From: Primulina eburnea
Lineage: Eukaryota > Streptophyta > Magnoliopsida > Lamiales > Gesneriaceae
Assembly: GCF_022965805.1 (NCBI RefSeq)
Contig: NW_027331688.1
Coordinates: 62,001 to 126,000 of the forward strand
Reading direction: 5' to 3'
DNA length: 64,000 bases
Positions 1 to 64,000 of this stretch are shown here, piece after piece. How positions within the stretch are numbered: the first letter of the stretch is position 1; each line of letters begins with the position of its first letter. Below the pieces are notes generated by a model that ran no database searches, was not told the DNA's origin, and saw only the letters and a list, made by a program, of their open reading frames with translations. The translations under genes were made by a program, and so were the position numbers.

Positions 1-2228
1 TTCTTAGTCCTAGGCAACCCCAAATAAAGTCCATAGAAATGTCAATCCAAGTTCTTTTTAAGAATAGCACGCAAAAGTGTTCCCAAAGTTCTATTGACAA
101 CTTCAGTTTGTCCATCCGTTTGAGGATGACAAGTAGTAGAAAACAACAATTTTGTGCCAAGTTTAGCCCATAAAGTCTTCCAAAAGTAACTCAAGAATTT
201 AACATCGCGACCAGAAACAATAGTCCTAGGCATGCCATGCAACCTAACGACTTCTCTAAAGAACAAATCCGCAATGTTTGAAGCATCATCGGTTTTATGA
301 CAAGCTATAAAATGTGCCATCTTAGAGAATCTATCCACAACAACAAAAATAGAATCCCTACCCTTCTTAGTCCTAGGCAACCCCAAAATAAAGTCCATAG
401 AAATGTCAATCCAAGTTCTTTTTAAGAATAGCACGCAAAAGTGTTCCCAAAGTTCTATTGACAACTTCAGTTTGTCCATCCGTTTGAGGATGACAAGTAG
501 TAGAAAACAACAATTTTGTGCCAAGGTTTAGCCCATAAAGTCTTCCAAAAGTAACTCAAGAATTTAACATCGCGACCAGAAACAATAGTCCTAGGCATGC
601 CATGCAACCTAACGACTTCTCTAAAGAACAAATCCGCAATGTTTGAAGCATCATCGGTTTTATGACAAGCTATAAAATGTGCCATCTTAGAGAATCTATC
701 CACAACAACAAAAATAGAATCCCTACCCTTCTTAGTCCTAGGCAACCCCAAAATAAAGTCCTATAGAAATGTCAATCCAAGTTCTTTTTATGAATAGCAC
801 GCAAAAGTGTTCCCAAAGTTCTATTGACAACTTCAGTTTGTCCATCCGTTTGAGGATGACAAGTAGTAGAAAACAACAATTTTGTGCCAAGTTTAGCCCA
901 TAAAGTCTTCCAAAAGTAACTCAAGAATTTAACATCGCGACCAGAAACAATAGTCCTAGGCATGCCATGCAACCTAACGACTTCTCTAAAGAACAAATCC
1001 GCAATGTTTGAAGCATCATCGGTTTTATGACAAGCTATAAAATGTGCCATCTTAGAGAATCTATCCACAACAACAAAAATAGAATCCCTCCCCTTCTTAG
1101 TCCTAGGCAACCCCAAAATAAAGTCCATAGAAATGTCAATCCAAGTTCTTTTTAAGAATAGCACGCAAAAGTGTTCCCAAAGTTCTATTGACAACTTCAG
1201 TTTGTCCATCCGTTTGAGGATGACAAGTAGTAGAAAACAACAATTTTGTGCCAAGTTTAGCCCATAAAGTCTTCCAAAAGTAACTCAAGAATTTAACATC
1301 GCGACCAAGAAACAATAGTCCTAGGCATGCCATGCAACCTAACGACTTCTCTAAAGAACAAATCCGCAATGTTTGAAGCATCATCGGTTTTATGACAAGC
1401 TATAAAATGTGCCATCTTAGAGAATCTATCCACAACAACAAAAATAGAATCCCTACCCTTCTTAGTCCTAGGCAACCCCAAAATAAAGTCCATAGAAATG
1501 TCAATCCAAGTTCTTTTTAAGAATAGCACGCAAAAGTGTTCCCAAAGTTCTATTGACAACTTCAGTTTGTCCATCCGTTTGAGGATGACAAGTAGTAGAA
1601 ACCAACAATTTTGTGCCAAGTTTAGCCCATAAAGTCTTCCAAAAGTAACACAAGAATTTAACATCGCGACCAGAAACAATAGTCCTAGGCATGCCATGCA
1701 ACCTAACGACTTCTCTAAAGAACAAATCCGCAATGTTTGAAGCATCATCGGTTTTATGACAAGCTATAAAATGTGCCAACTAAGAGAATCTATCCACAAC
1801 AACAAAAATAGAATTCCTCCCCTTCTTAGTCCTAGGCAACCCCAAAATAAAGTCCATAGAAATGTCAATCCAAGTTCTTTTTAAGAATAGCACGCAAAAG
1901 TGTTCCCAAAGTTCTATTGACAACTTCAGTTTGTCCATCCGTTTGAGGATGACAAGTAGTAGAAAACAACAATTTTGTGCCAGGTTTAGCCCATAAAGTC
2001 TTCCAAAAGTAACTCAAGAATTTAACATCGCGACCAGAAACAATAGTCCTAGGCATGCCATGCAACCTAACGACTTCTCTAAAGAACAAATCCGCAATGT
2101 TTGAAGCATCATCGGTTTTATGACAAGCTATAAAATGTGCCATCTTAGAGAATCTATCCACAACAACAAAAATAGAATCCCTACCCTTCTTAGTCCTAGG
2201 CAACCCCAAAATAAAGTCCATAGAAATG
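1..2228 (-). repeat. Variable satellite monomers at the left of the window
   Basis: These six monomers carry more single-base indels and substitutions than the block to their right. Examples are an extra G near 525 (GCCAAGGTTT), an extra T near 762 (GTCCTATAG), an extra A near 1307 (CGACCAAGAAAC), and the combination CCAACTAAGAG plus GAATTCCTCCCC near 1777-1820. The same private variants recur 20-55 kb away (for example near 22945, 26716 and 30594), so these monomers belong to the heterogeneous subfamily found from 17 kb onward rather than to the homogeneous block. Confidence 0.75.
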
Positions 2229-3319
2229 TCAATCCAAGTTCTTTTTAAGAATAGCACGCAAAAGTGTTCCCAAAGTTCTATTGACAACTTCAGTTTGTCC
2301 ATCCGTTTGAGGATGACAAGTAGTAGAAAACAACAATTTTGTGCCAAGTTTAGCCCATAAAGTCTTCCAAAAGTAACTCAAGAATTTAACATCGCGACCA
2401 GAAACAATAGTCCTAGGCATGCCATGCAACCTAACGACTTCTCTAAAGAACAAATCCGCAATGTTTGAAGCATCATTGGTTTTATGACAAGCTATAAAAT
2501 GTGCCATCTTAGAGAATCTATCCACAACAACAAAAATAGAATCCCTACCCTTCTTAGTCCTAGGCAACCCCAAAATAAAGTCCATAGAAATGTCAATCCA
2601 AGTTCTTTTTAAGAATAGCACGCAAAAGTGTTCCCAAAGTTCTATTGACAACTTCAGTTTGTCCATCCGTTTGAGGATGACAAGTAGTAGAAAACAACAA
2701 TTTTGTGCCAAGTTTAGCCCATAAAGTCTTCCAAAAGTAACTCAAGAATTTAACATCGCGACCAGAAACAATAGTCCTAGGCATGCCATGCAACCTAACG
2801 ACTTCTCTAAAGAACAAATCCGCAATGTTTGAAGCATCATCGGTTTTATGACAAGCTATAAAATGTGCCATCTTAGAGAATCTATCCACAACAACAAAAT
2901 AGAATCCCTACCCTTCTTAGTCCTAGGCAACCCCAAAATAAAGTCCATAGAAATGTCAATCCAAGTTCTTTTTAAGAATAGCACGCAAAAGTGTTCCCAA
3001 AGTTCTATTGACAACTTCAGTTTGTCCATCCGTTTGAGGATGACAAGTAGTAGAAAACAACAATTTTGTGCCAAGTTTAGCCCATAAAGTCTTCCAAAAG
3101 TAACTCAAGAATTTAACATCGCGACCAGAAACAATAGTCCTAGGCATGCCATGCAACCTAACGACTTCTCTAAAGAACAAATCCGCAATGTTTGAAGCAT
3201 CATCGGTTTTATGACAAGCTATAAAATGTGCCATCTTAGAGAATCTATCCACAACAACAAAAATAGAATCCCTACCCTTCTTAGTCCTAGGCAACCCCAA
3301 AATAAAGTCCATAGAAATG

Positions 3320-3802
3320 TCAATCCAAGTTCTTTTTAAGAATAGCACGCAAAAGTGTTCCCAAAGTTCTATTGACAACTTCAGTTTGTCCATCCGTTTG
3401 AGGATGACAAGTAGTAGAAAACAACAATTTTGTGCCAAGTTTAGCCCATAAAGTCTTCCAAAAGTAACTCAAGAATTTAACATCGCGACCAGAAACAATA
3501 GTCCTAGGCATGCCATGCAACCTAACGACTTCTCTAAAGAACAAATCCGCAATGTTTGAAGCATCATCGGTTTTATGACAAGCTATAAAATGTGCCATCT
3601 TAGAGAATCTATCCACAACAACAAAAATAGAATCCCTACCCTTCTTAGTCCTAGGCAACCCCAAAATAAAGTCCATAGAAATGTCAATCCAAGTTCTTTT
3701 TAAGAATAGCACGCAAAAGTGTTCCCAAAGTTCTATTGACAACTTCAGTTTGTCCATCCGTTTGAGGATGACAAGTAGTAGAAAACAACAATTTTGTGCC
3801 AA
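3320..3802 (-). pseudogene. Representative satellite ORF: integrase core fragment
   Basis: This 160-residue open stretch stands for the near-identical ones repeated every 364 bp. Residues 1-36 are the previous monomer read in a wrong frame; integrase homology runs from about residue 37 ([10 protein letters not shown]) to the end ([11 protein letters not shown]), stopping at TGA just past the monomer junction. In the D,D(35)E family the three metal-binding acids should be at residues 44 (D, in SMDF), 105 and 141 (E, in DGQTE). Residue 105 is Gly (SGRD instead of SDRD), and the 35-residue gap to E141 confirms the alignment. The N-terminal HHCC zinc domain and the C-terminal domain are missing. 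No initiation context or complete domain supports a real protein. I call it a fossil coding fragment inside a satellite. Confidence 0.85.
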
Positions 3803-6800
3803 GTTTAGCCCATAAAGTCTTCCAAAAGTAACTCAAGAATTTAACATCGCGACCAGAAACAATAGTCCTAGGCATGCCATGCAACCTAACGACTTCTCTA
3901 AAGAACAAATCCGCAATGTTTGAAGCATCATCGGTTTTATGACAAGCTATAAAATGTGCCATCTTAGAGAATCTATCCACAACAACAAAAATAGAATCCC
4001 TACCCTTCTTAGTCCTAGGCAACCCCAAAATAAAGTCCATAGAAATGTCAATCCAAGTTCTTTTTAAGAATAGCACGCAAAAGTGTTCCCAAAGTTCTAT
4101 TGACAACTTCAGTTTGTCCATCCGTTTGAGGATGACAAGTAGTAGAAAACAACAATTTTGTGCCAAGTTTAGCCCATAAAGTCTTCCAAAAGTAACTCAA
4201 GAATTTAACATCGCGACCAGAAACAATAGTCCTAGGCATGCCATGCAACCTAACGACTTCTCTAAAGAACAAATCCGCAATGTTTGAAGCATCATCGGTT
4301 TTATGACAAGCTATAAAATGTGCCATCTTAGAGAATCTATCCACAACAACAAAAATAGAATCCCTACCCTTCTTAGTCCTAGGCAACCCCAAAATAAAGT
4401 CCATAGAAATGTCAATCCAAGTTCTTTTTAAGAATAGCACGCAAAAGTGTTCCCAAAGTTCTATTGACAACTTCAGTTTGTCCATCCGTTTGAGGATGAC
4501 AAGTAGTAGAAAACAACAATTTTGTGCCAAGTTTAGCCCATAAAGTCTTCCAAAAGTAACTCAAGAATTTAACATCGCGACCAGAAACAATAGTCCTAGG
4601 CATGCCATGCAACCTAACGACTTCTCTAAAGAACAAATCCGCAATGTTTGAAGCATCATCGGTTTTATGACAAGCTATAAAATGTGCCATCTTAGAGAAT
4701 CTATCCACAACAACAAAAATAGAATCCCTACCCTTCTTAGTCCTAGGCAACCCCAAAATAAAGTCCATAGAAATGTCAATCCAAGTTCTTTTTAAGAATA
4801 GCACGCAAAAGTGTTCCCAAAGTTCTATTGACAACTTCAGTTTGTCCATCCGTTTGAGGATGACAAGTAGTAGAAAACAACAATTTTGTGCCAAGTTTAG
4901 CCCATAAAGTCTTCCAAAAGTAACTCAAGAATTTAACATCGCGACCAGAAACAATAGTCCTAGGCATGCCATGCAACCTAACGACTTCTCTAAAGAACAA
5001 ATCCGCAATGTTTGAAGCATCATCGGTTTTATGACAAGCTATAAAATGTGCCATCTTAGAGAATCTATCCACAACAACAAAAATAGAATCCCTACCCTTC
5101 TTAGTCCTAGGCAACCCCAAAATAAAGTCCATAGAAATGTCAATCCAAGTTCTTTTTAAGAATAGCACGCAAAAGTGTTCCCAAAGTTCTATTGACAACT
5201 TCAGTTTGTCCATCCGTTTGAGGATGACAAGTAGTAGAAAACAACAATTTTGTGCCAGGTTTAGCCCATAAAGTCTTCCAAAAGTAACTCAAGAATTTAA
5301 CATCGCGACCAGAAACAATAGTCCTAGGCATGCCATGCAACCTAACGACTTCTCTAAAGAACAAATCCGCAATGTTTGAAGCATCATCGGTTTTATGACA
5401 AGCTATAAAATGTGCCATCTTAGAGAATCTATCCACAACAACAAAAATAGAATCCCTACCCTTCTTAGTCCTAGGCAACCCCAAAATAAAGTCCATAGAA
5501 ATGTCAATCCAAGTTCTTTTTAAGAATAGCACGCAAAAGTGTTCCCAAAGTTCTATTGACAACTTCAGTTTGTCCATCCGTTTGAGGATGACAAGTAGTA
5601 GAAAACAACAATTTTGTGCCAAGTTTAGCCCATAAAGTCTTCCAAAAGTAACTCAAGAATTTAACATCGCGACCAGAAACAATAGTCCTAGGCATGCCAT
5701 GCAACCTAACGACTTCTCTAAAGAACAAATCCGCAATGTTTGAAGCATCATCGGTTTTATGACAAGCTATAAAATGTGCCATCTTAGAGAATCTATCCAC
5801 AACAACAAAAATAGAATCCCTACCCTTCTTAGTCCTAGGCAACCCCAAAATAAAGTCCATAGAAATGTCAATCCAAGTTCTTTTTAAGAATAGCACGCAA
5901 AAGTGTTCCCAAAGTTCTATTGACAACTTCAGTTTGTCCATCCGTTTGAGGATGACAAGTAGTAGAAAACAACAATTTTGTGCCAAGTTTAGCCCATAAA
6001 GTCTTCCAAAAGTAACTCAAGAATTTAACATCGCGACCAGAAACAATAGTCCTAGGCATGCCATGCAACCTAACGACTTCTCTAAAGAACAAATCCGCAA
6101 TGTTTGAAGCATCATCGGTTTTATGACAAGCTATAAAATGTGCCATCTTAGAGAATCTATCCACAACAACAAAAATAGAATCCCTACCCTTCTTAGTCCT
6201 AGGCAACCCCAAAATAAAGTCCATAGAAATGTCAATCCAAGTTCTTTTTATGAATAGCACGCAAAAGTGTTCCCAAAGTTCTATTGACAACTTCAGTTTG
6301 TCCATCCGTTTGAGGATGACAAGTAGTAGAAAACAACAATTTTGTGCCAAGTTTAGCCCATAAAGTCTTCCAAAAGTAACTCAAGAATTTAACATCGCGA
6401 CCAGAAACAATAGTCCTAGGCATGCCATGCAACCTAACGACTTCTCTAAAGAACAAATCCGCAATGTTTGAAGCATCATCGGTTTTATGACAAGCTATAA
6501 AATGTGCCATCTTAGAGAATCTATCCACAACAACAAAAATAGAATCCCTACCCTTCTTAGTCCTAGGCAACCCCAAAATAAAGTCCATAGAAATGTCAAT
6601 CCAAGTTCTTTTTAAGAATAGCACGCAAAAGTGTTCCCAAAGTTCTATTGACAACTTCAGTTTGTCCATCCGTTTGAGGATGACAAGTAGTAGAAAACAA
6701 CAATTTTGTGCCAAGTTTAGCCCATAAAGTCTTCCAAAAGTAACTCAAGAATTTAACATCGCGACCAGAAACAATAGTCCTAGGCATGCCATGCAACCTA

Positions 6801-8164
6801 ACGACTTCTCTAAAGAACAAATCCGCAATGTTTGAAGCATCATCGGTTTTATGACAAGCTATAAAATGTGCCATCTTAGAGAATCTATCCACAACAACAA
6901 AAATAGAATCCCTACCCTTCTTAGTCCTAGGCAACCCCAAAATAAAGTCCATAGAAATGTCAATCCAAGTTCTTTTTAAGAATAGCACGCAAAAGTGTTC
7001 CCAAAGTTCTATTGACAACTTCAGTTTGTCCATCCGTTTGAGGATGACAAGTAGTAGAAAACAACAATTTTGTGCCAAGTTTAGCCCATAAAGTCTTCCA
7101 AAAGTAACTCAAGAATTTAACATCGCGACCAGAAACAATAGTCCTAGGCATGCCATGCAACCTAACGACTTCTCTAAAGAACAAATCCGCAATGTTTGAA
7201 GCATCATCGGTTTTATGACAAGCTATAAAATGTGCCATCTTAGAGAATCTATCCACAACAACAAAAATAGAATCCCTACCCTTCTTAGTCCTAGGCAACC
7301 CCAAAATAAAGTCCATAGAAATGTCAATCCAAGTTCTTTTTAAGAATAGCACGCAAAAGTGTTCCCAAAGTTCTATTGACAACTTCAGTTTGTCCATCCG
7401 TTTGAGGATGACAAGTAGTAGAAAACAACAATTTTGTGCCAAGTTTAGCCCATAAAGTCTTCCAAAAGTAACTCAAGAATTTAACATCGCGACCAGAAAC
7501 AATAGTCCTAGGCATGCCATGCAACCTAACGACTTCTCTAAAGAACAAATCCGCAATGTTTGAAGCATCATCGGTTTTATGACAAGCTATAAAATGTGCC
7601 ATCTTAGAGAATCTATCCACAACAACAAAAATAGAATCCCTACCCTTCTTAGTCCTAGGCAACCCCAAAATAAAGTCCATAGAAATGTCAATCCAAGTTC
7701 TTTTTAAGAATAGCACGCAAAAGTGTTCCCAAAGTTCTATTGACAACTTCAGTTTGTCCATCCGTTTGAGGATGACAAGTAGTAGAAAACAACAATTTTG
7801 TGCCAAGTTTAGCCCATAAAGTCTTCCAAAAGTAACTCAAGAATTTAACATCGCGACCAGAAACAATAGTCCTAGGCATGCCATGCAACCTAACGACTTC
7901 TCTAAAGAACAAATCCGCAATGTTTGAAGCATCATCGGTTTTATGACAAGCTATAAAATGTGCCATCTTAGAGAATCTATCCACAACAACAAAAATAGAA
8001 TCCCTACCCTTCTTAGTCCTAGGCAACCCCAAAATAAAGTCCATAGAAATGTCAATCCAAGTTCTTTTTAAGAATAGCACGCAAAAGTGTTCCCAAAGTT
8101 CTATTGACAACTTCAGTTTGTCCATCCGTTTGAGGATGACAAGTAGTAGAAAACAACAATTTTG

Positions 8165-10354
8165 TGCCAGGTTTAGCCCATAAAGTCTTCCAAAAGTAAC
8201 TCAAGAATTTAACATCGCGACCAGAAACAATAGTCCTAGGCATGCCATGCAACCTAACGACTTCTCTAAAGAACAAATCCGCAATGTTTGAAGCATCATC
8301 GGTTTTATGACAAGCTATAAAATGTGCCATCTTAGAGAATCTATCCACAACAACAAAAATAGAATCCCTACCCTTCTTAGTCCTAGGCAACCCCAAAATA
8401 AAGTCCATAGAAATGTCAATCCAAGTTCTTTTTAAGAATAGCACGCAAAAGTGTTCCCAAAGTTCTATTGACAACTTCAGTTTGTCCATCCGTTTGAGGA
8501 TGACAAGTAGTAGAAAACAACAATTTTGTGCCAAGTTTAGCCCATAAAGTCTTCCAAAAGTAACTCAAGAATTTAACATCGCGACCAGAAACAATAGTCC
8601 TAGGCATGCCATGCAACCTAACGACTTCTCTAAAGAACAAATCCGCAATGTTTGAAGCATCATCGGTTTTATGACAAGCTATAAAATGTGCCATCTTAGA
8701 GAATCTATCCACAACAACAAAAATAGAATCCCTACCCTTCTTAGTCCTAGGCAACCCCAAAATAAAGTCCATAGAAATGTCAATCCAAGTTCTTTTTAAG
8801 AATAGCACGCAAAAGTGTTCCCAAAGTTCTATTGACAACTTCAGTTTGTCCATCCGTTTGAGGATGACAAGTAGTAGAAAACAACAATTTTGTGCCAGGT
8901 TTAGCCCATAAAGTCTTCCAAAAGTAACTCAAGAATTTAACATCGCGACCAGAAACAATAGTCCTAGGCATGCCATGCAACCTAACGACTTCTCTAAAGA
9001 ACAAATCCGCAATGTTTGAAGCATCATCGGTTTTATGACAAGCTATAAAATGTGCCATCTTAGAGAATCTATCCACAACAACAAAAATAGAATCCCTACC
9101 CTTCTTAGTCCTAGGCAACCCCAAAATAAAGTCCATAGAAATGTCAATCCAAGTTCTTTTTAAGAATAGCACGCAAAAGTGTTCCCAAAGTTCTATTGAC
9201 AACTTCAGTTTGTCCATCCGTTTGAGGATGACAAGTAGTAGAAAACAACAATTTTGTGCCAAGTTTAGCCCATAAAGTCTTCCAAAAGTAACTCAAGAAT
9301 TTAACATCGCGACCAGAAACAATAGTCCTAGGCATGCCATGCAACCTAACGACTTCTCTAAAGAACAAATCCGCAATGTTTGAAGCATCATCGGTTTTAT
9401 GACAAGCTATAAAATGTGCCATCTTAGAGAATCTATCCACAACAACAAAAATAGAATCCCTACCCTTCTTAGTCCTAGGCAACCCCAAAATAAAGTCCAT
9501 AGAAATGTCAATCCAAGTTCTTTTTAAGAATAGCACGCAAAAGTGTTCCCAAAGTTCTATTGACAACTTCAGTTTGTCCATCCGTTTGAGGATGACAAGT
9601 AGTAGAAAACAACAATTTTGTGCCAGGTTTAGCCCATAAAGTCTTCCAAAAGTAACTCAAGAATTTAACATCGCGACCAGAAACAATAGTCCTAGGCATG
9701 CCATGCAACCTAACGACTTCTCTAAAGAACAAATCCGCAATGTTTGAAGCATCATCGGTTTTATGACAAGCTATAAAATGTGCCATCTTAGAGAATCTAT
9801 CCACAACAACAAAAATAGAATCCCTACCCTTCTTAGTCCTAGGCAACCCCAAAATAAAGTCCATAGAAATGTCAATCCAAGTTCTTTTTAAGAATAGCAC
9901 GCAAAAGTGTTCCCAAAGTTCTATTGACAACTTCAGTTTGTCCATCCGTTTGAGGATGACAAGTAGTAGAAAACAACAATTTTGTGCCAAGTTTAGCCCA
10001 TAAAGTCTTCCAAAAGTAACTCAAGAATTTAACATCGCGACCAGAAACAATAGTCCTAGGCATGCCATGCAACCTAACGACTTCTCTAAAGAACAAATCC
10101 GCAATGTTTGAAGCATCATCGGTTTTATGACAAGCTATAAAATGTGCCATCTTAGAGAATCTATCCACAACAACAAAAATAGAATCCCTACCCTTCTTAG
10201 TCCTAGGCAACCCCAAAATAAAGTCCATAGAAATGTCAATCCAAGTTCTTTTTAAGAATAGCACGCAAAAGTGTTCCCAAAGTTCTATTGACAACTTCAG
10301 TTTGTCCATCCGTTTGAGGATGACAAGTAGTAGAAAACAACAATTTTGTGCCAG
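8165..10354 (-). repeat. Local dimeric higher-order repeat (728 bp)
   Basis: The monomer variant TGCCAGG (Pro instead of Leu in the minus-strand reading AKPGTK) occurs at 8165, 8893, 9621 and 10349, spaced exactly 728 bp, alternating with the standard TGCCAAG monomer. Two-monomer units have therefore been duplicated three times in this stretch. The same variant at 5253 lies exactly eight monomers upstream. Confidence 0.8.
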
Positions 10355-13300
10355 GTTTAGCCCATAAAGTCTTCCAAAAGTAACTCAAGAATTTAACATC
10401 GCGACCAGAAACAATAGTCCTAGGCATGCCATGCAACCTAACGACTTCTCTAAAGAACAAATCCGCAATGTTTGAAGCATCATCGGTTTTATGACAAGCT
10501 ATAAAATGTGCCATCTTAGAGAATCTATCCACAACAACAAAAATAGAATCCCTACCCTTCTTAGTCCTAGGCAACCCCAAAATAAAGTCTATTGAAATGT
10601 CAATCCAAGTTCTTTTTATGAATAGCACGCAAAAGTGTTCCCAAAGTTCTATTGACAACTTCAGTTTGTCCATCCGTTTGAGGATGACAAGTAGTAGAAA
10701 ACAACAATTTTGTGCCAAGTTTAGCCCATAAAGTCTTCCAAAAGTAACTCAAGAATTTAACATCGCGACCAGAAACAATAGTCCTAGGCATGCCATGCAA
10801 CCTAACGACTTCTCTAAAGAACAAATCCGCAATGTTTGAAGCATCATTGGTTTTATGACAAGCTATAAAATGTGCCATCTTAGAGAATCTATCCACAACA
10901 ACAAAAATAGAATCCCTACCCTTCTTAGTCCTAGGCAACCCCAAAATAAAGTCCATAGAAATGTCAATCCAAGTTCTTTTTAAGAATAGCACGCAAAAGT
11001 GTTCCCAAAGTTCTATTGACAACTTCAGTTTGTCCATCCGTTTGAGGATGACAAGTAGTAGAAAACAACAATTTTGTGCCAAGTTTAGCCCATAAAGTCT
11101 TCCAAAAGTAACTCAAGAATTTAACATCGCGACCAGAAACAATAGTCCTAGGCATGCCATGCAACCTAACGACTTCTCTAAAGAACAAATCCGCAATGTT
11201 TGAAGCATCATCGGTTTTATGACAAGCTATAAAATGTGCCATCTTAGAGAATCTATCCACAACAACAAAAATAGAATCCCTACCCTTCTTAGTCCTAGGC
11301 AACCCCAAAATAAAGTCCATAGAAATGTCAATCCAAGTTCTTTTTAAGAATAGCACGCAAAAGTGTTCCCAAAGTTCTATTGACAACTTCAGTTTGTCCA
11401 TCCGTTTGAGGATGACAAGTAGTAGAAAACAACAATTTTGTGCCAAGTTTAGCCCATAAAGTCTTCCAAAAGTAACTCAAGAATTTAACATCGCGACCAG
11501 AAACAATAGTCCTAGGCATGCCATGCAACCTAACGACTTCTCTAAAGAACAAATCCGCAATGTTTGAAGCATCATCGGTTTTATGACAAGCTATAAAATG
11601 TGCCATCTTAGAGAATCTATCCACAACAACAAAAATAGAATCCCTACCCTTCTTAGTCCTAGGCAACCCCAAAATAAAGTCCATAGAAATGTCAATCCAA
11701 GTTCTTTTTAAGAATAGCACGCAAAAGTGTTCCCAAAGTTCTATTGACAACTTCAGTTTGTCCATCCGTTTGAGGATGACAAGTAGTAGAAAACAACAAT
11801 TTTGTGCCAAGTTTAGCCCATAAAGTCTTCCAAAAGTAACTCAAGAATTTAACATCGCGACCAGAAACAATAGTCCTAGGCATGCCATGCAACCTAACGA
11901 CTTCTCTAAAGAACAAATCCGCAATGTTTGAAGCATCATCGGTTTTATGACAAGCTATAAAATGTGCCATCTTAGAGAATCTATCCACAACAACAAAAAT
12001 AGAATCCCTACCCTTCTTAGTCCTAGGCAACCCCAAAATAAAGTCCATAGAAATGTCAATCCAAGTTCTTTTTAAGAATAGCACGCAAAAGTGTTCCCAA
12101 AGTTCTATTGACAACTTCAGTTTGTCCATCCGTTTGAGGATGACAAGTAGTAGAAAACAACAATTTTGTGCCAAGTTTAGCCCATAAAGTCTTCCAAAAG
12201 TAACTCAAGAATTTAACATCGCGACCAGAAACAATAGTCCTAGGCATGCCATGCAACCTAACGACTTCTCTAAAGAACAAATCCGCAATGTTTGAAGCAT
12301 CATCGGTTTTATGACAAGCTATAAAATGTGCCATCTTAGAGAATCTATCCACAACAACAAAAATAGAATCCCTACCCTTCTTAGTCCTAGGCAACCCCAA
12401 AATAAAGTCCATAGAAATGTCAATCCAAGTTCTTTTTAAGAATAGCACGCAAAAGTGTTCCCAAAGTTCTATTGACAACTTCAGTTTGTCCATCCGTTTG
12501 AGGATGACAAGTAGTAGAAAACAACAATTTTGTGCCAAGTTTAGCCCATAAAGTCTTCCAAAAGTAACTCAAGAATTTAACATCGCGACCAGAAACAATA
12601 GTCCTAGGCATGCCATGCAACCTAACGACTTCTCTAAAGAACAAATCCGCAATGTTTGAAGCATCATCGGTTTTATGACAAGCTATAAAATGTGCCATCT
12701 TAGAGAATCTATCCACAACAACAAAAATAGAATCCCTACCCTTCTTAGTCCTAGGCAACCCCAAAATAAAGTCCATAGAAATGTCAATCCAAGTTCTTTT
12801 TAAGAATAGCACGCAAAAGTGTTCCCAAAGTTCTATTGACAACTTCAGTTTGTCCATCCGTTTGAGGATGACAAGTAGTAGAAAACAACAATTTTGTGCC
12901 AAGTTTAGCCCATAAAGTCTTCCAAAAGTAACTCAAGAATTTAACATCGCGACCAGAAACAATAGTCCTAGGCATGCCATGCAACCTAACGACTTCTCTA
13001 AAGAACAAATCCGCAATGTTTGAAGCATCATCGGTTTTATGACAAGCTATAAAATGTGCCATCTTAGAGAATCTATCCACAACAACAAAAATAGAATCCC
13101 TACCCTTCTTAGTCCTAGGCAACCCCAAAATAAAGTCCATAGAAATGTCAATCCAAGTTCTTTTTAAGAATAGCACGCAAAAGTGTTCCCAAAGTTCTAT
13201 TGACAACTTCAGTTTGTCCATCCGTTTGAGGATGACAAGTAGTAGAAAACAACAATTTTGTGCCAAGTTTAGCCCATAAAGTCTTCCAAAAGTAACTCAA

Positions 13301-16300
13301 GAATTTAACATCGCGACCAGAAACAATAGTCCTAGGCATGCCATGCAACCTAACGACTTCTCTAAAGAACAAATCCGCAATGTTTGAAGCATCATCGGTT
13401 TTATGACAAGCTATAAAATGTGCCATCTTAGAGAATCTATCCACAACAACAAAAATAGAATCCCTACCCTTCTTAGTCCTAGGCAACCCCAAAATAAAGT
13501 CCATAGAAATGTCAATCCAAGTTCTTTTTAAGAATAGCACGCAAAAGTGTTCCCAAAGTTCTATTGACAACTTCAGTTTGTCCATCCGTTTGAGGATGAC
13601 AAGTAGTAGAAAACAACAATTTTGTGCCAAGTTTAGCCCATAAAGTCTTCCAAAAGTAACTCAAGAATTTAACATCGCGACCAGAAACAATAGTCCTAGG
13701 CATGCCATGCAACCTAACGACTTCTCTAAAGAACAAATCCGCAATGTTTGAAGCATCATCGGTTTTATGACAAGCTATAAAATGTGCCATCTTAGAGAAT
13801 CTATCCACAACAACAAAAATAGAATCCCTACCCTTCTTAGTCCTAGGCAACCCCAAAATAAAGTCCATAGAAATGTCAATCCAAGTTCTTTTTAAGAATA
13901 GCACGCAAAAGTGTTCCCAAAGTTCTATTGACAACTTCAGTTTGTCCATCCGTTTGAGGATGACAAGTAGTAGAAAACAACAATTTTGTGCCAAGTTTAG
14001 CCCATAAAGTCTTCCAAAAGTAACTCAAGAATTTAACATCGCGACCAGAAACAATAGTCCTAGGCATGCCATGCAACCTAACGACTTCTCTAAAGAACAA
14101 ATCCGCAATGTTTGAAGCATCATCGGTTTTATGACAAGCTATAAAATGTGCCATCTTAGAGAATCTATCCACAACAACAAAAATAGAATCCCTACCCTTC
14201 TTAGTCCTAGGCAACCCCAAAATAAAGTCCATAGAAATGTCAATCCAAGTTCTTTTTAAGAATAGCACGCAAAAGTGTTCCCAAAGTTCTATTGACAACT
14301 TCAGTTTGTCCATCCGTTTGAGGATGACAAGTAGTAGAAAACAACAATTTTGTGCCAAGTTTAGCCCATAAAGTCTTCCAAAAGTAACTCAAGAATTTAA
14401 CATCGCGACCAGAAACAATAGTCCTAGGCATGCCATGCAACCTAACGACTTCTCTAAAGAACAAATCCGCAATGTTTGAAGCATCATCGGTTTTATGACA
14501 AGCTATAAAATGTGCCATCTTAGAGAATCTATCCACAACAACAAAAATAGAATCCCTACCCTTCTTAGTCCTAGGCAACCCCAAAATAAAGTCCATAGAA
14601 ATGTCAATCCAAGTTCTTTTTAAGAATAGCACGCAAAAGTGTTCCCAAAGTTCTATTGACAACTTCAGTTTGTCCATCCGTTTGAGGATGACAAGTAGTA
14701 GAAAACAACAATTTTGTGCCAAGTTTAGCCCATAAAGTCTTCCAAAAGTAACTCAAGAATTTAACATCGCGACCAGAAACAATAGTCCTAGGCATGCCAT
14801 GCAACCTAACGACTTCTCTAAAGAACAAATCCGCAATGTTTGAAGCATCATCGGTTTTATGACAAGCTATAAAATGTGCCATCTTAGAGAATCTATCCAC
14901 AACAACAAAAATAGAATCCCTCCCCTTCTTAGTCCTAGGCAACCCCAAAATAAAGTCCATAGAAATGTCAATCCAAGTTCTTTTTAAGAATAGCACGCAA
15001 AAGTGTTCCCAAAGTTCTATTGACAACTTCAGTTTGTCCATCCGTTTGAGGATGACAAGTAGTAGAAAACAACAATTTTGTGCCAAGTTTAGCCCATAAA
15101 GTCTTCCAAAAGTAACTCAAGAATTTAACATCGCGACCAGAAACAATAGTCCTAGGCATGCCATGCAACCTAACGACTTCTCTAAAGAACAAATCCGCAA
15201 TGTTTGAAGCATCATTGGTTTTATGACAAGCTATAAAATGTGCCATCTTAGAGAATCTATCCACAACAACAAAAATAGAATCCCTACCCTTCTTAGTCCT
15301 AGGCAACCCCAAAATAAAGTCCATAGAAATGTCAATCCAAGTTCTTTTTAAGAATAGCACGCAAAAGTGTTCCCAAAGTTCTATTGACAACTTCAGTTTG
15401 TCCATCCGTTTGAGGATGACAAGTAGTAGAAAACAACAATTTTGTGCCAAGTTTAGCCCATAAAGTCTTCCAAAAGTAACTCAAGAATTTAACATCGCGA
15501 CCAGAAACAATAGTCCTAGGCATGCCATGCAACCTAACGACTTCTCTAAAGAACAAATCCGCAATGTTTGAAGCATCATCGGTTTTATGACAAGCTATAA
15601 AATGTGCCATCTTAGAGAATCTATCCACAACAACAAAAATAGAATCCCTACCCTTCTTAGTCCTAGGCAACCCCAAAATAAAGTCCATAGAAATGTCAAT
15701 CCAAGTTCTTTTTAAGAATAGCACGCAAAAGTGTTCCCAAAGTTCTATTGACAACTTCAGTTTGTCCATCCGTTTGAGGATGACAAGTAGTAGAAAACAA
15801 CAATTTTGTGCCAAGTTTAGCCCATAAAGTCTTCCAAAAGTAACTCAAGAATTTAACATCGCGACCAGAAACAATAGTCCTAGGCATGCCATGCAACCTA
15901 ACGACTTCTCTAAAGAACAAATCCGCAATGTTTGAAGCATCATCGGTTTTATGACAAGCTATAAAATGTGCCATCTTAGAGAATCTATCCACAACAACAA
16001 AAATAGAATCCCTACCCTTCTTAGTCCTAGGCAACCCCAAAATAAAGTCCATAGAAATGTCAATCCAAGTTCTTTTTAAGAATAGCACGCAAAAGTGTTC
16101 CCAAAGTTCTATTGACAACTTCAGTTTGTCCATCCGTTTGAGGATGACAAGTAGTAGAAAACAACAATTTTGTGCCAAGTTTAGCCCATAAAGTCTTCCA
16201 AAAGTAACTCAAGAATTTAACATCGCGACCAGAAACAATAGTCCTAGGCATGCCATGCAACCTAACGACTTCTCTAAAGAACAAATCCGCAATGTTTGAA

Positions 16301-17500
16301 GCATCATCGGTTTTATGACAAGCTATAAAATGTGCCATCTTAGAGAATCTATCCACAACAACAAAAATAGAATCCCTACCCTTCTTAGTCCTAGGCAACC
16401 CCAAAATAAAGTCCATAGAAATGTCAATCCAAGTTCTTTTTAAGAATAGCACGCAAAAGTGTTCCCAAAGTTCTATTGACAACTTCAGTTTGTCCATCCG
16501 TTTGAGGATGACAAGTAGTAGAAAACAACAATTTTGTGCCAAGTTTAGCCCATAAAGTCTTCCAAAAGTAACTCAAGAATTTAACATCGCGACCAGAAAC
16601 AATAGTCCTAGGCATGCCATGCAACCTAACGACTTCTCTAAAGAACAAATCCGCAATGTTTGAAGCATCATCGGTTTTATGACAAGCTATAAAATGTGCC
16701 ATCTTAGAGAATCTATCCACAACAACAAAAATAGAATCCCTACCCTTCTTAGTCCTAGGCAACCCCAAAATAAAGTCCATAGAAATGTCAATCCAAGTTC
16801 TTTTTAGAATAGCACGCAAAAGTGTTCCAAAGTTCTATTGACAACTTCAGTTTGTCCATCCGTTTGAGGATGACAAGTAGTAGAAAACAACAATTTTGTG
16901 CCAAGTTTAGCCCATAAAGTATTCCAAAAGTAACTCAAGAATTTAACATCGCGACCAGAAACAATAGTCCTAGGCATGCCATGCAACCTAACGACTTCTC
17001 TAAAGAACAAATCCGCAATGTTTGAAGCATCATTGGTTTTATGACAAGCTATAAAATGTGCCATCTTAGAGAATCTATCCACAACAACAAAAATAGAATC
17101 CCTACCCTTCTTAGTCCTAGGCAACCCCAAAATAAAGTCCATAGAAATGTCAATCCAAGTTCTTTTTAAGAATAGCACGCAAAAGTGTTCCCAAAGTTCT
17201 ATTGACAACTTCAGTTTGTCCATCCGTTTGAGGATGACAAGTAGTAGAAAACAACAATTTTGTGCCAGGTTTAGCCCATAAAGTCTTCCAAAAGTAACTC
17301 AAGAATTTAACATCGCGACCAAAAACAATAGTCCTAGGCATGCCATGCAACCTAACGACTTCTCTAAAGAACAAATCCGCAATGTTTGAAGCATCATCGG
17401 TTTTATGACAAGCTATAAAATGTGCCATCTTAGAGAATCTATCCACAACAACAAAAATAGAATCCCTACCCTTCTTAGTCCTAGGCAACCCCAAAATAAA

Positions 17501-20500
17501 CTCTATTGAAATGTCAATCCAAGTTCTTTTTATGAATAGCACGCAAAAGTGTTCCCAAAGTTCTATTGACAACTTCAGTCTGTCCATCTGTTTGAGGATG
17601 AAAAGTAGTAGAAAACAACAATTTTGTGCCAAGTTTGTCCCATAAAGTATTCCAAAAGTAACTCAAGAATTTAACATCGCGACCAGAAACAATAGTCCTA
17701 GGCATGCCATGCAACCTAACGACTTCTCTAAAGAACAAATACGTAATGTTTGAAGCATCATTGGTTTTATGACAAGCTAGAAAATGTGCCATCTTAGATA
17801 ATCTATCCACAACAACAAAAATAGAATCCCTACCCTTCTTAGTCCTAGGCAACCCCAAAATAAAGTCCATAGAATCCAAGTGCGTTTTAAGAATAGCACG
17901 CAAAAGTGTTCCCAAAGTTCTATTGACAACTTCAGTTTGTCCATCCGTTTGAGGATAAAATGTGCCATCTTAGAGAATCTATCCACAACAACAAAAAAAG
18001 AATCCCTACCCTTCTTAGTCCTAGGCAACCCCAAAATAAAGTCCATAGAAATGTCAATCCAAGTTCTTTTTAAGAATAGCACGCAAAAGTGTTCCCAAAG
18101 TTCTATTGACAACTTCAGTTTGTCCATCCGTTTGAGGATGACAAGTAGTAGAAAACAACAATTTTGTGCCAGGTTTAGCCCATAAAGTCTTCCAAAAGTA
18201 ACTCAAGAATTTAACATCGCGACCAGAAACAATAGTCCTAGGCATGCCATGCAACCTAACGACTTCTCTAAAGAACAAATCCGCAATGTTTGAAGCATCA
18301 TCGGTTTTATGACAAGCTATAAAATGTGCCATCTTAGAGAATCTATCCACAACAACAAAAATAGAATTCCTACCCTTCTTAGTCCTAGGCAACCCCAAAA
18401 TAAAGTCCATAGAAATGTCAATCCAAGTTCTTTTTAAGAATAGCACGCAAAAGTGTTCCCAAAGTTCTATTGACAACTTCAGTTTGTCCATCCGTTTGAG
18501 GATGACAAGTAGTAGAAACCTACAATTTTGTGCCAAGTTTAGCCCATAAAGTCTTCCAAAAGTAACTACAAGAATTTAACATCGCGACCAGAAACAATAG
18601 TCCTAGGCATGCCATGCAACCTAACGACTTCTCTAAAGAACAAATCCGCAATGTTTGAAGCATCATCGGTTTTATGACAAGCTATAAAATGTGCCATCTA
18701 GAGAATCTATCCACAACAACAAAAATAGAATCCCTCCCCTTCTTAGTCCTAGGCAACCCCAAAATAAAGTCCATAGAAATGTCAATCCAAGTTCTTTTTA
18801 AGAATAGCACGCAAAGTGTTCCAAAGTTCTATTGACAACTTCAGTTTGTCCATCCGTTTGAGGATGACAAGTAGTAGAAAACAACAATTTTGTGCCAGGT
18901 TTAGCCCATAAAGTCTTCCAAAAGTAACTCAAGAATTTAACATCGCGACCAGAAACAATAGTCCTAGGCATGCCATGCAACCTAACGACTTCTCTAAAGA
19001 ACAAATCCGCAATGTTTGAAGCATCATCGGTTTTATGACAAGCTATAAAATGTGCCATCTTAGAGAATCTATCCACAACAACAAAAATAGAATCCCTCCC
19101 CTTCTTAGTCCTAGGCAACCCCAAAATAAAGTCCATAGAAATGTCAATCCAAGTTCTTTTTAAGAATAGCACGCAAAAGTGTTCCCAAAGTTCTATTGAC
19201 AACTTCAGTTTGTCCATCCGTTTGAGGATGACAAGTAGTAGAAAACAACAATTTTGTGCCAAGTTTAGCCCATAAAGTCTTCCAAAAGTAACTAAAGAAT
19301 TTAACATCGCGACCAGAAACAATAGTCCTAGGCATGCCATGCAACCTAACGACTTCTCTAAAGAACAAATCCGCAATGTTTGAAGCATCATTGGTTTTAT
19401 GACAAGCTATAAAATGTGCCATCTTAGAGAATCTATCCACAACAACAAAAAAGAATCCCTACCCTTCTTAGTCCTAGGCAACCCCAAAATAAAGTCCATA
19501 GAAATGTCAATCCAAGTTCTTTTTAAGAATAGCACGCAAAAGTGTTCCCAAAGTTCTATTGACAACTTCAGTTTGTCCATCCGTTTGAGGATGACAAGTA
19601 GTAGAAAACAACAATTTTGTGCCAAGTTTAGCCCATAAAGTCTTCCAAAAGTAACTCAAGAATTTAACATCGCGACCAGAAACAATAGTCCTAGGCATGC
19701 CATGCAACCTAACGACTTCTCTAAAGAACAAATCCGCAATGTTTGAAGCATCATCGGTTTTATGACAAGCTATAAAATGTGCCATCTTAGAGAATCTATC
19801 CACAACAACAAAAATAGAATCCCTACCCTTCTTAGTCCTAGGCAACCCCAAAATAAAGTCCATAGAAATGTCAATCCAAGTTCTTTTTATGAATAGCACG
19901 CAAAAGTGTTCCCAAAGTTCTATTGACAACTTCAGTTTGTCCATCGTTTGAGGATGACAAGTAGTAGAAAACAACAATTTTGTGCCAAGTTTAGCCCATA
20001 AAGTCTTCCAAAAGTAACTCAAGAATTTAACATCGCGACCAGAAACAATAGTCCTAGGCATGCCATGCAACCTAACGACTTCTCTAAAGAACAAATCCGC
20101 AATGTTTGAAGCATCATTGGTTTTATGACAAGCTATAAAATGTGCCATCTTAGAGAATCTATCCACAACAACAAAAATAGAATCCCTACCCTTCTTAGTC
20201 CTAGGCAACCCCAAAATAAAGTCCATAGAAATGTCAATCCAAGTTCTTTTTAAGAATAGCACGCAAAAGTGTTCCCAAAGTTCTATTGACAACTTCAGTT
20301 TGTCCATCCGTTTGAGGATGACAAGTAGTAGAAAACAACAATTTTGTGCCAGGTTTAGCCCATAAAGTCTTCCAAAAGTAACTCAAGAATTTAACATCGC
20401 GACCAAAAACAATAGTCCTAGGCATGCCATGCAACCTAACGACTTCTCTAAAGAACAAATCCGCAATGTTTGAAGCATCATCGGTTTTATGACAAGCTAT

Positions 20501-20584
20501 AAAATGTGCCATCTTAGAGAATCTATCCACAACAACAAAAATAGAATCCCTACCCTTCTTAGTCCTAGGCAACCCCAAAATAAA
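17501..20584 (-). repeat. Nine-monomer higher-order repeat unit, copy 1 (3084 bp)
   Basis: The unit opens with a diverged monomer marked by CTCTATTGAAATG (17501), GTCTGTCCATCTG, GGATGAAAAGT, ATACGTAATG, CTAGAAAATG and TTAGATAATC. A truncated 176-bp monomer and further full monomers follow. The same opening recurs at 20585, giving a 3084-bp repeat, close to 8 x 364 + 176 less a few single-base losses. The diverged-plus-truncated pair also occurs at 30956 and 54731. Confidence 0.8.
17861..18036 (-). repeat. Truncated 176-bp satellite monomer (HOR marker)
   Basis: This monomer lacks about 181 bp between GTTTGAGGAT and AAAATGTGCC and a further 7 bp in CATAGAATCCAAG (normally CATAGAAATGTCAATCCAAG). 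The large deletion lies close to two ATGACAAG copies that could have mispaired. The missing segment encodes most of the integrase core, including the residue-105 site. The same junctions are seen in three other copies, so the deletions happened once and were then spread. Confidence 0.85.
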
Positions 20585-20944
20585 CTCTATTGAAATGTCA
20601 ATCCAAGTTCTTTTTATGAATAGCACGCAAAAGTGTTCCCAAAGTTCTATTGACAACTTCAGTCTGTCCATCTGTTTGAGGATGAAAAGTAGTAGAAAAC
20701 AACAATTTTGTGCCAAGTTTGGCCCATAAAGTATTCCAAAAGTAACTCAAGAATTTAACATCGCGACCAGAAACAATAGTCCTAGGCATGCCATGCAACC
20801 TAACGACTTCTCTAAAGAACAAATACGTAATGTTTGAAGCATCATTGGTTTTATGACAAGCTAGAAAATGTGCCATCTTAGATAATCTATCCACAACAAC
20901 AAAAATAGAATCCCTACCCTTCTTAGTCCTAGGCAACCCCAAAA

Positions 20945-21119
20945 TAAAGTCCATAGAATCCAAGTGCGTTTTAAGAATAGCACGCAAAAGTGTTCCCAAA
21001 GTTCTATTGACAACTTCAGTTTGTCCATCCGTTTGAGGATAAAATGTGCCATCTTAGAGAATCTATCCACAACAACAAAAAAGAATCCCTACCCTTCTTA
21101 GTCCTAGGCAACCCCAAAA
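20945..21119 (-). repeat. Truncated 175-bp satellite monomer, second copy
   Basis: It has the same two internal deletions as the monomer at 17861, with one A fewer in the A-run before GAATCCC. It follows the second diverged monomer (starting 20585) and so marks the second copy of the higher-order unit. Confidence 0.85.
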
Positions 21120-24100
21120 TAAAGTCCATAGAAATGTCAATCCAAGTTCTTTTTAAGAATAGCACGCAAAAGTGTTCCCAAAGTTCTATTGACAACTTCA
21201 GTTTGTCCATCCGTTTGAGGATGACAAGTAGTAGAAAACAACAATTTTGTGCCAGGTTTAGCCCATAAAGTCTTCCAAAAGTAACTCAAGAATTTAACAT
21301 CGCGACCAGAAACAATAGTCCTAGGCATGCCATGCAACCTAACGACTTCTCTAAAGAACAAATCCGCAATGTTTGAAGCATCATCGGTTTTATGACAAGC
21401 TATAAAATGTGCCAACTAAGAGAATCTATCCACAACAACAAAAATAGAATTCCTCCCCTTCTTAGTCCTAGGCAACCCCAAAATAAAGTCCATAGAAATG
21501 TCAATCCAAGTTCTTTTTAAGAATAGCACGCAAAAGTGTTCCCAAAGTTCTATTGACAACTTCAGTTTGTCCATCCGTTTGAGGATGACAAGTAGTAGAA
21601 ACCAACAATTTTGTGCCAAGTTTAGCCCATAAAGTCTTCCAAAAGTAACTCAAGAATTTAACATCGCGACCAGAAACAATAGTCCTAGGCATGCCATGCA
21701 ACCTAACGACTTCTCTAAAGAACAAATCCGCAATGTTTGAAGCATCATCGGTTTTATGACAAGCTATAAAATGTGCCATCTTAGAGAATCTATCCACAAC
21801 AACAAAAATAGAATCCCTACCCTTCTTAGTCCTAGGCAACCCCAAAATAAAGTCCATAGAAATGTCAATCCAAGTTCTTTTTAAGAATAGCACGCAAAGT
21901 GTTCCCAAAGTTCTATTGACAACTTCAGTTTGTCCATCCGTTTGAGGATGACAAGTAGTAGAAAACAACAATTTTGTGCCAGGTTTAGCCCATAAAGTCT
22001 TCCAAAAGTAACTCAAGAATTTAACATCGCGACCAGAAACAATAGTCCTAGGCATGCCATGCAACCTAACGACTTCTCTAAAGAACAAATCCGCAATGTT
22101 TGAAGCATCATCGGTTTTATGACAAGCTATAAAATGTGCCATCTTAGAGAATCTATCCACAACAACAAAAATAGAATCCCTACCCTTCTTAGTCCTAGGC
22201 AACCCCAAAATAAAGTCCATAGAAATGTCAATCCAAGTTCTTTTTAAGAATAGCACGCAAAAGTGTTCCCAAAGTTCTATTGACAACTTCAGTTTGTCCA
22301 TCCGTTTGAGGATGACAAGTAGTAGAAAACAACAATTTTGTGCCAAGTTTAGCCCATAAAGTCTTCCAAAAGTAACTCAAGAATTTAACATCGCGACCAG
22401 AAACAATAGTCCTAGGCATGCCATGCAACCTAACGACTTCTCTAAAGAACAAATCCGCAATGTTTGAAGCATCATCGGTTTTATGACAAGCTATAAAATG
22501 TGCCATCTTAGAGAATCTATCCACAACAACAAAAATAGAATCCCTACCCTTCTTAGTCCTAGGCAACCCCAAAATAAAGTCCATAGAAATGTCAATCCAA
22601 GTTCTTTTTAAGAATAGCACGCAAAAGTGTTCCCAAAGTTCTATTGACAACTTCAGTTTGTCCATCCGTTTGAGGATGACAAGTAGTAGAAAACAACAAT
22701 TTTGTGCCAGGTTTAGCCCATAAAGTCTTCCAAAAGTAACTCAAGAATTTAACATCGCGACCAGAAACAATAGTCCTAGGCATGCCATGCAACCTAACGA
22801 CTTCTCTAAAGAACAAATCCGCAATGTTTGAAGCATCATCGGTTTTATGACAAGCTATAAAATGTGCCATCTTAGAGAATCTATCCACAACAACAAAAAT
22901 AGAATCCCTACCCTTCTTAGTCCTAGGCAACCCCAAAATAAAGTCCTATAGAAATGTCAATCCAAGTTCTTTTTATGAATAGCACGCAAAAGTGTTCCCA
23001 AAGTTCTATTGACAACTTCAGTTTGTCCATCCGTTTGAGGATGACAAGTAGTAGAAAACAACAATTTTGTGCCAAGTTTAGCCCATAAAGTCTTCCAAAA
23101 GTAACTCAAGAATTTAACATCGCGACCAGAAACAATAGTCCTAGGCATGCCATGCAACCTAACGACTTCTCTAAAGAACAAATCCGCAATGTTTGAAGCA
23201 TCATTGGTTTTATGACAAGCTATAAAATGTGCCATCTTAGAGAATCTATCCACAACAACAAAAATAGAATCCCTACCCTTCTTAGTCCTAGGCAACCCCA
23301 AAATAAAGTCCATAGAAATGTCAATCCAAGTTCTTTTTAAGAATAGCACGCAAAAGTGTTCCCAAAGTTCTATTGACAACTTCAGTTTGTCCATCCGTTT
23401 GAGGATGACAAGTAGTAGAAAACAACAATTTTGTGCCAAGTTTAGCCCATAAAGTCTTCCAAAAGTAACTCAAGAATTTAACATCGCGACCAGAAACAAT
23501 AGTCCTAGGCATGCCATGCAACCTAACGACTTCTCTAAAGAACAAATCCGCAATGTTTGAAGCATCATCGGTTTTATGACAAGCTATAAAATGTGCCATC
23601 TTAGAGAATCTATCCACAACAACAAAAATAGAATCCCTACCCTTCTTAGTCCTAGGCAACCCCAAAATAAAGTCCATAGAAATGTCAATCCAAGTTCTTT
23701 TTAAGAATAGCACGCAAAAGTGTTCCCAAAGTTCTATTGACAACTTCAGTTTGTCCATCCGTTTGAGGATGACAAGTAGTAGAAAACAACAATTTTGTGC
23801 CAAGTTTAGCCCATAAAGTCTTCCAAAAGTAACTCAAGAATTTAACATCGCGACCAGAAACAATAGTCCTAGGCATGCCATGCAACCTAACGACTTCTCT
23901 AAAGAACAAATCCGCAATGTTTGAAGCATCATCGGTTTTATGACAAGCTATAAAATGTGCCATCTTAGAGAATCTATCCACAACAACAAAAATAGAATCC
24001 CTACCCTTCTTAGTCCTAGGCAACCCCAAAATAAACTCTATAGAAATGTCAATCCAAGTTCTTTTTATGAATAGCACGCAAAAGTGTTCCCAAAGTTCTA

Positions 24101-27100
24101 TTGACAACTTCAGTTTGTCCATCCGTTTGAGGATGACAAGTAGTAGAAAACAACAATTTTGTGCCAAGTTTAGCCCATAAAGTCTTCCAAAAGTAACTCA
24201 AGAATTTAACATCGCGACCAGAAACAATAGTCCTAGGCATGCCATGCAACCTAACGACTTCTCTAAAGAACAAATCCGCAATGTTTGAAGCATCATCGGT
24301 TTTATGACAAGCTATAAAATGTGCCATCTTAGAGAATCTATCCACAACAACAAAAATAGAATCCCTACCCTTCTTAGTCCTAGGCAACCCCAAAATAAAG
24401 TCCATAGAAATGTCAATCCAAGTTCTTTTTAAGAATAGCACGCAAAAGTGTTCCCAAAGTTCTATTGACAACTTCAGTTTGTCCATCCGTTTGAGGATGA
24501 CAAGTAGTAGAAACCAACAATTTTGTGCCAAGTTTAGCCCATAAAGTCTTCCAAAAGTAACTACAAGAATTTAACATCGCGACCAGAAACAATAGTCCTA
24601 GGCATGCCATGCAACCTAACGACTTCTCTAAAGAACAAATCCGCAATGTTTGAAGCATCATCGGTTTTATGACAAGCTATAAAATGTGCCATCTAGAGAA
24701 TCTATCCACAACAACAAAAATAGAATCCCTACCCTTCTTAGTCCTAGGCAACCCCAAAATAAAGTCCATAGAAATGTCAATCCAAGTTCTTTTTAAGAAT
24801 AGCACGCAAAAGTGTTCCCAAAGTTCTATTGACAACTTCAGTTTGTCCATCCGTTTGAGGATGACAAGTAGTAGAAAACAACAATTTTGTGCCAGGTTTA
24901 GCCCATAAAGTCTTCCAAAAGTAACTCAAGAATTTAACATCGCGACCAGAAACAATAGTCCTAGGCATGCCATGCAACCTAACGACTTCTCTAAAGAACA
25001 AATCCGCAATGTTTGAAGCATCATCGGTTTTATGACAAGCTATAAAATGTGCCATCTTAGAGAATCTATCCACAACAACAAAAATAGAATCCCTACCCTT
25101 CTTAGTCCTAGGCAACCCCAAAATAAAGTCCATAGAAATGTCAATCCAAGTTCTTTTTAAGAATAGCACGCAAAAGTGTTCCCAAAGTTCTATTGACAAC
25201 TTCAGTTTGTCCATCCGTTTGAGGATGACAAGTAGTAGAAAACAACAATTTTGTGCCAAGTTTAGCCCATAAAGTCTTCCAAAAGTAACTCAAGAATTTA
25301 ACATCGCGACCAGAAACAATAGTCCTAGGCATGCCATGCAACCTAACGACTTCTCTAAAGAACAAATCCGCAATGTTTGAAGCATCATCGGTTTTATGAC
25401 AAGCTATAAAATGTGCCATCTTAGAGAATCTATCCACAACAACAAAAATAGAATCCCTACCCTTCTTAGTCCTAGGCAACCCCAAAATAAAGTCCATAGA
25501 AATGTCAATCCAAGTTCTTTTTAAGAATAGCACGCAAAAGTGTTCCCAAAGTTCTATTGACAACTTCAGTTTGTCCATCCGTTTGAGGATGACAAGTAGT
25601 AGAAAACAACAATTTTGTGCCAAGTTTAGCCCATAAAGTCTTCCAAAAGTAACTCAAGAATTTAACATCGCGACCAGAAACAATAGTCCTAGGCATGCCA
25701 TGCAACCTAACGACTTCTCTAAAGAACAAATCCGCAATGTTTGAAGCATCATCGGTTTTATGACAAGCTATAAAATGTGCCATCTTAGAGAATCTATCCA
25801 CAACAACAAAAATAGAATCCCTACCCTTCTTAGTCCTAGGCAACCCCAAAATAAAGTCCATAGAAATGTCAATCCAAGTTCTTTTTAAGAATAGCACGCA
25901 AAAGTGTTCCCAAAGTTCTATTGACAACTTCAGTTTGTCCATCCGTTTGAGGATGACAAGTAGTAGAAAACAACAATTTTGTGCCAAGTTTAGCCCATAA
26001 AGTCTTCCAAAAGTAACTCAAGAATTTAACATCGCGACCAGAAACAATAGTCCTAGGCATGCCATGCAACCTAACGACTTCTCTAAAGAACAAATCCGCA
26101 ATGTTTGAAGCATCATCGGTTTTATGACAAGCTATAAAATGTGCCATCTTAGAGAATCTATCCACAACAACAAAAATAGAATCCCTACCCTTCTTAGTCC
26201 TAGGCAACCCCAAAATAAAGTCCATAGAAATGTCAATCCAAGTTCTTTTTAAGAATAGCACGCAAAAGTGTTCCCAAAGTTCTATTGACAACTTCAGTTT
26301 GTCCATCCGTTTGAGGATGACAAGTAGTAGAAACCAACAATTTTGTGCCAAGTTTAGCCCATAAAGTCTTCCAAAAGTAACTCAAGAATTTAACATCGCG
26401 ACCAGAAACAATAGTCCTAGGCATGCCATGCAACCTAACGACTTCTCTAAAGAACAAATCCGCAATGTTTGAAGCATCATCGGTTTTATGACAAGCTATA
26501 AAATGTGCCATCTTAGATAATCTATCCACAACAACAAAAATAGAATCCCTACCCTTCTTAGTCCTAGGCAACCCCAAAATAAAGTCCATAGAAATGTCAA
26601 TCCAAGTTCTTTTTAAGAATAGCACGCAAAAGTGTTCCCAAAGTTCTATTGACAACTTCAGTTTGTCCATCCGTTTGAGGATGACAAGTAGTAGAAAACA
26701 ACAATTTTGTGCCAAGGTTTAGCCCATAAAGTCTTCCAAAAGTAACTCAAGAATTTAACATCGCGACCAGAAACAATAGTCCTAGGCATGCCATGCAACC
26801 TAACGACTTCTCTAAAGAACAAATCCGCAATGTTTGAAGCATCATCGGTTTTATGACAAGCTATAAAATGTGCCATCTAAGAGAATCTATCCACAACAAC
26901 AAAAATAGAATCCCTCCCCTTCTTAGTCCTAGGCAACCCCAAAATAAAGTCCATAGAAATGTCAATCCAAGTTCTTTTTAAGAATAGCACGCAAAAGTGT
27001 TCCCAAAGTTCTATTGACAACTTCAGTTTGTCCATCCGTTTGAGGATGACAAGTAGTAGAAAACAACAATTTTGTGCCAAGTTTAGCCCATAAAGTCTTC

Positions 27101-30100
27101 CAAAAGTAACTCAAGAATTTAACATCGCGACCAGAAACAATAGTCCTAGGCATGCCATGCAACCTAACGACTTCTCTAAAGAACAAATCCGCAATGTTTG
27201 AAGCATCATCGGTTTTATGACAAGCTATAAAATGTGCCATCTTAGAGAATCTATCCACAACAACAAAAATAGAATCCCTACCCTTCTTAGTCCTAGGCAA
27301 CCCCAAAATAAACTCTATAGAAATGTCAATCCAAGTTCTTTTTATGAATAGCACGCAAAAGTGTTCCCAAAGTTCTATTGACAACTTCAGTTTGTCCATC
27401 CTGTTTGAGGATGACAAGTAGTAGAAAACAACAATTTTGTGCCAAGTTTAGCCCATAAAGTCTTCCAAAAGTAACTCAAGAATTTAACATCGCGACCAGA
27501 AACAATAGTCCTAGGCATGCCATGCAACCTAACGACTTCTCTAAAGAACAAATCCGCAATGTTTGAAGCATCATTGGTTTTATGACAAGCTATAAAATGT
27601 GCCATCTTAGAGAATCTATCCACAACAACAAAAATAGAATCCCTACCCTTCTTAGTCCTAGGCAACCCCAAAATAAAGTCCATAGAAATGTCAATCCAAG
27701 TTCGTTTTAAGAATAGCACGCAAAAGTGTTCCCAAAGTTCTATTGACAACTTCAGTTTGTCCATCCGTTTGAGGATAACAAGTAGTAGAAACCAACAATT
27801 TTGTGCCAAGTTTAGCCCATAAAGTCTTCCAAAAGTAACACAAGAATTTAACATCGCGACCAGAAACAATAGTCCTAGGCATGCCATGCAACCTAACGAC
27901 TTCTCTAAAGAACAAATCCGCAATGTTTGAAGCATCATCGGTTTTATGACAAGCTATAAAATGTGCCAATCTAAGAGAATCTATCCACAACAACAAAAAT
28001 AGAATTCCTCCCCTTCTTAGTCCTAGGCAACCCCAAAATAAAGTCCATAGAAATGTCAATCCAAGTTCTTTTTAAGAATAGCACGCAAAAGTGTTCCCAA
28101 AGTTCTATTGACAACTTCAGTTTGTCCATCCGTTTGAGGATGACAAGTAGTAGAAAACAACAATTTTGTGCCAGGTTTAGCCCATAAAGTCTTCCAAAAG
28201 TAACTCAAGAATTTAACATCGCGACCAGAAACAATAGTCCTAGGCATGCCATGCAACCTAACGACTTCTCTAAAGAACAAATCCGCAATGTTTGAAGCAT
28301 CATCGGTTTTATGACAAGCTATAAAATGTGCCATCTTAGATAATCTATCCACAACAACAAAAATAGAATCCCTCCCCTTCTTAGTCCTAGGCAACCCCAA
28401 AATAAAGTCCATAGAAATGTCAATCCAAGTTCTTTTTAAGAATAGCACGCAAAAGTGTTCCCAAAGTTCTATTGACAACTTCAGTTTGTCCATCCGTTTG
28501 AGGATGACAAGTAGTAGAAAACAACAATTTTGTGCCAAGTTTAGCCCATAAAGTCTTCCAAAAGTAACTCAAGAATTTAACATCGCGACCAGAAACAATA
28601 GTCCTAGGCATGCCATGCAACCTAACGACTTCTCTAAAGAACAAATCCGCAATGTTTGAAGCATCATTGGTTTTATGACAAGCTATAAAATGTGCCATCT
28701 TAGAGAATCTATCCACAACAACAAAAAAGAATCCCTACCCTTCTTAGTCCTAGGCAACCCCAAAATAAAGTCCATAGAAATGTCAATCCAAGTTCTTTTT
28801 AAGAATAGCACGCAAAAGTGTTCCCAAAGTTCTATTGACAACTTCAGTTTGTCCATCCGTTTGAGGATGACAAGTAGTAGAAAACAACAATTTTGTGCCA
28901 AGTTTAGCCCATAAAGTCTTCCAAAAGTAACTCAAGAATTTAACATCGCGACCAGAAACAATAGTCCTAGGCATGCCATGCAACCTAACGACTTCTCTAA
29001 AGAACAAATCCGCAATGTTTGAAGCATCATCGGTTTTATGACAAGCTATAAAATGTGCCATCTTAGAGAATCTATCCACAACAACAAAAATAGAATCCCT
29101 ACCCTTCTTAGTCCTAGGCAACCCCAAAATAAAGTCTATAGAAATGTCAATCCAAGTTCTTTTTATGAATAGCACGCAAAAGTGTTCCCAAAGTTCTATT
29201 GACAACTTCAGTTTGTCCATCCTGTTTGAGGATGAAAAGTAGTAGAAAACAACAATTTTGTGCCAAGTTTAGCCCATAAAGTCTTCCAAAAGTAACTCAA
29301 GAATTTAACATCGCGACCAGAAACAATAGTCCTAGGCATGCCATGCAACCTAACGACTTCTCTAAAGAACAAATCCGCAATGTTTGAAGCATCATTGGTT
29401 TTATGACAAGCTATAAAATGTGCCATCTTAGAGAATCTATCCACAACAACAAAAATAGAATCCCTACCCTTCTTAGTCCTAGGCAACCCCAAAATAAAGT
29501 CCATAGAAATGTCAATCCAAGTTCTTTTTAAGAATAGCACGCAAAAGTGTTCCCAAAGTTCTATTGACAACTTCAGTTTGTCCATCCGTTTGAGGATGAC
29601 AAGTAGTAGAAACCAACAATTTTGTGCCAAGTTTAGCCCATAAAGTCTTCCAAAAGTAACTCAAGAATTTAACATCGCGACCAGAAACAATAGTCCTAGG
29701 CATGCCATGCAACCTAACGACTTCTCTAAAGAACAAATCCGCAATGTTTGAAGCATCATCGGTTTTATGACAAGCTATAAAATGTGCCATCTTAGATAAT
29801 CTATCCACAACAACAAAAATAGAATCCCTACCCTTCTTAGTCCTAGGCAACCCCAAAATAAAGTCCATAGAAATGTCAATCCAAGTTCTTTTTAAGAATA
29901 GCACGCAAAAGTGTTCCCAAAGTTCTATTGACAACTTCAGTTTGTCCATCCGTTTGAGGATGACAAGTAGTAGAAAACAACAATTTTGTGCCAAGTTTAG
30001 CCCATAAAGTCTTCCAAAAGTAACTCAAGAATTTAACATCGCGACCAGAAACAATAGTCCTAGGCATGCCATGCAACCTAACGACTTCTCTAAAGAACAA

Positions 30101-31315
30101 ATCCGCAATGTTTGAAGCATCATCGGTTTTATGACAAGCTATAAAATGTGCCAACTAAGAGAATCTATCCACAACAACAAAAATAGAATTCCTCCCCTTC
30201 TTAGTCCTAGGCAACCCCAAAATAAAGTCCATAGAAATGTCAATCCAAGTTCTTTTTAAGAATAGCACGCAAAAGTGTTCCCAAAGTTCTATTGACAACT
30301 TCAGTTTGTCCATCCGTTTGAGGATGACAAGTAGTAGAAAACAACAATTTTGTGCCAAGTTTAGCCCATAAAGTCTTCCAAAAGTAACTCAAGAATTTAA
30401 CATCGCGACCAGAAACAATAGTCCTAGGCATGCCATGCAACCTAACGACTTCTCTAAAGAACAAATCCGCAATGTTTGAAGCATCATCGGTTTTATGACA
30501 AGCTATAAAATGTGCCATCTTAGAGAATCTATCCACAATAACAAAAATAGAATCCCTACCCTTCTTAGTCCTAGGCAACCCCAAAATAAAGTCCTATAGA
30601 AATGTCAATCCAAGTTCTTTTTAAGAATAGCACGCAAAAGTGTTCCCAAAGTTCTATTGACAACTTCAGTCTGTCCATCCTGTTTGAGGATGACAAGTAG
30701 TAGAAAACAACAATTTTGTGCCATGTTTAGCCCATAAAGTCTTCCAAAAGTAACTCAAGAATTTAACATCGCGACCAGAAACAATAGTCCTAGGCATGCC
30801 ATGCAACCTAACGACTTCTCTAAAGAACAAATACGCAATGTTTGAAGCATCATCGGTTTTATGACAAGCTATAAAATGTGCATCTTAGAGAATCTATCCA
30901 CAACAACAAAAATAGAATCCCTACCCTTCTTAGTCCTAGGCTACCCCAAAATAAACTCTATTGAAATGTCAATCCAAGTTCTTTTTATGAATAGCACGCA
31001 AAAGTGTTCCCAAAGTTCTATTGACAACTTCAGTCTGTCCATCTGTTTGAGGATGAAAAGTAGTAGAAAACAACAATTTTGTGCCAAGTTTGGCCCATAA
31101 AGTATTCCAAAAGTAACTAAAGAATTTAACATCGCGACCAGAAACAATAGTCCTAGGCATGCCATGCAACCTAACGACTTCTCTAAAGAACAAATACGTA
31201 ATGTTTGAAGCATCATTGGTTTTATGACAAGCTAGAAAATGTGCCATCTTAGATAATCTATCCACAACAACAAAAATAGAATCCCTACCCTTCTTAGTCC
31301 TAGGCAACCCCAAAA

Positions 31316-31490
31316 TAAAGTCCATAGAATCCAAGTGCGTTTTAAGAATAGCACGCAAAAGTGTTCCCAAAGTTCTATTGACAACTTCAGTTTGTCCATC
31401 CGTTTGAGGATAAAATGTGCCATCTTAGAGAATCTATCCACAACAACAAAAAAGAATCCCTACCCTTCTTAGTCCTAGGTAACCCCAAAA
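31316..31490 (-). repeat. Truncated 175-bp satellite monomer, third copy
   Basis: It has the same deletion junctions as the copies at 17861 and 20945 and follows a diverged monomer starting at 30956. It lies about 380 bp from the copia-A insertion, so the insertion sits in a higher-order unit. Confidence 0.85.
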
Positions 31491-31865
31491 TAAAGTCCAT
31501 AGAAATGTCAATCCAAGTTCTTTTTCAGAATAGCATGCAAAAGTGTTCCCAAAGTTCTATTGAAAACTTCAGTTTGTCCATCCGTTTGAGGTTGACAAGT
31601 AGTAGAAAACAACAATTTTGTGCCAGGTTTAGCCCATAAAGTCTTCCAAAAGTAACTCAAGAATTTAACATCGCGACCAGAAACAATAGTCCTAGGCATG
31701 CCATGCAACCTAACGACTTCTCTAAAGAACAAATCCGCAATGTTTGAAGCATCATCGGTTTTATGACAAGCTATAAAATGTGCCAACTAAGAGAATCTAT
31801 CCACAACAACAAAAATAGAATTCCTCCCCTTCTTAGTCCTAGGCAACCCCAAAATAAAGTCCATA

Positions 31866-31870
31866 GAAAT
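31866..31870. repeat. Target-site duplication of copia-A, left copy (GAAAT)
   Basis: GAAAT directly precedes the LTR end TGAAAGCGG and is repeated at 41079-41083 after the other LTR. Removing the element and one copy restores satellite sequence CATAGAAATGTCAATCC. Confidence 0.95.
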
Positions 31871-33941
31871 TGAAAGCGGACCGGTTACGGTGGCCGGAAG
31901 CGCAACGGAAGTCAAAAATTTTAAGATTCAAGCAAGAATTTTCGGCCACCCTAGGTTTATGTGCAATATTTACAAACAAACACCATACATAGGATGTTTT
32001 AGAAAATTACCTATCAACCTCTTGAGGTTGATGTATGGCACCAACTTTGTTGTAAACAACAAAGCTCTTCAAGGTTGAAGATCTACAAGCCTCCAACTTC
32101 CTTTCCTTCAAAATCAAGCCCACCACAAGCTATGTAAAACCCCTCTTGATTTGCACTAGAAAAATCAAGAGGATTTTTCAATGAGAAATCTTTTATTCTC
32201 CAACACTTGAAGAACAAAAGAGAGAAGAATTTTTGGGAGAGAAAGACTAGAAAATTTCGGCCAAGACAAGGTTGGAATGAGGGAGTGAAGTCTAGACTTG
32301 GGTGTGGGAAAAGTGAAAAAGTTGATCCCCATGCCATGCATTATTTTATTAAAAAGTATTCAAAGTCTCTTCACCTCCCAAGCATGCAAACCCTAGCATG
32401 TCATGCATATATAATATGGTTTTTAACACATTAAAAACCATGGACTAAATTTTAATTATCTCAAACACATTTGAGATTAATTAAATACTACTTGAATTTA
32501 TTCAAGTCCCACTAGTTAAATAATTATTTTAATTGAGCTCTACAAGACTCAATATTATTAATTCAACACTTGAATTATTTTTAATTATTTGGACTCTACT
32601 AGGTCCACTAGTGTTTAATTAATTCAACACTTGAATTAATTTAATTTAGTCCCCAATAATGTTTATGAAAATCACAATTTTCAACTACATTATTTACTTG
32701 GCCAAATTTTAATCTTAGGAACACTTCCATAAATTAAAATTTATATTTCTCTCTTAGAAGTCATACTTCTATTTTTCTTAACGCTTATAAACACATTTAT
32801 AAGCCGTTCAACACATTGAACTATTTTACTTCTCATCGGGATTTACAAAGCCAGTACTTGTGTGGCCCTCAATGGTTCATTGATACAACTAGCCGTGGGT
32901 TCACATCTCCATGTGATTCGGACTAAACATGTCCTTATACGAGCATACCCCAATTGCTCCATTCTTACTTATCAACTCCTTGATAGTAAGAACGTCAGAA
33001 CTCAAGTCTGATAGTACCCAACCAATCACGTTAAACGCCTAGCAGCATCGCTTACGTGATTCCCTAGGTATCACATGATAGTGCCTGCAAGAACCATTCA
33101 ATTATGGTTAGCGTACAGTACGGTCCCTTCAACTCATATATCCCGACCGATTCGACAACTATTGGTTTATCGAGAGTTGTCAATGAATCGATACTATGTG
33201 TCATGTTGTGGTTGCATCGATGGTGTAATCTATGAAACCCCTTTCATAATTACCACCATACTCTGATCAGAGATTTCAACCCACATATACATGAAAAACA
33301 CATAGGATATCCATACCCGAAGGTAAGCGGTGAATCCCCGACTACAATGCATCGACTCCTATATGTTTCGCCGTAACACCCAACCTTGCCACCTAATGAC
33401 CCCATAAGAGTCGGTAAACAAGTCAAAGTGAAACGCTAGCACATAGAGTCTCAATGTTGTCCCGGGTCATAAGGACTAATTCTGTACAACCATAAACCAG
33501 GACTTTTCCACTCGATAAGTGAGAACCACTTGGAAAGTCCTTTTATGGAGGGTTGTTCAGTGCACTCTACCAGGAGCACCTATCTGCATGCTCGGACATC
33601 ACAATGTCCCCTACCAATGAAACATGGTACTCACATCGCAGATACTAGTCTCTAACTCGAGCGGCCTTTATCCTTCTTAGTGGCGGCTGAATCGACTAGG
33701 AACGGTTTAGAATATACAGTATTCCAAATATGAGTTTCATGATACTCATCATATGAGCATCTCATATTCTTTCTACTATTTGTATATTCAAGGACTTTAT
33801 CTATGCAACTAGCATGGGTATAAAGATAAAGATGCGCCAAATTAATAAATTCAAATATTATTAAAATAAAGATTGCTTATACATAGAGTTTCATTGTGAA
33901 CACTCGGCCAACACTTGGCTCGACGGGCACCTACTCTAACA
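31871..33941 (-). repeat. copia-A 3' LTR
   Basis: A 2071-bp terminal repeat matching 39007-41078 with very few differences (for example CAACCTC versus CAATCTC, CTAGCCG versus CTAGTCG, CGCCGTAAC versus CGCCTGTAAC). In element orientation it starts TGTTAGAGTAGG and ends CCGCTTTCA. Small open frames inside it are not conserved in frame in copia-B's LTR and I give them no protein meaning. It is AT-rich and contains inverted repeats of the type TTAATTCAA...TTGAATTAA around 32560-32640. Confidence 0.95.
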
Positions 33942-33953
33942 ATCTCCCACTTG
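33942..33953 (-). other. copia-A polypurine tract
   Basis: Read on the minus strand this is CAAGTGGGAGAT, immediately before the 3' LTR start TGTTAGAG. A purine-rich run here is the expected plus-strand primer site for reverse transcription. The copia-B element has the same tract at 48612-48623. Confidence 0.85.
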
Positions 33954-33955
33954 CA

Positions 33956-34449
33956 CTAGAGCCAACTACCCATATGCATAAAACCCATTGATTCGCGATG
34001 CTTGTCGAATAATGGTCCAGGTAAAGGCCTAATTAGTGGATCAACAACATTATCGGCGGAGCCGACTTTGTCAAAAGACACTTCTCCTCTTTCCACAATC
34101 TCTCCGAGGATGTGGCACTTTCTCAATACTCGTTTGGATTTCTGATGAGACCTTGGCTCCTATGCTTGAGCTAAAACTCCCGTGTTGTCACACAACACCG
34201 GGACAGGAGCAACTCCATTAGGAATGACGCCCAACTCTTGGACGAAATTCCTTATCCAAACAGCCTCCCTTGCTGCATCCGATGCAGCATTGTATTCGGC
34301 CTCTGTGCTGGAATCCGCAGTATTGTCTTGCTTGGAACTCTTCCAAGAGACAGCAGCACCATAGAGCATGAATACAAAACCAGAGGTTGACTTCGAGTCA
34401 TCGATATCGCTTTGGAAGCTAGAGTCGGTATAGCCTTCCAATTTTAGTT
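33956..34449 (-). pseudogene. copia-A RNase H domain, broken
   Basis: The minus-strand reading shows the copia RNase H region: [20 protein letters not shown] (first Asp), SSTEAEY (Glu) and VLCDNTG (Asp). Translation from the upstream RT frame is lost by a one-base deletion in the G-run near 34450 (TATGGGGTGG against TATGGGGGTAG in copia-B). A TAG stop near 34160 replaces the Lys codon that copia-B keeps after IAQA. The frame beyond the stop still aligns to copia-B and would end at 33956. This domain normally removes the RNA strand during reverse transcription; as it stands it cannot be made whole. Confidence 0.85.
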
Positions 34450-35399
34450 CTCCACCCCATAGACCAAGAACAATTTATTGGTCCTTCTCAACTACTTGAG
34501 GATGTCTTTCACAGCTTTCCAGTGTGAAAGACCAGGGTTCGATTGATATCTACTCACTACACTTAGTGCGAAAGCCACGTCAAGACGTGTAGATATCATC
34601 CCATACATGATGTTACCAATTGCCGAAGCATACGGAATGCGTGTCATCGTCACTATCTCTGCATCAGTCTTAGGAGACAGACTTGGATAGGGACACGCCA
34701 TGACACATTGGTAGATGTCCTCTCAAGGACTCATCCATCGAGAACCGCTTCACGATGGTATCATGTATGTGGACTGGGTGAGAGCAAGCCATCTTTTCGA
34801 TCTATCTCAATAGATCTGTATCCCAATACAAAAGATGCTTCACCCAAGTCCTGCATCGAGAACTTACTCGCTAACCATATCTTAGTTGATTGCAACATTC
34901 CTACATCATTCCCAATGAGTAGAATGTCATCAACATATAACACCAGGAATGTCACAACACTCCCACTGACCTTCTTATACACATAGGGTCCCTTAGGAAT
35001 CTTAGTAAATCAACTCTTTGATTGTACTATCGAATCTAAGGTTCCAACTCCTAGATGCCTTCTTAGACCACAAATAGATCTCTGAAGTTTGCATACCATA
35101 TGCTCTCTTCCGACAGATGTAAACCCTTCAGGTTGAGACATGTAAATCACTTTCTTAAAATCCCCATTAAGAAAGACTGTCTTAACATCCATCTGCCATA
35201 TCTCATAGTCATACCATGCAGCTATGGCTAGTAAAATCCTTATGGACTTGAACATTACGACTGGGAAAAGGTTTCCTCAAAGTCAACTCCTTGTCTTTGA
35301 GTACATCCTTTTGCCACCAATCGCGCCTTGAAGGTCAATACCTTCCCATCCGCCCCAAGTCCCTGTGGGAACAGTTCCCTCAGGTGGATCCACAAGATC
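34450..35399 (-). pseudogene. copia-A reverse transcriptase, multiply disrupted
   Basis: Fragments of a copia RT are spread over several frames. 35010-35255 has MFKSIRILLAIAAWYDYEI followed by DVKTVFLNGDF, the strand carrying the first catalytic Asp. 34761-34982 has LYVDDILLIGNDVG, the YVDD active site, at 34926-34937. 34492-34701 has the C-terminal part with GNIMYGMISTRLDVAFAL. Frame changes separate these pieces, one of them (FSP-V-MFKS, near 35263) shared with copia-B. The sequence between GTVP and the GKVLTF-like region looks shortened compared with usual copia RTs. It cannot produce an active enzyme. Confidence 0.87.
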
Positions 35400-35930
35400 C
35401 TACACTTGGTTCGAATGCATGGAATTCAACTCAGATTCCATTGCTTCAAGCCACTTGGATGAATCGGCATCAGATAATGCTTCCTTGAAGGTCCTTGGAT
35501 CACATCCATGGTTAGGCTCATCATGGCCCTCTTCAAGAAGCTGACCATACCTCATAGGTGGTCTCGAGACTTTCTCGTATCTGCTAGGAACTTGTATCTC
35601 CTCTCTTGGCTCATCGGGTGTGGGTTCTATAATTGCGGGTTTCTCTCGAACCTCTTCGAGTTCTATCATCTCCCTTTTTCTATCCAATAGAAAATCCTTT
35701 TCCAAAAAGGTTGCATTCCTAGAAACAAACACCTTTGTTTCTTGGGGATGATAGAAATAATATCCAACTTAATTCTTTGGATATCCCACAAAGTAACATA
35801 AAATGGATCAACAGTCCAATTTTATCTCCCACTACCTGCTTTACATTAGCAGGGCTCCCCATATTCTAAAATAAGAATATTTGGGAGGCTTACCCATCCA
35901 TATCTCATATGGTGTCTGCCTTTGAATGGA
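35400..35930 (-). pseudogene. copia-A integrase C-terminal remnant and integrase-RT linker
   Basis: 35400-35732 is open and reads FVSRNATFLEKDFLLDRKRE, then an acidic, proline-rich linker (EPTPDEPREEIQVPS) and the start of RT (FKEALSDADSSKWLEAMESE). It ends at a TAG (35400-35402) after SNQV, where copia-B has the same stop (47158-47160). Upstream, 35732-35930 still shows pieces of the integrase C-terminal part (YEIWMGK, RIWGSPANVKQVVGDK) across frameshifts. The zinc-binding and DDE catalytic parts that should come before it are absent. Confidence 0.85.
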
Positions 35931-36329
35931 CATTTAATGGAATATCTTTTAATTTTAAGTTATAGAGATCGTTTTCAAGTTCTCAAGTACCAATCAAACA
36001 TTCATTCATGTAAATGTTGCAAACACCTTTGCAAAATAAACAAGAATATCCATTTTTATCAGCATAGAAATGGAAACAATGTTTTTACAAAAAAAAATTA
36101 GGTACAAACAAAACATCTCATAAAATTAACTTAAACTATCGTTCAATAATAAGTAAACATCCTTAATAGCCTTGGCAGCAACTCTTGCTCCATTGTCCAT
36201 CCTAAAGAAGGTCACACCTTCCTTAAGCTTCCTACTTCTTCCCATCACCTGTAACCCATTACAGAGATGTGAGTCACAACCGGTATCTAATACCCAAGAA
36301 GTAGAGTTAATTGAAATGTTTACTTAAAT
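35931..36329 (-). pseudogene. copia-A protease and pre-integrase remnant
   Basis: Directly after gag, the minus strand reads SWVLDTGCDSHLCNGLQVMG; the DTG active-site triad of a retroviral-type aspartic protease is at 36279-36287. KLKEGVTF and ARVAAKAIKDVYLLLN follow, then degraded pre-integrase sequence (KNGYSCLF, YNLKLKDI) with several stops. At about 35930 the text jumps from the pre-integrase segment straight to the integrase C-terminal part, so the catalytic core has been deleted. Only about 400 bp remain of a region usually well over 1.5 kb. Confidence 0.75.
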
Positions 36330-37191
36330 TTAGAACATACCGTTTCCAGAACACTTCTGGGCCAGATATTCCTTGCAATTTCGCTTCCAATGTCCAGGCT
36401 TCTTGCAGTGATGACAAACATCACCAGTCTTGTCAGCCTTAACTGGTCTGGCTGCCTCAACGGGATTCAGAGATTGCCTCATCAAGGGCACGTTCTTCTT
36501 GGGACGTTGGAAAGAACTCTTCTTTCCATTCCCATGTGGATCAATCTTCGTACCAGATGAAGAACCCACATAAAGAACCGACTTCTCTTTCTTGATAGTG
36601 GACTCAAAGGTAACAAGCATATTCACCAACTCCTCAAGGGTCGGTTCCATCTTGTTCATGTTGAAGTTCACCACAAAAGGATCAAATGAGCTAGGCAGCG
36701 ATAACAGCAACACGTCGGTGGTCAACTCCGAAGGCAAGATCATATCCATGCCTAACGAGCTTGTCCACGAGCCCGATCACCTTTAGGCCATGCTCATGGA
36801 CCGAGGCCCCATCTCGCATGCGCAAAGTGATCAGCTCCTTGACGGTAGCATGCCTAAGAGGACGCGTTTGCTCTCCAAAGAGCTCCTTGAGGTGCAAATG
36901 AATGTCAGCAGCACTCTTTGCACCCTCAAAACGCCTCTGCAGCTCATCATTCATAGAAGTCAGCATATAACACCTGGCTATCAAGTCATGGTCACACCAT
37001 TCCTTGTAAGCCTGCAATTCCTCAGGATTGCATTCAGTCGGAGCCTCAACAGGGGGCGACTCAGTCAGTGTATATGCTACATTTTCCGAATTCAAGACGA
37101 TTTTCAGGTTTCTTAGCCAAGTGAGGTAATTAGGTCCAGTTAATATGTGTTTGTCGAGTATTATAGATATCGGATTGCGCATCGAAGACAT
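36330..37191 (-). pseudogene. gag: copia-A gag, single frameshift
   Basis: This is the nucleocapsid/capsid precursor of a copia element, which packages element RNA into virus-like particles. It starts at ATG (37191) with SSMRNPISIILDKHILTGPN, as in copia-B. Frame is lost near 36745 by one extra base (GTTAGGCATGG against GTTGGCATGG in copia-B), which splits it into a 166-residue N-terminal piece and a second piece with the CCHC zinc knuckle CHHCKKPGHWKRNC. The second piece ends at TAA (36330) after NGMF. Apart from the frameshift the two halves match the 305-residue gag of copia-B closely. Confidence 0.9.
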
Positions 37192-38992
37192 TGTCGATTT
37201 GTACTGAAAAGTAAAACAGATAAATGTTGATGACTATTTTAAATATTTAGTAAGATATGAAGTTTGGACTTTAACTTCATAAATTATCGCTCCCACTGTT
37301 TTGACATTTTCACTACCCTCTAGTGAAAACGGGAAACACTTTCCTCAGTAGGTACGTAAGGTCCAATTAGCGAATTGTGATCCCGAATAATATCGGCCAT
37401 CACAACTCCTAAAAGGTAGTTTCCAATTGCATCGCCATGCAACCCTCTACGTATACTTTTGTCTCACGTTTGATTAGGACCCAATAATATGACGTCGTTC
37501 ATCTTTACGTGTCAAGCCTAACCCATCGATATTGAACCTTAATGGACGGTCGCCATGAGTTCCCTCAATAATATGAGCCGAAATCATGGGAGTTCCACGT
37601 AGTTCACATCACCATGTCAATGGATGTCACAGCTTTCCGGCACCCAGGGCCCCCTCAATAATATGAGCCGAGCCCCGAGTACGGGTAGCGTTCATCATGC
37701 ATCCATTGTCGATGGAAGACAAGGAAATTATAAACAAATTTATAATTCCCCTTTTCGGACTTGATATTAATTTTGAATCTTATTCAAAATGAGGGTTTTT
37801 AATTTTGAAAGGTCTCATCATTAATTTTATTTTAAAAGCTCGCCATGTTTGATCGTATGTTTGCCGGATTCATGCAACTTTGTTATTATAATAATAATAA
37901 CGCACATACTCATTATTTATAACATATCATGCATATATTATAAATAGAAAACAGTACAAGGATGATCAATCGCCCCAAAACTAATGGCCCGTGTGAGCCA
38001 AACACGGGCCTAGGTCCAATCCTAGGGTAAATGCAAGGGATGCAATGCAACTAAATTATTACATTAGCATCCAATATTACATGTCTTCGATCTTCATAAT
38101 CATCAAGGCCACCATCTTCCAATCTTGATCTTCCACTATTCTAATATTTACAATTAAATATCCATGGCACATAGGGATACATCTCATGGGGTGGGAACAG
38201 GCCATAAACCAAGCCCACTTTAAATTGATAATTATTACAATCATACAACACAAATATCCTAGCATACACCTAGCAAATTGGGCTTGGGCTTTTGATCATC
38301 CTTCATGCATAATATCACATATCATACACCATCAATTAATTATCACAATAATTAATTGATCCAATATTATATATCTTGATCCAATCACTAACCGCCACAA
38401 TTATAAATTAAATTAACAAAGTATACAAACACCTTTGTCTACTTTCAAATTAATTTATTTATAATCGAATTTCTTGTAAATCACAATTTACTATAAATAA
38501 TTAAAGTCCTACTTCAATTATTTATTTTATGAGAAAATATGTGCAACAATTGTAAATTTAAACTTAAGGGCCCAAAAACCATTTTTCACCAAAATACATT
38601 TGGCCCATTTAAATTTCACAAATATGTTGACCATCTAATGGCCCAACATCTCAAGGCCCATGACACTAAGATTATCCAAAACACTTTTGAAACCCTAGTC
38701 GTCATTGCCGTCGCCGGAGCTCCGTCGCCGGATTCCGGCAACACAAAAAAATTTTTTTTTATTTTAAAAATGAAGCATTTCGGGCAGCCCCTTGGGCTGC
38801 CCCTCGGCTGCCCGAAATTTTCGGGCAGCCTCTTCGGGCAGCCCTCGGGCAGCCCCGAAAAACATTTTTTTTTTTTTTTTTTTTTTTTGTAAATTTCGGC
38901 CTTGATGTTTTATTGCACAAAAAAATCTCAAACGGTTAGAAATCGATCTCAACATAATATTATGCAAATATTACACAAAAACCGTAACCATA
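37192..38992 (-). other. copia-A untranslated leader
   Basis: About 1.8 kb between the primer site and gag contains no supported gene. It holds repeated phrases such as AATAATATGAGCCGA (near 37570 and 37660), AT-rich stretches, a homopolymer T run (38866-38888) and the CGGGCAGCC hairpin cluster (38779-38860). The copia-B leader is the same length and collinear. Small open frames here are not preserved between the two elements. Confidence 0.75.
38779..38860 (-). repeat. GC-rich inverted-repeat cluster in copia-A leader
   Basis: Six or more copies of CGGGCAGCC or its complement GGCTGCCCG are packed into 82 bp of otherwise AT-rich DNA, including the near-perfect palindrome GGCTGCCCGAAA/TTTCGGGCAGCC. 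The RNA would fold into strong stem-loops about 130 nt after the primer site. Copia-B has a matching cluster at 43697-43774 with a different arrangement of units. A packaging or dimerisation role is inference from position. Confidence 0.7.
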
Positions 38993-39004
38993 GCTCGGAT
39001 ACCA
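38993..39004 (-). other. copia-A primer binding site
   Basis: The minus strand reads TGGTATCCGAGC, two bases after the 5' LTR end. It matches the initiator tRNA-Met type site TGGTATCAGAGC (present intact in copia-B) except for one A-to-C change. Confidence 0.85.
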
Positions 39005-39006
39005 CT

Positions 39007-41078
39007 TGAAAGCGGACCGGTTACGGTGGCCGGAAGCGCAACGGAAGTCAAAAATTTTAAGATTCAAGCAAGAATTTTCGGCCACCCTAGGTTTATGTGC
39101 AATATTTACAAACAAACACCATACATAGGATGTTTTAGAAAATTACCTATCAATCTCTTGAGGTTGATGTATGGCACCAACTTTGTTGTAAACAACAAAG
39201 CTCTTCAAGGTTGAAGATCTACAAGCCTCCAACTTCCTTTCCTTCAAAATCAAGCCCACCACAAGCTATGTAAAACCCCTCTTGATTTGCACTAGAAAAA
39301 TCAAGAGGATTTTTCAATGAGAAATCTTTTATTCTCCAACACTTGAAGAACAAAAGAGAGAAGAATTTTTGGGAGAGAAAGACTAGAAAATTTCGGCCAA
39401 GACAAGGTTGGAATGAGGGAGTGAAGTCTAGACTTGGGTGTGGGAAAAGTGAAAAAGTTGATCCCCATGCCATGCATTATTTTATTAAAAAGTATTCAAA
39501 GTCTCTTCACCTCCCAAGCATGCAAACCCTAGCATGTCATGCATATATAATATGGTTTTTAACACATTAAAAACCATGGACTAAATTTTAATTATCTCAA
39601 ACACATTTGAGATTAATTAAATACTACTTGAATTTATTCAAGTCCCACTAGTTAAATAATTATTTTAATTGAGCTCTACAAGACTCAATATTATTAATTC
39701 AACACTTGAATTATTTTTAATTATTTGGACTCTACTAGGTCCACTAGTGTTTAATTAATTCAACACTTGAATTAATTTAATTTAGTCCCCAATAATGTTT
39801 ATGAATATCACAATTTTCAACTACATTATTTACTTGGCCAAATTTTAATCTTAGGAACACTTCCATAAATTAAAATTTATATTTCTCTCTTAGAAGTCAT
39901 ACTTCTATTTTTCTTAACGCTTATAAACACATTTATAAGCCGTTCAACACATTGAACTATTTTACTTCTCATCGGGATTTACAAAGCCAGTACTTGTGTG
40001 GCCCTCAATGGTTCATTGATACAACTAGTCGTGGGTTCACATCTCCATGTGATTCGGACTAAACATGTCCTTATACGAGCATACCCCAATTGCTCCATTC
40101 TTACTTATCAACTCCTTGATAGTAAGAACGTCAGAACTCAAGTCTGATAGTACCCAACCAATCACGTTAAACGCCTAGCAGCATCGCTTACGTGATTCCC
40201 TAGGTATCACATGATAGTGCCTGCAAGAACCATTCAATTATGGTTAGCGTACAGTACGGTCCCTTCAACTCATATATCCCGACCGATTCGACAACTATTG
40301 GTTTATCGAGAGTTGTCAATGAATCGATACTATGTGTCATGTTGTGGTTGCATCGATGGTGTAATCTATGAAACCCCTTTCATAATTACCACCATACTCT
40401 GATCAGAGATTTCAACCCACATATACATGAAAAACACATAGGATATCCATACCCGAAGGTAAGCGGTGAATCCCCGACTACAATGCATCGACTCCTATAT
40501 GTTTCGCCTGTAACACCCAACCTTGCCACCTAATGACCCCATAAGAGTCGGTAAACAAGTCAAAGTGAAACGCTAGCACATAGAGTCTCAATGTTGTCCC
40601 GGGTCATAAGGACTAATTCTGTACAACCATAAACCAGGACTTTTCCACTCGATAAGTGAGAACCACTTGGAAAGTCCTTTTATGGAGGGTTGTTCAGTGC
40701 ACTCTACCAGGAGCACCTATCTGCATGCTCGGACATCACAATGTCCCCTACCAATGAAACATGGTACTCACATCGCAGATACTAGTCTCTAACTCGAGCG
40801 GCCTTTATCCTTCTTAGTGGCGGCTGAATCGACTAGGAACGGTTTAGAATATACAGTATTCCAAATATGAGTTTCATGATACTCATCATATGAGCATCTC
40901 ATATTCTTTCTACTATTTGTATATTCAAGGACTTTATCTATGCAACTAGCATGGGTATAAAGATAAAGATGCGCCAAATTAATAAATTCAAATAGTATTA
41001 AAATAAAGATTGCTTATACATAGAGTTTCATTGTGAACACTCGGCCAACACTTGGCTCGACGGGCACCTACTCTAACA
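39007..41078 (-). repeat. copia-A 5' LTR
   Basis: 2072 bp, nearly identical to 31871-33941. Because the element lies on the minus strand, this right-hand copy is the promoter LTR. It lies head-to-head with the copia-B 5' LTR across 323 bp of satellite. A TATA-like stretch is at 39542-39555. Confidence 0.95.
39542..39555 (-). promoter_or_regulatory. Possible TATA box of copia-A 5' LTR
   Basis: The minus strand reads about CATATTATATATG, aligned with the TATATTATAT of copia-B at 43008. It would place transcription start in the last quarter of the LTR. This rests on motif and conservation only. Confidence 0.35.
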
Positions 41079-41083
41079 GAAAT
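41079..41083. repeat. Target-site duplication of copia-A, right copy (GAAAT)
   Basis: It repeats 31866-31870 and follows the LTR end CTCTAACA. Confidence 0.95.
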
Positions 41084-41396
41084 GTCAATCCAAGTGCGTT
41101 TTAAGAATAGCACGCAAAAGTGTTCCCATAGTTCTATTGACAACTTTAGTTTGTCCATCCGTTTGAGGATGACAAGTAGTAGAAACCTACAATTTTGTGC
41201 CAAGTATAGCCATAAAGTCTTCCAAAAGTAACACAAGAATTTAACATCGCGACCAGAAACAATTTTCCTAGGCATGCCATGCAACCTAACGACTTCTCTA
41301 AAGAACAAATCCGCAATGTTTGAAGCATCATCGGTTTTATGACAAGCTATAAAATGTGCCAACTAAGAGAATCTATCCACAACAACAAAAATAGAA

Positions 41397-41401
41397 TTCC
41401 T
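41397..41401. repeat. Target-site duplication of copia-B, left copy (TTCCT)
   Basis: TTCCT precedes the LTR start TGTTAGAG and recurs at 50771-50775. Joining the flanks restores the satellite variant GAATTCCTCCCC. Confidence 0.95.
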
Positions 41402-43548
41402 TGTTAGAGTAGGTGCCCGTCGAGCCAAGTGTTGGCCGAGTGTTCACAATGAAACTCTATGAATAAGCAGTCTTTATTTTAATAATATTTGAAATTATTA
41501 CTTTGGCAAATCTTTATCTGTATACCCATGCTAGCTGCATAGATAAAGCCCTTGAATATACAAATAGTAGAAAGAATATGAGATGCTCATATGATGAGTA
41601 TCATGAAACTCATATTTGTAATACTGTATATTCTAAACGGTTCCTAGTCGATTCAGCCGCCACTAAGAAGGATATAGGCCGCTTGAGTTAGAGACTAGTA
41701 TCTGCGATGTGAGTACCATGTTTCATTGGTAGGGGACATTGTGATGTCCGAACATGCAGATAGGTGCTCCTTGTAGAGTGCACTGAACAACCCTCCATAA
41801 AAGGACTTTCCAAGTGGTTCTCACTTATCGAGTGGAAAAGTCCTGGTTTATGGTTGTACAGAATTAGTCCTTATGACCCGGGACAACATTGAGACTCTAT
41901 GTGCTAGAATTACACTTTGACTTGTTTACCGACTCTCATGGGGTCATCAGGTGGCAAGGTTGGGTGTTCTGTCGAAACACATAGGAGTCGATGCATTGTA
42001 GTCGGGGATTCACCGCTTACCTTCGGGTATGGATATCCTATGTGTTATCATGTGTATGTAGATCGAAATCTCTGGCCAGAGTATGGTTGTAATTATGAAA
42101 GGTGTTTCATAGATTGCACCATCGATGCAACTACGACATGACACATAGTATCGATTCATAGACAACTCTCGATAAACCAATGGTTGTCGAATCGGTCGGG
42201 ATATATGAGTTGAAGGGACCGTACTGTACGCTAACCATAATTGAATGGTTCTTGCAGGCACTATCATGTGATACCTAGGGAATCACGTAAGCGATGCTGC
42301 TAGGCGTTTAACGTGATTGGTTGGGTACTATCAGACTTGAGTTCTGACGTTCTTACTATCAAGGAGTTGATAAGTAAGAATGGAGCAATTGGGGTATGCT
42401 CGAATAAGGACATGTTTAGTCCGAATCACATGAAGATGTGAACCCACGGCTAGTTGTATCAATGAACCATTGAGGGCCACACAAGTACTAGCTTTGTAAA
42501 TCCCGATGAGAAGTAAAATAGTTCAATGTGTTGAACGGCTTATAAAGGAGTTTATAAGCGTAAGTAAAATTAGAAGTATGACTTCTATAAAGGAGAAAAT
42601 AGTTCAATGTGTTGAACAACTTATAAATGAGTTTATAAGTGTAAAGAAAAATAGAAGTATGACTTCTATGAGAGAAATATAAATTTTGATTTATGGAAGT
42701 GTTCCTAAATTAAAATTTGGCCAAGTGAATAATGTAATTGAAAATTGTGATTTTCATAGACATTATTATGGACTAAATAAATTAATTCAAGTGTTGAATT
42801 AATTAGACACTAGTGGGCCTAGTAGAGCCCAAATAATTAAATTAATTCAAGTGTTGGATTAATTAAATAATATTGAGTCTTGTAGAGCTCAATTAAAATA
42901 ATTATTTAAACTAGTGGGAGTTGAGTAAATTCAAGTAATGTTTAAATAGTCTCAAATGTGTTTGAGATATTTAAATTTAGTCCAAAGTTTTTAATTTGAT
43001 TAAAAACTATATTATATGCATGCATGGGAGGTGAAGAGTTGGGGAATACTTTTGATTAAAATAATGGTTGGCATGCAACTTTTTGTATCAACTTTTTGCA
43101 ACCCCAAGACTAGATTCTCCTCCCTCATTCTACACACACATGGCCGAAACCTCCCTTCCTATTCTCTCCATTTTTCTCTTCTTTTGTGTTCTTCAATTTG
43201 TTGGAGAAAACACACACTTCTCTTTGAAAAATCCTCACATTTTTCTAGTGCAAATTGTGAGGGGATCTACCTAGTTGGTGGTGGGCCTAATTTGAAGGAA
43301 AGATTCAAGGATTTGGAGGAGGAGCTTGTAGATCTTCATGCCTTGAGGAGCTTTGTTGTTTGACAACAAAGTTGGAGCCACAATCAACTTTTAAAGTTGA
43401 TAGGTAATACTTTCTTAACATCCTATGAATGTTTTTGTTTTGTAAATATTACACAAGATTTTTATATGGGGTGGCCGAAATTATGCCTCAAAATTTTCGA
43501 ATTTTTGCTTCCGTTGCGTTTCCGGCCACCGTAACCGGTCCGCTTTCA
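41402..43548 (+). repeat. copia-B 5' LTR
   Basis: 2147 bp from TGTTAGAGTAGG to CCGCTTTCA. It is homologous to the copia-A LTRs but carries an 81-bp tandem duplication (GTTCAATGTGTTGAAC at 42521 and again at 42602) that accounts for its extra length. Palindromic AT motifs (TTAATTCAAGTGTTGAATTA near 42783) lie in the upstream half. Open frames within it recur in the 3' LTR only because the LTR is repeated. Confidence 0.96.
43008..43017 (+). promoter_or_regulatory. Possible TATA box of copia-B 5' LTR
   Basis: TATATTATAT about 1.6 kb into the LTR, followed by a less AT-rich stretch. An aligned motif exists in copia-A. If used, U3 is about 1.6 kb and R-U5 about 0.5 kb. This is inference from the motif alone. 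Confidence 0.35.
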
Positions 43549-43550
43549 AG

Positions 43551-43562
43551 TGGTATCAGAGC
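43551..43562 (+). other. copia-B primer binding site
   Basis: TGGTATCAGAGC lies two bases after the LTR end. It is the usual plant retrotransposon site for priming by the initiator tRNA-Met 3' end. Confidence 0.92.
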
Positions 43563-45374
43563 TTAGGTTACGGATTTTGTGTAATATTTACGTAATATTA
43601 TGTTGAGATCGATTTCTAACCGCTTGAGAAATTTTTTTGTGCATGTATTGATAGGGCCGAAAATTTTTGAAGAAAACAAAAAAAAAAATAATTTTTGGGG
43701 CTGCCCGAGGGCTGCCCGAGGGGCTGCCCGAGAATTTCGGGCAGCCGAGGGGCAGCCCAAGGGGCTGCCCGAAATGTCTTTTTAAAATAAAAATAAAAAA
43801 AAAATTTTTTTGTTGTTGCCGGAATCCGGCGACGGAGCTCCGGCGACGGCGATGACGGCTAGGGTTTCCAAAAGTGTTTTGGTTAATCCAAGTGTCATGG
43901 GCCTTGAGATGTTGGGCCATTGGATGGCCAACATAATTTGTGAAATTTAAATGGGCCAAAATATTTTTGGTGTAAAATGGTTTTTGGGCCCTTAAGTTTA
44001 AATTTACAATTGTTGCACATATTTTCTCATAAAATAAATAATTGAAGTAGGACTTTAATTATTTATAGTAAATTGTGATTTACAAGAAATTCGATTATAA
44101 ATAAATTAATTTGAAAGTAGACAAAGGTGTTTGTATACTTTGTTAATTTAATTTATAATTGTGGCGGTTAGTGATTGGATCAAGATATATAATATTGGAT
44201 CAATTAATTATAGTGATAATTAATTGATGGTGTATGATATGTGATATTATGCATGAAGGATGATCAAAAGCCCAAGCCCAATTTGCTAGGTGTATGCTAG
44301 GATATTTGTGTTGTATGATTGTAATAATTATCAATTTTTAAAGTGGGCTTGGTTTATGGCCCGTTCCCACCCCATGAGATGTATCCCTATGTGCCATGGA
44401 TATTTATTTGTAAATATTAGAATAGGGGAAGATCAAGATTGGAAGATGGTGGCCTTGGTGATTATGAAGATCGAAGACATGTAATATTGGATGCTAATGT
44501 AATAGTATAGTTGCATTGCATCCCGTGCATTTACCCTAGGATTGGACCTAGGCCCGTGTTTGGCTCACACGGGCCATTAGTTTTGGGGCGATTGATCATC
44601 CTTGTACTGTTTTCTATTTATAATATATGCATGATATGTTATAAATAATGAGTATGTGCGTTATTATTATGATAATAACAAAGTTGCATGAATCCGGCAA
44701 ACATACGATCAAACATGGCGAGCTTTTAAAATAAAATTAATGATGAGACCTTTCAAAATTAAAAACCCTCATTTTGAATAAGATTCAAAATTAATATCAA
44801 GCCCGAAAAGGGGAATTATAAAATTGGTTATAATTTCCTTGTCTTCCATCGACAATGGGTGCATGATGAACGCTACCCGTACTCGGGGCTCGGCTCATAC
44901 TATTGGGGGAGCTTTGGGTGCCGGAAAGCTGTGACATCCATTGACATGGTGATGTGAACTACGTGGAACTCCCATGATTTCGGCTCATATTATTGAGGGA
45001 ACTCATGGCGACCGTCCATTAAGGTTCAACATCGATGGGTAAGGCTTGACACGTGAAGATGAACGACGTCATATTATTGGGTCCTAATCAAACGTGAGAC
45101 AAAAGTTTACGTTAAGGGTTGCATTGTGATGCAATTGGAAACTACCTTTTAGGAATTGTGATTGGCTGATATTATTCGGGATCATAATTCGCTAATTGGA
45201 CCTTACGTACCTACTGAGGAAAGGAGTTTCCCGTTTTCACTAGAGGGTAGTGAAAGATGTCAAAACAGTGGGAGTAAATATTTATAAAGTTAAAGTCCAT
45301 ACTTTATATCTTACCAAATATTTTAAAATAGTCATCAACATTTATCTGTTTTTACTTTTCAGTACAAATCAACA
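43563..45374 (+). other. copia-B untranslated leader
   Basis: 1.8 kb without a supported gene. It contains the GGCTGCCCG hairpin cluster (43697-43774), A-rich runs near 43790, AT-rich sequence, and repeats of the phrase CGGCTCATA-TATTG-GGGA (near 44890 and 44983). Collinearity with the copia-A leader shows it belongs to the element. The length before gag is large for a copia element. Confidence 0.75.
43697..43774 (+). repeat. GC-rich inverted-repeat cluster in copia-B leader
   Basis: Three GGCTGCCCGAG units are followed by TTTCGGGCAGCCG, GGGCAGCCC and GGGCTGCCCGAAA, giving several nested stem-loops about 135 nt after the primer site. Unit order and spacing differ from the copia-A cluster (38779-38860), while hairpin character is kept. 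Confidence 0.7.
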
Positions 45375-46292
45375 ATGTCTTCGATGCGCAATTCGATATC
45401 TACAATACTCGACAAACACATATTAACTGGACCTAATTACCTCACTTGGCTAAGAAATTTGAAAATAGTCTTAAATTCGGAAAGGGTAACATATACACTA
45501 ACTCAGTCGCCCCCTGTTGAGGCTCCGACTGACTGCAATCCTGAGGAATTGCAGGCTTACAAGGAATGGTGTGACCATGACTTGATAGCCAGGTGTTATA
45601 TGCTGACTTCTATGAACGATGAGCTACAGAGGCGTTTTGAGGGTGCAAAGAGTGCTGCTGACATTCATTTGCAACTCAAAGAGCTCTTTGGTGAGCAAAC
45701 ACGACCTCTAAGGCATGCTACCGTCAAGGAGCTGATCACTTTGCGCATGCGAGATGGGACCTCGGTCCATGAGCATGGCCTAAAGGTGATCGGGCTCGTG
45801 GACAAGCTCGTTGGCATGGATCTGATCTTGCCTTCGGAGTTGACCACCGACGTGTTGCTGTTATCACTGCCTAGCTCATTTGATCCTTTTGTGGTGAACT
45901 TCAACATGAACAAGATGGAACCGACCCTTGAGGAGTTGGTGAACATGCTTGTTACGTTTGAATCCACCATCAAGCAAGAGAAGTTGGTTCTTTATGTGGG
46001 TTCTTCATCTGGTACGAAGATTGATCCACATGGGAATGGAAAGAAGAGTTCTTTCCAACGTCCCGAGAAGAACGAGCCCTTGTTGAGGCAATCTCCGAAT
46101 CCCGTTGTGGCAGCCAGACCAGTTAAGGCTGACAAGACTTGTGATGTTTGTCATCACTGCAAGAAGCCTGGACATTGGAAGCGAAATTGCAAGGAATATC
46201 TGGCCCAGAAAAGTTCTGGAAATGGTATGTTCTACATTGAAGTAAACATTTTAATTAACTCTACTTCTTGGGTATTGGATACCAAATATTGA
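45375..46292 (+). CDS. gag: copia-B Gag, full-length frame
   Basis: A 305-residue frame from ATG (MSSMRNSISTILDKHILTGP) encoding the copia Gag that would form the virus-like particle and bind element RNA. Residues about 10-205 are the copia-type gag polypeptide region (WLRNLKIVLNS, AYKEWCDHDLIARCYMLTSM, LPSSFDPFVVNFNMNK). A basic linker follows, then the CCHC zinc knuckle at C259, C262, H267 and C272. The frame runs on into the protease start (SWVLDT) and stops at TGA. The protease triad reads DTK at residues 302-304 instead of DTG, with the stop two codons later, so Gag is the only product. Copia-A has the same gene with one frameshift. This is the only long intact coding frame in the window that matches a whole known protein. 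Confidence 0.92.
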   Translation: MSSMRNSISTILDKHILTGPNYLTWLRNLKIVLNSERVTYTLTQSPPVEAPTDCNPEELQAYKEWCDHDLIARCYMLTSMNDELQRRFEGAKSAADIHLQLKELFGEQTRPLRHATVKELITLRMRDGTSVHEHGLKVIGLVDKLVGMDLILPSELTTDVLLLSLPSSFDPFVVNFNMNKMEPTLEELVNMLVTFESTIKQEKLVLYVGSSSGTKIDPHGNGKKSSFQRPEKNEPLLRQSPNPVVAARPVKADKTCDVCHHCKKPGHWKRNCKEYLAQKSSGNGMFYIEVNILINSTSWVLDTKY

Positions 46293-46622
46293 TCACATCT
46301 CTGTAATGTGTTACAGGTGATGGGAAGAAGTAGGAAGCTTAAGGAAGGTGTGACCTTCTTGAGAATGGGCAATGGAGCAAGAGTTGCTTCCAAGGCTGTT
46401 GAGGATGTTTACTTATTGTTGAACAATAGTTTAAGTTAATTTTGTGAGATGTTTTGTTTGTACCTAATTTTGTAAAACATTGTTTCCATTTCTATTATGA
46501 TAAAAATGGATATTCTTGTTTATTTAGCAAAGGTGTTTGCAACATTTACAAGAATGAATGTTTAATTGGTACTTGAGAACTTGAAAAACGATCTCTATAA
46601 CTTAAAAGTAAAAGATATTCTA
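46293..46622 (+). pseudogene. copia-B protease and pre-integrase remnant
   Basis: After the gag stop the sequence still aligns to copia-A: a CNxLQVMG-like stretch, KLKEGVTFLRMGNGARVASK, VEDVYLLLNN, then NGYSCLF-like and YNLKVKDI-like fragments with several stops. The DTG motif is destroyed (ACCAAATATTGATC where copia-A has ACCGGTTGTGACTC). At about 46622 it passes directly to the integrase C-terminal part, as in copia-A. Confidence 0.72.
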
Positions 46623-47160
46623 CTAAATGTCCATTCAAAGGCAGACACCATATGAGATATGGATGGGTAAGCCTCCCAAATATTCTTATCTTAGAATATG
46701 GGAGCCCTGCTTATGTGAAGCAGGTAAGTGGGAGATAAATTGGATTGTTGATCCATTTTATGTTACTTTGTGGGATATCTAAGGAATTAAGATTGGATAT
46801 CATTTCTATCATCCCCTAGAAACAAAGGTGTTTGTTTCTTGGAATGCAACCTTTTTGGAAAGGGATTTTCTATTGGATAGAAAAAGGCAGATGATAGAAC
46901 TCGAAGAGGTTCGAGAGAAACCCACAATTATAGAACCCACACCCGATGAGCCAAGAGAGGAGATACAAGCTCCTAGCAGATACGAGAAAGTCTCGAGACC
47001 ACCTATAAGGTATGGTCAGCTTCTTGAAGAAGGCCATGATGAGCCTAACCATGGATGTGATCCATGGACCTTCAAGGAAGCGTTATCTGATGCCAATTCA
47101 TCCAAGTGACTTGAAGAAATGGAATCTGAGTTGAATTCCATGCATTCGAACCAAGTGTAG
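46623..47160 (+). pseudogene. copia-B integrase C-terminal remnant and integrase-RT linker
   Basis: Pieces of the integrase C-terminal region (YEIWMGKPPKYSYLRIWGSP) are readable across frame changes. 46828-47109 is open: FVSWNATFLERDFLLDRKRQ, then EPTPDEPREEIQAPS and FKEALSDANSSK. It ends at TGA (Trp codon TGG in copia-A). A second stop, TAG at 47158-47160 after SNQV, is shared with copia-A. No HHCC or DDE catalytic core is present. Confidence 0.85.
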
Positions 47161-47862
47161 GATCTTGTGGATCCACCTGTGGGAACTGTTCCCACAGCGA
47201 CTTGGGGAGGATGGGAAGGTGTTGACCTTCAAGGCGCGATTGGTGGCAAAAGGATGTACTCAAAGACAAGGAGTTGACTTTGAGGAAACCTTTTCCCAAT
47301 CGCAATGTTCAAGTCCATAAGGATTTTATTAGCCATAGCTGCATAGTATGACTATGAAATATGGCAGATGGATGTCAAGACAAACTTTCTTAAATGGGGA
47401 TTTTAAGAAAGTTATTTACATGTCTTAACCTGAAGGGTTTACATCTATCGGAAGTGAGCATATGGTATGTAAACTTCAGAGATCTATTTATGATCTAAAG
47501 CAGGCATCAAGGAGTTGGAACCTTAGATTCGATAGTACAATCAAAGAGTTTGATTTACTAAGAATCATGAGGGACCCTATGTGTATAAGAAGGTCAGTGG
47601 GAGTGTTGTGACATTCCTGGTGCTTTATGTTGATGACATTCTAATCATTGGGAATGATGTAGGAATGTTGCAATCAACAAAGATATGGTTAGCGAGTAAG
47701 TTCTCGATGAAGGACTTGGGTGAAGCATCTTTTGTATTGGGATACAGATCTATTGAGATAGATCGAAAAGATGGCTTGGTCTCACCCAGTCCACATACAT
47801 TGATACCATCGTGAAGCAGTTCTTGATGGATGAGTCCATGAGAGGACATCTACCAGTGTGTC
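47161..47862 (+). pseudogene. copia-B reverse transcriptase, multiply disrupted
   Basis: RT homology is in several frames: MFKSIRILLAIAA then a stop replacing Trp, YEIWQMDVKT with an extra base after it (CTTAAATGGGG), MS-stop-PEGF (CAA to TAA), [19 protein letters not shown] in another frame, and at 47581-47814 LYVDDILIIGNDVG with YVDD at 47626-47637. The YVDD segment ends at a stop (IPS then TGA). The one-base loss in TTTTCCCAATCG matches the loss in copia-A. No active enzyme can be made. Confidence 0.87.
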
Positions 47863-48609
47863 ATGGCGTGTCCCTATCCAAGTCTGTCTCCCAAGACAGA
47901 TGCAGAGATAGTGGCGATGACACGCATTCCGAATGCTTCGGAAATTGGTAATATCATGTATGGGATGATATCTACACGTCCTGACGTGGCGTTTGCACTA
48001 TGTGTAGTGAAAGGATATCAATCGAACCCTGGTCTTCCACACCTGAAAGCTGTGAAAGACATCCTCAAGTTGTTGAGAAGGACCAATAAGTTGTTCTTGG
48101 TCTATGGGGGTAGAGAACTGAAATTGGAAGGCTATACCGACTCTAGCTTCCAAAGCGATATCGATAACTCGAAGTCAACCTCTAGGTTTGTATTCATGCT
48201 CAAAGGTGCTGCTGTCTCTTGGAAGAGTTCCAAGCAAGACAATATTACGGATTCCAGCATAGAGGCCGAATACATTGCTGCATCAGATGCAGCAAGAGAG
48301 GCTGTTTGGATAAGGAATTTCGTCCAAGAGTTGGACGTCATTCCTAATGGAATTGCTCCTATCCCGGTGTTGTGTGACAACACGGGAGCTATAGCTCAAG
48401 CAAAGGAGCCAAGGTCTCATCAGAAATCCAAACTCGTATTGAGAAAGTACCACATCCTCGTAGAGATTGTGGAAAGAAGAGATGTGTCTATTGACAAAGT
48501 CGGCTCCACAGATTATGTTGTTGATCCACTAGCTAAGCCTTTACCTGGACCATTGTTCGACAAGCATCGCGAATCAATGGGTTTTAAGCATAAGGGTAGT
48601 TGGCTCTAG
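47863..48609 (+). pseudogene. copia-B RT C-terminus plus RNase H, long open fragment
   Basis: 248 codons stay open to the natural pol end. They cover the RT C-terminal part (SPKTDAEIVAMTRIP, GNIMYGMISTRPDVAFAL) and RNase H with its acidic residues ([31 protein letters not shown]), then RKYHIL and DPLAKPLPGPLFDKHRESMG. It ends at TAG, three bases before the polypurine tract. It is only the tail of the polyprotein. A one-base deletion just upstream separates it from the earlier frame, and there is no reason to think the internal ATG is used. Copia-A's version has an extra frameshift and a stop. Confidence 0.88.
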
Positions 48610-48611
48610 TG

Positions 48612-48623
48612 CAAGTGGGAGAT
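48612..48623 (+). other. copia-B polypurine tract
   Basis: CAAGTGGGAGAT directly before the 3' LTR start TGTTAGAG, identical to copia-A. Confidence 0.87.
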
Positions 48624-50770
48624 TGTTAGAGTAGGTGCCCGTCGAGCCAAGTGTTGGCCGAGTGTTCACAATGAAACTCTATGAATAAGCAGTCTTTATT
48701 TTAATAATATTTGAAATTATTACTTTGGCAAATCTTTATCTGTATACCCATGCTAGCTGCATAGATAAAGCCCTTGAATATACAAATAGTAGAAAGAATA
48801 TGAGATGCTCATATGATGAGTATCATGAAACTCATATTTGTAATACTGTATATTCTAAACGGTTCCTAGTCGATTCAGCCGCCACTAAGAAGGATATAGG
48901 CCGCTTGAGTTAGAGACTAGTATCTGCGATGTGAGTACCATGTTTCATTGGTAGGGGACATTGTGATGTCCGAACATGCAGATAGGTGCTCCTTGTAGAG
49001 TGCACTGAACAACCCTCCATAAAAGGACTTTCCAAGTGGTTCTCACTTATCGAGTGGAAAAGTCCTGGTTTATGGTTGTACAGAATTAGTCCTTATGACC
49101 CGGGACAACATTGAGACTCTATGTGCTAGAATTACACTTTGACTTGTTTACCGACTCTCATGGGGTCATCAGGTGGCAAGGTTGGGTGTTCTGTCGAAAC
49201 ACATAGGAGTCGATGCATTGTAGTCGGGGATTCACCGCTTACCTTCGGGTATGGATATCCTATGTTTTATCATGTGTATGTAGATCGAAATCTCTGGCCA
49301 GAGTATGGTTGTAATTATGAAAGGTGTTTCATAGATTGCACCATCGATGCAACTACGACATGACACATAGTATCGATTCATAGACAACTCTCGATAAACC
49401 AATGGTTGTCGAATCGGTCGGGATATATGAGTTGAAGGGACCGTACTGTACGCTAACCATAATTGAATGGTTCTTGCAGGCACTATCATGTGATACCTAG
49501 GGAATCACGTAAGCGATGCTGCTAGGCGTTTAACGTGATTGGTTGGGTACTATCAGACTTGAGTTCTGACGTTCTTACTATCAAGGAGTTGATAAGTAAG
49601 AATGGAGCAATTGGGGTATGCTCGAATAAGGACATGTTTAGTCCGAATCACATGAAGATGTGAACCCACGGCTAGTTGTATCAATGAACCATTGAGGGCC
49701 ACACAAGTACTAGCTTTGTAAATCCCGATGAGAAGTAAAATAGTTCAATGTGTTGAACGGCTTATAAAGGAGTTTATAAGCGTAAGTAAAATTAGAAGTA
49801 TGACTTCTATAAAGGAGAAAATAGTTCAATGTGTTGAACAACTTATAAATGAGTTTATAAGTGTAAAGAAAAATAGAAGTATGACTTCTATGAGAGAAAT
49901 ATAAATTTTGATTTATGGAAGTGTTCCTAAATTAAAATTTGGCCAAGTGAATAATGTAATTGAAAATTGTGATTTTCATAGACATTATTATGGACTAAAT
50001 AAATTAATTCAAGTGTTGAATTAATTAGACACTAGTGGGCCTAGTAGAGCCCAAATAATTAAATTAATTCAAGTGTTGGATTAATTAAATAATATTGAGT
50101 CTTGTAGAGCTCAATTAAAATAATTATTTAAACTAGTGGGAGTTGAGTAAATTCAAGTAATGTTTAAATAGTCTCAAATGTGTTTGAGATATTTAAATTT
50201 AGTCCAAAGTTTTTAATTTGATTAAAAACTATATTATATGCATGCATGGGAGGTGAAGAGTTGGGGAATACTTTTGATTAAAATAATGGTTGGCATGCAA
50301 CTTTTTGTATCAACTTTTTGCAACCCCAAGACTAGATTCTCCTCCCTCATTCTACACACACATGGCCGAAACCTCCCTTCCTATTCTCTCCATTTTTCTC
50401 TTCTTTTGTGTTCTTCAATTTGTTGGAGAAAACACACACTTCTCTTTGAAAAATCCTCACATTTTTCTAGTGCAAATTGTGAGGGGATCTACCTAGTTGG
50501 TGGTGGGCCTAATTTGAAGGAAAGATTCAAGGATTTGGAGGAGGAGCTTGTAGATCTTCATGCCTTGAGGAGCTTTGTTGTTTGACAACAAAGTTGGAGC
50601 CACAATCAACTTTTAAAGTTGATAGGTAATACTTTCTTAACATCCTATGAATGTTTTTGTTTTGTAAATATTACACAAGATTTTTATATGGGGTGGCCGA
50701 AATTATGCCTCAAAATTTTCGAATTTTTGCTTCCGTTGCGTTTCCGGCCACCGTAACCGGTCCGCTTTCA
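48624..50770 (+). repeat. copia-B 3' LTR
   Basis: 2147 bp, the same length as the 5' copy and identical by eye except one G/T difference. It contains the same 81-bp tandem duplication (49743 and 49824). Confidence 0.96.
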
Positions 50771-50775
50771 TTCCT
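50771..50775. repeat. Target-site duplication of copia-B, right copy (TTCCT)
   Basis: It repeats 41397-41401 immediately after the LTR end CGCTTTCA. Confidence 0.95.
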
Positions 50776-53726
50776 CCCCTTCTTAGTTCTAGGCAACCCC
50801 AAAATAAAGTCCATAGAAATGTCAATCCAAGTTCTTTTTAAGAATAGCACGCAAATGTGTCCCAAAGTTCTATTGACAACTTCAGTTTGTCCATCCGTTT
50901 GAGGATGACAAGTAGTAGAAAACAACAATTTTGTGCCAGGTTTAGCCCTTAAAGTCTTCCAAAAGTAACTCAAGAATTTAACATCGCGACCAAAAACAAT
51001 AGTCCTAGGCATGCCATGCAACCTAACAACTTCTCTAAAGAACAAATCCGCAATGTTTGAAGCATCATCGGTTTTATGACAAGCTATAAAATGTGCCATC
51101 TTAGAGAATCTATCCACAACAACAAAAATAGAATCCCTACCCTTCTTAGTCCTAGGCAACCCCAAAATAAAGTCCATAGAAATGTCAATCCAAGTTCTTT
51201 TTAAGAATAGCACGCAAAAGTGTTCCCAAAGTTCTATTGACAACTTCAGTTTGTCCATCCGTTTGAGGATGACAAGTAGTAGAAAACAACAATTTTGTGC
51301 CAAGTTTAGCCCATAAAGTCTTCCAAAAGTAACTCAAGAATTTAACATCGCGACCAGAAACAATAGTCCTAGGCATGCCATGCAACCTAACGACTTCTCT
51401 AAAGAACAAATCCGCAATGTTTGAAGCATCATCGGTTTTATGACAAGCTATAAAATGTGCCATCTTAGAGAATCTATCCACAACAACAAAAATAGAATCC
51501 CTACCCTTCTTAGTCCTAGGCAACCCCAAAATAAAGTCCATAGAAATGTCAATCCAAGTTCTTTTTAAGAATAGCACGCAAAAGTGTTCCCAAAGTTCTA
51601 TTGACAACTTCAGTTTGTCCATCCGTTTGAGGATGACAAGTAGTAGAAAACAACAATTTTGTGCCAAGTTTAGGCCCATAAAGTATTCCAAAAGTAACTC
51701 AAGAATTTAACATCGCGACCAGAAACAATAGTCCTAGGCATGCCATGCAACCTAACGACTTCTCTAAAGAACAAATCCGCAATGTTTGAAGCATCATCGG
51801 TTTTATGACAAGCTATAAAATGTGCCATCTTAGATAATCTATCCACAACAACAAAAATAGAATCCCTACCCTTCTTAGTCCTAGGCAACCCCAAAATAAA
51901 GTCCATAGAAATGTCAATCCAAGTTCGTTTTATGAATAGCACGCAAAAGTGTTCCCAAAGTTCTATTGACAACTTCAGTTTGTCCATCCGTTTGAGGATG
52001 ACAAGTAGTAGAAAACAACAATTTTGTGCCAGGTTTAGCCCATAAAGTCTTCCAAAAGTAACTCAAGAATTTAACATCGCGACCAAAAACAATAGTCCTA
52101 GGCATGCCATGCAACCTAACGACTTCTCTAAAGAACAAATCCGCAATGTTTGAAGCATCATCGGTTTTATGACAAGCTATAAAATGTGCCATCTTAGAGA
52201 ATCTATCCACAACAACAAAAATAGAATCCCTACCCTTCTTAGTCCTAGGCAACCCCAAAATAAACTCTATTGAAATGTCAATCCAAGTTCTTTTTATGGA
52301 TAGCACGCAAAAGTGTTCCAAAAGTTCTATTGACAACTTCAGTCTGTCCATCTGTTTGAGGATGAAAAGTAGTAGAAAACAACAATTTTGTGCCAAGTTT
52401 GGCCCATAAAGTATTCCAAAAGTAACTCAAGAATTTAACATCGCGACCAGAAACAATAGTCCTAGGCATGCCATGCAACCTAACGACTTCTCTAAAGAAC
52501 AAATACGCAATGTTTGAAGCATCGTTGGTTTTATGACAAGCTATAAAATGTGCCATCTTAGAGAATCTATCCACAACAACAAAAATAGAATCCCTACCCT
52601 TCTTAGTCCTAGGCAACCCCAAAATAAAGTCCATAGAAATGTCAATCCAAGTTCGTTTTATAAATAGCTCGCAAAAGTGTTCCCAAAGTTCTATTGACAA
52701 CTTCAGTTTGTCCATCCGTTTGAGGATAACAAGTAGTAGAAACGAACAATTTTGTGCCAAGTTTAGCCCATAAAGTCTTCCAAAAGTAACACAAGAATTT
52801 AACAACGCGACCAGAAACAATAGTCCTAGGCATACCTTGCAACCTAACGACTTCTCTAAAGAACAAATCCGCAATGTTTGAAGCATCATCGGTTTTATGA
52901 CAAGCTATAAAATGTGCCAACTAAGAGAATCTATCCACAACAACAAAAATAGAATTTCTCCCCTTCTTAGTCCTAAGGCAACCCCAAAATAAAGTCCATA
53001 GAAATGTCAATCCAAGTTTTTTTAAAAATAGCACGCAAAAGTGTTCCCAAAGTTCTATTGACAACTTCAGTTTGTCCATCCGTTTGAGGATGACAAGTAG
53101 TAGAAAACATCAATTTTGTGCCAAGTTTAGCCCATAAAGTATTCCAAAAGTAACTCAAGAATTTAACATCGCGTCCAGAAACAATAGTCTTAGGCATGCC
53201 ATGCAACCTAACGACTTCTCTAAAGAACAAATCCGCAATGTTTGAAGCATCATTGGTTTTATGACAAGCTATAAAATGTGCCATCTTAGAGAATCTATCC
53301 ACAACAACAAAAAAGAATCCCTACCCTTCTTAGTCCTAGGCAATTCCAAAATAAAGTCCATAGAAATGTCAATCCAAGTTCTTTTTAAGAATAGCACTCA
53401 AAAGTGTTCCCAAAGTTCTATTGACAACTTCAGTTTGTCCATCCGTTTGAGGATGACAAGTAGTAGAAAACAACAATTTTGTGCCAGGTTTAGCCCATAA
53501 AGTCTTCCAAAAGTAACTCAAGAATTTAACATCGCGTCCAGAAACAATAGTCTTAGGCATGCCATGCAACCTAACGACTTCTCTAAAGAACAAATCCGCA
53601 ATGTTTGAAGCATCATTGGTTTTATGACAAGCTATAAAATGTGCCATCTTAGAGAATCTATCCACAACAACAAAAAAAGAATCCCTACCCTTCTTAGTCC
53701 TAGGCAACCCCAAAATAAAGTCCATG

Positions 53727-54009
53727 GAAATGTCAATCCAAGTTCTTTTTAAGAATAGCACGCAAAAGTGTTCCCAAAGTTTTATTGACAACTTCAGTTT
53801 GTCCATTCGTTTGAGGATAACAAGTAGAAGAAAACAACAATTTTGTGCCAAGTTTAGCCCATAAAGTCTTCCAAAAGTAACTAAAGAATTTAACATCGCG
53901 ACCAGAAACAATAGTTCTAGGCATGCCATGCAACCTAACGACTTCTCTAAAGAACAAATCGGCAATGTTTGAAGCATCATTTGTTTTATGACAAGCTATA
54001 AAGACCATA
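53727..54009 (-). repeat. Shortened 283-bp satellite monomer
   Basis: The distance between successive GAAATGTCAATCC points is 283 rather than 364 bp. 81 bp are missing between CTATAAA and the following CATAG, consistent with deletion between two ATAAA copies present in a normal monomer. In the coding reading it fuses SMVF directly to IACHKTND. Confidence 0.85.
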
Positions 54010-55090
54010 GAAATGTCAATCCAAGTTCTTTTTAAGAATAGCACGCAAAAGTGTTCCCAAAGTTTTATTGACAACTTCAGTTTGTCCATCCGTTTGAGGA
54101 TGACAAGTAGTAGAAAACATCAATTTTGTGCCAAGTTTAGCCCATAAAGTATTCCAAAAGTAACTCAAGAATTTAACATCGCGTCCAGAAACAATAGTCT
54201 TAGGCATGCCATGCAACCTAACGACTTCTCTAAAGAACAAATCCGCAATGTTTGAAACATCATTGGTTTTATGACAAGCTATAAAATGTGCCATCTTAGA
54301 GAATCTATCCACAACAACAAAAAAAGAATCCCTACCCTTCTTAGTCCTAGGCAATCCCAAAATAAAGTCCATAGAAATGTCAACTCAAGTTCTTTTTAAG
54401 AATAGCACGCAAAAGTGTTCCCAAAGTTCTATTGACAACTTCAGTTTGTCCATCCGTTTGAGGATGATAAGTAGTAGAAAACAACAATTTTGTGCCAGGT
54501 TTAGCCCATGAAGTCTTCCAAAAGTAACTCAAGAATTTAACATCGCGACCAAAAACAATAGTCCTAGGCATGCCATGCAACCTAACGACTTCTCTAAAGA
54601 ACAAATCCGCAATGTTTGAAGCATCATCGGTTTTATGACAAGCTATAAAATGTGCCATCTTAGAGAATCTATCCACAACAACAAAAATAGAATCCCTACC
54701 CTTCTTAGTCCTAGGCTACCCCAAAATAAACTCTATTGAAATGTCAATCCAAGTTCTTTTTATGAATAGCACGCAAAAGTGTTCCCAAAGTTCTATTGAC
54801 AACTTCAGTCTGTCCATCTGTTTGAGGATGAAAAGTAGTAGAAAACAACAGTTTTGTGCCAAGTTTGGCCCATAAAGTATTCCAAAAGTAACTCAAGAAT
54901 TTAACATCGCGACCAGAAACAATAGTCCTAGGCATGCCATGCAACCTAACAACTTCTCTAAAGAACAAATACGTAATATTTGAAGCATCATTGGTTTTAT
55001 GACAAGCTAGAAAATGTGCCATCTTAGATAATCTATCCACAACAACAAAAATAGAATCCCTACCCTTCTTAGTCCTAGGCAACCCCAAAA

Positions 55091-55266
55091 TAAAGTCCAT
55101 AGAATCCAAGTGCGTTTTAAGAATAGCACGCAAAAGTGTTCCCAAAGTTCTATTGACAACTTCAGTTTGTCCATCCGTTTGAGGATAAAATGTGCCATCT
55201 TAGAGAATCTATCCACAACAACAAAAAAAGAATCCCTACCCTTCTTAGTCCTAGGCAACCCCAAAA
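55091..55266 (-). repeat. Truncated 176-bp satellite monomer, fourth copy
   Basis: It has the same two deletions as the copies at 17861, 20945 and 31316 and again follows a diverged monomer (starting 54731). The monomers after it are the closest match to the copia-A and copia-B insertion surroundings. Confidence 0.85.
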
Positions 55267-57148
55267 TAAAGTCCATAGAAATGTCAATCCAAGTTCTTTT
55301 TCAGAATAGCACGCAAAAGTGTTCCCAAAGTTCTATTGACAACTTCAGTTTGTCCATCCGTTTGAGGATGACAAGTAGTAGAAAACAACAATTTTGTGCC
55401 TGGTTTAGCCCATAAAGTCTTCCAAAAGTAACTCAAGAATTTAACATCGCGACCAGAAACAATAGTCCTAGGCATGCCATGCAACCTAACGACTTCTCTA
55501 AAGAACAAATCCGCAATGTTTGAAGCATCATCGGTTTTACGACAAGCTATAAAATGTGCCAACTAAGAGAATCTATCCACAACAACAAAAATAGAATTCC
55601 TCCCCTTCTTAGTCCTAGGCAACCCCAAAATAAAGTCCATAGAAATGTCAATCCAAGTGCGTTTTAAGAATAGCACGCAAAAGTGTTCCCAAAGTTCTAT
55701 TGACAACTTTAGTTTGTCCATCCGTTTGAAGATGACAAGTAGTAGAAACCTACAATTTTGTGCCAAGTTTAGCCCATAAAGTTTTCCAAAAGTAACACAA
55801 GAATTTAACATCGCGACCAGAAACAATATTCCTAGGCATGCCATGCAACCTAACGACTTCTCTAAAGAACAAATCCGCAATGTTTGAAGCATCATCGGTT
55901 TTATGACAAGCTATAAAATGTGCCAACTAAGAGAATCTATCCACAACAACAAAAATAGAATTCCTCCCCTTCTTAGTCCTAGGCAACCCCAAAATAAAGT
56001 CCATAGAAATGTCAATCCAAGTTCTTTTTAAGAATAGCACGCAAAAGTGTTCCCAAAGTTCTCTTGACAACTTCAGTTTGTCCATCCGTTTGAGGATGAC
56101 AAGTAGTAGAAAACAACAATTTTGTGCCAAGTTTAGCCCATAAAGTCCTCCAAAAGTAACTCAAGAATTTAACATCGCGACCAGAACAATAGTCCTAGGC
56201 ATGCCAAGCAACCTAACGACTTTTCTAAAGAAAAAATCCGCAATGTTTGAAGCATCATCGGTTTTATGACAAGCTATAAAATGTGCCATCTTTGAGAATC
56301 TATCCACAATAACAAAAATAGAATCCCTACCCTTCTTAGTCCTAGGCAACCCCAAAATAAAGTCCATAGAAATGTCAATCCAAGTGCGTTTTAAGAATAG
56401 CACGCAAAAGTGTTCCTAAAGTTCTATTGACAACTTCAGTTTGTCCATCCGTTTGAGGATGACAAGTAGTAGAAACCTACAATTTTGTGCCAAGTTTAGC
56501 CCATAAAGTCTTCCAAAAGTAACACAAGAATTTAACATCGCGACCAGAAACAATATTCCTAGGCATGCCATGCAACCTAACGACTTCTCTAAAGAACAAA
56601 TCCGCAATGTTTGAAGCATCATCGGTTTTATGACAAGCTATAAAATGTGCCAACTAAGAGAATCTATCCACAACAACAAAAATAGAATTCCTCCCCTTCT
56701 TAGTCCTAGGCAACCCCAAAATAAAGTCCATAGAAATGTCAATCCAAGTTCTTTTTAAGAATAGCACGCAAAAGTGTTCCCAAAGTTCTCTTGACAACTT
56801 CAGTTTGTCCATCCGTTTGAGGATGACAAGTAGTAGAAAACAATAATTTTGTGTCAGGTTTAGCCCATAAATTCTTCAAAAAGTAACTCAAGAATTTAAC
56901 ATCGTGACCAGAAACAATGGTCCTAGACATGCCATGAAACCTAACGACTTATCTAAAGAACAAATCCGCAATGTTTGAAGCATCATCGGTTTTATGACAA
57001 GCTAGAAAATGTGTCATCTTAGATAATCTATCCACAACAACAAAAATAGAATCCCTCCCCTTCTTAGTCCTAGGCAACCCCAAAATAAACTCTATTGAAA
57101 TGTCAATCCAAGTTCTTTTTAAGAATAGCACGCAAAAGTGTTCCCAAA

Positions 57149-57153
57149 GTTTT
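57149..57153. repeat. Candidate target-site duplication of the gypsy-type element (GTTTT)
   Basis: These are the five bases before the LTR start TGAAACGTCC, inside a satellite monomer of the variant AAAGTTTTATTGAC (also at 53778). The matching copy would lie beyond the window. Confidence 0.45.
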
Positions 57154-59355
57154 TGAAACGTCCTGATCTTTTTATTGCTTTAAAAGTACTAGAATTTTTT
57201 TTTTTTTTAAACCTCACATAGCATTCGGCCGAACCACAAAATTTCATAAAATATTATAGAGCCTTTTTAAAATTAAAACCACCAACTATATATTTGAGAA
57301 ATGCAGCCCATACTATAATCTCTCAAAAATCTCTCAAACAATAAATAAAAGTCGTACACTCTTTTAACAGAAATCATAAACATATATGCGGAAACTAGCG
57401 TCGGTCCTCGGGTCATGTGCACCTTCAGTCCAGTTGGATCATCCGTCAAGTCCTCCCTCAATGTCACCTGCATCCATCACACCTAGTGAGTCTAAAGGCT
57501 CAACACATCATAATCTTGATAACGAGTAATACGTAATACAGTCAACACATAACAGTGAAAAATACTTATACTTAAAATATCATTTTCATGAAGATGCATA
57601 AACTTGAACATAAACATTTTCATAAATATTTTCATGATGCATAAAACTTTAAACATAAACATTTTCATGATATGCATAACATAAACCTTAACTTTTTCCT
57701 TTTCCTCAACATGACATAAATCCTTTAAACATAATCATAACATTTTCCTTTATCCTCTGTTGAATTCAGATCGTTAATTGTGACTTTCCTCTCATGACAT
57801 GACCTCTCGATGGATCCATCAGAAATATAACCACAGTACTGGGCGGCGGGGGACACCAGCAACACTCTCACCGGTCAACTGGGCCCTGGCCTAACATGAA
57901 TCGAATAGAAATACGATCGTCGGGGCTCCCAATGGGCTTTCCCCTCACGACATTCCTATCCTAACCTCAAACCTCATAACCTCTTAACCTCTTGTTCGCA
58001 ATAATGGAAACACGATCGTCGGGCTCCCACTGGGACCATCACCCTCACGATATCGCCACTATTGACGAACTAGTCACAATCACTTCACTTCATTCAACGT
58101 ATTTCATTCACATCACTTATTAAAACGTGCATAACACAACATTTTCATTTTTTTGAAACCAAGCATGCAACATGTATTTTAAATGTCTTCTTCAATCATG
58201 AACATTCTTTAGACATTTAAAAATCAGCATTTAATCATGAGAAATTCATAAACATTTCAAAATCATCATAATAACATAAAAACAGCATTTCGGGCACTGC
58301 CATGACCTTTACTAATTTCTAGGTGTAAAATGACCGTTTTACCCCTGGCCTCGACATTTTACGTTTTCGATTATTTTCTTGATTTCATGACTCTAACATG
58401 TCCCAAATAATTATTTAAGCTTACGTAAATTTTCTCATATTTCTATTTAGCTTAATTCGATGACTTTTAAATTAATCTTTAAATGTGACGTATTGATGTG
58501 TTTTAATCTCGAATTAAGCCAAACTTTCATATAAAATTCCCAAATTAAAAACTTAGACTTATAATAATTATTTAAGCTTAAATCTAATTTTTCATGATTT
58601 TAAGAAGCATAAAACTAGACTTTTCAATTAACTCGCTAATTAGTGTTTCGTGCGGCGATTAAATTCCGAATAAATCCAAAACTCATTATTTTGACCCCAA
58701 ATTTTAAACATAACTTTTTTATGATTTATTCTACCCTTTCAAGTCGTGAGCCACCCCCGTGGACCCTTGGATCATTTTTTTGTTCTTTAATTTTCGTTTT
58801 TGACCCTTTATCGAACATACCGAGCCATCTCCCAATTTACCCGAGCCACGCCCGAGCCACCTTGAGCCAAACCCGAGCCAACCCATCTAGGAACCTACCT
58901 GAACAAGCCCAGCCCCTGGAACCTAGCCCAAACTCGCAAAAACCCTGCTGTAACTTGGCCCATGTTTCTGCATGTGTGTGTGTCTTGTGTTCTAGTTGTA
59001 CTAGGACTCCTAGCTAGTCTAGGACTCTACCAACCGAGCCACTACCGAGCCCACCTGACCCTAACCATCCCTGGACCACGCCCAGACTAGACCCAGACCA
59101 GACCAAGCCCCTAAACCCAGCAGCGACCCACTGAATTTGGACAGCAACCTCTCGCCTACTTGCTGTCATGATCCTCACTCTCACGTTTTTGATGCTAGGC
59201 TTCTACCCATCGAGCCACTCCTTGAACCATCCCCTCAAGCACCCTCCTAGAACCCTAAGGACGTAACCTAGCCCAGCCCAGACCCCCTGGACGAGCCACT
59301 TCTTCCTGCACCAGCTTCTGCACAACCTGCGCCACCCTCCCTAAATTCTCGGGTG

Positions 59356-59420
59356 GGAGTCCTAGCAAGCTAGGACTCCTTCCCCAGCCCTTGGCCCGAG
59401 TCCTAGCTTGGCTAGGACTC
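59356..59420. repeat. Paired CTAGGACTC hairpins in the LTR
   Basis: GGAGTCCTAGC-AA-GCTAGGACTCC (59356-59379) is a near-perfect palindrome with 11-bp arms. GAGTCCTAGC-TTG-GCTAGGACTC (59398-59420) follows 18 bp later. Direct copies of CTAGGACTC also occur at 59001 and 59019. The first hairpin is preserved in the other LTR near 63949-63972. Confidence 0.75.
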
Positions 59421-59969
59421 TTCCCTAGACTCCCTCACGACCTTGGCTAAGCCCTGATCCCAACCGAACCCAAGCCCAGCCAACAAACCCATAGAACCGA
59501 ACCCATGACCACATGTGACAGCAAGTTTCTTTTCCGGTTGCTTCATGATCGTGTGTGGTGTTTAGGTGATGTTCTAGGACTCTGTAATTCATGAAAAACG
59601 TTGCCTAAACATGTCCTAATCATGGCAGCCCCTTAAACACATAATAAACATGATTTTGGAGATTGAAAACACCACTTTAGAACCCATAAGCATGAGGTTA
59701 CGAAAATTCTGAAAAAAAATCCTTCATGTTCTTCATGCATGTAATAATTCAAACATTAATATGATATGATGGATGAGAAAAGGAGATGTATGGCGTGCCT
59801 TTGTGTTGTTTACGCGCGAATAATCGTTGACGACGAAGAACGGATCGAAACCAAGGCTTAAACTCTCTTGAACCCACCAAAATCCCTTTGAAACTTTCTG
59901 AAATTTGTGTCTGTACTGTGCTGTGAGGGGGTGGGGTGTTTCTGAATTTTTAAATTGGAGTTGCCGTGA

Positions 59970-59980
59970 GTTTTATAAGA
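59970..59980 (-). promoter_or_regulatory. Possible TATA box in the gypsy-type LTR
   Basis: The minus strand reads CTCTTATAAAACTC about 545 bp from the LTR start, a good plant TATA match. The 5' LTR, which would drive transcription, has its equivalent outside the window. Confidence 0.35.
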
Positions 59981-60521
59981 GTGCATGGGGTAGGTTTAGG
60001 TGTTTTATAACAATAAAATTAGCTAATTAACTTACTAACTAGGCTTAGGCCCATTAAGCCAATAAATTAAGCCCATTAGTCTAATTAGGATTTAAATAAA
60101 ATAATACCAAAGTTTTCTTTAATTAAATGTGTGAATTTATTAGCCGGGTTGCCAAAAAGTTCGTATTTTATTTGAAAATCCAATACCGATAAAAATTACG
60201 TTCCGGTGTATAAAATCACCTCACAACCCCTATTCTTTCGAAATCTACTTAAAAACATCGACCTCATTTTAAATAATTAAAAATAATCATTTAATAAAAT
60301 CATTTTACATTTTTCAGCCCTCGGTCCCCGTTCCTCGATCGTCACTTGAATATTCCTTAAAAATACATTTTAATGCACCCATGTAGAAAATATAATTTAA
60401 ACATGCAATTATGCACCACATAATTAATTAATGCAATTAAACCAATTAATTAAAATACAAAAGAATTTAATAATTGCATGCATGTGGTTTGCGTGGACTT
60501 TAAAATTTTCGGGGCGTTACA

Positions 60522-60534
60522 ATCTTCCCCCCTT
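60522..60534 (-). other. Gypsy-type element polypurine tract
   Basis: AAGGGGGGAAGAT on the minus strand, directly before the LTR start TGTAACG. Confidence 0.88.
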
Positions 60535-60556
60535 AAATTGAATTTCGTCCTCGAAA
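60535..60556 (-). pseudogene. Last codons of a Ty3/gypsy pol
   Basis: The minus strand reads NFEDEIQFKG running into the polypurine tract and stopping at the TAA inside the LTR start. This short tail is typical of the C-terminus of plant gypsy (chromovirus-like) polyproteins. Nothing upstream is recognisable as integrase, so it is a remnant left by internal deletion. The family assignment is from the motif only. Confidence 0.6.
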
Positions 60557-61730
60557 TTCGCTTATCCTTAATAACCCAAAGCTTTAGACTTAGTTCTAGT
60601 ATCCCAAAAATCCATGCTTTCCGCTGCGCTTACTCTGATAAAACTTAAACTCTAGAATGTCCTTACGTCTCTTTATCCCAATTAACTTTTCCTTCTTAAA
60701 TCCTTATTTTCAAATCGCACTTAAAAGGACCCAAATACTTAGTGCTATTACCATTATAACCTCGAATTTCAATTTTTCTTACGATTCCCAATATTAAAAT
60801 ATTAATAACCATACATATCATATATTACTTTTCTTAATTTATACCCAAAATGTTCATCAACTTATCAAATTTAAATTTTAAAATTCCAAACGCATCCGCT
60901 AACGCTTAAATTTTTCAAGCCTAATATCGATTCATCCTTAAAAATCCTTGATTCAAATTCCTTATAACATTATAACCCAAGATATCCTTATGTTCCAAAT
61001 ATTCTTAAAAGTCTAAATAATCAAAATTCTTACCATATAACCCATTCAATTCGCACTTATTGCTAAACAAATCCCCAAATTCCTTAATAATTGCAAAATA
61101 AATTCTTAATTTCCTCAAAATTTATCTTAATTGGTTCTTAATTTAAAAAATCCTACGACTAACCCATAAATTCTTGGAATTCTTAATTCTCTTCTACTGG
61201 TTTCCCATAACATAATTTCAAAAATTTTAAACTTATTTACCCAAAAATCAATTCCTATAACCAATATTACCTTTCATCAATCATAAAATCCCAATTTATA
61301 CATTTTCTTACTCCCAAATTTGTTGCAAATACTTAAATCATCATTCCTTACGTCTAATTCCCAAAATTAATTCGAATAGCAACCATGGATCATAATATTT
61401 TCTTAGAAAATCTACGTGTCCCAAAGCATGCCTAATATTCACGATTAACTTATAACCCAAAAAATAGAACGTCAATACTAAAACCCAAAAAGTCAACATA
61501 GTCCAATTCCACCACAAAACCAACATGCGTTGAAAAATAATTTTTCATTTCATATCGTATCACTTATAAAAATTCAAAGCATATAAAACAAACATGTGAC
61601 GTAAACATATAAGTCATGTACTTATGCAGGTAACATCATAAAATCATATAAAGCATGTAAACTTACAAATTTGAGGCTTGACGACTGATCTTCCCGGCGC
61701 TGATGGTGGCACAACCCTTTACAAGAACCA
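60557..61730 (-). other. Non-coding interior of the gypsy-type element
   Basis: 1.17 kb with no recognisable gene. The plus strand is very poor in G (many CCCAAA, TTCCTTA and AAATTCC phrases), so element-sense RNA would be C-poor and rich in G, A and U. Short open frames (for example 61341-61526) look like chance products of this composition. The part nearest the primer site (61640-61730) is less biased. Confidence 0.65.
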
Positions 61731-61744
61731 CCGCTCTGGTACCA
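61731..61744 (-). other. Gypsy-type element primer binding site
   Basis: The minus strand reads TGGTACCAGAGCGG two bases after the LTR end. It is close to the TGGTATCAGAGC site for initiator tRNA-Met, with one T-to-C change. Confidence 0.8.
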
Positions 61745-61746
61745 AC

Positions 61747-64000
61747 TGAAACGTCCTGATCTTTTTATTGCTTTAAAAGTACTAGAATTTTTTTTTTTTT
61801 TAAACCTCACATAGCATTCGGCCGAACCACAAAATTTCATAAAATATTATAGAGCCTTTTTAAAATTAAAACCACCAACTATATATTTGAGAAATGCAGC
61901 CCATACTATAATCTCTCAAAAATCTCTCAAACAATAAATAAAAGTCGTACACTCTTTTAACAGAAATCATAAACATATATGCGGAAACTAGCATCGGTCC
62001 TAGGGTCATGTGCACCTTCAGTCCAGTTGGATCATCCGTCAAGTCCTCCCTCAATGTCACCTGCATCCATCACACCTAGTGAGTCTAAAGACTCAACACA
62101 TCATAATCTTGATAACGAGTAATACGTAATACAGTCAACACATAACAGTGAAAAATATTATACTTAAAATATCATTTTCATGAAGATGCATAAACTTGAA
62201 CATAAACATTTTCATAAATATTTTCATGATGCATAAAACTTTAAACATAAACATTTTCATGATATGCATAACATAAACCTTAACTTTTTCCTTTTCCTCA
62301 ACATGACATAAATCCTTTAAACATAATCATAACATTTTCCTTTATCCTCTGTTGAATTCAGATCGTTAATTGTGACTTTCCTCTCATGACATGACCTCTC
62401 GATGGATCCATCAGAAATATAACCACACTACTGGGCGGCGGGGGACACCAGCAACACTCTCACCGGTCAACTGGGCCCTGGCCTAACATGAATCGAATAG
62501 AAATACGATCGTCGGGGCTCCCAATGGGCTTTCCCCTCACGACATTCCTATCCTAACCTCAAACCTCATAACCTCTTAACCTCTTGTTCGCAATAATGGA
62601 AACACGATCGTCGGGCTCCCACTGGGACCATCACCCTCACGATATCGCCACTATTGACGAACTAGTCACAATCACTTCACTTCATTCAACGTATTTCATT
62701 CACATCACTTATTAAAACGTGCATAACACAACATTTTCATTTTTTGAAACCAAGCATGCAACATGTATTTTAAATGTCTTCTTCAATCATGAACATTCTT
62801 TAGACATTTAAAAATCAGCATTTAATCATGAGAAATTCATAAACATTTCAAAATCATCATAATAACATAAAAACAGCATTTCGGGCACTGCCATGACCTT
62901 TACTAATTTCTAGGTGTAAAATGACCGTTTTACCCCTGGCCTCGACATTTTACGTTTTCGATTATTTTCTTGATTTCATGACTCTAACATGTCCCAAATA
63001 ATTATTTAAGCTTACGTAAATTTTCTCATATTTCTATTTAGCTTAATTCGATGACTTTTAAATTAATCTTTAAATGTGACGTATTGATGTGTTTTAATCT
63101 CGAATTAAGCCAAACTTTCATATAAAATTCCCAAATTAAAAACTTAGACTTATAATAATTATTTAAGCTTAAATCTAATTTTTCATGATTTTAAGAAGCA
63201 TAAAACTAGACTTTTCAATTAACTCGCTAATTAGTGTTTCGTGCGGCGATTAAATTCCGAATAAATCCAAAACTCATTATTTTGACCCCAAATTTTAAAC
63301 ATAACTTTTTTATGATTTATTCTACCCTTTCAAGTCGTGAGCCACCCCCGTGGACCCTTGGATCATTTTTTTGTTCTTTAATTTTCGTTTTTGACCCTTT
63401 ATCGAACATACCGAGCCATCTCCCAATTTACCCGAGCCACGCCCGAGCCACCTTGAGCCAAACCCGAGCCAACCCATCTAGGAACCTACCTGACCAAGCC
63501 CAGCCCCTGGAACCTAGCCCAAACTCGCAAAAACCCTGCTGTAACTTGGCCCATGTTTCTGCATGTGTGTGTGTCTTGTGTTCTAGTTGTACTAGGACTC
63601 CTAGCTAGTCTAGGACTCTACCAACCGAGCCACTACCGAGCCCACCTGACCCTAACCATCCCTGGACCACGCCCAGACTAGACCCAGACCAGACCAAGCC
63701 CCTAAACCCAGCAGCGACCCACTGAATTTGGACAGCAACCTCTCGCCTACTTGCTGTCATGATCCTCACTCTCACGTTTTTGATGCTAGGCTTCTACCCA
63801 TCGAGCCACTCCTTGAACCATCCCCTCAAGCACCCTCCTAGAACCCTAAGGACGTAACCTAGCCCAGCCCAGACCCCCTGGACGAGCCACTTCTTCCTGC
63901 ACTAGCTTCTGCACAACCTGCGCCACCCTCCCTAAATTCTCGGGTGGGAGTCCTAGCAAGCTAGGACTCCTTCCCCAGCCCTTGGCCCGAGTCCTAGCTT
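61747..64000 (-). repeat. Gypsy-type element 5' LTR, truncated by the window
   Basis: The first 2254 bp (plus-strand order) of the second LTR, aligned to 57154-59411. Visible differences include GGCTCAAC/GACTCAAC, CGTCGGTCCTCGG/CATCGGTCCTAGG, CAGTACTG/CACTACTG, GAACAAG/GACCAAG and CACCAGC/CACTAGC, plus single-base indels. The remaining roughly 1.1 kb lies beyond the window. Confidence 0.92.

What the first reader, a model, noticed from the sequence alone, without database searches (positions are those of the whole stretch)
1..57153. A satellite built from the integrase catalytic core of a Ty3/gypsy element
About 106 monomer equivalents of 364 bp all derive from one segment of pol that spans just the D,D(35)E core, from DISMDF to LLRAILKKN. 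Satellites from LTR or untranslated parts of retrotransposons are well known in plants. One made wholly of a coding integrase core, amplified to tens of kb, is much less usual. The period is also within the common plant satellite size class near two nucleosome lengths. The homology and the period are seen directly; the rarity claim is from general knowledge.
Basis: partly seen in the sequence, partly recalled or inferred. Interest (0 to 1): 0.85.

Follow-up and report, generated by a model that had tools for sequence, protein, structure and literature searches.

The report
Plant satellite from retrotransposon integrase core
A stretch of a dead mobile element's DNA-inserting gene has been copied head to tail into a long non-coding repeat array in a plant genome; repeats born from mobile elements are well known, but this source region is an unusual one.

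Summary
The array is real. The window holds about 106 monomer equivalents of a 364-bp repeat, every BLAST hit on one strand; 102 near-full monomers average 99.15% identity to their consensus. Each monomer corresponds (minus strand) to 121 residues of a Ty3/gypsy integrase core.

Four corrections or extensions.
(1) The array is not continuous over 1-57153: two copia elements (31871-41078, 41402-50770) sit in it, and a third LTR element begins at 57154. All three have 5-bp target duplications.
(2) The second catalytic Asp codon is found in 0 of 457 monomers, 364 is not a multiple of 3, and substitutions look neutral: non-coding DNA.
(3) The monomer occurs on at least 11 contigs of the 812-Mb assembly, with contig-biased variants.
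(4) Array edges fetched from seven other contigs look like LTR-element ends; none shows the rest of this gypsy pol.

Best reading: ordinary satellite dynamics (tandem and block duplication, local homogenisation) seeded by an unusual piece. A 2022 review table lists satellites from gag, LINE ORF2 and a CACTA transposase, none from integrase. Donor element, breakpoints and chromosomal position remain undetermined: the donor searches did not complete.

The parts
1..31870 (-). Satellite array, left piece: about 87.6 monomers of 364 bp (coding sense of the integrase core is the minus strand). Contains three copies of a roughly 182-bp deletion derivative.
   Evidence: extends left beyond the window to contig base 12 (contig 60001-60864 not fetched)
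31871..41078 (-). Copia LTR element E1 inserted in the array; LTRs 31871-33941 and 39007-41078; target duplication GAAAT (31866-31870 and 41079-41083); gag and reverse transcriptase fragments in broken frames
41079..41401 (-). Array piece between E1 and E2 (about 0.9 monomer)
41402..50770 (+). Copia LTR element E2 related to E1, opposite orientation; LTRs 41402-43548 and 48624-50770; target duplication TTCCT (41397-41401 and 50771-50775); gag frame at 45327-46289, pol in pieces
50771..57153 (-). Satellite array, right piece (about 17.5 monomers; 16 near-full monomers, mean 97.4% to consensus, more diverged than the left piece)
57154..64000 (-). LTR element E3 inserted in the array: LTR 57154-60521, short internal part 60522-61746, second LTR 61747 onward (ends 1,114 bases beyond the window); target duplication GTTTT; the array resumes behind it
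17876..18058 (-). Shortened monomer (about 182 bp; consensus positions 105-283 missing), copy 1 of 4
20960..21141 (-). Shortened monomer, copy 2 of 4
31331..31512 (-). Shortened monomer, copy 3 of 4
55106..55288 (-). Shortened monomer, copy 4 of 4; the 871-bp block 54776-55646 around it is 98.7% identical to 31001-31870
2961..16792 (-). Homogenised stretch: 29 of 38 monomers identical to the consensus

Best explanation
This is satellite DNA. A 364-bp piece of the integrase core of one Ty3/gypsy copy, very probably already inactive, was duplicated head to tail, then grew to about 100 kb on this contig alone by unequal exchange and multi-monomer block duplication with local homogenisation. It has no protein product: the frame slips by one base at every monomer junction, the second catalytic Asp is missing, and mutations inside it look neutral. 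It is present on at least 11 contigs and is repeatedly invaded by LTR elements. Shown: the repeat, its source domain, strand uniformity in the window, absence of the Asp codon, neutrality of substitutions, block duplications, presence on at least 11 contigs, insertions after the array formed. Inferred: a single founding duplication (perhaps at a short shared sequence at the junction), unequal exchange as the amplifier, several chromosomal loci, and heterochromatic location.
For: period, copies, one strand; integrase core; best-scoring relative 89% identical over the whole monomer; Asp codon at the second catalytic site in 0 of 457 monomers of 7 contigs, Gly in 435; 23 synonymous, 58 nonsynonymous, 4 stop among 85 distinct substitutions against 20.3, 60.5 and 4.2 expected; P 0.27; four copies of one shortened monomer in similar T1-T2-short-T3 surroundings; in 40 monomers excess variant sharing at lag 8, deficit at lags 1, 3, 7, 11, of 13 lags tested; one run of 21 monomers fixed for 51T>G, another of 10 fixed for the consensus, on the same contig; at least 11 contigs, contig-biased variants; insertions with target duplications GAAAT, TTCCT, GTTTT; no credible gypsy flank in the window.
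Against: The donor element was not found: the genome searches meant for it did not complete. Junction microhomology could not be tested without donor DNA, and the one junction that could be tested, that of the shortened monomer, shows at most 1 base. Reads were not available, so copy number and homogeneity rest on an assembly with visible in-array indels (0.3-1.3 per monomer in the large groups) and one noisy inverted contig end. The 11 contigs could be fragments of fewer loci. Among the 120 best hits listed in each of two protein searches (checked in 23 and 36) none shows the same tandem junction in another genome.
Confidence: 0.85

Rival explanations
1. The tandem repeat first arose inside a gypsy element (for example by abnormal strand transfer in reverse transcription), was spread by retrotransposition, and then expanded at some loci, as for Ogre-derived satellites of Lathyrus.
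For: The monomer is on at least 11 contigs; this route is documented for nine Lathyrus satellites (PMC7004042, passages).
Against: At the array edges examined no gypsy pol flanks a monomer; by eye the edges are LTR-type termini, and the integrase-like hits 2-5 kb away at four of the loci are only about 38-44% identical to the relatives. In the window, 919 of 10,363 tblastn hits of 79 relatives (of 183) overran the core by 5 or more residues upstream or 9 or more downstream, but the overrun part of the longest is near chance (for example 16 of 78, 14 of 65, 17 of 68 identical), and 833 of the 919 lie inside the array itself.
Confidence: 0.2
2. The array is a centromeric or pericentromeric satellite that contributes to chromosome function.
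For: 364 bp is near two nucleosome lengths (size argument only, recalled); arrays occur on many contigs and are nested with LTR elements.
Against: No positional, CENH3 or expression data here; insertion positions within the monomer do not differ clearly from random (15 events); nothing in the sequence demands function.
Confidence: 0.25
3. Assembly artefact: the array is inflated or invented by mis-assembly of repetitive reads.
For: Indels inside arrays; contig end C1157 from about 128.9 kb is inverted, 93.5% identical with 13.1 indels per monomer, which looks like an unpolished fold-back. Homogeneous stretches with isolated shared variants could partly reflect polishing.
Against: At least 11 contigs, two differently fixed homogeneous runs, contig-biased variants and insertions with target duplications.
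Confidence: 0.04
4. A tandem coding gene: a poly-integrase-core protein or domesticated integrase.
For: 65 of 102 monomers are free of stops and indels in the integrase frame.
Against: 364 = 3 x 121 + 1, so the frame is lost at every junction; the second catalytic Asp is absent; substitutions are neutral.
Confidence: 0.01

Closest known systems
Cereal 250-bp centromeric repeat related to cereba gag, and rye E3900 (as described in PMC3648361 section 13 and PMC9659126 Table 1)
   Same: Satellite derived from a coding part of an LTR retrotransposon
   Different: Source is gag (53% amino-acid similarity reported for the 250-bp repeat); here it is the integrase core, with the best-scoring relative 89% identical over the monomer, and no other part of that element was found in the window
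Ogre-derived satellites of Lathyrus sativus (PMC7004042, passages) and PisTR-A of pea (PMC9659126 Table 1)
   Same: Gypsy-derived satellite expanded in long arrays, with retroelements inserted into them
   Different: Those come from 3' UTR tandem repeats already present in the element; here the source is coding DNA and no in-element array was seen
Maize CRM1TR / CRM4TR (PMC3648361, passages and section 13)
   Same: Tandem arrays from a gypsy element, with retrotransposons inserted
   Different: Source is LTR plus UTR
Chenopodium CficCl-61-40 satellite from the CACTA element Jozin, Tnp2 transposase region (PMC9659126 Table 1)
   Same: Source lies in a transposase region, i.e. a coding region for an enzyme that moves DNA
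   Different: DNA transposon rather than an LTR-element integrase

Membership tests
Satellite DNA | Long head-to-tail arrays of near-identical monomers | tested here: met
   array from contig base 12 to 93,870 before the first insertion, in the stretches held (60,001-60,864 not fetched)
Satellite DNA | Present at several places with local homogenisation | tested here: met
   (contigs; whether they are separate chromosomal loci is not known)
Satellite DNA | Non-coding | tested here: met
   (frame slip, neutral substitutions, catalytic Asp absent)
Satellite DNA | Genome fraction and chromosomal band | not testable with these tools
   needs reads and FISH
Ty3/gypsy integrase core (as source) | Similarity to Pfam rve and Ty3 integrase | tested here: met
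Ty3/gypsy integrase core (as source) | D, D, E catalytic triad | tested here: not met
   Asp codon at the second position in 0 of 457 monomers, 3 of them with an indel in or beside the codon; the D-x35-E spacing itself is kept
Ogre-type satellite (array born inside the element) | Monomer arrays found inside gypsy elements in fixed position | tested here: inconclusive
   not seen at the edges examined; genome-wide donor search unanswered
Centromeric satellite | CENH3 association or centromeric location | not testable with these tools
   no ChIP or cytology
Copia (E1, E2) | copia gag and RVT_2, LTR pair, 5-bp target duplication | tested here: met

The most novel reading that the evidence does not exclude
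A segment matching almost exactly the catalytic core domain of a retroviral-type integrase, from an already dead copy, has become a major, perhaps centromeric, satellite of this plant: coding DNA of a DNA-inserting enzyme turned into chromosome-structural DNA that in turn is a favoured landing ground for other LTR elements.
Probability: 0.15. Interest if true: 0.65.

Novelty: new member of a known kind. Interest (0 to 1): 0.4.

Why it matters
It shows that an internal, purely coding piece of a gypsy element, not only LTRs, UTRs or pre-existing tandem parts, can seed a satellite found on many contigs. Because the monomer's source domain is so well conserved, the founding event can be partly read: the founder very probably lacked a catalytic Asp, and the duplicated piece runs from just before DISMDF to KKNL. 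If the donor is found, the breakpoint homology of a satellite's birth could be determined to the base.

Tried and rejected
Related satellite elsewhere: a protein search with a frame-slipped array frame was meant to find other assemblies with the same tandem junction. No frame-slip match was found among the 260 proteins held, 183 of them integrase relatives (four pattern matches there are ordinary ...W-(I/V)DISM starts). Only the 120 best of 7,936 were listed, so this is weak. A scan of viral contigs found no relative. Rfam at gathering threshold found nothing in 31000-64000.

Tandem protein or domesticated integrase: rejected (frame slip, neutrality). Two-nucleosome phasing: a dinucleotide spectrum was inconclusive and I make no claim. 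Hot spots of LTR insertion within the monomer: not supported (15 events placed by hand; P 0.19, 0.97, 0.80 and 0.09 for four statistics).

Microhomology at the shortened-monomer junction: 1 base at most. Microhomology at the monomer junction (a possible overlap around CTTGG between the ...KKNL and PW-IDISM ends) rests on relatives' protein sequence only and is unproven.

E3 was first taken as an element with 2.26-kb LTRs; the flank fetched later shows about 3.37-kb LTRs. An earlier count said 8 contigs for the 457 monomers; the correct number is 7 (C1157 and six others).
Full report
What is there. The window is bases 62001-126000 of contig C1157 (133,149 bp) of an unnamed 812-Mb assembly of 1224 contigs. 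Most of it is one array of a 364-bp repeat: TRF reports 86.4 copies at 1-31411 and 17.3 copies at 50773-57151. BLAST of a majority-rule monomer covers 38,548 bases in three pieces, about 106 monomer equivalents. All 115 hits are on one strand; 102 are near full length, mean identity 99.15%, range 95.06-100%. Such a pattern cannot arise by chance.

Source of the monomer. Read on the minus strand, the monomer opens a 121-residue frame from IDISMDF to [10 protein letters not shown]. It matches Pfam rve, Integrase core domain, at 33.8 bits (cut-off 32.6) and Ty3 Gag-Pol in PDB entry 7q5b over residues 1-120 (E 8.4e-31). A protein search found 7,115 proteins at E of 0.001 or better, of which the best 120 were listed; the best-scoring is 89% identical over the whole monomer, a few others reach 91% over 88-93% of it. 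In relatives the core is typically preceded by PW and followed by K(T/S/M/N)W and the like, so the monomer junction joins the end ...KKNL to the beginning IDISM of the next copy. No other part of a gypsy element of this kind was found in the window: 79 of 183 relatives have at least 15 residues on both sides of the core. Their 10,363 tblastn hits include 919 that overrun the core by 5 or more residues upstream or 9 or more downstream; 833 of these lie inside the array and 86 cross an array edge. The 14 longest overruns, up to 78 residues, are only about 18-25% identical in the overrunning part (one search counted 545 by a slightly stricter margin).

It does not encode an enzyme. Since 364 is not a multiple of three, the frame is lost at each junction. 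The D-x35-E spacing is kept, but the second Asp codon is Gly in 102 of 102 near-full window monomers. In 457 monomers of 7 contigs the Asp codon is found in none: 435 have Gly, 14 Val, 3 Arg, 1 Ser, 1 Ala, and 3 have an indel in or beside the codon. Among relatives with a readable motif, 87 of 94 have SDR, 5 SNR and 2 SGR (120 examined). So the founder very probably lacked it already. Among 85 distinct substitutions inside the window's monomers 23 are synonymous, 58 nonsynonymous and 4 stops, against 20.3, 60.5 and 4.2 expected from the same mutation spectrum (P 0.27). 65 of 102 monomers are still free of stops and indels, which fits a young array and needs no selection.

How it grew. Monomers carry shared variants in a mosaic. 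A distinctive series, T1 - T2 - a shortened monomer of about 182 bp - T3, occurs at four places, from 17155, 20239, 30610 and 54386, with some of the T1 and T3 variants missing in some copies. The 871 bp at 54776-55646 are 98.7% identical to 31001-31870. Within 16793-31870 (40 monomers) variant sharing is high at lag 8 (shuffle fraction 0.010) and low at lags 1, 3, 7 and 11 (fractions 0.009, 0.020, 0.005, 0.003; 13 lags tested, no correction). This points to multi-monomer block duplication. Some stretches are homogenised: at 2961-16792, 29 of 38 monomers equal the consensus. Elsewhere on the contig 21 successive monomers share the single variant 51T>G, and another run of 10 has none. Differently fixed runs argue against a mere polishing effect, though read data would be needed to exclude it.

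Insertions. Copia element E1 (31871-41078, minus) and E2 (41402-50770, plus) are related (92.7% over 7.3 kb) and lie in opposite orientation. Target duplications are GAAAT and TTCCT. LTRs differ by 4 substitutions and 1 indel (E1) and 1 substitution (E2). gag and RVT_2 matches are there, pol in broken frames. The third, E3, starts at 57154; with the flank fetched later it has LTRs of about 3.37 kb, an internal part of about 1.2 kb and target duplication GTTTT, and the array resumes behind it. Three open frames searched from 59410-61746, before the LTR was corrected (one wholly in the corrected internal part, one across its border, one in the LTR), have no Pfam match. On 2,254 bases its LTRs differ by 6 substitutions and 2 indels. 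With a recalled rate of 1.3e-8 per site per year these insertions fall within roughly the last 0.02-0.1 million years; the array is older than they are.

Beyond the window. The array runs from contig base 12 to contig 93870 (window 31870) without interruption in the stretches held (60001-60864 not fetched), and goes on after E3 to about contig 128828, about 102 kb of array in all. From about 128906 the contig holds inverted monomers at 93.5% identity with 13.1 indels per monomer, against 0.3-1.3 in the eight groups of 22 or more monomers; a fold-back sequencing artefact is the likely cause. The monomer was found on 11 contigs (40 of 318 candidates scored, so a lower bound; contigs may be fragments of fewer loci). 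Variants are contig-biased: 18C>A in 48% of C700 monomers and 0-11% elsewhere, 51T>G in 92% of C733 and 0-62% elsewhere. Array edges were seen in C1107, C733, C898, C141, C700, C322 and C682. By eye they end at LTR-type termini (TG... or ...CA); two of them, at C733 and C700, were confirmed by BLAST as the E1/E2 family, and the one at C682 begins like E3. The exception is the inverted junction at the end of C1157. None continues into the rest of this gypsy pol. Integrase-like sequence 2-5 kb from the edge in L020, L022, L025 and L026 is only about 38-44% identical to the relatives in the hits printed, hence not the donor.

Host. The copia gag matches predicted proteins of Zingiber officinale, Henckelia pumila and Primulina best (Henckelia is in Gesneriaceae). 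I infer a flowering plant; the species is not established.

Comparison with the literature. The 2022 review table of satellites from mobile elements (PMC9659126, passages and section 14) lists coding sources gag (Aegilops speltoides, rye), LINE ORF2, CR1 ORF2 and a CACTA transposase, and no integrase. PMC3648361 (passages and section 13) describes maize CRM1TR and CRM4TR from LTR and UTR and cites the wheat/rye gag case. PMC7004042 (passages) describes Lathyrus satellites from Ogre 3' UTRs. The passages shown of PMC6444444, PMC12222929, PMC12371157, PMC9026859 and PMC9460151 held no integrase-derived satellite. Ten searches of an open-licence library brought up none in the listings; I opened 8 papers in part, and most subscription papers are not held.

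Verdict. It is a new member of a known kind, with an unusual source region. Its function, if any, its donor and its breakpoints are open.

Noticed in passing
L015:2829-7146 (contig C1157 end): Array turns to the opposite strand with 93.5% identity and 13.1 indels per monomer; likely an unpolished fold-back read at the contig end.
   Followed up: partly
31871-50770: Two young, related copia elements inserted in opposite orientation 323 bp apart; their pol frames are broken although the LTRs are nearly identical, so they may have been mobilised in trans (inference).
   Followed up: partly
57154-64000 and L015:1-1114: LTR element with about 3.37-kb LTRs and only about 1.2 kb between them; an end that begins like it, judged by eye, also borders the array in L029.
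   Followed up: partly
L018:3563-5638, L024:1-1494, L026:7564-9720: The E1/E2 copia family recurs at the array edge in L018 and L024 and some 5.6 kb from it in L026.
   Followed up: no
17876, 20960, 31331, 55106: A roughly half-length (182-183 bp) monomer derivative recurs at four places with the same junction.
   Followed up: yes
P0030, P0107: Two protein relatives share the Gly in place of the second catalytic Asp; whether by descent or by chance is unknown.
   Followed up: no
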